This document shows, piece after piece, positions 1-46,042 of a stretch of 46,042 bases of DNA; positions within the stretch are counted from its first letter, which is position 1; each line of letters opens with the position of its first letter. The stretch is from Bacillota bacterium (GTDB lineage: Bacteria > Bacillota > Sulfobacillia > JAUYEF01). The notes beneath the pieces are model-generated. The model did not search any database, had not been told where the DNA came from, and saw only the letters and a program-made list of their open reading frames with translations. The stretch spans positions 1 to 46,042 of the forward strand of contig JAUYEF010000194.1 of NCBI GenBank assembly GCA_030691635.1, given 5' to 3'. The translations under genes were made by a program, and so were the position numbers.

Positions 1-26
1 GGGTCGTCCGCATCCAGAGCGCGCGC

Positions 27-1709
27 CTAAGGCGCAAGCCCGTTCACAATCACGTTCCATATCGCCGGCTTCTCAAAGCCGCGCCTCCACGACGCTATCC
101 CGGCGAGGCCGTACTTCTTGACCAGAGCAACGCGCAGCGCCATGGACTCCTGGTCTTCGAGCCATATCTTGCACTGCGCCTGGCCTTCCCGGAAGACGCC
201 GAAGTTCTGGCCGCTTCCCGCATCCCACTGGATAACCGCCTGGTTCTGACGAAGAAGCTCCTCGGCTGCCTCCATTCCAAGCGCCTTTGAGGTGACCGTG
301 AAGGCACCGTTCTTCGTCTCTTCACGCCAGACCCTGGTATAGAACGGCACCCCGAGCAGGAGCCTCTCTGCCGGAACTTCTTCAAGCACGCCTTTGATGC
401 CTTCCTCCACCCATGGCAGCGAGCCTACCGAGCCGGCCACCCCTGAACCCGCCGTGTGTTCGTCGTAGGCCATCACCATGAGGTAATCGACCGCCTGGGC
501 CAGCGCCTTCCTGTCGTAGCACATCGACCAGTTGAGGCTCTTCGACCTGATCGTCACGTCCATGGACACGGTCAGGCCCTGCTCCCTGCACAGCGGCGCA
601 AACTCCCGCACGAACTGCACCAGGAGCCCACGGTCCACGTAGTTGATATTTTCGAAGTCGATATTGATGCCGTCTATGCCGTAAAGAGCGGCGTAGGCAA
701 GCAGCTGCTGGATGACGGATTCTCTCTTGCGGAGATCGCTGAGCACGGCATTGGTACGTGCCGGATCAAAGCCGTTGTCGACAAGAGCCCACACTTTGTA
801 CCCTCTTGCATGCGCCCAGCGCACGTAGCGCGAATCGGCTTTGTTCTTGACGGTGCCTTCATTGTCGATGACGCTGAACCAGGTCGGCGACACGACGTTC
901 AGGCCTGCCATATCCTTGATCGCCGCCACGTCGGGGTTCTTGCTTATGACGTGCTCCCAGGTCAGGTTTATCTTGCCCTTGGGCCGCCAAGGCTCCTTGG
1001 GCTGGGGCGCCTCCGCTCTGGGCGTCACGACCTCTCTCAAAGCCACGTCCTTCTCTCGTACAAACCCGAAATGACCCGTCCGGGTGGTAGCCGTATACCA
1101 CGCCCCAGTCTTGACCACCTCAAGCACGTCGCCCTCCACCAGTTTGGCGACGATGGGCTCGTGGATTGACGGACCGGAGCGCAGGTTGGATGTCTCGACG
1201 GTAACCGCGGCTGTCTGCACTGCCCTGGTCAGGAAGTCATAGAAGATGGTCCCGGTGCTCTCCACCACCCGGCCCTTTATCTTGTACAAGGGCTCGAGCA
1301 CGTCCATAGGCACGAACACTGTGCCGTCCTTGGTGGTGGCAGGCACGTTCAACGACGCAGGTTGCCTGTTGACATAGGCCGTGAGTGACTCGGTCTGCAT
1401 CGTGATGACCTTGTCCTGGGTGGTCACCACCAGCGACTCGGTCTTGGAGTCCCAGTGCAGGGTCGGGTCCATATACTTCTGAACCGTTTCGAACGGCAGG
1501 AGGGTGGTCTCCCCCGACACAATCGCGAACGTCTCTACCTGCGTGCCGCCGATGACGACCTTCGGCGCGTCGAGGCCGGGGACCGGCGCGGCCCGCCAGT
1601 TCGGGACGCGGTCGTAGAAGTAGATCGTCGCAAGGGCCAGCAGCAGCAACGCGAGCAAGAGATACGGCCATATGATCCTGCGTTTCTTGACTCTCGACTC
1701 GGTGATCAT
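27..1709 (-). CDS. Membrane-anchored SH3 / GH18-family glycoside hydrolase
   Basis: A 560-aa protein of the YaaH/YdhD-like class of glycosidases that act on cell-wall or cortex peptidoglycan. The N-terminus has a basic stretch (VKKRR) followed by one membrane segment (about residues 12-30), so the rest is probably outside the membrane. A region resembling the copper-amine-oxidase-N stalk domain (about 50-165) is followed by a bacterial SH3 domain (about 170-230) and a GH18 TIM barrel (about 245-555). The barrel contains DGINIDFE, matching the family DxxDxDxE catalytic motif with Glu as acid, and MVMAYDEH. An upstream ATG would add 34 residues, but ATG 1709 has AGGAG 11 nt ahead and directly precedes the basic/membrane segment. 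The gene is alone and divergent from the next operon. The substrate is inferred from the family; a role in spore cortex hydrolysis is possible but unproven. Confidence 0.85.
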   Translation of the reverse strand: MITESRVKKRRIIWPYLLLALLLLALATIYFYDRVPNWRAAPVPGLDAPKVVIGGTQVETFAIVSGETTLLPFETVQKYMDPTLHWDSKTESLVVTTQDKVITMQTESLTAYVNRQPASLNVPATTKDGTVFVPMDVLEPLYKIKGRVVESTGTIFYDFLTRAVQTAAVTVETSNLRSGPSIHEPIVAKLVEGDVLEVVKTGAWYTATTRTGHFGFVREKDVALREVVTPRAEAPQPKEPWRPKGKINLTWEHVISKNPDVAAIKDMAGLNVVSPTWFSVIDNEGTVKNKADSRYVRWAHARGYKVWALVDNGFDPARTNAVLSDLRKRESVIQQLLAYAALYGIDGINIDFENINYVDRGLLVQFVREFAPLCREQGLTVSMDVTIRSKSLNWSMCYDRKALAQAVDYLMVMAYDEHTAGSGVAGSVGSLPWVEEGIKGVLEEVPAERLLLGVPFYTRVWREETKNGAFTVTSKALGMEAAEELLRQNQAVIQWDAGSGQNFGVFREGQAQCKIWLEDQESMALRVALVKKYGLAGIASWRRGFEKPAIWNVIVNGLAP

Positions 1710-2150
1710 CTGCGGGTCGGTCTCCTGGTTTGGGCTGCCTCTGGAAAGGCGCGGGAAAAACGCAAGCCATCCTTTTGACGTTATCCGAGGATTCGTGGTT
1801 CCCGGCGGCATACCTGCTCCCGGCGCGGATTGTGCTGCTGCGTCTCGCGCTCCTGCAATCTATCTATGAATCGCGAGGCGCATTGACTACAGCTTCGAGA
1901 GCCCGAGCAGCACCACCGCGCTGCCCTCCGCCCGTGGCTTACGAGCAGAATAGCAGTTCAACCAATCTTTCGCAAGATGGGCGTCGCAACCTGGGCGAGC
2001 AGCCTTGTCAAGGTGGACCTTGCCCGCTCCGGTGCGTGCTTCACGTCGCTCAAGTCTTGGCAGACTAATGACGTGCAGCGCTGCCATTTGCATCGGGGAA
2101 GCCCGAGACGCTAACAGGCAGGGCCCAGCCCATGAACGGAGGATCGCACT
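1710..2150. other. Intergenic region between divergent genes
   Basis: About 440 bp separates the GH18 gene from the LOR/SDH-led operon. I see no convincing gene, RNA or repeat here. It must hold both divergent promoters, but I found no pair of -35/-10 boxes good enough to report. Confidence 0.4.
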
Positions 2151-3452
2151 TTGTACATCGTGGAGTCGTTTGAAGCGTCGATTAGCGCAAGCAAACTGGA
2201 CGAAATCGAGGACCGGCTCGACAGGGAAGACGCGCACATCCTGGTCACACGCAGGAAACCGCTGAGGTTTCAGCTGTACGCGAAGCCGGACCTCCTCGAG
2301 CGGCTGGTGGAGGTGCTTGAACGCAGCGGTTGCAGGAGGCTGGCCTCACGGGACCTGGAGACAAGCCCGGCACCCAAGCACGGTGTTCTGCCGGACGATT
2401 CTTATGCCACGTCTAACCAGCCGACCTATGTGTTCCTCAACGGTGAATGGCGTCCGGTGCTGGAGTTGCGGATGGACGGTTGCATACGCCTGGACGGGCA
2501 GACGGCCACCTGCACCCTCATGCGGGATATTCGCGCCGGCGAGATGGTGGTCACGGGCCACAGCGGCGTCCGGACAGCGTCCTTCACGGCGCCGGACCAT
2601 GGCGATGATGAGTTCGGCTTCATGACCGGTACCGTCTCATCAGAGCGGCAGGCGCCGGTCATCATAGGCCAGATCGCGTCCTCCATGAAGCAGGTGCGGG
2701 ACAGCGGCGGGAAGATTGTGTTCGTGCCTGGGCCAGCGGTGATCCACACAGGCGGCGTACACGGGTTCTGTGGTCTGGTCGAGAAAGGGTATGTCCACGG
2801 GGTGCTCTCGGGAAACGCGCTCGCGGTGCACGATATCGAAAACGCGTTGTTCGGCACGTCTCTGGGTGTGGACACTCAGACGGCAAAAGGCGTGCATGGC
2901 GGGCACAGGCACCACCTTGAGGCCATCAATCGCGTTAGGTCATGCGGTTCCATAGTAGCGGCGGTGGACGCGGGAGTGTTGAACTCGGGCATCATGCACG
3001 CGCTCGTCACGCACTCAGTGCCGTTCGTGCTGGCCGGCTCGATACGTGACGACGGGCCGCTGCCGGACACCGAGATGGACTTGATCAAGGCCCAGCGCCG
3101 GTATGCGGAGGTGGCACGAGGCGCATCCATGGTCGTGATGATAGCCACCATGCTGCATTCGATCGGTGTGGGCAACATGATACCTGCCAGGTGCAGGACC
3201 ATTTGTGTGGATATCAACCACGCGGTGGTCAGCAAGCTGGCCGACAGGGGTTCGAAGCAGGCAGTGGGCGTCGTAACCGACGCGGGCCTGTTCCTTGACA
3301 GGCTCGACCGCGAGGTGGCGGCGCTCGAGAGGCAATCGCCCACGCCGGTCGCGGCGCTTGAGCAGCAATCGCCGAGTGTCACGCGCGCTCTCCCATACAA
3401 AGAGAAGGACTCCGAGACGCATCAGGCCGAAATACCACCCCAGACGCAGTAG
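2151..3452 (+). CDS. LOR/SDH-type ornithine cyclodeaminase-like protein (TIGR00300 family)
   Basis: A 433-aa protein matching the TIGR00300 family: an N-terminal LOR/SDH region (about 1-95) fused to a nucleotide-binding domain. Archaeal members are NAD-dependent ornithine cyclodeaminases (ornithine to proline plus ammonia), and the same module forms the C-terminal half of cyanobacterial ArgZ/AgrE. Family features visible include VFVPGPAVIHTGG, the histidine-rich GVHGGHRHHLEAINRVR, GSIRDDGPLPDTEMD and CVDINHAVVSKLADRG. The arginine dihydrolase domain of ArgZ is absent. The start is TTG with GGAGG 7 nt upstream. The last 40 or so residues are low complexity and contain a duplicated LE(R/Q)QSP(T/S). 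It leads an operon, with the M20 gene starting 16 nt after its stop. Family assignment is firm; the ornithine reaction is inferred. Confidence 0.8.
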   Translation: MYIVESFEASISASKLDEIEDRLDREDAHILVTRRKPLRFQLYAKPDLLERLVEVLERSGCRRLASRDLETSPAPKHGVLPDDSYATSNQPTYVFLNGEWRPVLELRMDGCIRLDGQTATCTLMRDIRAGEMVVTGHSGVRTASFTAPDHGDDEFGFMTGTVSSERQAPVIIGQIASSMKQVRDSGGKIVFVPGPAVIHTGGVHGFCGLVEKGYVHGVLSGNALAVHDIENALFGTSLGVDTQTAKGVHGGHRHHLEAINRVRSCGSIVAAVDAGVLNSGIMHALVTHSVPFVLAGSIRDDGPLPDTEMDLIKAQRRYAEVARGASMVVMIATMLHSIGVGNMIPARCRTICVDINHAVVSKLADRGSKQAVGVVTDAGLFLDRLDREVAALERQSPTPVAALEQQSPSVTRALPYKEKDSETHQAEIPPQTQ

Positions 3453-3468
3453 AAGCAGAGGTGGTATT

Positions 3469-4650
3469 GTGACCGGTGACGCATCACGACGCCAGGGCCT
3501 ACTGGCCAGCATCGACGCCCTCCGGCCCCTGGTCGAGGAGACCGGCAGGTCCTTATACGAACGCCCAGAGCTGGGCCTTGCCGAGCGGTTCGCATCCTCC
3601 AGGCTGAAGGAAATCCTCTCCACACACGGCTTCTTGATCGAGAGCGGCCTCGCCGGCCTCCCGACGGCCTTCTCGGCGCGGGCCGGCACGGGCCGTCCTG
3701 CTGTGGCCTTCATGGCAGAATACGATGCTCTTCCCGCTATAGGCCACGGCTGCGGGCATAACTTGATCGCAGCGTGCGCGATCGCCGCCGGGATTGCCTG
3801 CAAGCAGGCTCTCTCTAGAGACTTCCCGGATGTGTCCTGGCTCGTGTTGGGCACCCCGGCTGAAGAGACGGTGGGCGGCAAGGTCGCCATGTCCGAGGCC
3901 GGGGTCTTCGACGACATAGACGCAGCATTCATAGCTCACCCCGGCCAGCGCAACTCGCTCGGCGGCATATCATGGTCGTCCCACCCGATCGAGATCACCT
4001 TTCATAGTCGCGCCTCACACGCGGGAGGCAACCCCCAGGAAGGCATCAACGCGCTCGATGCGCTGGTCACTGCCTACCTTTCCATCAGGAACCTCAAGAA
4101 CCAGCTCAGGGACGATGCCCGGCTCGCAGGGATAATCACGCATGGCGGTGACGCGCAGAACATCGTGCCGGACCGGACTGTGGCACGCTTCACCGTCCGC
4201 GCGCGCGATTGGCGGTACCTGGAGTCTGTTGTGCTGCCCAGGGTGAGGCAGTGCGCCGAAGGCGCCGCCCAGACCTATGGTGCGAAAGTCGAGTTCCGCC
4301 ACCATGAGCCGCTGTTCAAGGAGACTCTCGAACACCCGGTGCTCAAGCAGGTCGTCAGGGCGAACTTCGAGGCGTTGGGCGAAGAGGTCCCCCCTCTTCC
4401 CGAAGGATTCGGCGGCGGCACGACCGACGTGGGGAGCGTCACATGGGTGACGCCCTGCGTCCAGATAGGCTTCAAGATAACAGACGCGAGGGGCCACTCG
4501 CGGGAGATGGCCGAGGCCACGATGACCCCGGTCGCGATAGATAAGACGATCATGGCGGCCAAGGTGCTTGCGTTATCGGCCCTGGACCTGGTCGAGAGTC
4601 CAGATCTCTTGGCGCAGGCAAGAAGCTACCTGCGGAGCAGGAGGGAATGA
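3469..4650 (+). CDS. M20 family metallopeptidase / amidohydrolase
   Basis: A 393-aa cytoplasmic dinuclear-zinc amidohydrolase of the M20 family, closest in appearance to the AbgB/PM20D2 branch, which cleaves N-acyl or dipeptide amide bonds. Visible motifs are MAEYDALP (metal Asp), GHGCGHN (metal His), TPAEET (catalytic and metal Glu), AHPG, and the dimerisation-domain stretch SRASHAGGNPQEGINALDA. GTG 3469 is chosen because it has AGAGG about 7 nt upstream and begins 16 nt after the preceding stop; longer starts would run back into the upstream gene. It sits between an ornithine-cyclodeaminase-like gene and citDEF, so its substrate may be an acylated amino acid feeding the same pathway. That link is inference from gene order only. 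Confidence 0.85.
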   Translation: MTGDASRRQGLLASIDALRPLVEETGRSLYERPELGLAERFASSRLKEILSTHGFLIESGLAGLPTAFSARAGTGRPAVAFMAEYDALPAIGHGCGHNLIAACAIAAGIACKQALSRDFPDVSWLVLGTPAEETVGGKVAMSEAGVFDDIDAAFIAHPGQRNSLGGISWSSHPIEITFHSRASHAGGNPQEGINALDALVTAYLSIRNLKNQLRDDARLAGIITHGGDAQNIVPDRTVARFTVRARDWRYLESVVLPRVRQCAEGAAQTYGAKVEFRHHEPLFKETLEHPVLKQVVRANFEALGEEVPPLPEGFGGGTTDVGSVTWVTPCVQIGFKITDARGHSREMAEATMTPVAIDKTIMAAKVLALSALDLVESPDLLAQARSYLRSRRE

Positions 4651-4651
4651 C

Positions 4652-5020
4652 TTGACGAGCACCACGGTTGAGGCCCAGGCGGGATCCCTCGAGTCCGGCG
4701 ACTTGCTTGTGCTCCTCCGCTCCAAGGGCAAGGGCGAAGGCCTGGCCATCCACCTCCATAGCCCTGTCAAGGCGCAGTTCGGCGAGCACATAGTCCATCT
4801 AGTTGAGGAACTGCTTGTTGAGAAGGGCATCACCGACGTCGACGTGCTGATCAACGACCGGGGCGCGCTTGACTACGCGATCCGCGCGAGGATCGCCGCA
4901 TGTGTGGAAAGGCTGCGCGCGGCGTTGTCCTGTCCGGCGGAAAGGCTGCGTGCGGCGTTGGGGCATGCGGCGCCCGAAAGGCCGCGCACGTCGCCAGAAA
5001 GTGAGGGCCACAGGCCATGA
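4652..5020 (+). CDS. citD: Citrate lyase acyl carrier protein, gamma subunit
   Basis: The acyl-carrier subunit of the citrate lyase complex, which carries the phosphoribosyl-dephospho-CoA prosthetic group on a serine. AGSLESGD near the N-terminus matches the family attachment motif, with Ser in LESGD. The core continues with KAQFGEHI and NDRGALDYAIRARI, as in known CitD proteins. At 122 aa it is about 25 residues longer than the usual 95-100. The extension is a degenerate tandem repeat (VERLRAAL, AERLRAAL, PERPRTS) encoded by 33- to 36-bp DNA repeats. The start is TTG with AGGAGGG about 6 nt upstream, 1 nt after the M20 stop. Its stop overlaps the citE start (ATGA). Confidence 0.85.
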   Translation: MTSTTVEAQAGSLESGDLLVLLRSKGKGEGLAIHLHSPVKAQFGEHIVHLVEELLVEKGITDVDVLINDRGALDYAIRARIAACVERLRAALSCPAERLRAALGHAAPERPRTSPESEGHRP

Positions 5021-5910
5021 TCCCTCGTTGCGTGTACCTCTACGTTCCGGGCAACAGCCCTGCGCTGATCCAGGCCGCCATGGTGGCGGGCGCCGACGTT
5101 ATTGTGCTGGACCTGGAGGACGCAGTCGCTCCCGGCGAAAAGGATGCGGCGAGGCATCTTGCCTGCGAGGCCATCAAGTCCCTGCCCTGGGAAGAGCAGG
5201 AGGTCGCTGTCAGGATCAACTCACCTGACAGCAGCGCAGGCTTGCTCGACATTGCCGCGGTGGTCTCGGCGGGTGCGCGCCTGCTCAGGGTCCCAAAGGT
5301 GGACCTGCCGGAGCAGCTGCTTGACCTGGACAGGATGCTTGACGAAGTAGAAGCCAACCATCATATAGAGCCGGGCGCCGTCCGCGTCCTGGTGTCGGTG
5401 GAAAGCGCGCGCGGTCTTCTGTACGCCGGCCAGATCGCGTTCGCCAGCCGCCGGCTTGACGGGCTGTCGATCGGTGGCGAGGACCTGACTGCGGACTTCG
5501 GGGCTGCGCGCTCACGGGAAGGTGATGAGCTGGCGTACGCCCGCACCGCCGTGGTGTGCGCCGCCAGGGCCGCAGGCATAGAGGCCATCGACACCGTCTT
5601 CTCGCACATCGACGATGATGAGGGGCTCTTCAACGACGCGCGGCGTGCGGCGCGTCTCGGCTTTGACGGCAAGTCCGTGGTGAGCCCGAGGCAGATACCC
5701 ATAGTGCGAAGAGCCTTCTGCCCTGACCCTGACGAAATCGCCCACGCGCGCAGAGTGGTCGCCGCGGCGGAGAGAGCGCTCCGCTCCGGGCAGGGAGTCA
5801 TATCCGTCGGCGGCCGCATGGTCGATGCGCCGGTCATCAAGAGGGCTGAGAGGGTCCTGGCCCTGGCCCGGCTCGCGAACGGGGGAAACCGGTATGAGTG
5901 GGAGGCCTGA
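5017..5910 (+). CDS. citE: Citrate (pro-3S)-lyase beta subunit
   Basis: A 297-aa HpcH/HpaI-fold enzyme. In citrate lyase the beta subunit cleaves citryl-ACP to oxaloacetate and acetyl-ACP, with Mg2+. Seen: YVPGNSPALIQAA and DVIVLDLEDAVAPGEKDAAR near the N-terminus, RVPKVDLP, the metal-binding Glu context VESARGLLYAGQIA, and GGEDLTADFGA. Length is normal for CitE. ATG overlaps the citD stop by 4 nt, implying coupled translation. Isolated CitE-like proteins can have other substrates (malyl- or citramalyl-CoA), but flanking citD and citF make the lyase complex the best reading. Confidence 0.9.
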   Translation: MIPRCVYLYVPGNSPALIQAAMVAGADVIVLDLEDAVAPGEKDAARHLACEAIKSLPWEEQEVAVRINSPDSSAGLLDIAAVVSAGARLLRVPKVDLPEQLLDLDRMLDEVEANHHIEPGAVRVLVSVESARGLLYAGQIAFASRRLDGLSIGGEDLTADFGAARSREGDELAYARTAVVCAARAAGIEAIDTVFSHIDDDEGLFNDARRAARLGFDGKSVVSPRQIPIVRRAFCPDPDEIAHARRVVAAAERALRSGQGVISVGGRMVDAPVIKRAERVLALARLANGGNRYEWEA

Positions 5911-7441
5911 GCCCGGCATGAGCACTGGGTCTGCACCGTCCGGCGATGCCCGCCGGAAGCAGGTGCCTGCGCCGTCCAGCGATGCCCGCCTGAAGCGCGT
6001 GCCTGCACGCAGGCACTATCATGTGCCCGGCGAGTCCAAACTGCTTGGGAGTCTTGAGGAAGCAATCAAGGCCAGCGGTCTCAAGGATGGCGACACGATA
6101 TCTTTCCACCACCACCTCCGGGAAGGCGATGCAGTCCTCAACCTGGTTGTGGGCACGATCGCCAGGATGGGATACCGGGACATCAGGCTGGCGCCCAGCT
6201 CCTTGAACGCAGTCAACGACGAAATCGTGCCGCTGCTGCATGAAGGCGTCATCACCAGCATCACCACGAGCGGCGCGCGAGGTGAGCTCGGCAGGGCGAT
6301 TTCGGATGGGACGCTGTCTACGCCCGTGGTCTTCCGGTCGCACGGGGGCAGGGCGCGGGCTATCGAGGAGGGCAGCATCGCCATCGATGTGGCGTTCCTC
6401 GCTGCGCCGGCCTGCGATAGCATGGGCAACATCTCCGGCTCCCCGGGCCCGTCTTCCTGCGGTTCGCTGGGTTATGCCATGCCGGATGCGGAGTTCGCGG
6501 CGTGCGTGGTGGCCGTCACCGACAACCTGGTCCCGGGCATCCTCCCTGCTTTCAGCATTCCTGGTCACCGGGTGGACTTCATTGTCCGCACAGACACCCT
6601 GGGGGACCCGGCCAAGATATCCGCCGGGGCGACGCGCATCTCACGCAGCCCAACAGACCTGCTGGTCGCCTCGCGGATCGCGACGCTCATCCGTTCAAGC
6701 CCTGTGTACCGCGACGGTTTCTCAATGCAGTTCGGCACGGGCGGCGCGTCGCTCGCCGTGGCGCGCTACCTGGCAGACCATATGCGCCAAGATGGCGTCA
6801 AGGCTTCCTTTGTTCTCGGCGGCATCACTGCCCAGGCTGTCGAGATGCTGGAGCAGCAAATGGTCGGGTGCATCTTCGATGTGCAGTGTTTTGACGCTAC
6901 GGCAATCAAGTCGCTCGCCGGGAACCCCCTGCACAGGGAGGTCAGCGCGTCGCATTACGCGAGCCCCAACACGGCAGGCGCGCTCGTCGATTTCCTGGAC
7001 GTGGTCGTGCTGCCCGCCATGGAAGTGGACGCCGAGTTCAACGTCAACGTTCTGACCGGCTCGGATGGGGTCGTGAGAGGTGCGTCCGGCGGACATTCGG
7101 ACGCCGCCTGTGGCGCGCGGATGACCATCGTGGCCGGCCCGGCGATCCGCGGCAGGCTGCCGCTCGTCTTGGACCGGGTGAAAACAGTCATAACCCCTGG
7201 CCGGGACGTTGCCTGTGTCGTCACGGACCAGGGCATTGCATGGAATCCGGCCTTCCCGCGCATGCGGCCGCCCTCGAGCAAGGGCAGCAAGGAGATCATG
7301 AGCATCACGGAGCTCAAGTCCCGGATCGAGCGGTTGACGGGAGTGCCCGCGAGTTCTGTCGCCACCGGCCCGGTCGTTGGGATTGTGGAGGCCCGGGACG
7401 GCTCGACAATGGACGTCATACGGCGGGCCGGTGAGAGGTAG
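5894..7441 (+). CDS. citF: Citrate lyase alpha subunit (citrate:acetyl-ACP transferase)
   Basis: A 515-aa CoA-transferase-fold protein, the alpha subunit that exchanges acetyl for citryl on the acyl carrier protein. Family stretches include FHHHLREGDAVLN, SITTSGARGELG, RSHGGRARAIEEG and the C-terminal TGSDGVVRGASGGHSDAA. ATG 5894 lies inside the end of citE (17-nt overlap) behind a G-rich GGGGGAAACC. The first 45 residues are unusual: two near-identical 12-residue repeats (PSGDARRKQVPA, PSSDARLKRVPA) encoded by a 36-bp tandem duplication at 5936-6007, ahead of the conserved HYHVPGESKLLGSLEEAI start of the fold. No citC, citX or citG follows. Confidence 0.88.
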   Translation: MSGRPEPGMSTGSAPSGDARRKQVPAPSSDARLKRVPARRHYHVPGESKLLGSLEEAIKASGLKDGDTISFHHHLREGDAVLNLVVGTIARMGYRDIRLAPSSLNAVNDEIVPLLHEGVITSITTSGARGELGRAISDGTLSTPVVFRSHGGRARAIEEGSIAIDVAFLAAPACDSMGNISGSPGPSSCGSLGYAMPDAEFAACVVAVTDNLVPGILPAFSIPGHRVDFIVRTDTLGDPAKISAGATRISRSPTDLLVASRIATLIRSSPVYRDGFSMQFGTGGASLAVARYLADHMRQDGVKASFVLGGITAQAVEMLEQQMVGCIFDVQCFDATAIKSLAGNPLHREVSASHYASPNTAGALVDFLDVVVLPAMEVDAEFNVNVLTGSDGVVRGASGGHSDAACGARMTIVAGPAIRGRLPLVLDRVKTVITPGRDVACVVTDQGIAWNPAFPRMRPPSSKGSKEIMSITELKSRIERLTGVPASSVATGPVVGIVEARDGSTMDVIRRAGER

Positions 7442-7457
7442 CCGGACGAGCTCGGCC

Positions 7458-7583
7458 GGATCTGGCTGCCGGGCGGTCAGTTCTGGCGGCCAACTATCTG
7501 CCGGGAAGTCGGTTCTGCGAGCAATTTGTATTCCTGGCATGCACTTCGGCCGGATCTGACTTCCGGCAGATCAGTTCCCGCCC
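7458..7583. repeat. 94-bp repeat family, copy region 1
   Basis: One full unit of about 94 bp (7458-7551) begins GGATCTGGCTGCCGGG. It is followed by a partial second unit (7552-7583) beginning GGATCTGACTTCCGG. The same unit occurs twice in tandem at 33582-33769. Within a unit, three subunits of 31-32 bp can be recognised, each built on ATCT(G)xCTxCCGGGAAxCxAGTTC. Many subunits contain a short palindrome such as CTTCCGGAAG. It lies directly after the citF stop. Function unknown. Confidence 0.65.
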
Positions 7584-7829
7584 ACTTTCGCCCAAGCCGA
7601 TGGCACCTGTCAATGAACAGCCAAAGTGTCCCCTTAAGTGAACAATAAGAATGTCACCGAACGAGTGTTTGTGGTATCTTGTGAATCATTGCCTTGCAGG
7701 GCCTTCTCAGCTGCGGTGAACGGACTGCCAGGTAGTCTATTCGACGAGCGACCGGTAGTCCCTGACTACACTTGGAGCGAACGCGACTGCTGAGCAGTCC
7801 ATTCCATTCACAAGCATGCCAGGCGGCTA
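7584..7829. other. Intergenic stretch, possible mobile-element scar
   Basis: No gene is visible. At about 7614-7667, TGTC is followed by GAAC three times in about 55 bp, including TGTCCCCTTAAGTGAACA. This resembles the repeated end sequences of some insertion sequences, but no transposase or inverted partner is present, so no element is called. Confidence 0.25.
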
Positions 7830-7858
7830 TTGACGAGAAGGAGATTCCCTTCTAAACT
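7830..7858 (+). promoter_or_regulatory. Sigma-A-type promoter of the arsR-P-type ATPase operon
   Basis: TTGACG (7830-7835) and TAAACT (7853-7858) are 17 bp apart. A palindromic operator begins 4 bp downstream, across the expected transcription start, which is where ArsR-family repressors commonly bind. Confidence 0.55.
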
Positions 7859-7861
7859 GAT

Positions 7862-7881
7862 ACTTGAACAGTTGTTCAAGT
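7862..7881. promoter_or_regulatory. ArsR-family operator palindrome
   Basis: A perfect inverted repeat: ACTTGAAC, spacer AGTT, GTTCAAGT. Outer ATAC/GTAT bases add imperfect symmetry. Its size and position resemble CzrA/SmtB-type operators. It lies 70 bp upstream of the ArsR start codon and overlaps the predicted transcription start, so the repressor is expected to control its own operon. Confidence 0.7.
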
Positions 7882-7951
7882 GGTATTTTGAGGCTCAACG
7901 TCACTACCACTGCTATGCCCCCCGGACTCAGATTGTGAAGGAGGTTTCCCG

Positions 7952-8266
7952 GTGGAACACAAGACGGCGGATGTTGGAGGCCTGCCTGCGCCCGAGGCCC
8001 AGGGCCTGGCAGCGCTGTTCAGAGTGCTCGGCGACGAGACACGCTGCAAGATAGTCTCGGCTCTTATCAAGCGCGAGCTGTGCGTCTATGAGATCACTCA
8101 GGCTGCGGGGTCGAGCGTCTCCAACGTGTCCCACCACCTGAGGCTCCTACGGGCTGCCCGCCTGGTCAAGTACCGGAAGGAGCAAAAGCGGGTGTTCTAC
8201 TCTCTTGACGATAACCATGTATCAGCATTGATATCCCAGGGCCTGGAGCACATCAAACACAGCTAA
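7952..8266 (+). CDS. ArsR/SmtB-family metal-sensing repressor
   Basis: A 104-aa winged-helix repressor. The DNA-recognition region is SVSNVSHHLRLLRAARLVKYRKE, followed by a wing and C-terminal helix 5. That helix shows DDNH and LEHIKH, spaced like the Asp/His zinc site of CzrA/NmtR-type sensors. ELCVYEI keeps one of the CadC-site cysteines (CadC has ELCVCDI), so zinc, cobalt or cadmium sensing through the alpha-5 site is the likeliest reading. The start is GTG with AAGGAGG 7 nt upstream. The P-type ATPase starts 32 nt after its stop. When metal binds, the repressor should leave the operator at 7862-7881 and allow efflux. Confidence 0.88.
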   Translation: MEHKTADVGGLPAPEAQGLAALFRVLGDETRCKIVSALIKRELCVYEITQAAGSSVSNVSHHLRLLRAARLVKYRKEQKRVFYSLDDNHVSALISQGLEHIKHS

Positions 8267-8298
8267 GACCCGAACCGCAGCAGCAAGGAGGTTTGTCG

Positions 8299-10608
8299 AT
8301 GCAGCGCGAGTCGCGCCACACGCACGATCACCAGCACGAACACGGCCACACACATGACGCGCACGGGGATGGTGACAGTCCGGGCGACCTGCACTCGACG
8401 AAAGATGAGGCGCTGTCGGACCTCCGGGGAGCGGGCGCGGCCGGGGCGCTCCCGGTTTCGGCGGCTCACCCGGCTCCGGCGGGCGCAGTCCGCAGGACAA
8501 CCTTCCGAGTCGTCGATCTGGATTGCCCGGAGTGCGCCAAGAAGGTCCACAACGCCGCCAAGCGTGTCCCCGGCGTGCTCGCCGCAGACCTGCTCTTCTC
8601 CTCGGCCAAGCTCATAGTGGAGCATACCGGCCCGGCTGAGGAGATCATCCGCGCGGTCGCGCGCGCAGGCGAAACGATCAGAGTGGACGACCCGGCGACC
8701 ATGGATGAGACCGGCCCGTTCATCCTTCGCAACCGGCGCGCTCTCATGACGGTCGTGGCGGGCGCGGGAATCCTGCTTGCGTACTTGATCGAACGGCTAT
8801 CACCAGGTAACCTGATTCTCCAGCGTTCGTTCTATCTCGCCGCAATACTCACAGGCGGCTATATCCCCGCGCTCTCGGGCCTGCGGGCCGCTTTCGGTGG
8901 TATCTCGTTCGATATGAATTTCCTCATGACCCTTGCAGTCATAGGCGCGGTCGGCATAGGGGAATGGCGCGAAGCCGCCACCGTCATCTTCCTCTTTTCG
9001 CTAGGCAATACGCTTGAAGCCTACACTCTTGAACGGACCCGCAAGTCCATAAGCGACCTGGTGGACCTCGCTCCGAAATCGGCCACTGTGCGACGGAACG
9101 GTGACGAGGTCGACGTCCCGGTGGACAGCCTGCGCCCCGGTGAGGTCGTTCTCATCAGGCCCGGTGAGCGAGTACCGGCCGATGCTCAAGTCGTGCTGGG
9201 TGAATCCGCCGTGAGCGAGGCAGCCATAACAGGTGAACCCAACCCTGAGTGGAAGACCGCCGGTTCAGAGGTCTTCGCGGGCAGCGTGAACGGCAATGGC
9301 TACCTCGAGGCCCGCGTCCTCCGGGCGGCATCGGACAGCACGCTGGCCAAGATCGTCAGGCTGGTCGAAGAAGCCCAGGCGAAGAAGGCGCCGGTTGAGC
9401 GCTTCACGGACAGGTTTGCGCGATACTACACCCCGGCGGTCATCGGGCTCGCACTGGGCATCGCCGTGGTGCCGCCCTTGTTCGGCGCGGATTTCGGACC
9501 CTGGTTCTACCGGGCGCTGACACTCCTGGTGGTCTCGTGCCCGTGCGCGCTGGTCATTTCGACCCCAGTCTCAGTCGCGGCCGCAATCTCAAACGCCGCG
9601 CGCAACGGCGTGCTCGTGAAAGGCGGAGCATACATCGAGCAGGCCGGAAGTCTCCGCGCTGTGGCGTTTGACAAGACCGGCACCATAACCGTCGGCAGGC
9701 CCGTGCTGACGGACGTGGTCAGCCTGTCCGGTTTGAGTGAAGACGAGGTCCTGGCCCTAGCCGCCTCCGCGGAGCACCGGTCGGACCACCCCTTCGCTCA
9801 GGCTGTGGTCGAAGGCGCCGGTGTGCGTGGCATCGCCTACGAGCCTGCAGAGCACTTTGAAGTGCTGTCGGGCAAAGGTCTCAAGGCCTGGACCGGCCGG
9901 GGGGATGTCTGGGTGGTCAGCCCGGAAGTGCTGGATGAGATGGGCGTTGCGACAGGTGACGCGAGCAGTATTGCAGGCCGCCTCCGGCGGGAGAGCAAGT
10001 CGGTCTCGGTTGTCTCTGATGGGAACAAGGTGCTCGGCCTGCTGGCCGTCGCTGATTCGATCAGGCCTGGGACGCGCCGCGTGATCGAAGACTTGCGCAA
10101 GATTGGCATAAGACGGATCGCCATGCTGACGGGTGACGACGAACAGACGGCGCGTGCGCTGGCAGAGGAAGCCGGCATCGAAGAGGTCCACGCCGGGTTA
10201 CTGCCGCAGGATAAAGTAGATGTGTTGGAGAAGATTGCCATGGCTCAGCCTGTCGCCATGGTGGGAGACGGGATCAACGATGCGCCCGCTCTAGCCGCCG
10301 CCGACATTGGAGTCGCCATGGGTGCGGCAGGCACGGATGTGGCTCTCGAGACTGCGGACATCGCCTTGATGGGGGACGACCTGGGCAAACTCGTTTATGC
10401 GATCCAGCTCAGCCGCCGGACCATGCGCATCGTGCGCCAGAATGTGGCCTTTGCGCTTCTGGTCAAGTTGCTTGCGGTGGCGCTTGTATTCCCGGGGTTG
10501 CTGACGTTGTGGCTGGCGATCGCCGCGGACACCGGAGCCGCGCTGGTCGTGATACTTAACGGCATGCGGCTGCTGCGGTTCAAGGCACCGTCGAAAGAAA
10601 CGGCATAA
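8299..10608 (+). CDS. Heavy-metal (Zn/Cd/Pb-type) P1B ATPase
   Basis: A 769-aa metal efflux ATPase of the CadA/ZntA group. It has a His-rich cytoplasmic N-terminus (HTHDHQHEHGHTHDAH, about 6-22), then an HMA domain with DLDCPECAKKV as its CxxC metal site. These are followed by membrane helices and the standard motifs: AITGEP (actuator), SCPCALVIS (transmembrane metal site), DKTGTIT (phosphorylated Asp), SDHPFA and GDGINDAPALAAADIGVAMG. ATG 8299 is preferred over a TTG two codons earlier because AAGGAGG sits 7 nt upstream of it. With an ArsR sensor immediately upstream, zinc or cadmium export is the probable role; copper is less likely. Confidence 0.9.
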   Translation: MQRESRHTHDHQHEHGHTHDAHGDGDSPGDLHSTKDEALSDLRGAGAAGALPVSAAHPAPAGAVRRTTFRVVDLDCPECAKKVHNAAKRVPGVLAADLLFSSAKLIVEHTGPAEEIIRAVARAGETIRVDDPATMDETGPFILRNRRALMTVVAGAGILLAYLIERLSPGNLILQRSFYLAAILTGGYIPALSGLRAAFGGISFDMNFLMTLAVIGAVGIGEWREAATVIFLFSLGNTLEAYTLERTRKSISDLVDLAPKSATVRRNGDEVDVPVDSLRPGEVVLIRPGERVPADAQVVLGESAVSEAAITGEPNPEWKTAGSEVFAGSVNGNGYLEARVLRAASDSTLAKIVRLVEEAQAKKAPVERFTDRFARYYTPAVIGLALGIAVVPPLFGADFGPWFYRALTLLVVSCPCALVISTPVSVAAAISNAARNGVLVKGGAYIEQAGSLRAVAFDKTGTITVGRPVLTDVVSLSGLSEDEVLALAASAEHRSDHPFAQAVVEGAGVRGIAYEPAEHFEVLSGKGLKAWTGRGDVWVVSPEVLDEMGVATGDASSIAGRLRRESKSVSVVSDGNKVLGLLAVADSIRPGTRRVIEDLRKIGIRRIAMLTGDDEQTARALAEEAGIEEVHAGLLPQDKVDVLEKIAMAQPVAMVGDGINDAPALAAADIGVAMGAAGTDVALETADIALMGDDLGKLVYAIQLSRRTMRIVRQNVAFALLVKLLAVALVFPGLLTLWLAIAADTGAALVVILNGMRLLRFKAPSKETA

Positions 10609-10690
10609 CAGGTGAGGCAGTGCGGCACGCCCGACGTCCGGGGCGACGCAGCGCTTGTGGCCCAAGAACCCAAGACCAGGGAGTGATAAG

Positions 10691-10966
10691 ATGAGCACGA
10701 AGAAGAAGTTCACATCTGAACAGGCCAAGGAGATCGGTGAACAACTCGGCATCGACTGGAGTAAGTTCGACGTTGAGCAGTTCCGCCGCGGGATGGATGT
10801 CGAGCTCGAGCACGGCACCGTCGACCCGCACACCAATGTGACGAATGACGACCCGCTGACCACGGGCAAGATCGCCCTCGCCCATCTGAACGAGTTCGCA
10901 GACTACTACACCCGGCTCGACGAACTGGAAGAGGAAGCCGACGCGTACTGGGCGGGCAAGAAGTAA
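10691..10966 (+). CDS. DUF5661 family protein
   Basis: A 91-aa acidic, soluble, probably helical protein with FTSEQAKEIGEQLGIDW, FDVEQFRRGMDVELEHG, TNVTNDDPLTTGKIALAHLNE and YYTRLDELEEEA. These match DUF5661, whose function is unknown. ATG 10691 follows a GGGAGTGATAAG ribosome binding site. It lies 82 nt after the P-type ATPase and could be cotranscribed, but the family also occurs away from metal genes, so I infer no metal role. Confidence 0.7.
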   Translation: MSTKKKFTSEQAKEIGEQLGIDWSKFDVEQFRRGMDVELEHGTVDPHTNVTNDDPLTTGKIALAHLNEFADYYTRLDELEEEADAYWAGKK

Positions 10967-11152
10967 CAGGCGTGCACTGGGAGGACAACGGTAGAAGGTG
11001 CCGGCCTAGCCTGCGGGGTGAGCTGATCTATAAGACCGCGCAGTCGAGATCATCTAACCGGCAGGCCGGAGATCAGTAACTCAAAGCCGCCGGAGACGGG
11101 TGCGCCTCGTGCCCTCACGCACGGGCTGGCGGGCCCGGTTCCGGCGGCTTCA

Positions 11153-11245
11153 TGCACTCGTAGAGCGCATGTTGGCCGGGATACGCACTCGTGGAGTGCA
11201 CGTCAGCCGGGACATGCACACCTCCAGTGCGTGTGAGCCGGCGCC
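11153..11245. repeat. 31-bp palindromic tandem repeat, copy region 1
   Basis: Three contiguous units of 31 bp start at 11153, 11184 and 11215. A typical unit begins TGCACTCGTAGAGTGCA, a 7-bp inverted repeat around a 3-nt loop, and continues CGTTGGCCGGGATA. The third unit is diverged. The same repeat occurs at 41708-41820. There are no spacers between units. Function unknown. Confidence 0.75.
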
Positions 11246-11395
11246 CGAGACTGCGACAGTTATACTTCCCGCTGTACACCCGGCTCCGCCTCACGAACAT
11301 GCCAGCCCACGGGCAGCAGCTACGGCTATCGCAGCACCCAGACTGTGCACGACTCGACCGCTAGCATGGGGATCATGCCCGGCTTCAGCCACTTT

Positions 11396-11729
11396 TCAAA
11401 GTTCGAGAGGCGTGGCAAGAGGTGTGACGCTCGCGATCTTGTCAATGAGCCATGGCGCCCCGCGCAGGTCGGGGTACTTCTTGATATTGAGCACCATAGA
11501 GTCCGTCACGCCGCCGCCCGTCGATGTCCACATGGAGAAACGGACCACGAAACGCGCGGTATCAGAAGTGCTTGAGGGTGAACCGAAAATGGTGTAGCCG
11601 CCAACCCACGGGCACTGCGATGATCTCTTTGCCGTTCACCACAAGCCTGATCTGGCTGGTCGCGGTGACGAGGGCCGCTGTCGTGAGAGTCAGCGCCAGG
11701 GCTACGCCAACAATCCCCCATCTTCTCAC
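11396..11729 (-). pseudogene. Frameshifted small secreted-protein gene
   Basis: From GTG 11729 (AAGGAAG about 10 nt upstream) the frame encodes a signal-peptide-like start, VRRWGIVGVALALTLTTAAL, then SQIRLVVNGKEIIAVP. It then reaches an early stop near 11562. A second frame takes over near 11610-11620 and reads on with protein-like composition (YTIFGSPSSTSDTARFVVRF, then SMVLNIKKYPDLRGAPWLID) to a TGA at 11396. One frameshift joins them into a product of about 110 residues. The first part recalls the start of stalk-domain (copper-amine-oxidase-N-like) secreted proteins. It could be a real pseudogene or an assembly indel. No function can be assigned. Confidence 0.5.
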
Positions 11730-11892
11730 CGCGAAATCGCTTCCTTCCGGGCTACAAAAACAGTCGATTCCAACCAGAAACTTAGACTCAGTCGCCCATG
11801 GGAGTGTTCCGAATAATGAAGGAGTAAAACGGACCTGACCTGGGAGCCGGGGCATTTCTCAAGCGCAGCTGCGCGGGCCCGCAACCATAGGC

Positions 11893-11997
11893 ACCCGCCG
11901 CACCGGCCGTAGTTCGCTCAGCCGTCAGAACTCGCCACACCTGCCGCAGTTCACGCAACCGTCAGAACCCGCCGCACCTGCCGCAGTTCGCGCACGA
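11893..11997. repeat. 37-bp tandem repeat spanning the end of an FtsX gene
   Basis: Two units of 37 bp (11924-11960 and 11961-11997) and a degraded third (11893-11923) lie head to tail. On the minus strand each good unit encodes a Cys-rich end, CANCGRCGGF-stop in the real gene and CVNCGRCGEF-stop in the next copy. The last codons and stop of the permease gene have therefore been duplicated downstream. Confidence 0.7.
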
Positions 11998-13206
11998 AAG
12001 GTTCGGGTTCAGGTACACTCGCCTGTTGTACAGTAGCTGGTCGACTGTCGCGCGGGCCGACAGCGCGACTGGAATCCATGTCGCTGCCACAAACACGAGA
12101 AGCGAATAGAACGCGGCTTTCGCAGGAGCCCAAGGGCTGATCGTCAGCGCATACGGCAGCGCGGGCCCGACCTGCCTGATCACGAGATGCGCCGCGATGC
12201 TCCCAAGCACCGTGCCCACGATCGCCAGCACGAATCCTTCCAGGAACAGGAGGACCCCCGCTTCGCGCGCATCCATGCCGAGCGCCCGCAGGATCCCGAT
12301 TTCCCGCTTGCGGCGAAGGAAAGAAAGAAGTTGCAGGTTGAACATCCCAAGCCCACCAAGCCCGAAAACGAACGATGTGGCAAGGTTGGATGGCGAGAGC
12401 ACGCTTGAGACCAGGCTTGTCATCTTGGCGCTGGGTGAGACCGGAGAGTACACTCTGGCCTCAGGAAGCACCCGCTGGGTCCTGATCTCCAGTTCTCTCA
12501 TGGCTGTGCCCTCATCCACAAACCCGAACAAGGCATTCGGCTGCCGCCCTGCGTCCAGTGCCCGTGCGTCCGCATCCACCGCCACCAGGCAGGTCGCCAC
12601 CACCGACAGCGGCCTGTACGCCCCGACCACGCTGAACGCCCGCTGGAGCAGTTCTCCTCCGGGGCCGGTCCTCGTGACCATGAACCCTTCAGCAGGACCC
12701 GTGAAGCCCAGGGCCTCGGGCACCGCCATCTCGCCGGGCCGGGCCGGCATCCTGCCCCAGACTACTGTGCCCATCCGCTCCAGCGCTTTGGCCTTTGGGT
12801 CCAGGCCAACGAGAGGCATCCTGCCGCCCTGTGACAGAGCGTCGAGCCAGTATCCCTTCTCCAGCAAGTCGATGTCGGGGGCCCTGTCCACTTCCCTCAC
12901 CTGCTCGTCGGACAGCGGGCCAGACACCACGATGAGGTCCGCCGGCAGCGCCAGCGCATCGACACCGGAGAGCGCGCTCCTGCTCGTGGCTGCCGCAAAC
13001 GCCGAGAACAGCAGGTAGATGCAGACGGAAGTCGCGACACACAGCGAGAACACCGCGGTCTTCAGCCGCTCCCGCCTTATGTGCCGTGCCGCGACAGGCC
13101 ACGCCGTGGCGAACGCTTCCTTCCAGGCGCGCCTGCCCTCAGCGGTGACCGTCTCGCGGAGGGCTCGCAGCAGCCGGGGACCGATCCTGTCCGCCATGTC
13201 CATCAT
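11962..13206 (-). CDS. FtsX-like ABC transporter permease with Cys-rich tail
   Basis: A 414-aa membrane protein of the MacB/LolC/FtsX type: a first transmembrane helix near residues 48-70 (TAVFSLCVATSVCIYLLFSAF), an extracytoplasmic domain of about 200 residues, then three C-terminal helices. A coupling segment, LRRKREIGILRALGMDAREA, sits between them. It is a paralogue of the permease at 26275-27621: both end near (V)NQLLYxxRxYL. Only this copy continues into NPNLSCANCGRCGGF, a CxxCxxC tail that could bind metal. ATG overlaps the stop of the ATPase gene by 4 nt. It is the last gene of the leftward operon. The transported substrate is unknown. Confidence 0.8.
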   Translation of the reverse strand: MMDMADRIGPRLLRALRETVTAEGRRAWKEAFATAWPVAARHIRRERLKTAVFSLCVATSVCIYLLFSAFAAATSRSALSGVDALALPADLIVVSGPLSDEQVREVDRAPDIDLLEKGYWLDALSQGGRMPLVGLDPKAKALERMGTVVWGRMPARPGEMAVPEALGFTGPAEGFMVTRTGPGGELLQRAFSVVGAYRPLSVVATCLVAVDADARALDAGRQPNALFGFVDEGTAMRELEIRTQRVLPEARVYSPVSPSAKMTSLVSSVLSPSNLATSFVFGLGGLGMFNLQLLSFLRRKREIGILRALGMDAREAGVLLFLEGFVLAIVGTVLGSIAAHLVIRQVGPALPYALTISPWAPAKAAFYSLLVFVAATWIPVALSARATVDQLLYNRRVYLNPNLSCANCGRCGGF

Positions 13207-13898
13207 GGCTGTGACCTTCCCTCTATGGACGCCACTCGCCCGTCCACAAGCGTCACCACACGGTGTGCGACTTCTGCCACGTGCGGGTCGTGGGAAACCA
13301 CAACGAACGTTTGCCCTTTGTCCCTGTTGAGCCGCTTGAAGAGCTGGATGATCGCCCTGGCGTTATTGCTGTCCAGGTTGCCGGTCGGCTCGTCTGCAAG
13401 CACCACGAGCGGGTCATTCGCCAGCGCCCGCGCGATCGCGACCCTCTGCTGCTCACCACCGGACAGCTCATAGGGCGCGTGCGACGCCCGTGCTTCCACA
13501 CTCACCTCACGCAGCAGGCCCAACGACTTCTGCTTGATGAGCGCCGGCTGGAGCCCGACGAGCCTCATCGGCAACGCGACATTCTCCTCCGCCGAAAGGT
13601 CCGTCAGGAGGTTGAAAAACTGGAACACAAAGCCGAGTCTTGTTCTCCTGAGCCTTGCCAGACCGCTCTCAGAGAGCCTCGAATACTTCCTGTTGTCCAG
13701 GATGATTTCTCCGTAGGTGGGCCTGTCTATGCCTCCAAGCAGGTTCAGCAGTGTAGTCTTGCCGGAGCCCGACGCGCCGGTAATGGCCACGAACTCGCCC
13801 TTCTGGATGGAGAGGTCGACGTTGTCCACCGCAAGCACACCGTCCCCGGCGAGAAACCGCTTCGTCAGTTCGTGGCAGTGCATGACAGGCTCAGTCAT
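13203..13898 (-). CDS. ABC transporter ATPase (LolD/MacB type), module B
   Basis: A 231-aa nucleotide-binding subunit with all catalytic motifs: Walker A GASGSGKTT (about 41-49), the Q-loop in FVFQFFNLL, signature LSGGEQQR, Walker B VVLADEPTGNLD and the H-loop VVSHD. The sequence is of the LolD/MacB/FtsE-like class that drives mechanotransmission rather than substrate translocation through a channel. The gene overlaps the upstream FtsX-like gene by 8 nt and the downstream one by 4 nt, so the three form one ABC complex with two different permeases. Confidence 0.92.
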   Translation of the reverse strand: MTEPVMHCHELTKRFLAGDGVLAVDNVDLSIQKGEFVAITGASGSGKTTLLNLLGGIDRPTYGEIILDNRKYSRLSESGLARLRRTRLGFVFQFFNLLTDLSAEENVALPMRLVGLQPALIKQKSLGLLREVSVEARASHAPYELSGGEQQRVAIARALANDPLVVLADEPTGNLDSNNARAIIQLFKRLNRDKGQTFVVVSHDPHVAEVAHRVVTLVDGRVASIEGRSQP

Positions 13899-15393
13899 CC
13901 TTCAACACCTCCGCCGTTGTCAGGCGCGCCGCCTGGTACGCCGGCCCAAGGCTGAACACCAGCGATATGCCCATTGTGAACGCGATGACACGTCCCAGCG
14001 ACTGCAGGGTGAGCATGCCGGCCCGGAACAAGCCCACGTCCGTGTACAGGTAGATCAAGGTGAAGAAGCCCCGGACCAGGGCAAACCCGGCAAGGGCTCC
14101 GAGCAGGCTGATGCTTGACGCCTCGAGCAGCACCATGGCGAATATCTCAAGCGCCGAGGCCCCGATGGCTTTCAACACACCCATCTCCTTGCGCCTCTGG
14201 GAGAGCAGCACATACATGTTGGCCGTCACGAGAAAACCTGCGCCGGCGTAGGCCAGGGTGTAGAACACGCGGCTCAGGTCCTGCGGCACGGAGGGCTGGC
14301 CGGCTTCCCACCTCGAGTGTTCCACCTGTTCTGGCACAGGCACGAACGTGAGCGACGGGAAGCGCCGGCCGAGCGCGGAGGCGACGGTCTTCGCGTCAAA
14401 CATCGAGTCCACGACGACACCTGCCTGGTATGCGGGAGGCAGGCCGTTTCCGCCCATCTCCGTATACAGCGCGCGCAAGGTGTCGAACGAGACGACTATT
14501 TCGTCGGTCTTCCAGTACCTCTGCACGAGGACCGTCCGCGCCGGGTTATCGAAATCCCCCGGGTAGTGGACCGCCTGCAGCTCGGTAGGGACCGCGAACT
14601 GCCCGACCACCGTCAGGTTGCGGCGGACGAGACTCGAGAAGTCCCACGCTGCCGCGCCGGGGCCTGTCCTTGCCGGGCCGCCGGCAGCCGCACCGGCCGA
14701 GGCGCCGCTGGCCTTCCCGCCCGCGCCGCCAGCCTTCCCCACCCGGGGAAGGAGCACCTCGACGGTACGCCCTGTCTTCGGCGGCGGCAGGCTCGCGGGG
14801 TGCTGGCTCAGCAGCGCCTCGTCCACCACACCGGCCCGGAGATGCCTGCCGTCAGTGATGAACTTGTCGAACCGCCAGCGGGTGGAATCCTGTTCCACAT
14901 CCCGTCCGCGGATCCAGGTCATCACGTGAAGAGGCCCGTCGGGGTCGCCTGGTTTCAGCAGACACGGTATGGAAGGCACCGCCCCGGCGGACTTGACGCC
15001 CTGGACTGACTCAATGGCCCTCAGCACATCGTCCGTGATGGGGCCGCCGCCTGCACCGGCCGGTGTCACGTAGCCCCAGGCCGCCATCGTCGGATGGAAA
15101 TACGCGAGGTCTGTGCCTTCCAGCTCAAAGCCGGGCCGGAAAGTCCAGCGCACATCGCGCTTTGCCTGGTCCAGCCCGGCCTCGGAAGGGCCAAACCTGT
15201 ACTCCCCGGCGTAAATGGCGATATCCGCAGCCATGAACGAGCGGTACTCCTGGTAAGCTTCGACGGCATAGCCGGTGGTCATCGCCGTCGCGCCAGTCAT
15301 GAGCGCAGCCGCCACCGCCATCCCCAGGATCGCGACAAGACTGCGGTTCAGGTTCCGGCGCACGTTCTTGAGCGAAAGAAAGAGCAGAGTCAT
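13891..15393 (-). CDS. FtsX-like ABC transporter permease, module B
   Basis: A 500-aa permease that begins FLSLKNVRRNLNRSLVAILGMAVAAA (first helix). A large outside domain follows, and then LLSQRRKEMGVLKAIGASALE before the last three helices, the standard FtsX/MacB plan. It is paralogous to the permease at 24766-26253 (same start pattern, same AYF/FHP region, same end xTAEVLKDD versus SPMDVFRND). It differs by a Gly/Ala-rich linker of about 30 residues in the outside domain (minus-strand coding around 14660-14750) that the paralogue lacks. Its ATG overlaps the preceding membrane-protein gene by 4 nt. Confidence 0.85.
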   Translation of the reverse strand: MTLLFLSLKNVRRNLNRSLVAILGMAVAAALMTGATAMTTGYAVEAYQEYRSFMAADIAIYAGEYRFGPSEAGLDQAKRDVRWTFRPGFELEGTDLAYFHPTMAAWGYVTPAGAGGGPITDDVLRAIESVQGVKSAGAVPSIPCLLKPGDPDGPLHVMTWIRGRDVEQDSTRWRFDKFITDGRHLRAGVVDEALLSQHPASLPPPKTGRTVEVLLPRVGKAGGAGGKASGASAGAAAGGPARTGPGAAAWDFSSLVRRNLTVVGQFAVPTELQAVHYPGDFDNPARTVLVQRYWKTDEIVVSFDTLRALYTEMGGNGLPPAYQAGVVVDSMFDAKTVASALGRRFPSLTFVPVPEQVEHSRWEAGQPSVPQDLSRVFYTLAYAGAGFLVTANMYVLLSQRRKEMGVLKAIGASALEIFAMVLLEASSISLLGALAGFALVRGFFTLIYLYTDVGLFRAGMLTLQSLGRVIAFTMGISLVFSLGPAYQAARLTTAEVLKDD

Positions 15394-15803
15394 CTGTCGA
15401 GAAGCCTCCGGCCAGGCCTGTACGACCTGTCGTCCTCATCCTCCTGCTTCCACCTGGAGGTCAGGCACAGCAGAAGGACCGGGACGAAGCTGTCCACAAC
15501 CGCCACCACAACAGGAAAGCGGAGCATCTGGTACGCGATCAGGTACCGCTGCAGCACGCAAACGGGCAACCCGTACATCGCAAGAGTGAACAGCTCGTTG
15601 AACAGGTAATCCTCAGGATACACCCAGACGTTCCGCCCGGGCTGGAGCAGGTAGTAGATGACGTCGCTGGTGATCTTCGCGGCGGCGAAGTACACCAGGT
15701 ACCTGGTGAACGGGTCGAGCACCGGCTTCAGGTGGACATGAAGCAGGCCCAGCGGAATGCTGCTGCCGAGCGCGATCACCAGGAACCTCTGCTGCTTGTT
15801 CAT
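15390..15803 (-). CDS. Small multi-pass membrane protein of unknown function
   Basis: A 137-aa protein with about three or four hydrophobic segments (around 8-22, 33-50, 68-90 and 95-115) and a charged C-terminal tail (KQEDEDDRSYRPGRR). I do not recognise a family. It has a GGAG about 9 nt before the ATG, follows the barrel/KOW-like gene by 27 nt and overlaps the next FtsX-like gene by 4 nt. It is therefore built into the operon and is probably an accessory subunit of the exporter complex. No paralogue is present in the divergent arm. Confidence 0.6.
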   Translation of the reverse strand: MNKQQRFLVIALGSSIPLGLLHVHLKPVLDPFTRYLVYFAAAKITSDVIYYLLQPGRNVWVYPEDYLFNELFTLAMYGLPVCVLQRYLIAYQMLRFPVVVAVVDSFVPVLLLCLTSRWKQEDEDDRSYRPGRRLLDR

Positions 15804-15830
15804 GGCAACGGCTCCGTTTCAGCCGCCCTG

Positions 15831-17138
15831 TCAGGCGATCACTTTGAGGTTCGGCGCCGGCACCTCCACAATACGGCCGGGCGCGAGCTCCACCATGGCC
15901 ACCTCTGTCATCTCTTCTGTAACCAGACGGTGCGGTCTCTCCTCCACGCTGACCACTTTGCCGGACCACCCACGGTGGTTGCCCATGAGCACTCTGACCG
16001 TGGCGCCGGCCACGAGATTCTCGGGGATCCTGCGCGCCTCTGCCGACGCGGCATTGAGCCAGGCGTTGCTGCAGATGAGCACCTCCGGCCGTCTGACCCC
16101 CGTCCTCATCTGAGTGGAGCCGGTCACGGAAACCTCGCCGTCAAAGCCCTCAAGCGCCTCATGGAGCGTGGCGGACAGCGGCATAGCGCCGAACCCGTGC
16201 ATCGCGATAAGGGTGAGCCCGAGAGTCTCCCCTCCGGTGAAGCCGCGCACGCCGACGCCCAGTGTCTCAAGAGTCTCAATATCCACTCCGCCGCAGATCA
16301 GAGCCCTTGCCCCGACCGCTATCGCCTTCCTGATCGCTTCCGCGGTGGCCGAAGCGCCCGCCATGAGCACGGCGCCGCTGTCGTCGTCACGCACGTCTTC
16401 CGGCTGGAGCACACTTTCCGGGCCGCACGCTATGCGCGCACGGCCGACCTCCTCACCGCCGATGCCGAAGACACCTTCGAACTCATGGCCCGCTCCCAAG
16501 ACGACCGCCCCGAATTGGGGGATGGTCTCGGTTATCTTCCCCGGTATGTAAGCACTGACCAGAGTTGGCCTGTAAGGCCTGCGGATCGTGATGGTGCCGG
16601 TCCGGCCGCATATCTTCTCAACGATGCCCCTGACAGGTGAGTACACCAGCCCCGCGTAGGCGCCCGCAGACTCAGATGCCAGCTTCGTTCCCATCTTGAC
16701 TTCGTCTTCTTCTTTTACCCGCACGTACCAGCGTATCTGCCAGGGTGGTATGTGCAGTTTCCCCGCCACGTCGATCGTCACGACGGGCTGGTCGGGCTTG
16801 ACCTCTTCACGGATGAGCACCCGGCCATATGCCTCGGAGATGAACTCGATGACCCCGTCGGCCTGCGCCTTGACTTCGCGCACTTCATTTCGCACATGGG
16901 ACCGGGCGATGACGTCCCCAGTCTTGACCCGGGAGCCCTCCTCAGCCAGCATGGCCCCCCTGACCTGGTCGTTCGGGATGCCGAGCTCGCGGACTATGTC
17001 CACGATGTACGGGTTGCCTGGGACAAGCTCGCTGCGGGCGATGACATCCTGGGCCTTCACGAGCGCGCCGGGGGACACAAGCACTTCACCAGGCAGCGGC
17101 AGCCTTCTCTCGCGCCTTATGAGAACCGGGTGAGTCAT
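15831..17138 (-). CDS. Barrel-sandwich / KOW-like protein B, partner of GlmL-like B
   Basis: A 435-aa soluble protein, paralogous to the 395-aa product at 19120-20307. The N-terminal 150 residues contain repeated barrel-sandwich motifs (LPLPGEVLVSPGALVKAQDVIA, GSRVKTGDVIA, ADGVIEFI) like those of biotinyl/lipoyl or RnfC hybrid domains, but with no obvious modified lysine. Next come SPVRGIVEKICGRTGTITIR, a central region (GGVDIETLETLG, LIAMHGFGAMPLS), and a C-terminal KOW-like stretch (GATVRVLMGNHRGWSGKVVSVE). There is no signal peptide or membrane helix. ATG overlaps the stop of the GlmL-like gene as ATGA, so the two are probably made together. Function unknown. Confidence 0.7.
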   Translation of the reverse strand: MTHPVLIRRERRLPLPGEVLVSPGALVKAQDVIARSELVPGNPYIVDIVRELGIPNDQVRGAMLAEEGSRVKTGDVIARSHVRNEVREVKAQADGVIEFISEAYGRVLIREEVKPDQPVVTIDVAGKLHIPPWQIRWYVRVKEEDEVKMGTKLASESAGAYAGLVYSPVRGIVEKICGRTGTITIRRPYRPTLVSAYIPGKITETIPQFGAVVLGAGHEFEGVFGIGGEEVGRARIACGPESVLQPEDVRDDDSGAVLMAGASATAEAIRKAIAVGARALICGGVDIETLETLGVGVRGFTGGETLGLTLIAMHGFGAMPLSATLHEALEGFDGEVSVTGSTQMRTGVRRPEVLICSNAWLNAASAEARRIPENLVAGATVRVLMGNHRGWSGKVVSVEERPHRLVTEEMTEVAMVELAPGRIVEVPAPNLKVIA

Positions 17139-18976
17139 GCGGTCCCACCCCCTTCCGCATTTGCTTGGCGGGCGGGCTTTTCATCCATCCCGGCTCCATC
17201 GACACCGGGATACGCCCTCATCGCCTTGAGCAGTTCGTATAAGGCCTGCCTGCGGCTCTTCCCGTCGAGCGGCCGGCCTCTTGCGTCGACGATGATGCCG
17301 AACAGGCCGCCTTCGACTTTGGTCCTGACCAGACGCCCGGGCCCGGCCCCAACGTCCACGCCCCGCAAAGGCCTCAGCTGGATATCAGCGATGTCTCCAT
17401 CCTTGAGCGGGATCGTGAACACGTCGCCGGCTTTGATGTTGAGCGGCGCGACCCCCTGTCCCGGGAGAGCGATGGTCCCCCTGACCACGACGTCAGAGTG
17501 GACACGCTGGAAAGAGGGGCAGATGGTTGTGCCGAGCGGCAGCAGGTTTGCTTCTAGGAGAGCGAGCCCCTGCCCGTCTTCGACCTCCTCGAGCAGCCCC
17601 GCAACGGGCATGAGTGCCTTTCTATCCAGGTACAGCTCCGTGACGCCCTCCGGCTGGATACCATCCATGATCATGGCCAGCGCCTGCTCGGGCCTGGGAG
17701 CGTGGACCAGCGGCCCGCCCGTGCCGATCACCACATCAACCTGGGGAAGGACGACCCTCCGCTGCCCCGTCCGCACCTGATCGAAGACGTCGCCTATCCC
17801 GCGCCTTTTCTGGACACCCTTGAGCTCCACCGCCAGCCTGTGGTGGTCCTGGAGCGCCGCGTTGATCGCGTACCTGGCCAGCGAGTGTTCGAGAATGAGT
17901 TCCTCGACCGTCTCAGGGATGGTGTTGGGGTTTATCATCTTGTTCGCGACCCAGTTCTTGAACCTGCCGCTGGGCACGTCGACGGCGACCCATGAAGCCA
18001 TGCCTTCGAAGTCTATGCCCTTGCCCCACCCCATCGCGTAACCGACACCGGTGCCGGCTGAAACGGTCCTGTTGAACACCCCGTCCATGACGGAGAAGAC
18101 GTCGGTGGTGGCTCCGCCGACGTCCACCGCGAGCACGTTGATCTTATGGGATGCGGCGAACTTCTCGAGCACGAGCCCGATGGCTGTTGGAGTCGAGCGG
18201 ATGAACCCGCCGGCCCACCGGTCGATCTCAGAGTAGCCCGGAGCCTGGTGCTTCACGTGCTCAAGGAACACCCGGCGGATCTCCTCGCGTGCCGGGCCTG
18301 GGACCTCGCGGTCCATGCTGGGCCGGATGTTGTCCACGAAGCGGACATCCACCGTCTGGCCGCACGTCTCGAGGAACTGGCCTTTCGCGTCGCTGTTGCC
18401 CGCGTAGATCACAGGCGTCTTTGTCCCAACGGCGAAACGCGGCGTGGGAGCGGCCGCCCTCAGGATTTCGCCGAGCGCGACGACGTGCGAGACGTTTCCT
18501 CCATCGGTGCCCCCGGAGACAAGAAGGGCGTCAGGCATGAGGTCGCGCAGCAGGCTGATTCGCTCCGCGACAGTCCGGCCGTCGTCCACGGCGATAACGT
18601 CCAGCACAAGAGCCCCTCCGCCCAGGGCAGCCCTTTGCGCGCTCTCGCCGGTGAGGTCTTTCATGACCCCCATGACCACCATCTGGCAACCGCCGCCGGC
18701 GCTCGACGCCGCGACCATCGCGTCGCACCCGAAGTCGGCCCCGGGAGCGAACACCGGCAGGCCTTCCTTGAGCAGCATCCGGCCTGAAAGGGCCTGGAGC
18801 CCCGCTATGGCATCCTTCACCCCGGTGGACACATCCTCATGGGGCCGCTCGACTGTCGTGGGAGCGAAGGAAGTGGCCACAACGGCCCACTGCCCGTCCC
18901 GTTTCTGGAGAAGTGCCGCCTTGACGGTGGTAGAACCTATGTCAAGGCCTATGAGTGTGCTGAAATGGGTAACCAA
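17135..18976 (-). CDS. GlmL/MutL-like ASKHA ATPase B
   Basis: A 613-aa protein of the GlmL/MutL family (ASKHA fold). Classical members are tied to coenzyme-B12 carbon-skeleton mutases such as glutamate mutase. Phosphate-1 is LIGLDIGSTTVKAAL (about 8-22), the family block ESAQRAALGGGA is near 111-122, phosphate-2 is VDVGGATTDVFSV (about 284-296) and the adenosine motif is VIGTGGP (about 416-422). All look intact. TTG 18976 has GGGGGTGG 8 nt upstream; an ATG nine codons earlier lacks one. No mutase S or E subunit gene is in the window; instead it overlaps a barrel/KOW-like gene and lies among ABC exporter genes, so the mutase role is doubtful. Confidence 0.8.
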   Translation of the reverse strand: MVTHFSTLIGLDIGSTTVKAALLQKRDGQWAVVATSFAPTTVERPHEDVSTGVKDAIAGLQALSGRMLLKEGLPVFAPGADFGCDAMVAASSAGGGCQMVVMGVMKDLTGESAQRAALGGGALVLDVIAVDDGRTVAERISLLRDLMPDALLVSGGTDGGNVSHVVALGEILRAAAPTPRFAVGTKTPVIYAGNSDAKGQFLETCGQTVDVRFVDNIRPSMDREVPGPAREEIRRVFLEHVKHQAPGYSEIDRWAGGFIRSTPTAIGLVLEKFAASHKINVLAVDVGGATTDVFSVMDGVFNRTVSAGTGVGYAMGWGKGIDFEGMASWVAVDVPSGRFKNWVANKMINPNTIPETVEELILEHSLARYAINAALQDHHRLAVELKGVQKRRGIGDVFDQVRTGQRRVVLPQVDVVIGTGGPLVHAPRPEQALAMIMDGIQPEGVTELYLDRKALMPVAGLLEEVEDGQGLALLEANLLPLGTTICPSFQRVHSDVVVRGTIALPGQGVAPLNIKAGDVFTIPLKDGDIADIQLRPLRGVDVGAGPGRLVRTKVEGGLFGIIVDARGRPLDGKSRRQALYELLKAMRAYPGVDGAGMDEKPARQANAEGGGTA

Positions 18977-19119
18977 GTCAGAACCCACCCCCAATTCATC
19001 CATCCAAGACGTTTTTACCGTATCGGCTCAAGGCTGTCCAGTACCGCTTCCGGGTACTTTCGGGATACGGCCGCCCGAATCCCGGCACGAGGACGCAACC
19101 GGGCCGCCTGAGGATGGAA

Positions 19120-20307
19120 TCAGCTCTGTTGAATGGCTTCTACGTTGCTTCGGGGGACGGTCGCGGTCGACCCATCGTCAAACAGTATTTCCACAGCCGG
19201 CACGGATTGCCCTGTCACGAGAGTCAGACGAGAAGCGATTGCGCTATGCACGATTCCGGTCTGCCCGAGCCTGGACCCGCCCACGAACCTCACACGCGAG
19301 CCCGCTTCGATCCGTAAGCCGGCATCCTGCTCCAACCGGGGCGCGTCCGGTCCGCTCGATGCGGGAGCGGCGATGACTGCCCGCGGGATGATGAGCTGCG
19401 GAGGCTCGCCGTACTCGGAGTATTTCCCGGGAATATCCAGAAACGCGTAGAGCCCTTCGAGGCTGGCGAGCAGCTCGAACACAACTGTCCTGACCGGCAG
19501 CTGCCCGAACCCTTCCGTGAGCATGACCCCCAGACCGGGTGTGTAGTCGTCCTGCTCCCAGACCGTCCGGACATCCCTTGAGCTGCCGAACCGGGCATCG
19601 TACTCCTCTTTGGTGAGGTTCGCGGCAAACTCAAAGAACGACTGGATGGCGTCAAGGTCTCCGCCGCCCGCTATGATGCCGGCGGCGCGCGATCGGAGCC
19701 CTGCCATGAGGTGCTCGTGCCTGCATTCTGCGCCTATGACGGCGATCTTCCCCTCTAACGCGGATGTGATCTCAGCAGGGTTTATGCGGCTGCCGGGGGA
19801 TTTTGCGACGATGGCTATCCGGCCGCCGCACGTCTGGCCGTCACCGTAGGCGCCTTCAATGTAGGCCCCCTGGGTCTCTATCACCACCGACTCGTTGCTC
19901 GATACAGATGCCACGCGGCCGGGCAGGAGCGCTTTCAGTGGGGCCGGGTGCTCTCGTATCTGCACCAGCCCGGTCCTGGTGTCGATGCCGCATATGACGC
20001 CGTCGACCGGCGAGCAGTACTCGGTCAGGCCCAGCCCCATTGCATAGGTGTTCAGCGCGATGGTCTCGCCCATCTTCACTGTGTCGCCCTGCTGGCGCAT
20101 CACCACCGAGATGAGCCTCTGGTCCGAGACGTCGAGCTTCATCAGGTGGAGCTTCTCCTCCGAGCTTTCAAGGCCGAGCACGGTGTCAGGGGTGACTTGG
20201 TCGCCCACACGGACCAGCGCCTCGCCACTCAACGGAAACCGCCTGGTCTTCCGTATCGTGATGTTCTGCGCGACCCGCAGGGCCCGGCCGACAAGCGGAG
20301 GCGTCAT
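19120..20307 (-). CDS. Barrel-sandwich / KOW-like protein A, partner of GlmL-like A
   Basis: A 395-aa soluble protein, paralogue of the 435-aa protein at 15831-17138. Shared features are a barrel-type N-terminus (FPLSGEALVRVGDQVTPDTVLG), SPVDGVICGIDTRTGLVQIRE, then GAYIEGAYGDG, GIIAGGGDLDAIQ and LTEGFGQLPV. Both end in a KOW/SH3-like segment, here GSRVRFVGGSRLGQTGIVHS and FDDGSTATVPRSNVEAI. ATG 20307 is chosen because it overlaps the stop of GlmL-like A (ATGA) and has GGGGGTGG upstream. A 143-bp gap without a gene follows before GlmL-like B. I do not recognise the family; RNA, nucleic-acid or protein binding through the KOW-like domain is a guess. Confidence 0.68.
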   Translation of the reverse strand: MTPPLVGRALRVAQNITIRKTRRFPLSGEALVRVGDQVTPDTVLGLESSEEKLHLMKLDVSDQRLISVVMRQQGDTVKMGETIALNTYAMGLGLTEYCSPVDGVICGIDTRTGLVQIREHPAPLKALLPGRVASVSSNESVVIETQGAYIEGAYGDGQTCGGRIAIVAKSPGSRINPAEITSALEGKIAVIGAECRHEHLMAGLRSRAAGIIAGGGDLDAIQSFFEFAANLTKEEYDARFGSSRDVRTVWEQDDYTPGLGVMLTEGFGQLPVRTVVFELLASLEGLYAFLDIPGKYSEYGEPPQLIIPRAVIAAPASSGPDAPRLEQDAGLRIEAGSRVRFVGGSRLGQTGIVHSAIASRLTLVTGQSVPAVEILFDDGSTATVPRSNVEAIQQS

Positions 20308-22121
20308 GAGGCGCCACCCCCTTCCCATCCGGCAAGAACACCTGAGGGACATGCACCGAAGTCCTTCCACCACTCTATCAAGCGCGCCAGCCGCCTTGCC
20401 TCAACGGACGGTAGCGACAGGGGCCTCGGACGCATATCCAGGATGACTCCTGCCGGGCCACCCTTCACTTCCATCCGCACTCTCTTGCCCGGGCCATCGC
20501 CAAAGTCTATGCCTCGCGCCGGCATCATGTGAAGCACGGCCGTCTCTCTGGTCTCAAGCGGCAGGCGCTGGATCCGGCCCGCTTGGAGCCTGATCTTCTG
20601 CCGGCCGCGCACGGTCTCCAGTGAGGCGCTACCCAGCGAGCTCGATAGCCGCAGCCCGCCCTGGCTTTTCGTCTCCAGGGGCGATACGCAGGTGCCGAGG
20701 AGTTCCAGCGAGTCGAGGACCGCATCCGGGGTGATCTCCGAGCCCTGCAGAAGCTCACCGCAAAAGGGCAGCAGGCCTGCGGTGTCGGCATAGATCCGGT
20801 TGGCTCCCGCAGTCTCGAGGGCTTCCGTGGCGATCATCATGATCTGGTTGGGCGTCCTGCCTGCAAGCCAACCGCCACCGAGAATGATGTTCTCGCACTT
20901 GGACAGGTTCACGATCGTCTGGCCACCGACTGTCTCGTAGCCGAAGATCTCATAGATCTGGCGCCTGCGCTGTATACCGCGCAAGAGCACGGCGAGGCTC
21001 ATGTGTTCCTGCAGCCCCAGCCGGGCTTCCTCGCGCACGATGGCCAGCCGGATCGCAAGCTCCTCCCATGTCTCCGGCACCGTCTGTGGCCTGATCATCC
21101 TGTTGCCGACCACTGTGCAAATGGTATCCTCAGCCGCCGGAAAAGGCAGCCAGCGTTGAAGCCGCCCTGGGCGCAGTCTCGCGGTAGCCCCGTTCGACAC
21201 GAGCCCCCACAGGTCCGTGACCGTCCGGTTCAACGCTCCACCGATGGACGAGTACACGCTCGTGAAAGCTCCGCCGACGTCCACAAACAGGATGTTCTCA
21301 CCGAGGCGCCGCGCGGCCTCTTCGATCGCGCGGCCGGTCGCGTACCCAGCCGGGTCGACGCCGGTGCCAAGTCTCCCGTATCTCGGGCTCTTGCCGAGGA
21401 GCGAACGGAAAATGTCCCGGACTGCGGTTCTGGCGGGTTCAAGGTTCTCATTCTCGAGCTTGGGTCGAACGTTCTCGGTTATCTCAAGGGGCGCCACCCC
21501 GTCGAATATCCCTTTGATCTCATCGCGGACCAGGACGCTGCCCGCATAGACGACGGTCGGAGGCCGTGTCTCAGAGACACGCGAACGCGGAAGGCCAGAG
21601 GAAAGAAGATTGGCGACCGTCACGGCCTGGCGGCCGGGCGCCCTGTCCATGCTGGTGAAATCATCCACCCCTCCGGCCAGGATGAGCATGTCGATCGGCC
21701 GCTGCCGCAGGGCGACACGCTTCTCGTGTGGAAGCCTTTCATCATTGATCGCGAAAACATCGCTGACGCAAGCGCCGCCGAGCAAAGCGGCACGCTGGGC
21801 GCTTTCCGCCGAGATGTCCCTGAACACGCCGGCCACGGCGGCGAGCGTCGCTCCCGCCACGCTCGAGGTGACAAAAAGGCCTTCAAGGCCGGATTCGGGG
21901 TGCGGTTTCAGCGGGACGGCGTCCTGAAGAAGCGGTGTCCCGAGCGACTCTTCCATCTCCGCGACCGCCTGAAGGATCCCGTGCGACACATCGTCGAGCC
22001 CGAACCCGGCGGTCGTGAGCGCCTCGCCTCTCGCGACGACCGTGACCCGGTCCTCAACCTCCACGACCAGCGCTTTCGTCTTCACACTGCCGCATTCCAC
22101 GTAGAGGAATCTTCTGGCCAC
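20304..22121 (-). CDS. Divergent GlmL/MutL-like ASKHA protein A
   Basis: A 605-aa paralogue of the GlmL-like protein at 17135-18976. Shared blocks include ESAQRAALLGGACVSDVFAIND (about 105-127), FVDVGGAFTSVYSS (phosphate-2, about 289-302), NRMIRPQTVPETWEEL, ILGGGWLAG (adenosine site, about 413-421) and the C-terminal RGIDFGDGPGKRVRMEVKGG. The phosphate-1 motif is altered: YVECGSVKTKALVV has Glu where the ASKHA Asp is expected. ATP hydrolysis may therefore be weak, with a structural or regulatory role beside protein B. GTG 22121 overlaps the stop of the upstream ATPase gene by 1 nt (TAGTG). Its stop overlaps the barrel/KOW partner. Confidence 0.75.
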   Translation of the reverse strand: MARRFLYVECGSVKTKALVVEVEDRVTVVARGEALTTAGFGLDDVSHGILQAVAEMEESLGTPLLQDAVPLKPHPESGLEGLFVTSSVAGATLAAVAGVFRDISAESAQRAALLGGACVSDVFAINDERLPHEKRVALRQRPIDMLILAGGVDDFTSMDRAPGRQAVTVANLLSSGLPRSRVSETRPPTVVYAGSVLVRDEIKGIFDGVAPLEITENVRPKLENENLEPARTAVRDIFRSLLGKSPRYGRLGTGVDPAGYATGRAIEEAARRLGENILFVDVGGAFTSVYSSIGGALNRTVTDLWGLVSNGATARLRPGRLQRWLPFPAAEDTICTVVGNRMIRPQTVPETWEELAIRLAIVREEARLGLQEHMSLAVLLRGIQRRRQIYEIFGYETVGGQTIVNLSKCENIILGGGWLAGRTPNQIMMIATEALETAGANRIYADTAGLLPFCGELLQGSEITPDAVLDSLELLGTCVSPLETKSQGGLRLSSSLGSASLETVRGRQKIRLQAGRIQRLPLETRETAVLHMMPARGIDFGDGPGKRVRMEVKGGPAGVILDMRPRPLSLPSVEARRLARLIEWWKDFGACPSGVLAGWEGGGAS

Positions 22122-22822
22122 TATCCCTGCGCCTCTTGCTTCTCGTCTATCCCCACAATACGCCCATCACGCATGTGTGCCACGCGGTCTGCGTATTGTG
22201 TCATGGATTCATCGTGGGAAACAACCACAAACGTCTGCTTCATCTCGTGGTTAAACCTCTGGAAAAGGGCCGCTATCTCGCCTGATGTCTTGGAATCGAG
22301 GTTGCCGGTCGGCTCGTCGGCCAGCACTATGCTGGGGCTGTTCGCGAGCGCCCTTGCGATTGCCACGCGCTGCTGCTCGCCACCCGACATCTGAAGCGGC
22401 CTGTGGCTCTTTCTTGCATTTAGTCCCACGGCATCCAGCAGGCTGGATGCCTTATCCTTGATGCTCGACTCATCCTTGCCCATGAACCTCATGGGAAGCG
22501 TGACATTCTCGAGCGCGGTGAGGTGAGGGATCAGGTTGAAGAACTGGAAGACGAAGCCCAGTTTCTCGCGCCTGAGCCCGGCGAGGCCGTTCTCGTTCAG
22601 CAGGCTGTACCGGGACCCGTCGAGGATGATCTCGCCGCTGATCGGCCGGTCAAGGCCCCCCAGCAGGCTGAGCAGCGTGCTCTTGCCGCTGCCCGACGGC
22701 CCCATGATGACTATGAACTCGCCCGGCTCGACCGAGAGGCTGACGTTGTTCACCGCATAGATCGTTTCGCCCAGGAAGAAGGCTTTGTTCAGGCTTATCG
22801 CCCTGAGGATAGGCTCCTGCAA
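22121..22822 (-). CDS. ABC transporter ATPase (LolD/MacB type), module A
   Basis: A 233-aa nucleotide-binding subunit with Walker A GPSGSGKST, the Q-loop in FVFQFFNLI, signature MSGGEQQR, Walker B IVLADEPTGNLD and the H-loop VVSHDES. It closely resembles the ATPase at 13203-13898. TTG 22822 is the likely start: GGAGG lies 7 nt upstream and the product then begins LQEPILRAISLNKAF, matching family length. Earlier starts would run into the divergent gene. It is transcribed away from the adaptor and permeases at 22945-27621, with which it probably forms module A. It also heads the leftward operon carrying both GlmL-like pairs. Confidence 0.9.
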   Translation of the reverse strand: MQEPILRAISLNKAFFLGETIYAVNNVSLSVEPGEFIVIMGPSGSGKSTLLSLLGGLDRPISGEIILDGSRYSLLNENGLAGLRREKLGFVFQFFNLIPHLTALENVTLPMRFMGKDESSIKDKASSLLDAVGLNARKSHRPLQMSGGEQQRVAIARALANSPSIVLADEPTGNLDSKTSGEIAALFQRFNHEMKQTFVVVSHDESMTQYADRVAHMRDGRIVGIDEKQEAQG

Positions 22823-22944
22823 GAAACCACCTCCGAGTCCATTCCTTGTATTTCTCGTAAGTTCGCTCCCATTCCTACCGGCGACGGCAGGTAAAGAGTT
22901 GTGGAAATTGAATTTAGCCGTTACCCACATCTGGGGGGATCGGC

Positions 22945-24753
22945 TTGGCTTTGCGCCCCGGCATGGCTTTGCGCCCTCGCCGCAGGGCAATCATACTCGT
23001 GCTGCTCGTGATCTTGGCCGCTGCTACCGTGGTGCTGTCGGTGTGTTATTTCATCGGCTCGCGCCGGCTGGAAGACAGTGCGAGACTCAAAGCCGAACTC
23101 ACAGGGAAAGTCCTCACCTCTCTGCCGGAATTCGGGATACGCCAAAGCATCGAAGAGGCCTTCAAGCCCAAGTACCGCACGGTTCCCGCCATTCGCACGG
23201 ACATTACCGAGCAGGCGGTCGCCTCTTCTCGATCAGCGTATGCTCGCAAGGGCGAAATCCGCACGCGCATAGCCGCTGAGGTCACCAAGGTGCTTGTGAA
23301 TCCGGGTGATAAAGTGAAGGCCGGTCAGTCCCTGGCGGAGCTCTTCAACGAGAGCGCTCTCCCACTGCTGGCACAGGCCCGGCTGGACCTGGAGGTCCAG
23401 CAACAGAGGCATTCGCGCCTCGCCGACCCGGAAGCGTCACGGGTGAACGAGTACGACCTGGCCACCCTGAAGTTGAAGGTGCGCCAGGCGGAGATACAGG
23501 TCGAACTGCGCCGCCTTGAGCTCGCGAAACTCACGGCATCAGCTCCGTCCCCGGGGCGGATTGTATCATACAAGGTCGCCGCCGGGGATACGGCATCCTC
23601 CGGCCAGGTGCTCGCGACCCTCTACGACGATTCCCGGATGGTGGTCGTCGCCAGCGTGCCCCAGGCTGATGTGCCGAGCGTCTCTCCCGGCATGAGAGCG
23701 CTCATAAGCCTGGGAACCAGCCTCTCGCCTGTCTACGGCAAGGTCGTGTCCACCGGCTATGAAGCGACTGTGGTGGGCAGGAGCGCTGTTCTGCCGGTCT
23801 CCATAGAGGTGGACAACGCTTCTGGCCAATTGAAGAGCGGCATGCTCGCAAACGTGGTCATCTACACCGGCACGGACACCATGGTCACGGCCTCCGGCAC
23901 ATGTTCTCCCGGAGCGCGATTGGACGTCAAGTCGCAGACGTCCGGCGTGGTGGCCTCGCGCCTGGTGGAAGAGGGTGCGGTCGTCGCGTCAGGCCAGCCC
24001 TTGGTCAAGCTTTCGAACAGGGCCCTCGAGATCGCCCTGGAACAGGCGGAAAACGATCTGGCGCTTGCCGGAATAGCCCTCGACAAGTACCTGTCACCCG
24101 CCGCGGCGGGTGAGGAGCCCGATGTGAAGGCCCAGGCGCTCAGGGTCGATCAAGCTCAGACGCTGGTGGAAAGCCGCCAGGGCGATCTTGATTCCCTTAC
24201 CGTCAAGGCTCCTTTTGACGGAGTGGTGACCAAAGTGCCGGTAAAGCCCGGCGACCGGCTGGCGGCCGGGGCGACAGTGCTGACGGTGCAGGACCCCACG
24301 CGCGTCCAGGTCCAGGTGGCGGTCCCAGAGATGTACGTGAGCAGGATCAAACAGGGCCAGCAGGCCGACGTGGTGTTTGAGACTCGGCCGGACCTGCCCT
24401 ATGTAGGGAAGATAGTGTCCGTCGACGCTGAAGGACAGCCGAAGGACAAGACAGCCACCTTCGACGTCACCGTGGAAGTGGACAAGGCTCAGGACGTGCT
24501 GCCCGGTATGGTCGCCAAGGTCACCATCACCATCGAGACCAAGGAGAACGTGCTCGCGGTACCTGCCAGGCTCGTCCAGCTGTCCGGCCTTGACAAGGTC
24601 GTGAACGTGCTGCGCGAAGACAAGAAGGACTTCTGGAAGCGAAAGATCGTCCAGACCGTGGTCGTCGATACAGGCATCACGGATGGAGTGCTTATAGAGA
24701 TCACATGCGGGCTTGAAGACGGTGACGAACTCATAGTGCCTGAGACAAAGTAG
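22945..24753 (+). CDS. Double-length HlyD/MacA-like adaptor (membrane fusion) protein
   Basis: A 602-aa protein with one N-terminal membrane helix (AIILVLLVILAAATVVLSVCYF, about 14-35) and then two successive adaptor modules. Module 1 has a half-barrel (AEVTKVLVNPGDKVKAGQSL), a coiled coil (about 140-190), its return half (GRIVSYKVAAGDTASSGQVL) and a beta-barrel region. A second barrel start (QTSGVVASRLVEEGAVVASG), coiled coil and return half (PFDGVVTKVPVKPGDRLAAG) follow, ending in beta-barrel and membrane-proximal domains. Usual members are 350-450 aa. The start is TTG with a GGGG run 7 nt upstream; ATG 22963 is an alternative. It should connect the FtsX-like permeases encoded just downstream to the outside or to a cargo. 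Confidence 0.82.
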   Translation: MALRPGMALRPRRRAIILVLLVILAAATVVLSVCYFIGSRRLEDSARLKAELTGKVLTSLPEFGIRQSIEEAFKPKYRTVPAIRTDITEQAVASSRSAYARKGEIRTRIAAEVTKVLVNPGDKVKAGQSLAELFNESALPLLAQARLDLEVQQQRHSRLADPEASRVNEYDLATLKLKVRQAEIQVELRRLELAKLTASAPSPGRIVSYKVAAGDTASSGQVLATLYDDSRMVVVASVPQADVPSVSPGMRALISLGTSLSPVYGKVVSTGYEATVVGRSAVLPVSIEVDNASGQLKSGMLANVVIYTGTDTMVTASGTCSPGARLDVKSQTSGVVASRLVEEGAVVASGQPLVKLSNRALEIALEQAENDLALAGIALDKYLSPAAAGEEPDVKAQALRVDQAQTLVESRQGDLDSLTVKAPFDGVVTKVPVKPGDRLAAGATVLTVQDPTRVQVQVAVPEMYVSRIKQGQQADVVFETRPDLPYVGKIVSVDAEGQPKDKTATFDVTVEVDKAQDVLPGMVAKVTITIETKENVLAVPARLVQLSGLDKVVNVLREDKKDFWKRKIVQTVVVDTGITDGVLIEITCGLEDGDELIVPETK

Positions 24754-24765
24754 GAGGTTTCGCGG

Positions 24766-26253
24766 TTGGTTTTCGTCAGGCTGGGATTGGTAAACGTCCG
24801 GCGCAATATGGGCCGAAGCGTGCTTTCCGTCGTGGGAATGGCTCTGGCTGCGATGATCCTGTCATCCACTCTCCCGGTGGCCGAAGGCTACCCTGCCCAG
24901 GCATTCAAGGTCCAGCGGCAGTTTGTGGGCGGCGACATCATCGTCTACCCCGGGAAGTACCGGCCATCGCGCGCCGACATAAGCTCGGGCGAAAACACGG
25001 AATGGACGTACGACAGGCTCCCGTCCGACATTCTCTCGGACCTCAGCTCGTTCCACCCCGAGTACTTCCTGCACGGCTTTCTGAGGAGATCGTCCACGTC
25101 CACCAACTACATCAACGCGGACGACATCGTGAAGGCCGGGATCAACCGGAAGAACTATGTAGCAGGCATGACGCTCTACCAATCGGTGCCGTCTTTTATA
25201 AGGAAGATCGACGAGAAGGGCACGGAACAGGCATGGTTCTCCCCGCTCCGCTCGCGCGACCCGGTTTTCGACAAGGACATGGACTGGGACGAGATCATCA
25301 CCGCCGGCCGGGCTTTCATCCGCTGCGACGATGGCAAACCGCACTGCATCGTCGACAGCAGGCGGCCCTCCATTCGCGGATACCAGCAGCTCGCCGTCGG
25401 CTCGACCATAACCGTCGAAGTCCCGGCGGTGCGCAGGGACCAGTCCGGCAACTACTACTTCGACTACACAAACCGGAAGAGCTACGACCTGAAGGTCGTT
25501 GGACGCTACACACTGCCCACGCGACTGCTGACGTGGCAGGACGAGCTGGGCTATACGTTGTCTGAGCAGCTCTACTGGACCACGCCTCAGGTGCTGGTCC
25601 CTCAGATGACACTGTCGAAGATCTGGTTTGAGGCTTCCGGTGGCCTGCCGGTGCCCACGACTGAAATAGCCATCCGGGTCAAGAACATGGCCTTCCTCGA
25701 GAACAACGCTGCCGACCTCGCGTCCGCGCTGCCACAGCACACGGTCGTGAGCGTCCCGGCGCAGGTGCAGGACGCGTGGTCCAGAGGCCAGCCTGAGCCG
25801 GTCTTCCGGTACCCGGAGCCCCTGGCGCGCCCGGATGAGATCCGCCAGACCGGAGCGCCGATGGACCTTCGCGGCGTCGTCGTAATGATAACCTACTCCA
25901 TCGCCGCGCTCCTTGTCGCCTCAAACATGCTGATCGCTCTCGCCCAGCGCAGGAGGGAGATCGGCATCCTTAAGGCGCTGGGCGCGAGGTCGAAGGAGAT
26001 CATGATGATGGTCCTCTCAGAAGTGCTTTTCGTGAGCATCTTTGGGGCCACGGCGGGATTCGTGCTGCTGCGGTCGGCTTCCCTGTGGACGTACCTGTCC
26101 AACAGGATGCCTGTGCTACAGATAGGAGTGCTCACGCTTTCCGACTTCTTCCGGGTGTTCGCCACCACTGTGCTGTTTGCGGTCATCTTCGGGACCCTGC
26201 CGGCACTGGGAACGCTCAGGCTTTCGCCGATGGACGTTTTCCGCAACGACTGA
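24766..26253 (+). CDS. FtsX-like ABC transporter permease, module A
   Basis: A 495-aa permease with the MacB/FtsX plan. It starts LGLVNVRRNMGRSVLSVVGMALAAM (first helix), has an outside domain of about 330 residues, then ALAQRRREIGILKALGARSKEIMMM and three C-terminal helices. It is paralogous to the module B permease at 13891-15393. The start is TTG with AGGAGG upstream, 12 nt after the adaptor stop, so the adaptor and both permeases form one transcript. The ATPase for this module is most likely the divergent gene at 22121-22822. Confidence 0.87.
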   Translation: MVFVRLGLVNVRRNMGRSVLSVVGMALAAMILSSTLPVAEGYPAQAFKVQRQFVGGDIIVYPGKYRPSRADISSGENTEWTYDRLPSDILSDLSSFHPEYFLHGFLRRSSTSTNYINADDIVKAGINRKNYVAGMTLYQSVPSFIRKIDEKGTEQAWFSPLRSRDPVFDKDMDWDEIITAGRAFIRCDDGKPHCIVDSRRPSIRGYQQLAVGSTITVEVPAVRRDQSGNYYFDYTNRKSYDLKVVGRYTLPTRLLTWQDELGYTLSEQLYWTTPQVLVPQMTLSKIWFEASGGLPVPTTEIAIRVKNMAFLENNAADLASALPQHTVVSVPAQVQDAWSRGQPEPVFRYPEPLARPDEIRQTGAPMDLRGVVVMITYSIAALLVASNMLIALAQRRREIGILKALGARSKEIMMMVLSEVLFVSIFGATAGFVLLRSASLWTYLSNRMPVLQIGVLTLSDFFRVFATTVLFAVIFGTLPALGTLRLSPMDVFRND

Positions 26254-26274
26254 TCAGGGAGGACATACCGGGGC

Positions 26275-27621
26275 TTGTTTAACAAGATCGGCGACATCCA
26301 ATGGATGGCAATGCATAACCTCTGGCGCCAGCGGACGCGCAACGCCATCATGGCGGGGGTCCTGGCTCTGGGGATAACTGCGTATCTTGTGGTCGTCCCG
26401 ATCATGGATGCGCTGGCCGAAAAGGCCGTAGCCAGGACTCAGCGCCTCGATATGCCCTGTGACCTTGCCCTGGTGATGAACCACATGATCCGGTACCAGG
26501 AGTTCAACGAGATCGACCCCACGCAGAACAAGGAAGAGATGATCTGTCCTGCTGCGCAGGGCGCCCGGCGCCTTCCGTGGGATGCTCTGAAGGGATTCGC
26601 GCGTGTCGAGTTCGCCGCGCTGGAGCAGGCTTATTCGCCTGCCGGCTCCGTTGATGTGCTGTATGCCTCTCCACAGTCCACATGGTTCTTGCGCGCGATA
26701 AACATCGAGTCGGGCAAAGCCCCCGCGTCCAGGGATGAGGTCATTGTTCCCGTCTGGTTCGCGCGCCGCGCCAGGGTCACTGTGGGCTCGACGCTCACGC
26801 TCGTGTTTCCGTACACGCCGCTTCACAGGCTCGAAGACCACGAGTTCACGGTCACAGGCGTTTTCTCCACGGACTTCGCGCTGGCGGACGCACCCGTCAT
26901 ATGGGAGGATTCGTACCACCAGCACGAGCTCAGCGAACTGACCGAGTACGGCACGCGGGGGTCGGGCGCCCGCATGCTCGCCATGTTTGACCTGGGCGGC
27001 GCGCGGACCGATGCTCAGGCGGCGATCCGTGACCTCCGGTCGGCCTTCGAGGCGCTCAACGCATCGGTGGCCGGTGGCAGGATATGGTATACGTTCCAGG
27101 CATCCACCGGGCTTGTGCCCAACCAGGCTGAGATCACGGCGAGGACTCTGACGCAGGACATCCAGATGCCGGCGATAAACGCGCTGTTCCTCGCGTTTGT
27201 GTTCGTGGCGGTGGGCCTGTTCACAGTGATGTTGCTATCGTTCTATGACAGGAGACGCGACATCGCCATAATGAAGACCGTGGGTATCGGCAACAGCGAC
27301 GTCGCTTCAGTGATCATTGCGGAAATCGCCATTGTCACGATCGCCGGAGTGCTTGTAGCTGCCGGGCTGTCGTCCTTCGCGGTAAAATCGCTGAGCGGCA
27401 GTGTTTGGGCCGGAGTTCTCGAGGTGAAGTGGGTCAACATCCTGAAGGGCGCCGCGGTCGGCTTCCTGGTGATGGCGTTTTCCGCAGCGTTCCCTGTCAG
27501 CCTCGCCCACGTCGCGACCGTGAACCAGCTGCTGTATGACCAGAGGATATACCTCTTCCACCGCAAGATCACCCGGACGGTCAACGCGCCCGCCGGCCGA
27601 CCGCGGAGGCTTGGCCGGTAA
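26275..27621 (+). CDS. FtsX-like ABC transporter permease, second subunit of module A
   Basis: A 448-aa permease: first helix near residues 25-45 (IMAGVLALGITAYLVVVPIMD), an outside domain, then SFYDRRRDIAIMKTVGIGNSDVASV and C-terminal helices. It matches the partner arrangement of the module B permease at 11962-13206, including NQLLYDQRIYL near the end, but lacks that protein's Cys-rich tail. TTG 26275 follows GGGAGG at a rather long distance (about 13 nt) with a closer GGGG. A heterodimer with the 24766-26253 protein is likely. Confidence 0.85.
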   Translation: MFNKIGDIQWMAMHNLWRQRTRNAIMAGVLALGITAYLVVVPIMDALAEKAVARTQRLDMPCDLALVMNHMIRYQEFNEIDPTQNKEEMICPAAQGARRLPWDALKGFARVEFAALEQAYSPAGSVDVLYASPQSTWFLRAINIESGKAPASRDEVIVPVWFARRARVTVGSTLTLVFPYTPLHRLEDHEFTVTGVFSTDFALADAPVIWEDSYHQHELSELTEYGTRGSGARMLAMFDLGGARTDAQAAIRDLRSAFEALNASVAGGRIWYTFQASTGLVPNQAEITARTLTQDIQMPAINALFLAFVFVAVGLFTVMLLSFYDRRRDIAIMKTVGIGNSDVASVIIAEIAIVTIAGVLVAAGLSSFAVKSLSGSVWAGVLEVKWVNILKGAAVGFLVMAFSAAFPVSLAHVATVNQLLYDQRIYLFHRKITRTVNAPAGRPRRLGR

Positions 27622-27626
27622 GCGGC

Positions 27627-27643
27627 CCGTGCCCACAGCACGG
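27627..27643. terminator. Hairpin between convergent genes
   Basis: CCGTGC, loop CCACA, GCACGG form a perfect 6-bp stem in the 46-bp gap between the convergent permease and regulator genes. Neither side has a clear T-run, so it is a weak bidirectional terminator candidate. Confidence 0.35.
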
Positions 27644-27667
27644 CGTTCTGCTGCGACAACCATAACC

Positions 27668-28975
27668 CTACCGGAAATGCTGCAGTTTCAGCCTGTATAT
27701 GTGCCTGGGCCTGCCCCTCTTGTAGGGCTGCTCCTCACCCACTGGCTCCGCCAGATCTGACGCCACCAGCTTGGAGATCAGCCTTCTCCCGCTCCGGGCC
27801 GTCACTCCCAGCGCTCTTGCCATTTCGGCCGCCGTGACTGGCTCGAACGACCTGGACCCGGCGAAAGCCAGCAGCCTGTCGATGGTTGCCACGCTGAGCC
27901 CCGTCCTCGCGGCGAGGGACCTGTATACAGTGTTCTCTGTGCGGAGGCTGTATGCCAGCGACTGGCCGGCGCCGATCGGCCCGATGATATCGCGGGAGTT
28001 CACCACTGCATGGGCGACGTCTCCACCACGCTGGTGCGAATAGTGAAGCGCTATTCTGGCGCTCGCGTGAGCGGCCGCCGCAGTCGGCCCCAGCCCCATG
28101 CCTATGCTGACCTTGAGCGGCATCTTGTTCCGGATGATCTCGAGCAACGAGGAGCGAGTCCAGTAAGACGTCGACGCCTCGACGGTCCGCCTTGTGGAAA
28201 CGATCAGGAACTCGTCGTCGCCAAGAGCCTGGAGCGATGCCTCCATCCTCTCGGCGTAGTCGAGCAGCAGCTTGTGCAGCTCCAGCTTGGTTCGCTGGAC
28301 ACCATACTCCGAACCCGAGGTCCGTAACACGTCGTCGAAATTGTCGATCTTGATCAAGGTTATCACGAGCTCAGCCTCTCTTGACCTCAAGGCCCGGCCC
28401 TCAATCACGGCCCTCGATAGGCCTTCCCGCATCGCGGTTTCGTCCGGAATGACTCTCCAAACGTCAAGGCCCATGTCATGCAGAGCAACGTACGTCGACC
28501 GCAGGCACGTCAGGGCAGAGGTCGCCCCGCTTTCAAGGCAGCCCAGGTGGAACCCGGTGAGTTCCTCCGCCGTAACCGGCCCGTGATACTCACGCACCTT
28601 TACGTTGGAGAAGTCCAGGCCCAGCCCGTTGTATATCTCTTCCAGCGCACGCTTCTCCAGCGTGTCCATGCTGATCCGGGTGAGATCCTTCTGCTTTATG
28701 GCCATTTCAAGCAGAGTCTTGTAGACACTGGACCCGGAAAATGAAATATGAAGCAGCGGGAATCGCACGTCCACCGATTTGGACGCGTAGAACGGGACAG
28801 GCCCGGTGAAGAGTGCGACGTTCATCAACGACGCATGCTTCTTAACGATGTCCGGCGCCTCGGTTTCGTGGGTATATGCCAGCCCGTGGGCCTCCAGCTC
28901 ATCGAACTCCTTGGCTATGCTCAGGACGCGCTCAACAAGGTCTGCGGGGCCTATCACTCCGGTGACGGTCTTCAT
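27668..28975 (-). CDS. GGDEF-like / winged-helix transcriptional regulator
   Basis: A 435-aa soluble protein in three parts. The first (1-200) resembles a ligand-sensing domain of the PrpR-N or periplasmic-binding type, with GPADLVERVLSIAKEFDELEA and FPLLHISFSGSSVYK. The middle (about 205-345) is a GGDEF/GTP-cyclohydrolase-III-like fold, where ALGDDEFLIV stands in for GGDEF and VSIGMGLGPTAAAAH follows. The C-terminus is a winged helix (EMARALGVTARSGRRLISKL, then KRGRPRHIYRL). The signature is GDDEF, so cyclase activity is doubtful and nucleotide sensing is more likely. ATG 28975 has GAGGG 9 nt upstream. Lying next to the ABC/GlmL cluster, it is a candidate regulator of it. Confidence 0.7.
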   Translation of the reverse strand: MKTVTGVIGPADLVERVLSIAKEFDELEAHGLAYTHETEAPDIVKKHASLMNVALFTGPVPFYASKSVDVRFPLLHISFSGSSVYKTLLEMAIKQKDLTRISMDTLEKRALEEIYNGLGLDFSNVKVREYHGPVTAEELTGFHLGCLESGATSALTCLRSTYVALHDMGLDVWRVIPDETAMREGLSRAVIEGRALRSREAELVITLIKIDNFDDVLRTSGSEYGVQRTKLELHKLLLDYAERMEASLQALGDDEFLIVSTRRTVEASTSYWTRSSLLEIIRNKMPLKVSIGMGLGPTAAAAHASARIALHYSHQRGGDVAHAVVNSRDIIGPIGAGQSLAYSLRTENTVYRSLAARTGLSVATIDRLLAFAGSRSFEPVTAAEMARALGVTARSGRRLISKLVASDLAEPVGEEQPYKRGRPRHIYRLKLQHFR

Positions 28976-29061
28976 CGCGACACACCCTCAGGAATAATGG
29001 TCTTGCCTACTTCCTTAAATCTTCGTGGTGTCCGTAAATAATCCTTCCCATGTATTTCTCA

Positions 29062-29094
29062 TTTCCTGCAAAGGAAAGGCCCTCCACCGGAGGG
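29062..29094. other. Two adjacent hairpins in the leader region of the amidase gene
   Basis: TTTCCT/AGGAAA (29062-29077) and CCCTCC/GGAGGG (29080-29094) are consecutive perfect stems, about 90-120 nt upstream of the amidase start and in the gap between divergent genes. They do not fit a riboswitch class I know. They could be part of a structured 5' leader or symmetric protein sites. Confidence 0.3.
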
Positions 29095-29182
29095 AACTAG
29101 TGCGAAGAAAGAGCGTCCGTGTCGATGGGTAGCCAAACCACCAGCGAAATCCCCCAATACCTTTAGCCTGGGAGTGTGTTCA

Positions 29183-31285
29183 TTGCGCCTCGTTTCAGCC
29201 CTTGTCGTAGCATGTCGATGGCCGAGGCGGCATCTCGCCGTCACCATCATCGTCGTCCTGGCTCTCCTGTGTACGCCCGCTGCGGCGTTGGCCGCGGTTG
29301 TTGTCGAAAAAGGGCCCGCCAACATCAGGTCAGGCCCTGGCACAAACCACCCGATCATCAAGACCGCCGCGGGTGGCGAGAGGTTCGAAGACCTGGCGCG
29401 CCAGGGTGACTGGTTCCGCATCAAAATGCCTGATGGCAAGGAAGGGTACATATACGCGCCGCTGGTCAGGGTGGAGTCGCCTGTCCAGCCGAACACCGTG
29501 GCGATACCGAAAGGCACGATGAACCTCCGCAGTGGCCCGGGGACAGGCTACGGTGTCGTCAGCCAGGTCCTCGGGGGCACGGTGCTGGCGGTCACAGCTA
29601 GATCGGGAGACTGGGTCCGCGTCAAACACGGGCAGGGGGAGGCATGGCTCGCGACTTGGCTCGCCACGGTCAAGACGCTCGACCCAGGCCAGTTCGAGGC
29701 GGGAGACCTGTCCCGGAAGGTTATCGCGTTGAAGGCCGGAGTCAGGGTCCGGCGTGGCGCTTCAGAAGAGTTCAGCGTGCTCACCACGCTCAAGGCAGGC
29801 GCCCAGGCCACGTACCTCTCGTCCAGTGACGGCTGGCACAGGATAACCACGACCGCCGGCGCCACCGGCTGGGTGGACGCAACCGACGTGCGGGTCATCA
29901 ACATCGACCCAGGCAGCGGCGTGACATATGAGGTGGGCGAGAACTACTGGCAGATGAAGGTCCAGGGAACCGGTCGCGCTCCCGGCAACGTGAACATTCG
30001 CCGGGGGCCGTCCACGGGCACGAGCGTGCTCGGCCACTTGCCGAAAGGCGGCGTCTTCCAGGTGCTCGGCTCAGAGGGCGGCTGGTACCACATACGCTAC
30101 GGCACAGTGACGGGCTATGTGGCAGGGTGGCTCGTGAAGATAGACTCGGTGAAAGGACCGTCGACCGTCCGCCTGGAGACAAGGGACTACGCCCGGAAAG
30201 TCCTCACGGTGACCGGCGACTTCCCTGTGGCGGGCACGGCGCCGTTCGACGCATCGAAGTTCGGCATCGTCACTGCCCCAAAGCTGGGCGCGAGGGGCCG
30301 GCTGGATGTTTATGCAGGCGAACTCGGCACGGTCGAACTGGGCCCGGCCGGAATCCTCCTCACGTTCGTGGAGCGGCCGTCGATGAGGGTCGTCGAGAGC
30401 AAAGCGGGTCGCTTCGTGCTCGAGCTCTTCCCCACCGTTGAGAAGGTCGCCTACGAAGATGGCCCGAGAAGCACCATCAAGATCGAGATAGCCGGCTACA
30501 CGGATCCCGTGCCTTCGTTCGACCCGGCTAAAGGCATCATCACAATCGAGCTGCCCGGTGCCGCGCTCAAGGCCCCGGTGACGCTTCCCGCAAAGGGTGT
30601 CATTTCATCAGCCTCAGCGTCGGCCAGAGGCCCGTCCACCATGATCGAAGTCAAGGTTGCGCCGGGCTCCCAGTACAATGTGAGGAAATCCCAGAACCTG
30701 ATCGTGGTCGACGCCCTGGCAAAGGGGCTGCAGGGCAAGATCATATGCCTCGATCCAGGGCACGGGGGCAAGGACCCAGGCGCCATCGGCCCGTCTCGCG
30801 CAGTCATGGAGAAGGACCCTGATCTGGTGATTTCGCAGCGCCTGAAGGCGTTTCTCGAATCTCGCGGAGCCAAGGTCATCATGACAAGGAGCACAGACGC
30901 GGAAGGCCCTGACCTGGCTTCCAGGGTAAAGGCCTGCCTCGACTCACGAGCCGACATCTTCATCTCGATACACAATAATGGCAGCACCGACCGCAGTAAG
31001 ATGGGAACCACCATCTACTACTCAGAGACAAGCCTGAATGCCGAACGAAGCAAGAAACTCGCCGAAACGCTCCAGCTCTCCATATACCCGAGGCTCGGCA
31101 CGCAGGACAACGGCGCGAGGGCTTCTGAGCTGTTTGTTACAAGGAACGCGCCCGTTACCGCAGTAGTCGCCGAACTGGTCTTCATCACCAACGCTCGCGA
31201 AGAACAGCTGCTCAAAGACCCGGCGTTCCTACAGGCTTGCGCTGAAGGGCTGTTCGCCGGCCTTCGACAGTACTTCGGTGACTGA
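29183..31285 (+). CDS. N-acetylmuramoyl-L-alanine amidase with four SH3 domains and an AMIN domain
   Basis: A 700-aa secreted peptidoglycan amidase (Amidase_3, zinc-dependent). After a signal peptide (about 1-37, ending PAAALA) come four bacterial SH3 domains (about 39-100, 104-165, 180-245 and 263-320; each with NIRSGPGT-like or equivalent motifs). Then follow an AMIN-type wall-targeting domain (about 340-505) and the catalytic domain (about 517-700). Zinc-site motifs are LDPGHGGKDPGA, MEKDPDL, SIHNN and VVAELVFITN, supplying His, Glu, His and the catalytic Glu. TTG 29183 is preferred: GGGAG lies 8 nt upstream, whereas a GTG at 29174 overlaps that site. A CheX-like gene follows 26 nt later. 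Confidence 0.92.
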   Translation: MRLVSALVVACRWPRRHLAVTIIVVLALLCTPAAALAAVVVEKGPANIRSGPGTNHPIIKTAAGGERFEDLARQGDWFRIKMPDGKEGYIYAPLVRVESPVQPNTVAIPKGTMNLRSGPGTGYGVVSQVLGGTVLAVTARSGDWVRVKHGQGEAWLATWLATVKTLDPGQFEAGDLSRKVIALKAGVRVRRGASEEFSVLTTLKAGAQATYLSSSDGWHRITTTAGATGWVDATDVRVINIDPGSGVTYEVGENYWQMKVQGTGRAPGNVNIRRGPSTGTSVLGHLPKGGVFQVLGSEGGWYHIRYGTVTGYVAGWLVKIDSVKGPSTVRLETRDYARKVLTVTGDFPVAGTAPFDASKFGIVTAPKLGARGRLDVYAGELGTVELGPAGILLTFVERPSMRVVESKAGRFVLELFPTVEKVAYEDGPRSTIKIEIAGYTDPVPSFDPAKGIITIELPGAALKAPVTLPAKGVISSASASARGPSTMIEVKVAPGSQYNVRKSQNLIVVDALAKGLQGKIICLDPGHGGKDPGAIGPSRAVMEKDPDLVISQRLKAFLESRGAKVIMTRSTDAEGPDLASRVKACLDSRADIFISIHNNGSTDRSKMGTTIYYSETSLNAERSKKLAETLQLSIYPRLGTQDNGARASELFVTRNAPVTAVVAELVFITNAREEQLLKDPAFLQACAEGLFAGLRQYFGD

Positions 31286-31311
31286 CTCTCTTCATGTGGA
31301 GGCCTCATTGC

Positions 31312-31788
31312 TTGCGGGTCGATTTCGTGAACCCCTTCATTTCCGCTGCTGTTGATGTTGTGAAAAGCACCCTGGACTGCGATCTTGATCGTGGTCCGCT
31401 GAGACTGGACGCCTCGAAAATCGCATCTGACGATGTAACCGTGGTGATCGGCGTAACCGGGGACGCTGAGGGAATCGTCATGTACGGTATGTCCGAGCGC
31501 ACGGCAAAGCAGTTCGCCACAGCCATGCTGGGCCAGCGCATGCCGGTTTTTGACGCCCTGGCGGAGAGCGCCGTAGCCGAGCTCGGGAACATGATAGCAG
31601 GGGCTGCGACGGTCGGTCTCGAAAACCAATCATATGCATGCCGTTTGACGCCTCCGACCCTCCTGTACGGTCGCGGCACGATGATCTCCCTGATCGACAT
31701 CAACAGGCTGGTCATCCCTCTCAGCTGCAAGCACGGTAAGCTCGAGATCAGCGTCGCTCTCAGAGATCACAAGAAGATTCTTTCTTAG
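31312..31788 (+). CDS. CheX-like chemotaxis phosphatase domain protein
   Basis: A 158-aa CheX/CheC-family protein beginning VDFVNPFISAAVDVVKSTL. The helix AESAVAELGNMIAGAA carries the E-x2-N pair used by CheX to dephosphorylate CheY-P. The start is TTG 31312 with GGAGG 9 nt upstream; an ATG at 31294 would overlap that site. No other chemotaxis genes are in the window, so it may act on a response regulator encoded elsewhere or in another envelope signalling route. It follows the amidase gene by 26 nt and is probably cotranscribed with it. Confidence 0.85.
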   Translation: MRVDFVNPFISAAVDVVKSTLDCDLDRGPLRLDASKIASDDVTVVIGVTGDAEGIVMYGMSERTAKQFATAMLGQRMPVFDALAESAVAELGNMIAGAATVGLENQSYACRLTPPTLLYGRGTMISLIDINRLVIPLSCKHGKLEISVALRDHKKILS

Positions 31789-31812
31789 CAAGATTTACCT
31801 GCGCTGCTATCA

Positions 31813-31842
31813 TTGACGAAACTTCGACTACCGTGCTAGTCT
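31813..31842 (+). promoter_or_regulatory. Promoter upstream of the c-di-AMP riboswitch
   Basis: TTGACG (31813-31818) and TAGTCT (31837-31842) are 18 bp apart, with a TG extension just before the -10. Transcription should begin near 31849, about 19 nt before the first riboswitch helix. Confidence 0.55.
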
Positions 31843-31865
31843 CTTAGGTGAGATTCGACAAACAT

Positions 31866-31973
31866 AGAGGCCTAATCCCAGGAATGGGAACGGGGGAACC
31901 ACTACCAGGGGTGAATTCGGAAGGAAGGGCTGCCTTCTCGGCCCTAACCCGTCAGCTAACCTCGTAGGCCTGC
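31866..31973 (+). ncRNA. ydaO/yuaA-type (c-di-AMP) riboswitch aptamer
   Basis: Conserved core elements appear in order: AATCCCAGGAATGGGAACGG from 31874, GGGGGAACCA, GGGGTGAAT (31908-31916) and the hallmark GTCAGCTAACCTCGTAGGC (31951-31969). The closing helix P1 pairs AGGCCTA (31868-31874) with TAGGCCT (31965-31971) perfectly. This class binds cyclic di-AMP and usually turns genes off, often genes for cell-wall hydrolases, osmolyte and potassium transport. Here it leads the 125-aa gene at 32015. Confidence 0.88.
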
Positions 31974-31987
31974 GAGAGGGGGCAAGG

Positions 31988-32004
31988 AGCCTCCCCAGGA
32001 GGCT
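31988..32004 (+). promoter_or_regulatory. Hairpin that hides the ribosome binding site (expression platform)
   Basis: AGCCTCC (31988-31994) pairs with GGAGGCT (31998-32004), which contains the AGGAGG ribosome binding site for the ATG at 32015. No T-run follows, so translational control fits better than termination. A competing stem, GGGGGC (31978-31983) with GCCTCC (31989-31994), would free the site and lies just after aptamer P1. Confidence 0.5.
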
Positions 32005-32014
32005 TCGCTGTTCC

Positions 32015-32392
32015 ATGGAGGAAACCAGGAAATCGAGCAGGCAACGGCTCAGGGAATGCTGGCACGTACTGGACTCTCTATCGGGAAGCAGAGTTTCGAT
32101 GATCGTGCGGCCGTCGGTTTTTGAGGTCGAGGATGTTGGAAAGGACGCTGTCACAGTAAGGTCGAGCACCGGAAGGATGTTCAGCATCCCTATCACGCAG
32201 GTGAGGGGTGTGCTGCAGCACGTTTTCGCCTCGTCCCAGATCTCACTGCACGAAACCAGGGTCAGGTATTCCAAGGACCACGCAGAGTTCATTTTCGGGC
32301 TGGTCGCGCGTCTGCCTGGCATCAGAGTGCTGCAGTGCGGGCTCGGTCTCGTGCTCGTGTTGGACCAGCTCCAGACGGCGATGCCGGCGTAA
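32015..32392 (+). CDS. Unknown 125-aa protein under c-di-AMP riboswitch control
   Basis: A small, soluble, basic-to-neutral protein: a charged N-terminal helix (ETRKSSRQRLRECWHVLDSL), then beta-rich stretches (RPSVFEVEDVGKDAVTVRSS, RMFSIPITQVRGVLQHVF) and a hydrophobic end (IRVLQCGLGLVLVLDQL). No signal peptide or membrane helix is evident and I recognise no family. ATG 32015 has AGGAGG 12 nt upstream, inside the hairpin described above. The riboswitch implies a job in wall, turgor or osmolyte homeostasis; that is inference from the RNA only. Confidence 0.6.
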   Translation: MEETRKSSRQRLRECWHVLDSLSGSRVSMIVRPSVFEVEDVGKDAVTVRSSTGRMFSIPITQVRGVLQHVFASSQISLHETRVRYSKDHAEFIFGLVARLPGIRVLQCGLGLVLVLDQLQTAMPA

Positions 32393-32466
32393 GTCTTCTC
32401 CGGCTATGGGTCTTCAGCGACTCATTCATCCAGTTCCGGTCGTATCCATGGGGCTGTCTCTCAGAC

Positions 32467-32522
32467 GTACAGCTGCATTTTCGCTGTACAGCGGGGGAAG
32501 GCCCCGCGGCGCATTTTCCCCC
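32467..32522 (+). other. Two hairpins upstream of the dehydratase gene
   Basis: GTACAGC/GCTGTAC (32467-32489, 9-nt loop) and GGGGGAA/TTCCCCC (32493-32522, 16-nt loop) are perfect 7-bp stems. They lie in the 191-bp gap before the threonine dehydratase-like gene. The T-run needed for termination is missing. A structured leader or attenuator is possible. Confidence 0.3.
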
Positions 32523-32583
32523 AGGCAGGATAAGCCAAGCACGAGGTTGAAAAATGTTCACAACGACAACGAGGAAGTGACAG

Positions 32584-33558
32584 ATGATGCCGGACTTGGT
32601 CCCGCCAACAATCCAGGATGTGTTCAAAGCGCGAGCCACAATCAGGCGCTATATCCCTCCCACGCCGCTCATCAAGCCGTGGGCGCTCTGCGATCATCTC
32701 GGCGCAGAGGTCTATGTGAAGTGTGAGAACATGCAGCCCATAGGCGCTTTCAAGGTCCGCGGGGGCATCTACCTGATGTCCACGCTGTCTCAGGAAGAAC
32801 GCAGCAAGGGCGTCGTGACGGCTTCGACCGGCAATCACGGGCAGTCGGTGGCATACTCGGCCCGGCTGTTCGGCGTGCACGCCGTGATCTACGCCCCGAT
32901 CGGCGCCAACCCGTTCAAGGTGGCGTCGATGAGATCGCTGGGCGCAGAGGTCCGTCTCGAGGGCAGAGACTATGAGGAGTCGCGCGAGGCCTCCGAGGAA
33001 GCGGCGCGCAGGGAAGGCTTCAGGTACATCCACGCCGTGAACGAGCCGAAACTGTTCGCGGGGGTGGGAACGATCGGTTTGGAGATCCTGGAGGAAGTCC
33101 CGGACATCGACTTCATCATAGTGCCCATCGGCGGCGGGAGCGGCTGCTCCGGCACGGGCATCGTCGCCAAGGCCCTGCGTCCGGAGGCGAAAGTGATCGG
33201 GGTACAGGCCGAGCAGGCGCCCGCGGTGTACCGGTCATGGCAGACGAAGAAGATCACGTCCACGGGGCCGGTCAACACCTTCGCCGACGGTCTAGCCACC
33301 AGGCAGACGTATCAGTTCGCCCTCGATGTCCTGAGCAGAGTGGTGGACGACATGGTGCTTGTCTCTGAAGAAGAGATGGAGCGCGGCATACTGACGCTGG
33401 CCGAGACGGCCCACCTTGTGGCCGAGGGCGCGGGAGCCGCGTCAACCGCCGCGGCATTCAAGATCAAGGACCGTATCCAGGGCAAGAAGGTCGCTCTAGT
33501 GCTGAGCGGCGGTAACCTCACCATCGACAAGCTGAAGGAGATTGCTCGGAAGTACTGA
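32584..33558 (+). CDS. PLP-dependent threonine/serine dehydratase-like enzyme
   Basis: A 324-aa fold-type II PLP enzyme. In this family threonine ammonia-lyase converts threonine to 2-oxobutanoate and ammonia. Seen are IPPTPLIKPWAL, the PLP lysine in IGAFKVRGG, STGNHGQSVAYSA and the phosphate-binding Gly loop PIGGGSGCSGTG. GEGA-like VAEGAGAAS and ALVLSGGNL near the C-terminus are also present. There is no C-terminal ACT domain, so it is the short catabolic-type or EutB-like form rather than allosteric IlvA. GAGGAAG precedes tandem ATG codons. The physiological substrate cannot be settled from sequence. Confidence 0.85.
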   Translation: MMPDLVPPTIQDVFKARATIRRYIPPTPLIKPWALCDHLGAEVYVKCENMQPIGAFKVRGGIYLMSTLSQEERSKGVVTASTGNHGQSVAYSARLFGVHAVIYAPIGANPFKVASMRSLGAEVRLEGRDYEESREASEEAARREGFRYIHAVNEPKLFAGVGTIGLEILEEVPDIDFIIVPIGGGSGCSGTGIVAKALRPEAKVIGVQAEQAPAVYRSWQTKKITSTGPVNTFADGLATRQTYQFALDVLSRVVDDMVLVSEEEMERGILTLAETAHLVAEGAGAASTAAAFKIKDRIQGKKVALVLSGGNLTIDKLKEIARKY

Positions 33559-33581
33559 GGTCGGCGGCGGCCGGTTAGCAC

Positions 33582-33769
33582 GGATGTGACTTCCGGAAGG
33601 ACACTTCTCCTGAAGAACTATCTGCCGGGAATCTAGTTCTTCGGGCTATCTATACTCCAGGAAGACAGTTGGGATGGATCTGACTTCCGGGAAGCTAGTT
33701 CCGCCGAACATCTAGCTGCCGCGAAGCTAGTTCCTCGGGTAATCTATACACCTAGAAGACAGATGGGCC
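33582..33769. repeat. 94-bp repeat family, copy region 2
   Basis: Two tandem units (33582-33675 and 33676-33769), each about 94 bp, start GGATGTGACTTCCGG and GGATCTGACTTCCGG. Both run through matching blocks such as CTAGTTC and CTATACxCC to GAAGACAG. The same unit is at 7458-7583. Three 31- to 32-bp subunits per unit are visible. They fill most of the gap between the dehydratase and phoU genes, which converge. Confidence 0.7.
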
Positions 33770-33842
33770 GGGAAGACCGGGCCGCATCCGCCAGTTACCG
33801 CATCCGAGCGCAACCCAAAGCCTCCCCACTCGGACGTGGGCC

Positions 33843-34502
33843 TCAATCGGCGTTCAGCTCCGAATACACGCCGGTTGTGATGTAGAGCGAGCGCTCCGCG
33901 ACGTTCGTCGCCAGGTCTGCGATCCTTTCAACCGCCTGGGCAGCCATGATCAAGTAGGTCGCCCGGGCGATTGTCTTCGGATCGGCCATCATGAAGATAA
34001 GAAGCTCGCGGAAGACCTGGTTATACAAACCATCAACGATCGCGTCGCGTTCACACAGTCTCTTGGCCAGCTCATCGTCCTCTTCCACGAGCGACGTCAG
34101 CGCATCGCGGAGCATGCCGGTGGCCACCTCGGTCATCCTGGGGATGTCTATCAGGGGTTTGAGAAGGGGCTCACCGGCGTGCCTCAGCACGATGGAGGCG
34201 ATGTCATCGGCATGGTCACCGATGCGCTCGAGGTCGGTCGCTATCGAGAAGGCGGCCATGATGACTCGAAGGTCCCGCGCCACCGGTTGTTGCGTGGCTA
34301 TGAGCCTCAGGCATTTTCTCTCGATCTCGATACGCTGGTGGTCTATGATCTCGTCCATCGTTATGACGTCTTCGGCGACGTTCGGATCGAGCAACCGGAG
34401 CGACTCGATGGACAGGTTGACAGACCGGACGACATACTCGCCCATTTCGACCAGCTGTGCCTTCAGCTCGTTGATTTCCTGAGCCAGAAAGCCCCTCGGC
34501 AT
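33843..34502 (-). CDS. phoU: Phosphate transport system regulator PhoU
   Basis: A 219-aa all-helical PhoU protein made of two three-helix bundles. It shows the metal-binding family motifs in DEIIDHQRIEIERKCL with RVIMAAFSIATDLERIGDHADDIAS, and again near the C-terminus in LIMAAQAVERIADLATNVAERS. PhoU links the Pst transporter to the PhoR/PhoB (PhoP) phosphate signal and restrains uptake. ATG 34502 has GAGGGG about 11 nt upstream; an ATG six codons earlier is also possible. Last gene of the pst operon. Confidence 0.93.
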   Translation of the reverse strand: MPRGFLAQEINELKAQLVEMGEYVVRSVNLSIESLRLLDPNVAEDVITMDEIIDHQRIEIERKCLRLIATQQPVARDLRVIMAAFSIATDLERIGDHADDIASIVLRHAGEPLLKPLIDIPRMTEVATGMLRDALTSLVEEDDELAKRLCERDAIVDGLYNQVFRELLIFMMADPKTIARATYLIMAAQAVERIADLATNVAERSLYITTGVYSELNAD

Positions 34503-34579
34503 TGTGGTAAGCCCCCTCATCCCAGTGTCTTGCCTCTCACCGTATCTCGGCCAAGCCTCAACCGTATCTCAGACGGATC

Positions 34580-35329
34580 TCAACCGTACCGGCCGCTGAT
34601 GTAGTCCTCGGTCCTCTTGTCGCTCGGACTTGTGAACATCATAAGCGTGGGTCCGACTTCGATTATCTGCCCTGACAACATGAAGACAGTCGTTTCGGAA
34701 ACACGGGCGGCCTGCTGCATGTTATGAGTCACGACGATCACGCTGTACTCTTTGGAGAGTCTCCTCATCAATTCCTCTATGTGGAGAGTCGTCTCGGGGT
34801 CCAGGGCAGAGCACGGCTCGTCGAACAGGATGACTTCGGGATTCGTCGCGATCACCCTGGCGATGCACAGCTGTTGTTGTTGTCCCAAGGAAAGCTCGAG
34901 CGCAGGAGAAAGCAGCCTGTCCTTCACTCTGTGCCAGAGGTCGCTTGCCACCAGGCTTTCCTCGACGATGGCCGGGATCTGCGATGCCGGCACCGAATGC
35001 ATCCTCGGGCCCATCGCGACGTTGTCGAAGACCGAGAACGGGAATGGGTTGGGCCGCTGGAACACCATCCCGATGAGGCTCCTGAGGGCCACCAGATCGG
35101 TCGCGGGCATGTATATGTCCTCACCCCGGAACAGGACCTGCCCGGTAACCCGGGCGCCGAGGTGGTCGTTCATCCGGTTGAGCGTGCGCAGGAGCGTGGA
35201 CTTGCCGCAGCCGGATGGCCCGATGACTGAGGTGACGCGGCGGTCGGCAAACCCGACATTGACGCCCTTCAGCGCCTGGTACGTGCCGTAATACAGGTTC
35301 AGGTTGACTGTCTCAATGACTCCGGACAC
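34580..35329 (-). CDS. pstB: Phosphate ABC transporter ATPase, second PstB copy
   Basis: A 249-aa PstB with Walker A GPSGCGKST, Q-loop GMVFQRPNPFPFSVFDNVAMG, Walker B VILFDEPCSALDP and H-loop VVTHNMQQAARV, all standard for PstB. The ABC signature is unusual: LSLGQQQQL replaces LSGGQQQR. The neighbouring PstB copy has the normal signature but an altered Q-loop, so the two changes could fall in the same composite site of a heterodimer. The gene lies 15 nt after the first pstB. Confidence 0.9.
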   Translation of the reverse strand: MSGVIETVNLNLYYGTYQALKGVNVGFADRRVTSVIGPSGCGKSTLLRTLNRMNDHLGARVTGQVLFRGEDIYMPATDLVALRSLIGMVFQRPNPFPFSVFDNVAMGPRMHSVPASQIPAIVEESLVASDLWHRVKDRLLSPALELSLGQQQQLCIARVIATNPEVILFDEPCSALDPETTLHIEELMRRLSKEYSVIVVTHNMQQAARVSETTVFMLSGQIIEVGPTLMMFTSPSDKRTEDYISGRYG

Positions 35330-35344
35330 CGGTCCACCCTCCTC

Positions 35345-36103
35345 TCATCCGAAACGGCCCAGGACATAGTCCTCGGTTCGCTTGTCCTTGGGACTGGTGA
35401 AGAGCTGTGACGTCGGCCCAACCTCAACTAGCCGGCCCATATATAGGAACGCCGTCAGTTCGCCGACGCGCGCGGCCTGCAGCGGATTATGCGTGACCAG
35501 GACCACGGTGTATAACTTCGACAGCCGGCGCATCAGGTCTTCGAGCCGCGCGGTCGATACCGGGTCCAGGCCCGACGCCGGCTCGTCGAGCAGGATTATC
35601 TCCGGTTCGAGAGCGAGCACTCTGGCAAGCGACAGGCGCTGCTGCTGGCCACCGGAAAGCTTGGATGCAGGGTCATGCAGCCTGGAGCCGACTTCGTCCC
35701 ACAACAACGCATCGCGCAGGCATCGCTCAACGATCTCGGCGATCTGGGCCTCCGACCGGGTCCCCCTCACGCGCGGACCGTAGGCCACATTGTCGAATGT
35801 GGTCAGCGGCAGTGGAGTCGTGACGGCGAAAACCATGCCGACTTTGCGCCGGAGCGACGGCACATCCACAGTGGGCTCGTAGACATCCTGGCCGTCGACG
35901 GTGACTTGACCCGTCGCCCTGAACCCCTTCACGATGTCATTGAGACGGTTTATCGTCCGCATCAGCGTCGTCTTGCCGCTGCCGGTGGGCCCCATGACGG
36001 TGAAGAGGCTGTTGGCAGGGATGTCCAGGTCCACGCCCGCTAAAGCCTGGAACTCGCCGTAGTATGCGTCAAGTCCTCTTATGCTGATCTTCGCCTGGGA
36101 CAT
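35345..36103 (-). CDS. pstB: Phosphate ABC transporter ATPase, first PstB copy
   Basis: A 252-aa PstB-like ATPase with Walker A GPTGSGKTT, signature LSGGQQQRLSLAR, Walker B IILLDEPASGLDP and H-loop LVTHNPLQAARV. The Q-loop is changed: GMVFAVTTPLPLTTFDNVAYG has Ala where Gln is expected (the usual text is GMVFQxPNPFP). ATG 36103 starts the conserved region (SQAKISIRGLDAYYGEF). An ATG at 36157 would add 18 unlikely residues, and a GGAGG lies 15 nt before the chosen start. It probably pairs with the second PstB copy. Confidence 0.88.
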   Translation of the reverse strand: MSQAKISIRGLDAYYGEFQALAGVDLDIPANSLFTVMGPTGSGKTTLMRTINRLNDIVKGFRATGQVTVDGQDVYEPTVDVPSLRRKVGMVFAVTTPLPLTTFDNVAYGPRVRGTRSEAQIAEIVERCLRDALLWDEVGSRLHDPASKLSGGQQQRLSLARVLALEPEIILLDEPASGLDPVSTARLEDLMRRLSKLYTVVLVTHNPLQAARVGELTAFLYMGRLVEVGPTSQLFTSPKDKRTEDYVLGRFG

Positions 36104-36199
36104 GTCGTCTGTGTCTGACCTCCATGGCCGCTGGGCCGCTGGGCCGCCGGCAGTCATGGCCGAAGGGCCCGCGACCTGCAGGGGCCGCCTGGCCCCCGG

Positions 36200-37015
36200 T
36201 TAGAACCTTGCACGGTACCGCCGCATGAGCGTGAGAGCGATCGAATTGACCACGAGTATGAGCACGATGAGCGCTGCGGCGGTGGCATAGGCCCGGTCCA
36301 TCGAGATGCCTTCACGCGCAAGTATATAGAAGTGCACGGCCATCGTCCGGACCGGATCGAACGGGCTTGTCGGGAATCTCAGGGATGAGCCTGCGGTGAA
36401 TATCACCGCGGCGGTCTCCGCAACCGACCTGCCAAGCGCAAGCATGACTCCCGTGAGGATCCCCTGGCCCGCGGACGGGAGCACGACCTTCCTGATCGTG
36501 TGCCACTTGCCAGCTCCCAGCGCGTAGCTGACCTCCCGGTATATCCTTGGCACCGCGCGCAACGACTCTTCCGACGTCCTGATGATGGTGGGCAGCGTCA
36601 TGAACGCAACGGTAAGCCCGCCCGACACAACAGACCACCCGAAACCGAGCGTCACGACAAACAGCACAAACCCGAAAAGCCCAAATATGATGGACGGCAC
36701 GCCGGCCAGGATCTCCGTGCCAGAGCGGACGATTCGCGTCAGGCGGCCCTCGACTGTGTACTCAGAAAGGTATATTGCGGCGCCGACCCCGAGGACCGTC
36801 GCGATCGGCACAGCAACCATCGCAAGCAGGAATGTCCCCGCTATCATGGGGAGGATGCCGCCCTCCCTCCCCATTTTCTGCGGCGCCTGGGTGAGGAACT
36901 CGAGACTCAGGAAAGGCAGGCCCCGGATAAGCACGATCGAGATGATGGCAAGCAGCACACCCATCACCAGGATCCCGCTTGCCCATACCAGCAGCGTGCC
37001 GAGACGGTCTCTCAT
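36200..37015 (-). CDS. pstA: Phosphate ABC transporter permease PstA
   Basis: A 271-aa inner-membrane permease with six predicted helices. The coupling-loop region is EVSYALGAGKWHTIRKVVLPSAGQGILTG, followed by ALGRSVAETAAVIFTAG, typical of PstA. Start ATG 37015 overlaps the pstC stop as ATGA. An in-frame ATG at 37318 would add about 100 non-conserved residues inside pstC and is rejected. Together with PstC it forms the phosphate channel energised by PstB. Confidence 0.92.
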   Translation of the reverse strand: MRDRLGTLLVWASGILVMGVLLAIISIVLIRGLPFLSLEFLTQAPQKMGREGGILPMIAGTFLLAMVAVPIATVLGVGAAIYLSEYTVEGRLTRIVRSGTEILAGVPSIIFGLFGFVLFVVTLGFGWSVVSGGLTVAFMTLPTIIRTSEESLRAVPRIYREVSYALGAGKWHTIRKVVLPSAGQGILTGVMLALGRSVAETAAVIFTAGSSLRFPTSPFDPVRTMAVHFYILAREGISMDRAYATAAALIVLILVVNSIALTLMRRYRARF

Positions 37016-37911
37016 CGCGACCGCCCCCTCGAGACGGCGGAGGCCACAAGGTTCAGCGCCAGGATGAGCGCCATCAGCACAATGCCCATGGCGAACAAAG
37101 CTTGCCTGTGAAGCCCTTCCGCGTAACCCATCTCCAGCGCGATTCCGCTGGTCAGGGTCCTTACAGGGGAAAGCAGGCCTGAGGGGATCTTCAGCGAATT
37201 TCCGGCCACCATGATCACCGCCATGGTCTCGCCCAGGGCGCGTCCCATTCCAAGGATCGTCGCGGCGAGTATGCCCGAGCGCGCCGAAGGCAGGATGACC
37301 ATACTCACGGTCTGCCACCTGGTTGCACCGAGAGCCATGGCGCCTTCCTTATACGACCGCGGCAAGGACTCGATGGCGTCGAGGCTTATCGACACCACTG
37401 TCGGCAGGATCATGATGCCGAGCACGATTGACGACGCAAGCACGGAGAAGCCCGGTCCCCCGATGTGCTCGCGCACAAACGGCACCACAAAGAGCAAGCC
37501 GATGAAGCCGAAAACCACAGAAGGGATCGCGGCCAGCATCTGAACGGAAACCCGGGCGGCATCCGCGACTCGTGGCGGGGCGAACTCGGCCAGGAAGACC
37601 GCGCACAGGACCCCCACCGGAGCGCCGAGAATGAGCGCGCCGGCTGTGACCCAGAGCGACCCGAGGATCATGGGCAGGATGCCGAAAACGGATTTCGTGG
37701 GGGCCCACTTCAGGCCCGTGAAGAAGCCGGCCACTCCGGCTGCGCGGAAAGCCGGGAGGCCTTCGAAAAAGATGAAGACGATTATCAGCCCGAGTATGAA
37801 TACCGAAGAAAGGGCAGAGACGAGCAGTGCTTGTTCAACGCGCCGTTCGTGCGACAGCAGGGACCAACCCCTCTTCGCGGAGTATCTTCTGGCCTTCTTC
37901 ACTGAGCACAT
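37012..37911 (-). CDS. pstC: Phosphate ABC transporter permease PstC
   Basis: A 299-aa permease. Conserved features include the first helix (about 27-49), FFTGLKWAPTKSVFGILPMILGSL, PSVVFGFIGLLFVVPF, SYKEGAMALGATRWQTVSMVILPSARSGILA and GRALGETMAVIMVAGNS. The start is uncertain: ATG 37911 overlaps the end of pstS by 77 nt and has no good ribosome binding site, yet no nearer ATG/GTG/TTG precedes the conserved SHERRVEQALLVSAL. GTG 37902, or a CTG behind AGAGGGG just before that stretch, are alternatives. The C-terminus overlaps pstA. Confidence 0.88.
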   Translation of the reverse strand: MCSVKKARRYSAKRGWSLLSHERRVEQALLVSALSSVFILGLIIVFIFFEGLPAFRAAGVAGFFTGLKWAPTKSVFGILPMILGSLWVTAGALILGAPVGVLCAVFLAEFAPPRVADAARVSVQMLAAIPSVVFGFIGLLFVVPFVREHIGGPGFSVLASSIVLGIMILPTVVSISLDAIESLPRSYKEGAMALGATRWQTVSMVILPSARSGILAATILGMGRALGETMAVIMVAGNSLKIPSGLLSPVRTLTSGIALEMGYAEGLHRQALFAMGIVLMALILALNLVASAVSRGRSR

Positions 37912-38659
37912 AGTCGATGAATTGCTTTGCCAGCCCTTGTGGCTCGTTTTTCAGCACGAACAAAAACGGCCTGACCAACGGGTATTTCCCTGACGACGCG
38001 TTGTCGAACGTGGGTTCGACAGCATCAAGGCTCAGCGTTCTCACGCTTTCGTCAGCAAGCCCCAAAGATATGTAGCCGATTGAGTACCTGTCCTGTGCGA
38101 CAGTCACCCGCACAGAGCCGTTTGAGTCCTGCACCAGGCAGCCCGGCCAGACCTCAGCGGTCCTCATCACAAGCTCATCGAAAGCGCCCCTCGTGCCGGA
38201 GCCCTCTTCCCTGGAGATGACGGTCACCGGCTTTGGAGCCCAGCCGAGCTGGTCCCACGACGTGATGGAGCCGGTGAAAATCTTACGCAAAGTGTCGAGA
38301 TCGATGCTCCTGAGGGGGTTTTCCGGATGGACGATGACGGCGATGGCATCCCGGGCGATGAGGAACTGCTTGAGTTCCTTCTCTGCAGGCTTGAGGTCGC
38401 GTGACGACATTCCGATTTCCGCCGCGCCCGCGATTGCCGCCTGTATTCCCGCGCTGGAGCCGCCACCCTGCACGTTCACGACGAGGTCGTTGTGCTGTTT
38501 CGCGAACTCTTCAGAGAGAAGCTCGACAAATGGCTGCACCGACGTTGACCCGGCGACCGTGATGGAGTGAGCGCGCCGTTCAGCCGTGCAGCCGGGCACG
38601 AGCGCCAGGGTCAACAGTGCCACGACAAGCGCTACGATGATGGCTCCGGGCTTTAGCAT
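37835..38659 (-). CDS. pstS: Phosphate-binding lipoprotein PstS
   Basis: A 274-aa substrate-binding lipoprotein. It begins MLKPGAIIVALVVALLTLAL and has the lipobox LVPGC, so Cys around residue 24 should be lipidated and anchor it outside the membrane. Phosphate-site motifs are AGSTSVQPF, GGGSSAGIQAA, GMSSRDLK and SREEGSGTRGAFDELV. ATG 38659 has AGGAG 11 nt upstream. A longer start at 38710 has none and would lie right at the predicted transcription start. First gene of the pst operon, and 106 nt after the Fpg-like gene. Confidence 0.93.
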   Translation of the reverse strand: MLKPGAIIVALVVALLTLALVPGCTAERRAHSITVAGSTSVQPFVELLSEEFAKQHNDLVVNVQGGGSSAGIQAAIAGAAEIGMSSRDLKPAEKELKQFLIARDAIAVIVHPENPLRSIDLDTLRKIFTGSITSWDQLGWAPKPVTVISREEGSGTRGAFDELVMRTAEVWPGCLVQDSNGSVRVTVAQDRYSIGYISLGLADESVRTLSLDAVEPTFDNASSGKYPLVRPFLFVLKNEPQGLAKQFIDYVLSEEGQKILREEGLVPAVARTAR

Positions 38660-38714
38660 CCAGAGACGCTCTCCTGTCTTATAGAAGGCGGTCCAGGCCT
38701 TCTTTCCCATGGAA

Positions 38715-38743
38715 ACATTAGTTCACTACACCTATACAGTCAA
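38715..38743 (-). promoter_or_regulatory. Candidate promoter of the pst operon
   Basis: On the minus strand TTGACT (38743-38738) is followed after 17 bp by TAATGT (38720-38715), a weak -10. Transcription would start near 38708, consistent with the pstS start at 38659. No clear Pho box was recognised. Confidence 0.4.
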
Positions 38744-38765
38744 GGAGCAGAAAAAGGCACAGATG

Positions 38766-39662
38766 TCAGTTCACTTTCTGGCATGACGGGCATACAAAAC
38801 CGGACGTCGAGCCCGTCTTTATCTTCTCGATCGCAGTGCCACAGATTGGGCACGGTTTTCCGTCTCTGTACCCGATGATGCAGAGCCTGTCGCCGCTGAC
38901 CGCATATCCGCCTTTGCCATACAAGTCTGTTTCGAATCCGCCCAGCTCGATGGCCCGGTTCGTCACATAGGGTATCGCCTCGAAAAGCGCTTCAACCTCA
39001 TCCGGACGTAGTGACCTGCACTGTCGTAGAGGGTGAACTCGCGCCGTGAACAAGATGTCGTGCATGTAGGCGTTTCCCAGCCCCGATATCCTCTTCTGGT
39101 CCATGAGGAGGCTTTTTACGTTACCACGGCTTGTCCCCACGAGCTCGCGGAACCAGGAAAGACCGGCGTCCGGACCGGTCGCAAGCGGCCCTATGACACT
39201 GGTTTCACGATGGGTCGCCAGGTTCTCGGCCGCCATCACGTGTGTATGGCCGAACCACCAGAACCTGCAGGTCAGCGCTGCCCCGTCCGCAAACTCCATT
39301 CGAAGCTGGTACTTCTCAAGCGCTTTCACCCGTGGATCCGACACGGCATTTGACGGCGAATCCGACGGTGGATTCGCCGCTGCATTCGCCGTATCGTCCG
39401 GCGCCCACGCAGGCCTGAATCGCAGGTCTCCGCCCATCCCCAGGTTCAGCAGGAAAACCTCGCCCGGCTTCATCTCACACACAATCCACTTGCCGACGAG
39501 CCTGCACGCACCGAACGTCTTGCCCACAAGCCTCGAGCGGAACTCCTCCATAGGCACATTCAGGCACTTGGGCTGACGGGCCTCGACTTCCCGCACCGTC
39601 CGTCCCTTCAGCCCTTGATTCATCTGGCCCGTGAGAATCGTGAGTTCAGGTAGTTCGGCCAT
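38766..39662 (-). CDS. Fpg/Nei-like protein lacking the catalytic N-terminal proline
   Basis: A 298-aa member of the formamidopyrimidine-DNA glycosylase superfamily. It has the helix-two-turn-helix Asn context (ISGLGNAYMHDILF), the family Lys in LVGKWIVCE and a C-terminal zinc finger (CPICGTAIEKIKTG, FVCPSC). Active Fpg/Nei enzymes begin with Pro2-Glu3 after Met removal. Here the start reads MAELPELTILTGQM, so Pro2 is Ala while Glu3 is kept. Schiff-base lyase chemistry as in Fpg is therefore unlikely, though DNA binding should persist. A Pro/Ser/Asn/Ala-rich insertion of about 25 residues lies near positions 90-115. Divergent from the TIGR04076 gene. Confidence 0.8.
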   Translation of the reverse strand: MAELPELTILTGQMNQGLKGRTVREVEARQPKCLNVPMEEFRSRLVGKTFGACRLVGKWIVCEMKPGEVFLLNLGMGGDLRFRPAWAPDDTANAAANPPSDSPSNAVSDPRVKALEKYQLRMEFADGAALTCRFWWFGHTHVMAAENLATHRETSVIGPLATGPDAGLSWFRELVGTSRGNVKSLLMDQKRISGLGNAYMHDILFTARVHPLRQCRSLRPDEVEALFEAIPYVTNRAIELGGFETDLYGKGGYAVSGDRLCIIGYRDGKPCPICGTAIEKIKTGSTSGFVCPSCQKVN

Positions 39663-39784
39663 TGCCTGTCCACCCCCGAGACCCGGAATCTCTTTCCATT
39701 CTACAGGTAGGCCTGTTTATTGTCTAACCATTGCTGCCAGATGTAGGATGGTATCAGGAGGGACGTGCTTAGGGGGGTCGGTTC

Positions 39785-40123
39785 TTGACAGGTCCAAAGG
39801 TGTGGTTAGAACCGGTGGCCTATACCATCGAAACGGTGTCCCGCAAAGGAGCCTGCCGGTCAGGAATCCAAACAGGAGATGCGTGGCTCTTCGAGTGGAA
39901 CACCCCGGAGGGTTTCTGCCCGAAGGCGCTCGTCCTGGTGTTCCCGCTGATGATCGCGTGTGAATGCGGTGGAGACCTGCGCGAGCGCGGCGGCAGTTCA
40001 AGAGACACAATCGAGTTCGACTGCCCCGACGGCGAGGTCAGGTTCAGGCTGTCTGCCCGCAGGCAGGTGCCGACGATCGCGTCTACGCAAGGCGGGTACA
40101 TTGAGAAGCCCAGTGCAGGCTGA
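39785..40123 (+). CDS. TIGR04076 family protein
   Basis: A 112-aa protein with the TIGR04076 pattern: Cys-containing KGACRSGIQTGDAWLFEW, then the TPEGFCPKALVLVFPLM block, a GGD, and DTIEFDCPDGEVRFRL. The function of the family is unknown; conserved cysteines suggest metal or redox chemistry. The start is TTG with a GGGGGG run 7 nt upstream; a GTG five codons later is possible. It is a single gene converging on guaB. Confidence 0.72.
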   Translation: MTGPKVWLEPVAYTIETVSRKGACRSGIQTGDAWLFEWNTPEGFCPKALVLVFPLMIACECGGDLRERGGSSRDTIEFDCPDGEVRFRLSARRQVPTIASTQGGYIEKPSAG

Positions 40124-40136
40124 ACATGCCCTGCCG

Positions 40137-41831
<1,695 letters not shown>

Positions 41832-41890
41832 CTACCCTGCGTATCTACCCTGCGCGCCTCGTTGCACATTACTCTGCGTATCCCGCGTGC

Positions 41891-42576
41891 CTACCGGTCC
41901 CCCGAAAGGAGCGCGAGTGTCCGCTGGATTCTCTCTTCAAAACGCGAGAGCCGTGACTTGCCCAGATTGGCCTTTATGATCGTTCTGATTGGCTTTGACG
42001 GCGAGACGGCCCACCTGTCGAGCGGGTCGAACCCGTCGTCAGAGAGAGCGGCGACGTAGACACTCGGGACGTATTCCAGGCCTTGTTTCAAGACCCGGAA
42101 CCCGTCGGTCTGGCTTTCACCCGCGCTGAGCCCTTGCGCACGGCACATTACCCTGCCGACAAAGTCCAGGGCCAACGGGCCATCGCGCAAGACTCGCGAA
42201 GCCGCCAGCGCATATCTGATGCCGCCCGGCGGAGGACCGAGACGATGTGACGTCTCTCCGGTTCGCTGGCCTGGGGGTAGAGGGAACTGAGAGCCTGCAT
42301 CGCACAGAACGGCAGGTACTCTCCGGAACTACCGTAGGGGGCTTCCTCGGCAGAGATGCCGGCCCATCGCTTGAGTATTTCGCGCTCCCAGGATGCCGGT
42401 GTCCTGTCTACATAGCAGTCCGCAAGCGCTGCGGCCAACTCAAGATTGCCTCTTGGCCCGGGGAGGCCGGAGTTGGCGAGAAGGAAATCCTCCAAGGCAC
42501 GGCCGCCACCGGTACTGGTGGCACCGGCCGCGAGCATCTGTCGCAGCGCCTGTACGTATTCCCCCCTCTTCCCCAG
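41891..42576 (-). pseudogene. Frameshifted helical protein gene following cca
   Basis: Two frames on the minus strand read like one protein. The upstream part (to about 42225) contains GKRGEYVQALRQMLAAG, ALEDFLLANSGLPGPRGNLE and ASEPERRHIVSVLRR. The downstream part continues IRYALAASRVLRDGPLALDF and ends at 41891. One missing base near 42221-42230 would restore the frame. The start is also unclear: a GTG at 42583 overlaps the cca stop (GTGA) but is out of frame unless the run of six G at 42561-42566 is one too long. A CTG at 42576 behind GGAGGGG, or ATG 42537, are in frame. Family not recognised. Confidence 0.5.
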
Positions 42577-42579
42577 CCT

Positions 42580-44055
42580 TCACCCCTCCCGGTCGCTTGA
42601 GCGCGTTGTGCTTTCAGGCTGGCCCTTGATCACCTCGTGCGTTGTGCTCTCCACCTGACCCTTGATCGCCTCAAGCTCGGCCAGCAGCCTCCGGCGCTCA
42701 TTGAGCTCGGGCTGTTGGAGCACTCGCTCAAGCAGCATCTCCAGCGCCCGGCCGACTCTCGGGCCCGGCTCCCATCCTGTGGCCTGCATGATGTCATTGC
42801 CGTCGATCGCCAGGTCCGTTTCTGATGTCGGCTGGCGCCCCTCAATGACTTCCGCGACCCGGTCCCATGTCTTGTCGAGCCAAGGGTCAGGCATGCCGCC
42901 CGACGCCACGATGTCCGCCCGCCTGAGTTCGAAAAGGTCAGCGATGTTCTCCCTGCCGACCCTGCCGACCAGCCGCCGCAGCCCGGCGTCCGTCACTTGG
43001 GGGCCGTAGATGAACATGTGCTCCTTGACCAGCAGGGCGACCCTATTGATCACTTCGCGGGAGAAGCGCAGGCGGCGGAGGATCTCGGCACTGGCCGCGG
43101 CGCCGAGCTTGTTGTGCCCGTAAAAGTGCCCCTGGCCATCCTCATCCAGCGTGAACGTCCTCGGCTTGGCGATATCGTGAAGAAGCGCTGCGAGCTTCAG
43201 CTCGAGCCTTTCCGGCACCCACGAAACGGTCTCTATCACGTGCTCGTCGAGCTTCTGGCGGTGGTGCCTGGTGCGCTGGTCGAAGTTGATGGACTCCTGG
43301 AACTCGGGGATAAAGCGGACGAGAAGGCCTGTCTTCACAAGGTCCCGGAGCGCGGCGGCCGCAAACTTGGCCGTCATGACGCGCGCGAACTCGTCGCGCA
43401 CCCTCTCCCGGGACACTTTCTTCAGGAGCTTCGCCTGCAGGCCGAGAGCGTTGTACGTATCCTTTTCGATCTTCCAGCCTCGCTCAGCTCGTAGCCGCAC
43501 GGCCCTCAACAGCCTGAGCCCGTCTTCACCGAAGCGTGCCTGCGGGTCGCCGACGCACCTTACCAGGCGGCGCCGCAAGTCGCCAAGCCCGCCGAACGGG
43601 TCTATCACCACCATGTCGGGCCAACGCAGCGCAAGAGCGTTGACCGTGAAATCCCTGCGAGACAGGTCTTCTTCGATTGTCCTGACGAACTGGACGCTAT
43701 CCGGACGCCGCCCGTCGGAGTAAGTGGTCTCGCTGCGAAAGGTCGTCACTTCGACGCACCATGGCTGCGCATCGTGCGAGAGCATCCCAATGGTGCCATG
43801 CTTCTCACCCTGCTTGAGCAAACGGAAACGCTCCGCGAAGCACGCCTCCACCTGTGGGGGCGTGGCGTCGGTCGCGACATCCCAGTCGTGTGGTTTGAGA
43901 CCGTCCAGGAGATCCCGGCAGGCTCCACCGACGATGAATGCCTGGTACCCGGCCCCCAATAGCACATCAAGGACGCCCCTCACGTGTGGAGGGACGTCCT
44001 TTTTGAGGACAAGCGTGCCTGGTTCAGACGAACCGGATCGAGATTTCCATACCAT
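42580..44055 (-). CDS. cca: CCA-adding enzyme (tRNA nucleotidyltransferase) with HD domain
   Basis: A 491-aa class II nucleotidyltransferase that adds or repairs the tRNA 3' CCA end, or a related poly(A)-polymerase-like enzyme. The head domain shows IVGGACRDLLDG and PHDWDVATDATP (metal-binding DxD), then RRDFTVNALAL and GDPQARFGEDGLRLLRAVR. A C-terminal HD phosphohydrolase domain contains ALLHDIAKPRTF and HFYGHNKLGAAAS. The tail carries a tandem 13-residue duplication (IKGQVESTTHEV, IKGQPESTTRSS). ATG 44055 overlaps the preceding small gene by 32 nt and has no strong ribosome binding site. GTG 25 codons later, before RGVLDVLLGAGYQAF, is an alternative. Confidence 0.9.
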   Translation of the reverse strand: MVWKSRSGSSEPGTLVLKKDVPPHVRGVLDVLLGAGYQAFIVGGACRDLLDGLKPHDWDVATDATPPQVEACFAERFRLLKQGEKHGTIGMLSHDAQPWCVEVTTFRSETTYSDGRRPDSVQFVRTIEEDLSRRDFTVNALALRWPDMVVIDPFGGLGDLRRRLVRCVGDPQARFGEDGLRLLRAVRLRAERGWKIEKDTYNALGLQAKLLKKVSRERVRDEFARVMTAKFAAAALRDLVKTGLLVRFIPEFQESINFDQRTRHHRQKLDEHVIETVSWVPERLELKLAALLHDIAKPRTFTLDEDGQGHFYGHNKLGAAASAEILRRLRFSREVINRVALLVKEHMFIYGPQVTDAGLRRLVGRVGRENIADLFELRRADIVASGGMPDPWLDKTWDRVAEVIEGRQPTSETDLAIDGNDIMQATGWEPGPRVGRALEMLLERVLQQPELNERRRLLAELEAIKGQVESTTHEVIKGQPESTTRSSDREG

Positions 44056-44341
44056 CCTGGTTCACATCCGCGAGGGTGAATGCACCTTTCCACCTCAGTG
44101 AGCGCCACGCCTCAGAAAGCGCCCCCGCAACGGCTCCCAGGTCCAGGCGCAGGGAGAAGCGCCGCGCGAGGCCGGTGGGCACACGAAGAGGCAGGATCGC
44201 TCCCAGCAGTCCAAGAGGTTCCAGGATATCGTCGATGACGAAGAGCGGCAGCGGAAGGACGACCCTCCATTTGCCGGGGAACCTGAACGCCAAGATCATA
44301 AAGAGATTCTTCCGGGCCAGTCTCGGCCATATCCTGAACAT
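44024..44341 (-). CDS. Small protein of unknown function upstream of cca
   Basis: A 105-aa protein with a basic, hydrophobic N-terminal half (WPRLARKNLFMILAFRFPG, LPLPLFVIDDILEPLGLLGA) and a soluble C-terminal half (LRLDLGAVAGALSEAWRSLR). It may be membrane-associated. ATG 44341 has AGGTGG about 8 nt upstream; a GTG at 44353 overlaps it. The gene starts 31 nt after the LarA-like gene stop and runs 32 nt into cca, so it is probably translated in the same transcript. No family recognised. Confidence 0.55.
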   Translation of the reverse strand: MFRIWPRLARKNLFMILAFRFPGKWRVVLPLPLFVIDDILEPLGLLGAILPLRVPTGLARRFSLRLDLGAVAGALSEAWRSLRWKGAFTLADVNQDGMEISIRFV

Positions 44342-44372
44342 ACGTGCACCCACCTATCAGTACCGGCGGCTG

Positions 44373-45665
44373 TCAATGCCTGCCGAGCGACGGAAATGTC
44401 AAGTTGTGGTCGCGCCCGAACTCGATAGCGACCGGCCCGCCCACCACCCTTACCCAGGGACGGCTCTTGACCTGCTCGAGCAGGTTGCCGCTCACATAAA
44501 GTCTATCCACATGAAGCGTGTTCTTGATCATCATCAGCCGGAGCTCTTTGGTATTCTCAACGATTCCTGAGGCCGCCAATCCTATCGCTGCCCAGTCATT
44601 GTCCATTGCCGGCGGTATCGCGGCGCGGCCGAGGAAAGTGCTCGTCAGGCAGTTGAGGTAACTGGACTTCCGGTCATATGCTTCCGCGATCCGCGTGGTG
44701 ATCACATCGGCGAGCCCAGTGCCGGTGGCGTTCCCGTGCGATTCGGGTGAAAGGTCGAGGACGACCACTCGCTTGATCTTCGGACTCTCGGGATCCGGAA
44801 GTTCCTCCAGCCGGAAACGCCCAAGGATGTTGGTGTCCATCCCCGTGCCACTGAAATTCTTGCCCATCTCGCCCACCACCAGCACGTCGACCTTATCCGC
44901 TGGCAGCGACGGCATCATCGCCTTGGCCCTCTCCAGCAGCGAGGGCTCCGTCGCGAGGATCTTGCTCGGATGCAGGCCGATGATCTCAGCGGTCTCGTCA
45001 AACGCGTTCTCGAGAATCGCGACTCCTGCGGTCACTTTGCGGGAGGCCAGGAACACTTCCGCCATCGACGGAATCGCCTCGACCATCCCGAGAGAGCCGA
45101 GCATGTGCACGTATGTGGCGCCTCTCACCTTGCCGAGGCCGACGGTCATGCTCTTGCACAGCCCGCTCTCGATGGGGCCTCTGAAGGAAGTGTGCGGCTT
45201 GACCCTGTTAATCAGCACGATGCCGTCCGACTCAAAGGCGATGCTATCGCAATACACCTTGTGGCCCTTGCCGGTGATGCCCACAAGAGTCGTATCGTCG
45301 CTCGTCACAACAGGGCAACCCACCGACTCATCCGTGACGCCCAGGCTGTGGAGCAGTTCCTTCTGCCCCACGGCCGTGCCGCCGCCGTGGCTGCCCATGG
45401 CGCCTATCACGAAGGGGCTCGCGCCCTTTGCCTTCAGCCAGTCCACGGCCGCGCGGAGAATTCTCACGTTGTTTCGGATCCCGCGGCTGCCGGCCGTGAC
45501 CGCTATACGCGCGCCGGGCCTCAGGCAAGAACTCGCGCCGCTCTCCTCAAGGGCGGCAAAAACAGCCTTCTGGATATCCTCAACCTGCGTCACGTCGAAT
45601 CGCTGCTCGATCTCGTACAGTTCAGGCAAAGCGAACGGTCCCTTCACAAGCCCTAAGGGATCCAT
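44373..45665 (-). CDS. LarA-like (DUF2088) nickel-pincer isomerase-family protein
   Basis: A 430-aa protein of the lactate racemase-like superfamily. LarA itself uses a nickel-pincer nucleotide covalently held by a lysine. Visible are the His-containing GAMGSHGGGTAVGQKELL, RVKPHTSFRGPIESGLCKSM and VGLGKVRGATYVHMLG, then GEMGKNFSGTGMDTNILGR. These fit the DUF2088/DUF362-related isomerases of unknown substrate. ATG 45665 has GGAGG 7 nt upstream; a longer ATG at 45800 would add 45 unconserved residues. No larB, larC or larE homologue is in the window, so cofactor supply must come from elsewhere if it is needed. Confidence 0.75.
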   Translation of the reverse strand: MDPLGLVKGPFALPELYEIEQRFDVTQVEDIQKAVFAALEESGASSCLRPGARIAVTAGSRGIRNNVRILRAAVDWLKAKGASPFVIGAMGSHGGGTAVGQKELLHSLGVTDESVGCPVVTSDDTTLVGITGKGHKVYCDSIAFESDGIVLINRVKPHTSFRGPIESGLCKSMTVGLGKVRGATYVHMLGSLGMVEAIPSMAEVFLASRKVTAGVAILENAFDETAEIIGLHPSKILATEPSLLERAKAMMPSLPADKVDVLVVGEMGKNFSGTGMDTNILGRFRLEELPDPESPKIKRVVVLDLSPESHGNATGTGLADVITTRIAEAYDRKSSYLNCLTSTFLGRAAIPPAMDNDWAAIGLAASGIVENTKELRLMMIKNTLHVDRLYVSGNLLEQVKSRPWVRVVGGPVAIEFGRDHNLTFPSLGRH

Positions 45666-45847
45666 GAGACCACCTCCGTTATTTCGATCCACTATCCTGC
45701 GTCCAGTGCGGAACAAGTTTCGCCGGGATTGGTTCCTGATGGCGCACCCAATATCCTCCTTGACGCGGGCCAAGGGCGCTGGGTGCGGAAGTTCCAGCAC
45801 TCCGCGCCTCGGCTGAGAAAGAAGACCGCGCCTCCGTGTAGTTGCCT

Positions 45848-45876
45848 TTGACTGTCTTTGCTGTTCGTGCTATGAT
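45848..45876 (+). promoter_or_regulatory. Strong promoter of the Hsp20 gene
   Basis: TTGACT (45848-45853), 17-bp spacer, TATGAT (45871-45876), each one mismatch from consensus. The start codon is 60 bp downstream. No CIRCE-type inverted repeat was found in the leader. Confidence 0.75.
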
Positions 45877-45935
45877 GTGACTGCCCTGGAATCACAGGGA
45901 GACTTAGAGAAGCCATTTGTGGGGAGGTTTGCACG

Positions 45936-46042
45936 ATGTCGATCATCAGATGGGAACCGTTCGGCAACGTCCGGCATTTGAGGAACATGGTTGACAGCCT
46001 CTTTGATGATTTTATGCCAATTGAGTGTGTCCCTGCCGTCTT
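45936..46042 (+). CDS. Small heat-shock protein (Hsp20/alpha-crystallin), partial
   Basis: The first 35 codons only; the gene leaves the window. MSIIRWEPFGNVRHLRNMVD followed by SLFDDFMP is the typical N-terminal arm of bacterial Hsp20 chaperones, which hold unfolding proteins in the cytoplasm. ATG 45936 has GGGGAGG about 8 nt upstream, and a near-consensus promoter lies at 45848-45876. The alpha-crystallin domain itself is not visible here. Confidence 0.8.
   Translation, partial: MSIIRWEPFGNVRHLRNMVDSLFDDFMPIECVPAV

Follow-up and report, generated by a model that had tools for sequence, protein, structure and literature searches.

We analysed a contig of 46,042 nucleotides (the window) from a Bacillota genome of the class Sulfobacillia, a fragmented draft that is about 97% complete. 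All the genes named in the initial annotation between positions 11962 and 28975 are present (open reading frame list with Pfam and NCBIfam scans; Table 1). Its nine leftward genes and its divergent double adaptor and two FtsX-like permeases are confirmed by the reading frames and Pfam. The nine minus-strand genes form one tight leftward operon (11962-22822), which is transcribed in the order ATP2, MutL A, barrel A, MutL B, barrel B, Mem137, FtsX2, ATP1 and FtsX1, with 4-base start/stop overlaps at several junctions. The divergent plus-strand genes encode the double HlyD adaptor, FtsX3 and FtsX4.

Table 1. Genes of the locus, with their positions in the window and the evidence for each assignment.
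Feature	Position	Strand	Evidence
FtsX1, type VII-like ABC permease, module B	11962..13206	-	Pfam FtsX 4e-14; N-terminal TM and C-terminal TMs; orthologues adjoin MutL B loci
ATP1, LolD-like ABC ATPase, module B	13203..13898	-	ABC_tran 3e-31; under LolD equivalog cut-off; Walker A, LSGGE, Walker B and H-loop intact
FtsX2, ABC permease, module B, FtsX3 paralogue	13891..15393	-	Pfam FtsX 7e-11; full-length relatives in barrel-bearing genomes only
Mem137, small membrane protein, 137 aa	15390..15803	-	No Pfam family; two clear TM segments
Barrel/KOW B, with two barrel-sandwich-like regions, middle domain and C-terminal KOW	15831..17138	-	AF2 pLDDT 91.7; KOW by profile and fold; weak RnfC_N and DUF2118
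MutL/GlmL-like ASKHA protein B, ATP motifs intact	17135..19003	-	PF13941 3e-95; AF2 model matches ASKHA folds
Barrel/KOW A, lacking the second barrel	19120..20307	-	No Pfam match; aligns with barrel family
MutL/GlmL-like ASKHA protein A, ATP motifs decayed, probable pseudo-ATPase	20304..22121	-	PF13941 9e-54; 8/20 motif residues changed
ATP2, LolD-like ABC ATPase, module A	22121..22822	-	ABC_tran 1e-34; motifs intact; 69% identity to L206 module A ATPase
Double HlyD-type adaptor	about 22963..24753	+	HlyD_D23 1e-38, HlyD_3 3e-38; single N-terminal TM
FtsX3, ABC permease, module A	24808..26253 (ORF opens at 24766)	+	Pfam FtsX 1.5e-13; orthologues adjoin MutL A loci
FtsX4, ABC permease, module A, FtsX1 paralogue	26305..27621 (ORF opens at 26275)	+	Pfam FtsX 4e-11
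GdpP-like GGDEF-domain protein, weak HTH matches, membership uncertain	27668..28975	-	GGDEF_GdpP 1.2e-7; HTH sub-threshold; convergent to FtsX4

All four permeases carry an FtsX domain and both ATPases an ABC_tran domain, and ATP1 and ATP2 alike retain the Walker A, signature, Walker B and H-loop motifs. In each permease, a large loop separates an N-terminal transmembrane (TM) segment from TM segments at the C-terminus. The combination of FtsX domain, large extracytoplasmic loop and LolD-like ATPase characterizes the transporters as type VII ABC systems, with the topology read from hydropathy only. FtsX1 and FtsX4 are paralogous, as are FtsX2 and FtsX3 (best-match assignment). Homologues of Mem137 adjoin the barrel gene at six other loci (L043, L047, L051, L053, L068 and L207) and adjoin FtsX2 at L075.

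We compared these modules with known mechanical transporters. Each module resembles LolCDE in combining two permeases with a LolD-like ATPase, but the ATPases score under the LolD cut-offs, LolCE matches are weak and outer membrane genes are absent. YknWXYZ of Bacillus, a Gram-positive, MacB-like transporter of four components, includes a small membrane protein and an adaptor of the HlyD type (PMC4887032). The locus has these elements in common with YknWXYZ/MacAB-like pumps, along with the MacB-like ABC; unlike them, its modules have two permeases each and extra MutL-barrel pairs, TolC is absent, and the adaptor occurs at this locus only among the loci compared. The double HlyD adaptor is, by this comparison, a local addition, because no close homologue was found at the sister loci. 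The best MacB scores are far under the equivalog cut-off (966), and the genome, about 97% complete, contains no Omp85 or OEP (TolC-type) match. Therefore, a Lol or MacAB-TolC function was rejected as unlikely, including lipoprotein delivery of the Lol type. We also rejected a phage origin (no PHROG matches) and a defence system (PADLOC matches confined to the LolE-like portion of CARF fusions).

FtsEX provides a further comparison. FtsEX of B. subtilis has two cofactors, SweD and SweC, with conserved intracellular domains that are important for function; an interaction of FtsEX with FtsA, which has the ASKHA fold, is also reported (PMC6705773, PMC8998562). The locus is similar in its type VII ABC, FtsX permeases, LolD/FtsE-like ATPases and cofactors with intracellular parts. 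In contrast to FtsEX, its permeases are larger, heterodimeric and duplicated, and the partner is a MutL-type ASKHA protein with a barrel/KOW protein and not a recognised FtsA or SweDC homologue. The FtsEX equivalog cut-offs are likewise unreached (FtsE, 211 versus 265 bits; FtsX, about 11 versus 225 bits).

Both MutL proteins match PF13941, the family of the GlmL/MutL mutase accessories, and MutL B shares the ASKHA ATP motifs with them. The window proteins are nevertheless about 150 aa longer and score only 182.6 and 90.7 against the GlmL equivalog cut-off of 475 bits (NCBIfam scan); the Or-4 and glmL_fam cut-offs are also unreached by both. In a FastTree phylogeny of 131 MutL proteins, the two fall within one clade of long proteins (116 rows, support 100; about 600-650 aa), while short MutL proteins (about 450-480 aa) lie outside it. 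A barrel gene lies immediately downstream on the same strand in 112 of 115 long MutL cases, and of the three exceptions, one reflects a gene that the caller missed, one is a MutL-barrel fusion and one is a protein of the short type. Two genomes encode the pair as a single-frame fusion (L172, 1148 aa; L173, 930 aa).

No B12-binding gene lies within six genes of any of the 115 long MutL genes, whereas 6 of 14 short MutL controls have one; two further short controls (L187 and L189) lie beside lysine/ornithine-aminomutase-like subunits that the B12-binding profile missed. The called genes of the window contain no B12-binding match either, in agreement with the reported absence of a mutase gene. 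A mutase-helper role for the window proteins was rejected, mutase genes being absent nearby. As judged from their sequences and neighbourhoods, the window's MutL/GlmL-like proteins are not mutase helpers and form part of a distinct 'long MutL' branch. A large branch of the matches to the 'MutL/GlmL mutase' family is separated from B12 chemistry and tied to membrane machines. A literature search for PF13941 found no paper naming the family.

The partner protein defines a barrel/KOW family with partial Pfam and NCBIfam coverage (weak for barrel B, nil for barrel A). The AF2 model of barrel B is confident, and its proposed KOW domain is supported by a profile match (SPT5 KOW, E 8e-5) and a fold match (SPT5 KOW, TMt 0.87). 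The KOW domain alone was matched in the PDB; a whole-chain match was not found. Weak profile matches point to barrel-sandwich domains, with lipoyl/biotinyl-like regions. A biotin/lipoyl carrier identity was rejected because no conserved lysine was seen by eye at the hairpin in the barrel alignment. A diverse barrel alignment used as a pattern query gave no lead. Hydropathy shows no convincing TM segments in the MutL or barrel proteins, with one hydrophobic stretch in MutL A.

These features bear on whether the pair, in the manner of B12 reactivases or ATP-dependent HyuA-type enzymes, instead serves as a chaperone or maturation factor for an enzyme or carrier in the cytoplasm, with operon membership reflecting co-regulation only. 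The family name and fold are consistent with such a role, as are the barrel's lipoyl/biotinyl-like regions and the top structural matches of the MutL B model (acetophenone and acetone carboxylase ASKHA subunits, hydantoinase and a corrinoid-protein reactivator). However, we noticed no shared enzyme partner across the 115 neighbourhoods, no B12 gene lies nearby, membrane proteins accompany the pair in several unrelated contexts, and a conserved lysine was not seen at the barrel hairpin. We consider this explanation unlikely.

The two MutL proteins differ at their ATP sites. MutL B has the phosphate-1, phosphate-2 and adenosine motifs and the fold of an ASKHA ATPase, keeping DIGSTTVK, SSAGGG, DVGGATTD and the adenosine GG (GTGG). 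The ASKHA ATP motifs are not retained in MutL A; among complete sequences, 8-15 of the 20 ATP-motif residues are changed in MutL A and its relatives, and the L206 copy follows the same trend, judged by eye. The MutL A clade also has long branches (FastTree). MutL A is probably a pseudo-ATPase, because its ATP-site motifs have decayed, and the two MutL-barrel pairs are, on this loss of ATP-site residues, non-equivalent. The ASKHA protein could alternatively be an actin-like scaffold of the PilM or FtsA type, positioning the transporters and not regulating their ATPases. PilM and FtsA, along with DnaK, are among the PDB matches of the MutL B model, and the FtsEX-FtsA interaction (PMC6705773) offers a precedent, but the structural matches are at fold level only and the MutL A motifs have decayed. 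We regard a scaffold as quite improbable.

We then examined how the pairs and transporters are arranged in 61 genomes of the class, of which 29, spanning 17 families, encode barrel homologues. Gene calls at the compared loci are codon-model predictions; calling was unsuccessful at some loci (for example L098, L122 and L206), the last of which was read again by tblastn. Type VII ABC genes adjoin a MutL-barrel pair in 10 of the 17 barrel-bearing families (f1, f2, f4, f5, f6, f20, f24, f27, f28 and f40). At a density of about 2.6 FtsX domains per Mb, a random place has a chance of at most about 2.5% of lying within 5 kb of one, assuming three pairs per genome. Full-length FtsX2/FtsX3-type permeases are found in 19 of 29 barrel-positive genomes and in none of the 32 that are barrel-negative (Fisher 7e-9), although the class families are related and thus not fully independent. 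FtsX domains are common in general, and a shared operon can mean co-regulation instead of contact.

The arrangement resolves into two modules: FtsX1-ATPase-FtsX2-membrane protein-barrel B-MutL B (module B) and FtsX3-ATPase-FtsX4-MutL A-barrel A (module A). FtsX1/FtsX2 types accompany MutL B-barrel B at ten loci (L048, L050, L055, L056, L083, L089, L199, L200, L201 and L211), and FtsX3/FtsX4 types accompany MutL A-barrel A at L074, L076 and L206. The module A gene set is found together at L206, L074, L075 and L076. At L075, MutL A-barrel A follows FtsX3/FtsX4, and a second set there comprises FtsX2-ATPase-FtsX1 and a small membrane protein, with MutL B not alongside. At L047, L051 and L053, barrel A stays with FtsX3/FtsX4 and MutL A has been lost; the assignment at L097 is ambiguous. 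Because the permease, MutL and barrel types match across loci, as do the ATPase types across genomes, the duplicated pair mirrors the duplicated ABC module, bearing out the suggestion of one pair per module. The ABC link is not obligatory, because many pairs of the ABC clade have no nearby ABC gene (for example L043, L046 and L080-L086).

The wider barrel family has at least 567 relatives (genome-contig scan), with those listed coming from Bacillota, Bathyarchaeota, WOR-3, Zixibacteria, Planctomycetota, Armatimonadota, Marinimicrobia and others. Its usual neighbour is an uncharacterised four-gene DUF6754 membrane cassette, which lies near 36 of 115 long MutL genes. The same long MutL and barrel/KOW pair sits by membrane proteins in many phyla, with four small membrane proteins there and an ABC transporter here; pairs of other phyla are not ABC-linked. 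A literature search for DUF6754 found no paper naming the domain. It is conceivable that long MutL-barrel pairs work only with DUF6754 systems and that the ABC-adjacent pairs are stray paralogues in a chance or selfish neighbourhood. Within the class, DUF6754 does track barrel presence (24 of 29 barrel-positive versus 0 of 32 barrel-negative genomes; p 2e-12), and many pairs are not ABC-linked. Yet the adjacency in 10 families, the matching permease types, the 4-base overlaps and the permease co-occurrence all argue against chance, and we regard this explanation as very improbable.

The original proposal is partly supported: the neighbourhood comparison does not refute it, as barrel and long MutL genes are not found by mutase genes and the ABC link extends beyond this locus. 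The pair's role as a transporter partner fares well in the 10 ABC-linked families and does not carry over to most pairs, which sit with DUF6754 cassettes or other genes and not with FtsX/LolD. For this locus, we favor as on balance probable a mechanism in which two sister type VII ABC modules each have their own cytoplasmic MutL-barrel switch or coupling pair, duplicated as a unit. Each module would be a heterodimeric, mechanical FtsX/MacB-like transporter with one apparently cytoplasmic pair, in which the long MutL, an ASKHA ATPase, would bind the barrel/KOW protein. The pair would most likely dock on the ABC complex from the cytoplasm and, by analogy with FtsEX cofactors, switch or couple the ABC ATPase cycle. 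The cycle could then transmit force to a process outside the cytoplasm, for example the extrusion of peptides or lipids or the control of wall enzymes. After duplication of the whole system, the module A ASKHA protein would have decayed to a structural or regulatory pseudo-ATPase, with that of module B remaining intact. The genes, their overlaps, the modular pairing, the MutL-barrel fusions, the lack of mutase genes and the motif decay are observed, whereas we infer that the pair touches the ABC complex, that it acts as a switch and what its cargo may be; the pair may sense, load or gate that cargo, as first proposed. The ATPase/pseudo-ATPase pair has a clear module assignment and is amenable to co-purification and, should the mechanism hold, experiments could address a system that is widespread and uncharacterised.

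Judging from these gene neighbourhoods, the pair seems to be a general partner of membrane machines, because outside the class it mainly joins the DUF6754 cassette, and the ABC link looks like a class-level variant. MsbA-type exporters also adjoin pairs at L044, L045, L049 and L052. More tentatively, and less likely than not, the long MutL and barrel/KOW proteins could form an ATPase-adaptor module of ancient origin and general use, one that powers or gates membrane machines of several unrelated kinds. These would be the DUF6754 cassettes of bacteria and archaea and, in this Bacillota class, type VII ABC systems and exporters of the MsbA type. Where a genome is rich in DUF6754, many stand-alone cassettes may depend on a small number of shared pairs, somewhat as ECF transporters share an energising unit. 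There are 27 DUF6754 copies in the window's genome, and the cassette is stand-alone at 14 of the 14 loci examined there. Such stand-alone cassettes often lie near peptidase or amino-acid-enzyme-like genes, as judged by eye.

In other genomes, regulator genes of the XRE-HTH + TPR type adjoin the MutL B module, which suggests regulation linked to peptides; such regulators are often peptide sensors.

Beyond the FtsX4 end of the cluster, a GdpP-like gene separates the cluster from an amidase gene, whose product could conceivably be a wall-enzyme client. The window's c-di-AMP riboswitch has a CheX-like gene on one side and, on the other, a gene for a PLP-dependent enzyme.

MutL and barrel also occur as natural fusions. 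At three compared loci (L047, L051 and L053), MutL A is gone, yet barrel A is retained alongside FtsX3/FtsX4; NuoF-like and formate-dehydrogenase-like genes follow the two-pair locus in L047.

The window's genome carries 27 DUF6754 copies at 27 places. At all 14 loci examined (L158-L171), the copy belongs to a four-gene membrane cassette (DUF6754 and proteins of ~206, ~272 and ~200 aa), with neither MutL nor barrel nearby. Peptidase-like or amino-acid-enzyme-like genes, judged by eye, often adjoin these cassettes, which are possibly a large unstudied transporter family.

Features in the window and, with L-numbers, within compared loci
Feature	Position	Strand	Remark
GdpP-like GGDEF domain protein	27668-28975	-	weak helix-turn-helix matches too
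N-acetylmuramoyl-L-alanine amidase	29174-31285	+	four SH3 repeats; just outside cluster
c-di-AMP riboswitch RF00379	31859-31985	+	strong match, 95 bits
XRE-HTH + TPR regulator	L083:3053-5020		
XRE-HTH + TPR regulator	L055:5087-7097		
XRE-HTH + TPR regulator	L056:14384-16234		
XRE-HTH + TPR regulator	L054:14521-16602		
MutL-barrel fusion	L172:1312-4758		
MutL-barrel fusion	L173:5006-7798

Follow-up and report, generated by a model that had tools for sequence, protein, structure and literature searches.

A c-di-AMP riboswitch in the leader of a lineage-specific orphan gene of a Bacillota bacterium

The window analysed here, a stretch of 46,042 nucleotides (46 kb) that is one entire contig of a 3.84-Mb Bacillota assembly, carries a c-di-AMP (ydaO/yuaA) riboswitch in the 5′ leader of a same-strand ORF with coding usage. 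By sequence and structure criteria the aptamer is established as genuine and as an ordinary representative of a well-known family of sensors; it presumably binds c-di-AMP. The aptamer class is known, and the target here is an orphan 125-aa ORF which the riboswitch likely controls. In the best explanation, to which we give about an even chance, it is the leader of a lineage-specific gene and acts most likely on translation, with c-di-AMP expected to turn the gene off.

The aptamer was identified with cmscan against Rfam 15. The match to RF00379 scored 95.2 bits (E 2.3e-21; gathering cut-off 38 bits) and spans model positions 1-134 of 134, including the 15-nt 3′ flank (Table 1). An earlier sequence-only reading of this DNA had proposed a c-di-AMP riboswitch with a perfect P1, and the covariance model bears this out. 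The five pairs of P1 (A31868-U31971, followed by G-C, G-C, C-G and C-G) are all standard, as are the six pairs of the adjoining helix (31890-31895/31960-31965). In its full-length covariance match, P1, conserved junctions and 3′ flank, the aptamer itself is no different from the RF00379 family, and its score is among the better ones of the bacterial class; what differs in the window is an orphan target and a platform without a terminator. The aptamer is the sole Rfam match within the window, and a permissive scan of 28976-34600 returned nothing beyond it. The assembly, 97% complete, holds one copy. A diadenylate cyclase domain (PF02457, 152.6 bits) is encoded elsewhere in the genome, so c-di-AMP is likely available in the host.

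Table 1. Coordinates of the riboswitch, its downstream elements and the presumed target (positions in the window).
Feature	Position	Strand	Basis or remark
c-di-AMP (ydaO/yuaA) aptamer	31859-31985	+	full-length RF00379 match, 95.2 bits
P1 5′ strand, AGGCC	31868-31872	+	perfect pairing with 31967-31971
P1 3′ strand, GGCCU	31967-31971	+	pairs with 31868-31872
Possible anti-P1 hairpin, CUCGUA-GGCC-UGCGAG	31961-31976	+	minimum-energy fold of 31953-32030
Candidate promoter, TTAGCA-N17-TATCAT, TG before the -10 hexamer	31785-31813	+	consensus scan
Alternative stem of the sequence-only reading, GGGGGC/GCCUCC, would leave the SD unpaired	31978-31994	+	predicted co-transcriptional fold
SD-masking hairpin, ends at the base before the start codon	31979-32014	+	predicted fold, -22.0 to -23.4 kcal/mol
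Shine-Dalgarno (SD) AGGAGG, 12 nt from ATG 32015	31997-32002	+	sequence
125-aa orphan ORF, presumed target	32015-32392	+	coding-like codon usage

Two genes lie upstream on the same strand, a wall amidase (Amidase_3 and SH3 repeats, 29174-31285) and a CheX phosphatase gene (31294-31788). The target had been described as adjoining a wall amidase and a CheX-like gene. Both are indeed present, but since they precede the riboswitch they are not regulated by it and cannot be its targets. In a synteny check of CheX relatives, 13 surrounding loci were without a riboswitch. The candidate promoter, which overlaps the CheX stop codon, matches the consensus at 9 of 12 positions and constitutes weak evidence, with one site found against 0.4 expected; if true, the riboswitch would form a transcription unit by itself. 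On the opposite strand, some 2.9 kb away, 27668-28975 (-) encodes a protein of 435 aa. It scores 32.5 bits (cut-off 30) against PF24898, a GdpP-like GGDEF domain, and its C-terminus weakly resembles a helix-turn-helix.

In agreement with the sequence-only reading, a scan of 31250-32700 detected no terminator-like site, and no U-tract or T-run follows the SD hairpin. The kdpFABC riboswitch of Bacillus thuringiensis likewise has an aptamer of this class in its 5′ leader, but there a hairpin with a U-tract makes a transcriptional OFF switch (PMC6488665), whereas the window leader is without a U-tract. The leader could nevertheless act on transcription, by a terminator without a U-tract or by a termination factor, with the SD hairpin as part of the terminator. 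A strong GC-rich hairpin does stand right after the aptamer, and hairpin-plus-T terminators are found at 33 or more of the 90 class loci surveyed below. However, those terminating relatives do carry the T-run that is missing here, and we consider transcriptional control distinctly unlikely.

Action on translation appears most likely because a terminator is absent and a hairpin immediately preceding the start codon encloses a perfect SD. In the predicted fold this hairpin has 9 bp (31986-31994/31998-32006), extended by six pairs (31979-31984/32009-32014). Compared with shuffled sequence, its stability is only modestly raised (z -1.59; 11 of 200 shuffles were as stable), and the masking of this SD ranks 6 of 35 among putative SD-preceded starts in the window. 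The proposal that one stem hides AGGAGG while an alternative stem next to P1 would free it agrees with the predicted fold in its first half. The alternative stem (31978-31983/31989-31994) is also drawable and gives the most stable fold of 31972-31995 alone, at -10.4 kcal/mol, but it is displaced by the SD hairpin once the SD strand is transcribed and loses at full length. Its ligand-dependent release of the SD found no support: the SD is paired in minimum-energy folds, whether the aptamer is formed or not. The predicted cost of opening the SD is 5.3-6.1 kcal/mol when the aptamer is formed or only the post-P1 sequence is folded, and 6.9-7.4 kcal/mol when P1 is open or the leader is folded without constraints, in models that ignore aptamer tertiary structure and pseudoknots, ligand energy and folding kinetics. 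The small bias favours exposure with the aptamer formed, opposite to the characterised c-di-AMP OFF switches. Calibration of nearest-neighbour folding against 26 SD-adjacent members of the class gave no consistent switch direction; folding is therefore unable to settle the direction, and none is claimed from it. The ribosome-site hairpin may be a working on/off switch, but the modelled energetics lend this no support.

Strand exchange would make the alternative stem beside P1 the switch itself, releasing AGGAGG in a ligand-dependent manner. Strictly drawn, c-di-AMP would then turn the gene on, since P1 formation would free GCGAG and the G-run and favour exposure. The stem exists in predicted folds, opening the SD is 1-2 kcal/mol cheaper with the aptamer formed, and GCGAG (31972-31976), otherwise held in the anti-P1 hairpin, takes part in the best of the SD-open folds. 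The anti-P1 hairpin, at about -6.8 kcal/mol in the minimum-energy fold, might compete both with P1 and with the aptamer helix next to it. However, the SD is masked in both states, the difference lies within the error of a model blind to pseudoknots, ligand energy and kinetics, and the characterised member is an OFF switch (PMC6488665). Ligand-dependent exchange seems quite improbable. Still less probable, and indeed very doubtful, is its extension to a translational ON switch, in which P1 formation would free GCGAG and the G-run, GGGGGC/GCCUCC would expose AGGAGG and an orphan c-di-AMP effector would be activated.

In the favoured account, a translational leader with c-di-AMP as the OFF signal, the riboswitch would probably have a promoter of its own immediately downstream of CheX, the aptamer would form the 5′ leader of the 125-aa gene, and this leader would most likely act on translation of the ORF. 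By analogy with characterised family members, c-di-AMP would be expected to lower expression. Any coupling between aptamer and SD would probably be co-transcriptional (kinetic), via a transient GGGGGC/GCCUCC stem. The aptamer, the predicted hairpin, the absent intrinsic-terminator-like site and the c-di-AMP synthase gene are the directly supported parts of this account, which also draws support from class relatives, where the start codon often lies beside the aptamer. It is weakened because SD opening hardly differs between modelled states, with a bias opposite to OFF, and because the start codon is uncertain (ATG 32015 or ATG 32099).

The 125-aa frame has a codon usage score of 29.5 bits; of 1010 windows of equal length, read in wrong frames of neighbouring genes, only 4 score as high. 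Codons 29-125 account for the signal (+34.5 bits, typical), whereas codons 1-28 have a non-coding look (-5.0 bits), so the in-frame ATG 32099 is a possible alternative start. The encoded protein, already described as uncharacterised in the sequence-only reading, gave no profile match in Pfam, NCBIfam, PHROGs or PADLOC. No relatives were found among PDB sequences, plasmids, phages, genome and viral contigs, or in 154 class and 399 phylum genomes, and searches of class and phylum genomes yielded no related locus with the same leader and ORF. Judged by these searches, it is a lineage-specific small gene, an orphan. Weak homologue matches (E 0.001-0.1) were unrelated proteins or spurious-looking frames, and a P-II match (E 0.38) was taken as chance; the c-di-AMP receptor profile PF06153 did not match. 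A single-sequence AlphaFold2 model (mean pLDDT 43) was unusable and was set aside. No signal peptide is evident by eye, so the protein is probably cytoplasmic. Control by the riboswitch would tie to the c-di-AMP network one uncharacterised lineage-specific protein, whose gene is the only one in the genome to carry this riboswitch; the protein may have a role in osmotic or wall homeostasis.

The target need not be this ORF alone, or as drawn. The transcript could run on into a threonine-dehydratase-like gene (32584-33558), from which no terminator separates the 125-aa ORF; however, a gap of 192 nt intervenes, and PLP-dependent lyases are absent among the 25 most frequent of the 42 families matched downstream of class riboswitches. 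Alternatively, translation could start at ATG 32099, in which case AGGAGG would not be the ribosome site. The codon signal is consistent with this start, but the perfect AGGAGG favours ATG 32015, and some neighbouring genes also show a weak N-terminal codon signal. Such a revision of the target is, on balance, unlikely. Between the dehydratase-like gene and phoU, 33574-33761 contains two tandem 94-nt copies that are 76% identical.

A decaying remnant, which has lost its original target and now controls nothing useful, would fit the orphan ORF, an SD masked in every modelled state and the single copy in the genome. Against this, the aptamer is intact, with a score that stands high in its class, and the ORF keeps coding usage; decay is highly improbable.

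In the class survey, at least one RF00379 match over the cut-off was present in 52 of 61 genomes, our own included. An automatic scheme sorted the 90 loci that were read in detail into 33 with hairpin-plus-T terminators, 26 SD-adjacent ones (heuristically, a called start codon at most 20 nt from the aptamer 3′ end) and 31 others; these counts are rough, as some starts are doubtful and several of the others visibly carry T-runs. Even on rough counts, a translational layout is common in this class. The expectation that a translational platform would be less usual is weakened by the 26 SD-adjacent loci and by a review that lists ydaO among translational riboswitch classes (PMC10907184). The survey yields c-di-AMP riboswitches that are likely translational and suited to comparative tests of this less-studied mode.

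SD-adjacent relatives in the class (for example L033, L037, L048, L087) resemble the window in having no terminator and a start soon after the aptamer. Their AGGAGG lies in the purine-rich aptamer tail, ~8 nt from P1, whereas that of the window lies ~25 nt from P1 in a separate hairpin. Two leaders before CAP-domain proteins (L086, L088) show the same order as the window, with G-rich tail, C-rich strand and AGGAGG, and likewise no terminator was found in them. However, their SD is cheaper to open (1.9-4.1 against 5.3-7.4 kcal/mol), and their target belongs to a known family, unlike the orphan of the window.

Among the 83 downstream proteins of the class, the most frequent families include octopine dehydrogenase (19), D-Ala-D-Ala-ligase-like (10), peptidoglycan-binding (9), 3D domain (7), amino-acid permease (5), Cell Wall Hydrolase (5) and KdpA (4). 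Octopine/opine dehydrogenase-like genes are thus the commonest target (for example L006, L039 and L061); in the papers searched, "c-di-AMP riboswitch" and "opine dehydrogenase" were never mentioned together. At two loci of one family (L069:2128-2454, - strand; L047:2789-3118, + strand) a gene for a c-di-AMP receptor (PF06153, P-II-like) follows the riboswitch, an arrangement which suggests that the messenger may control its own receptor there. Finally, the SD-adjacent c-di-AMP riboswitches at L033, L034, L036 and L037 are followed by proteins whose N-termini resemble one another. The L033 protein matches the GNAT acetyltransferase family, and one guess is an osmolyte acetyltransferase.
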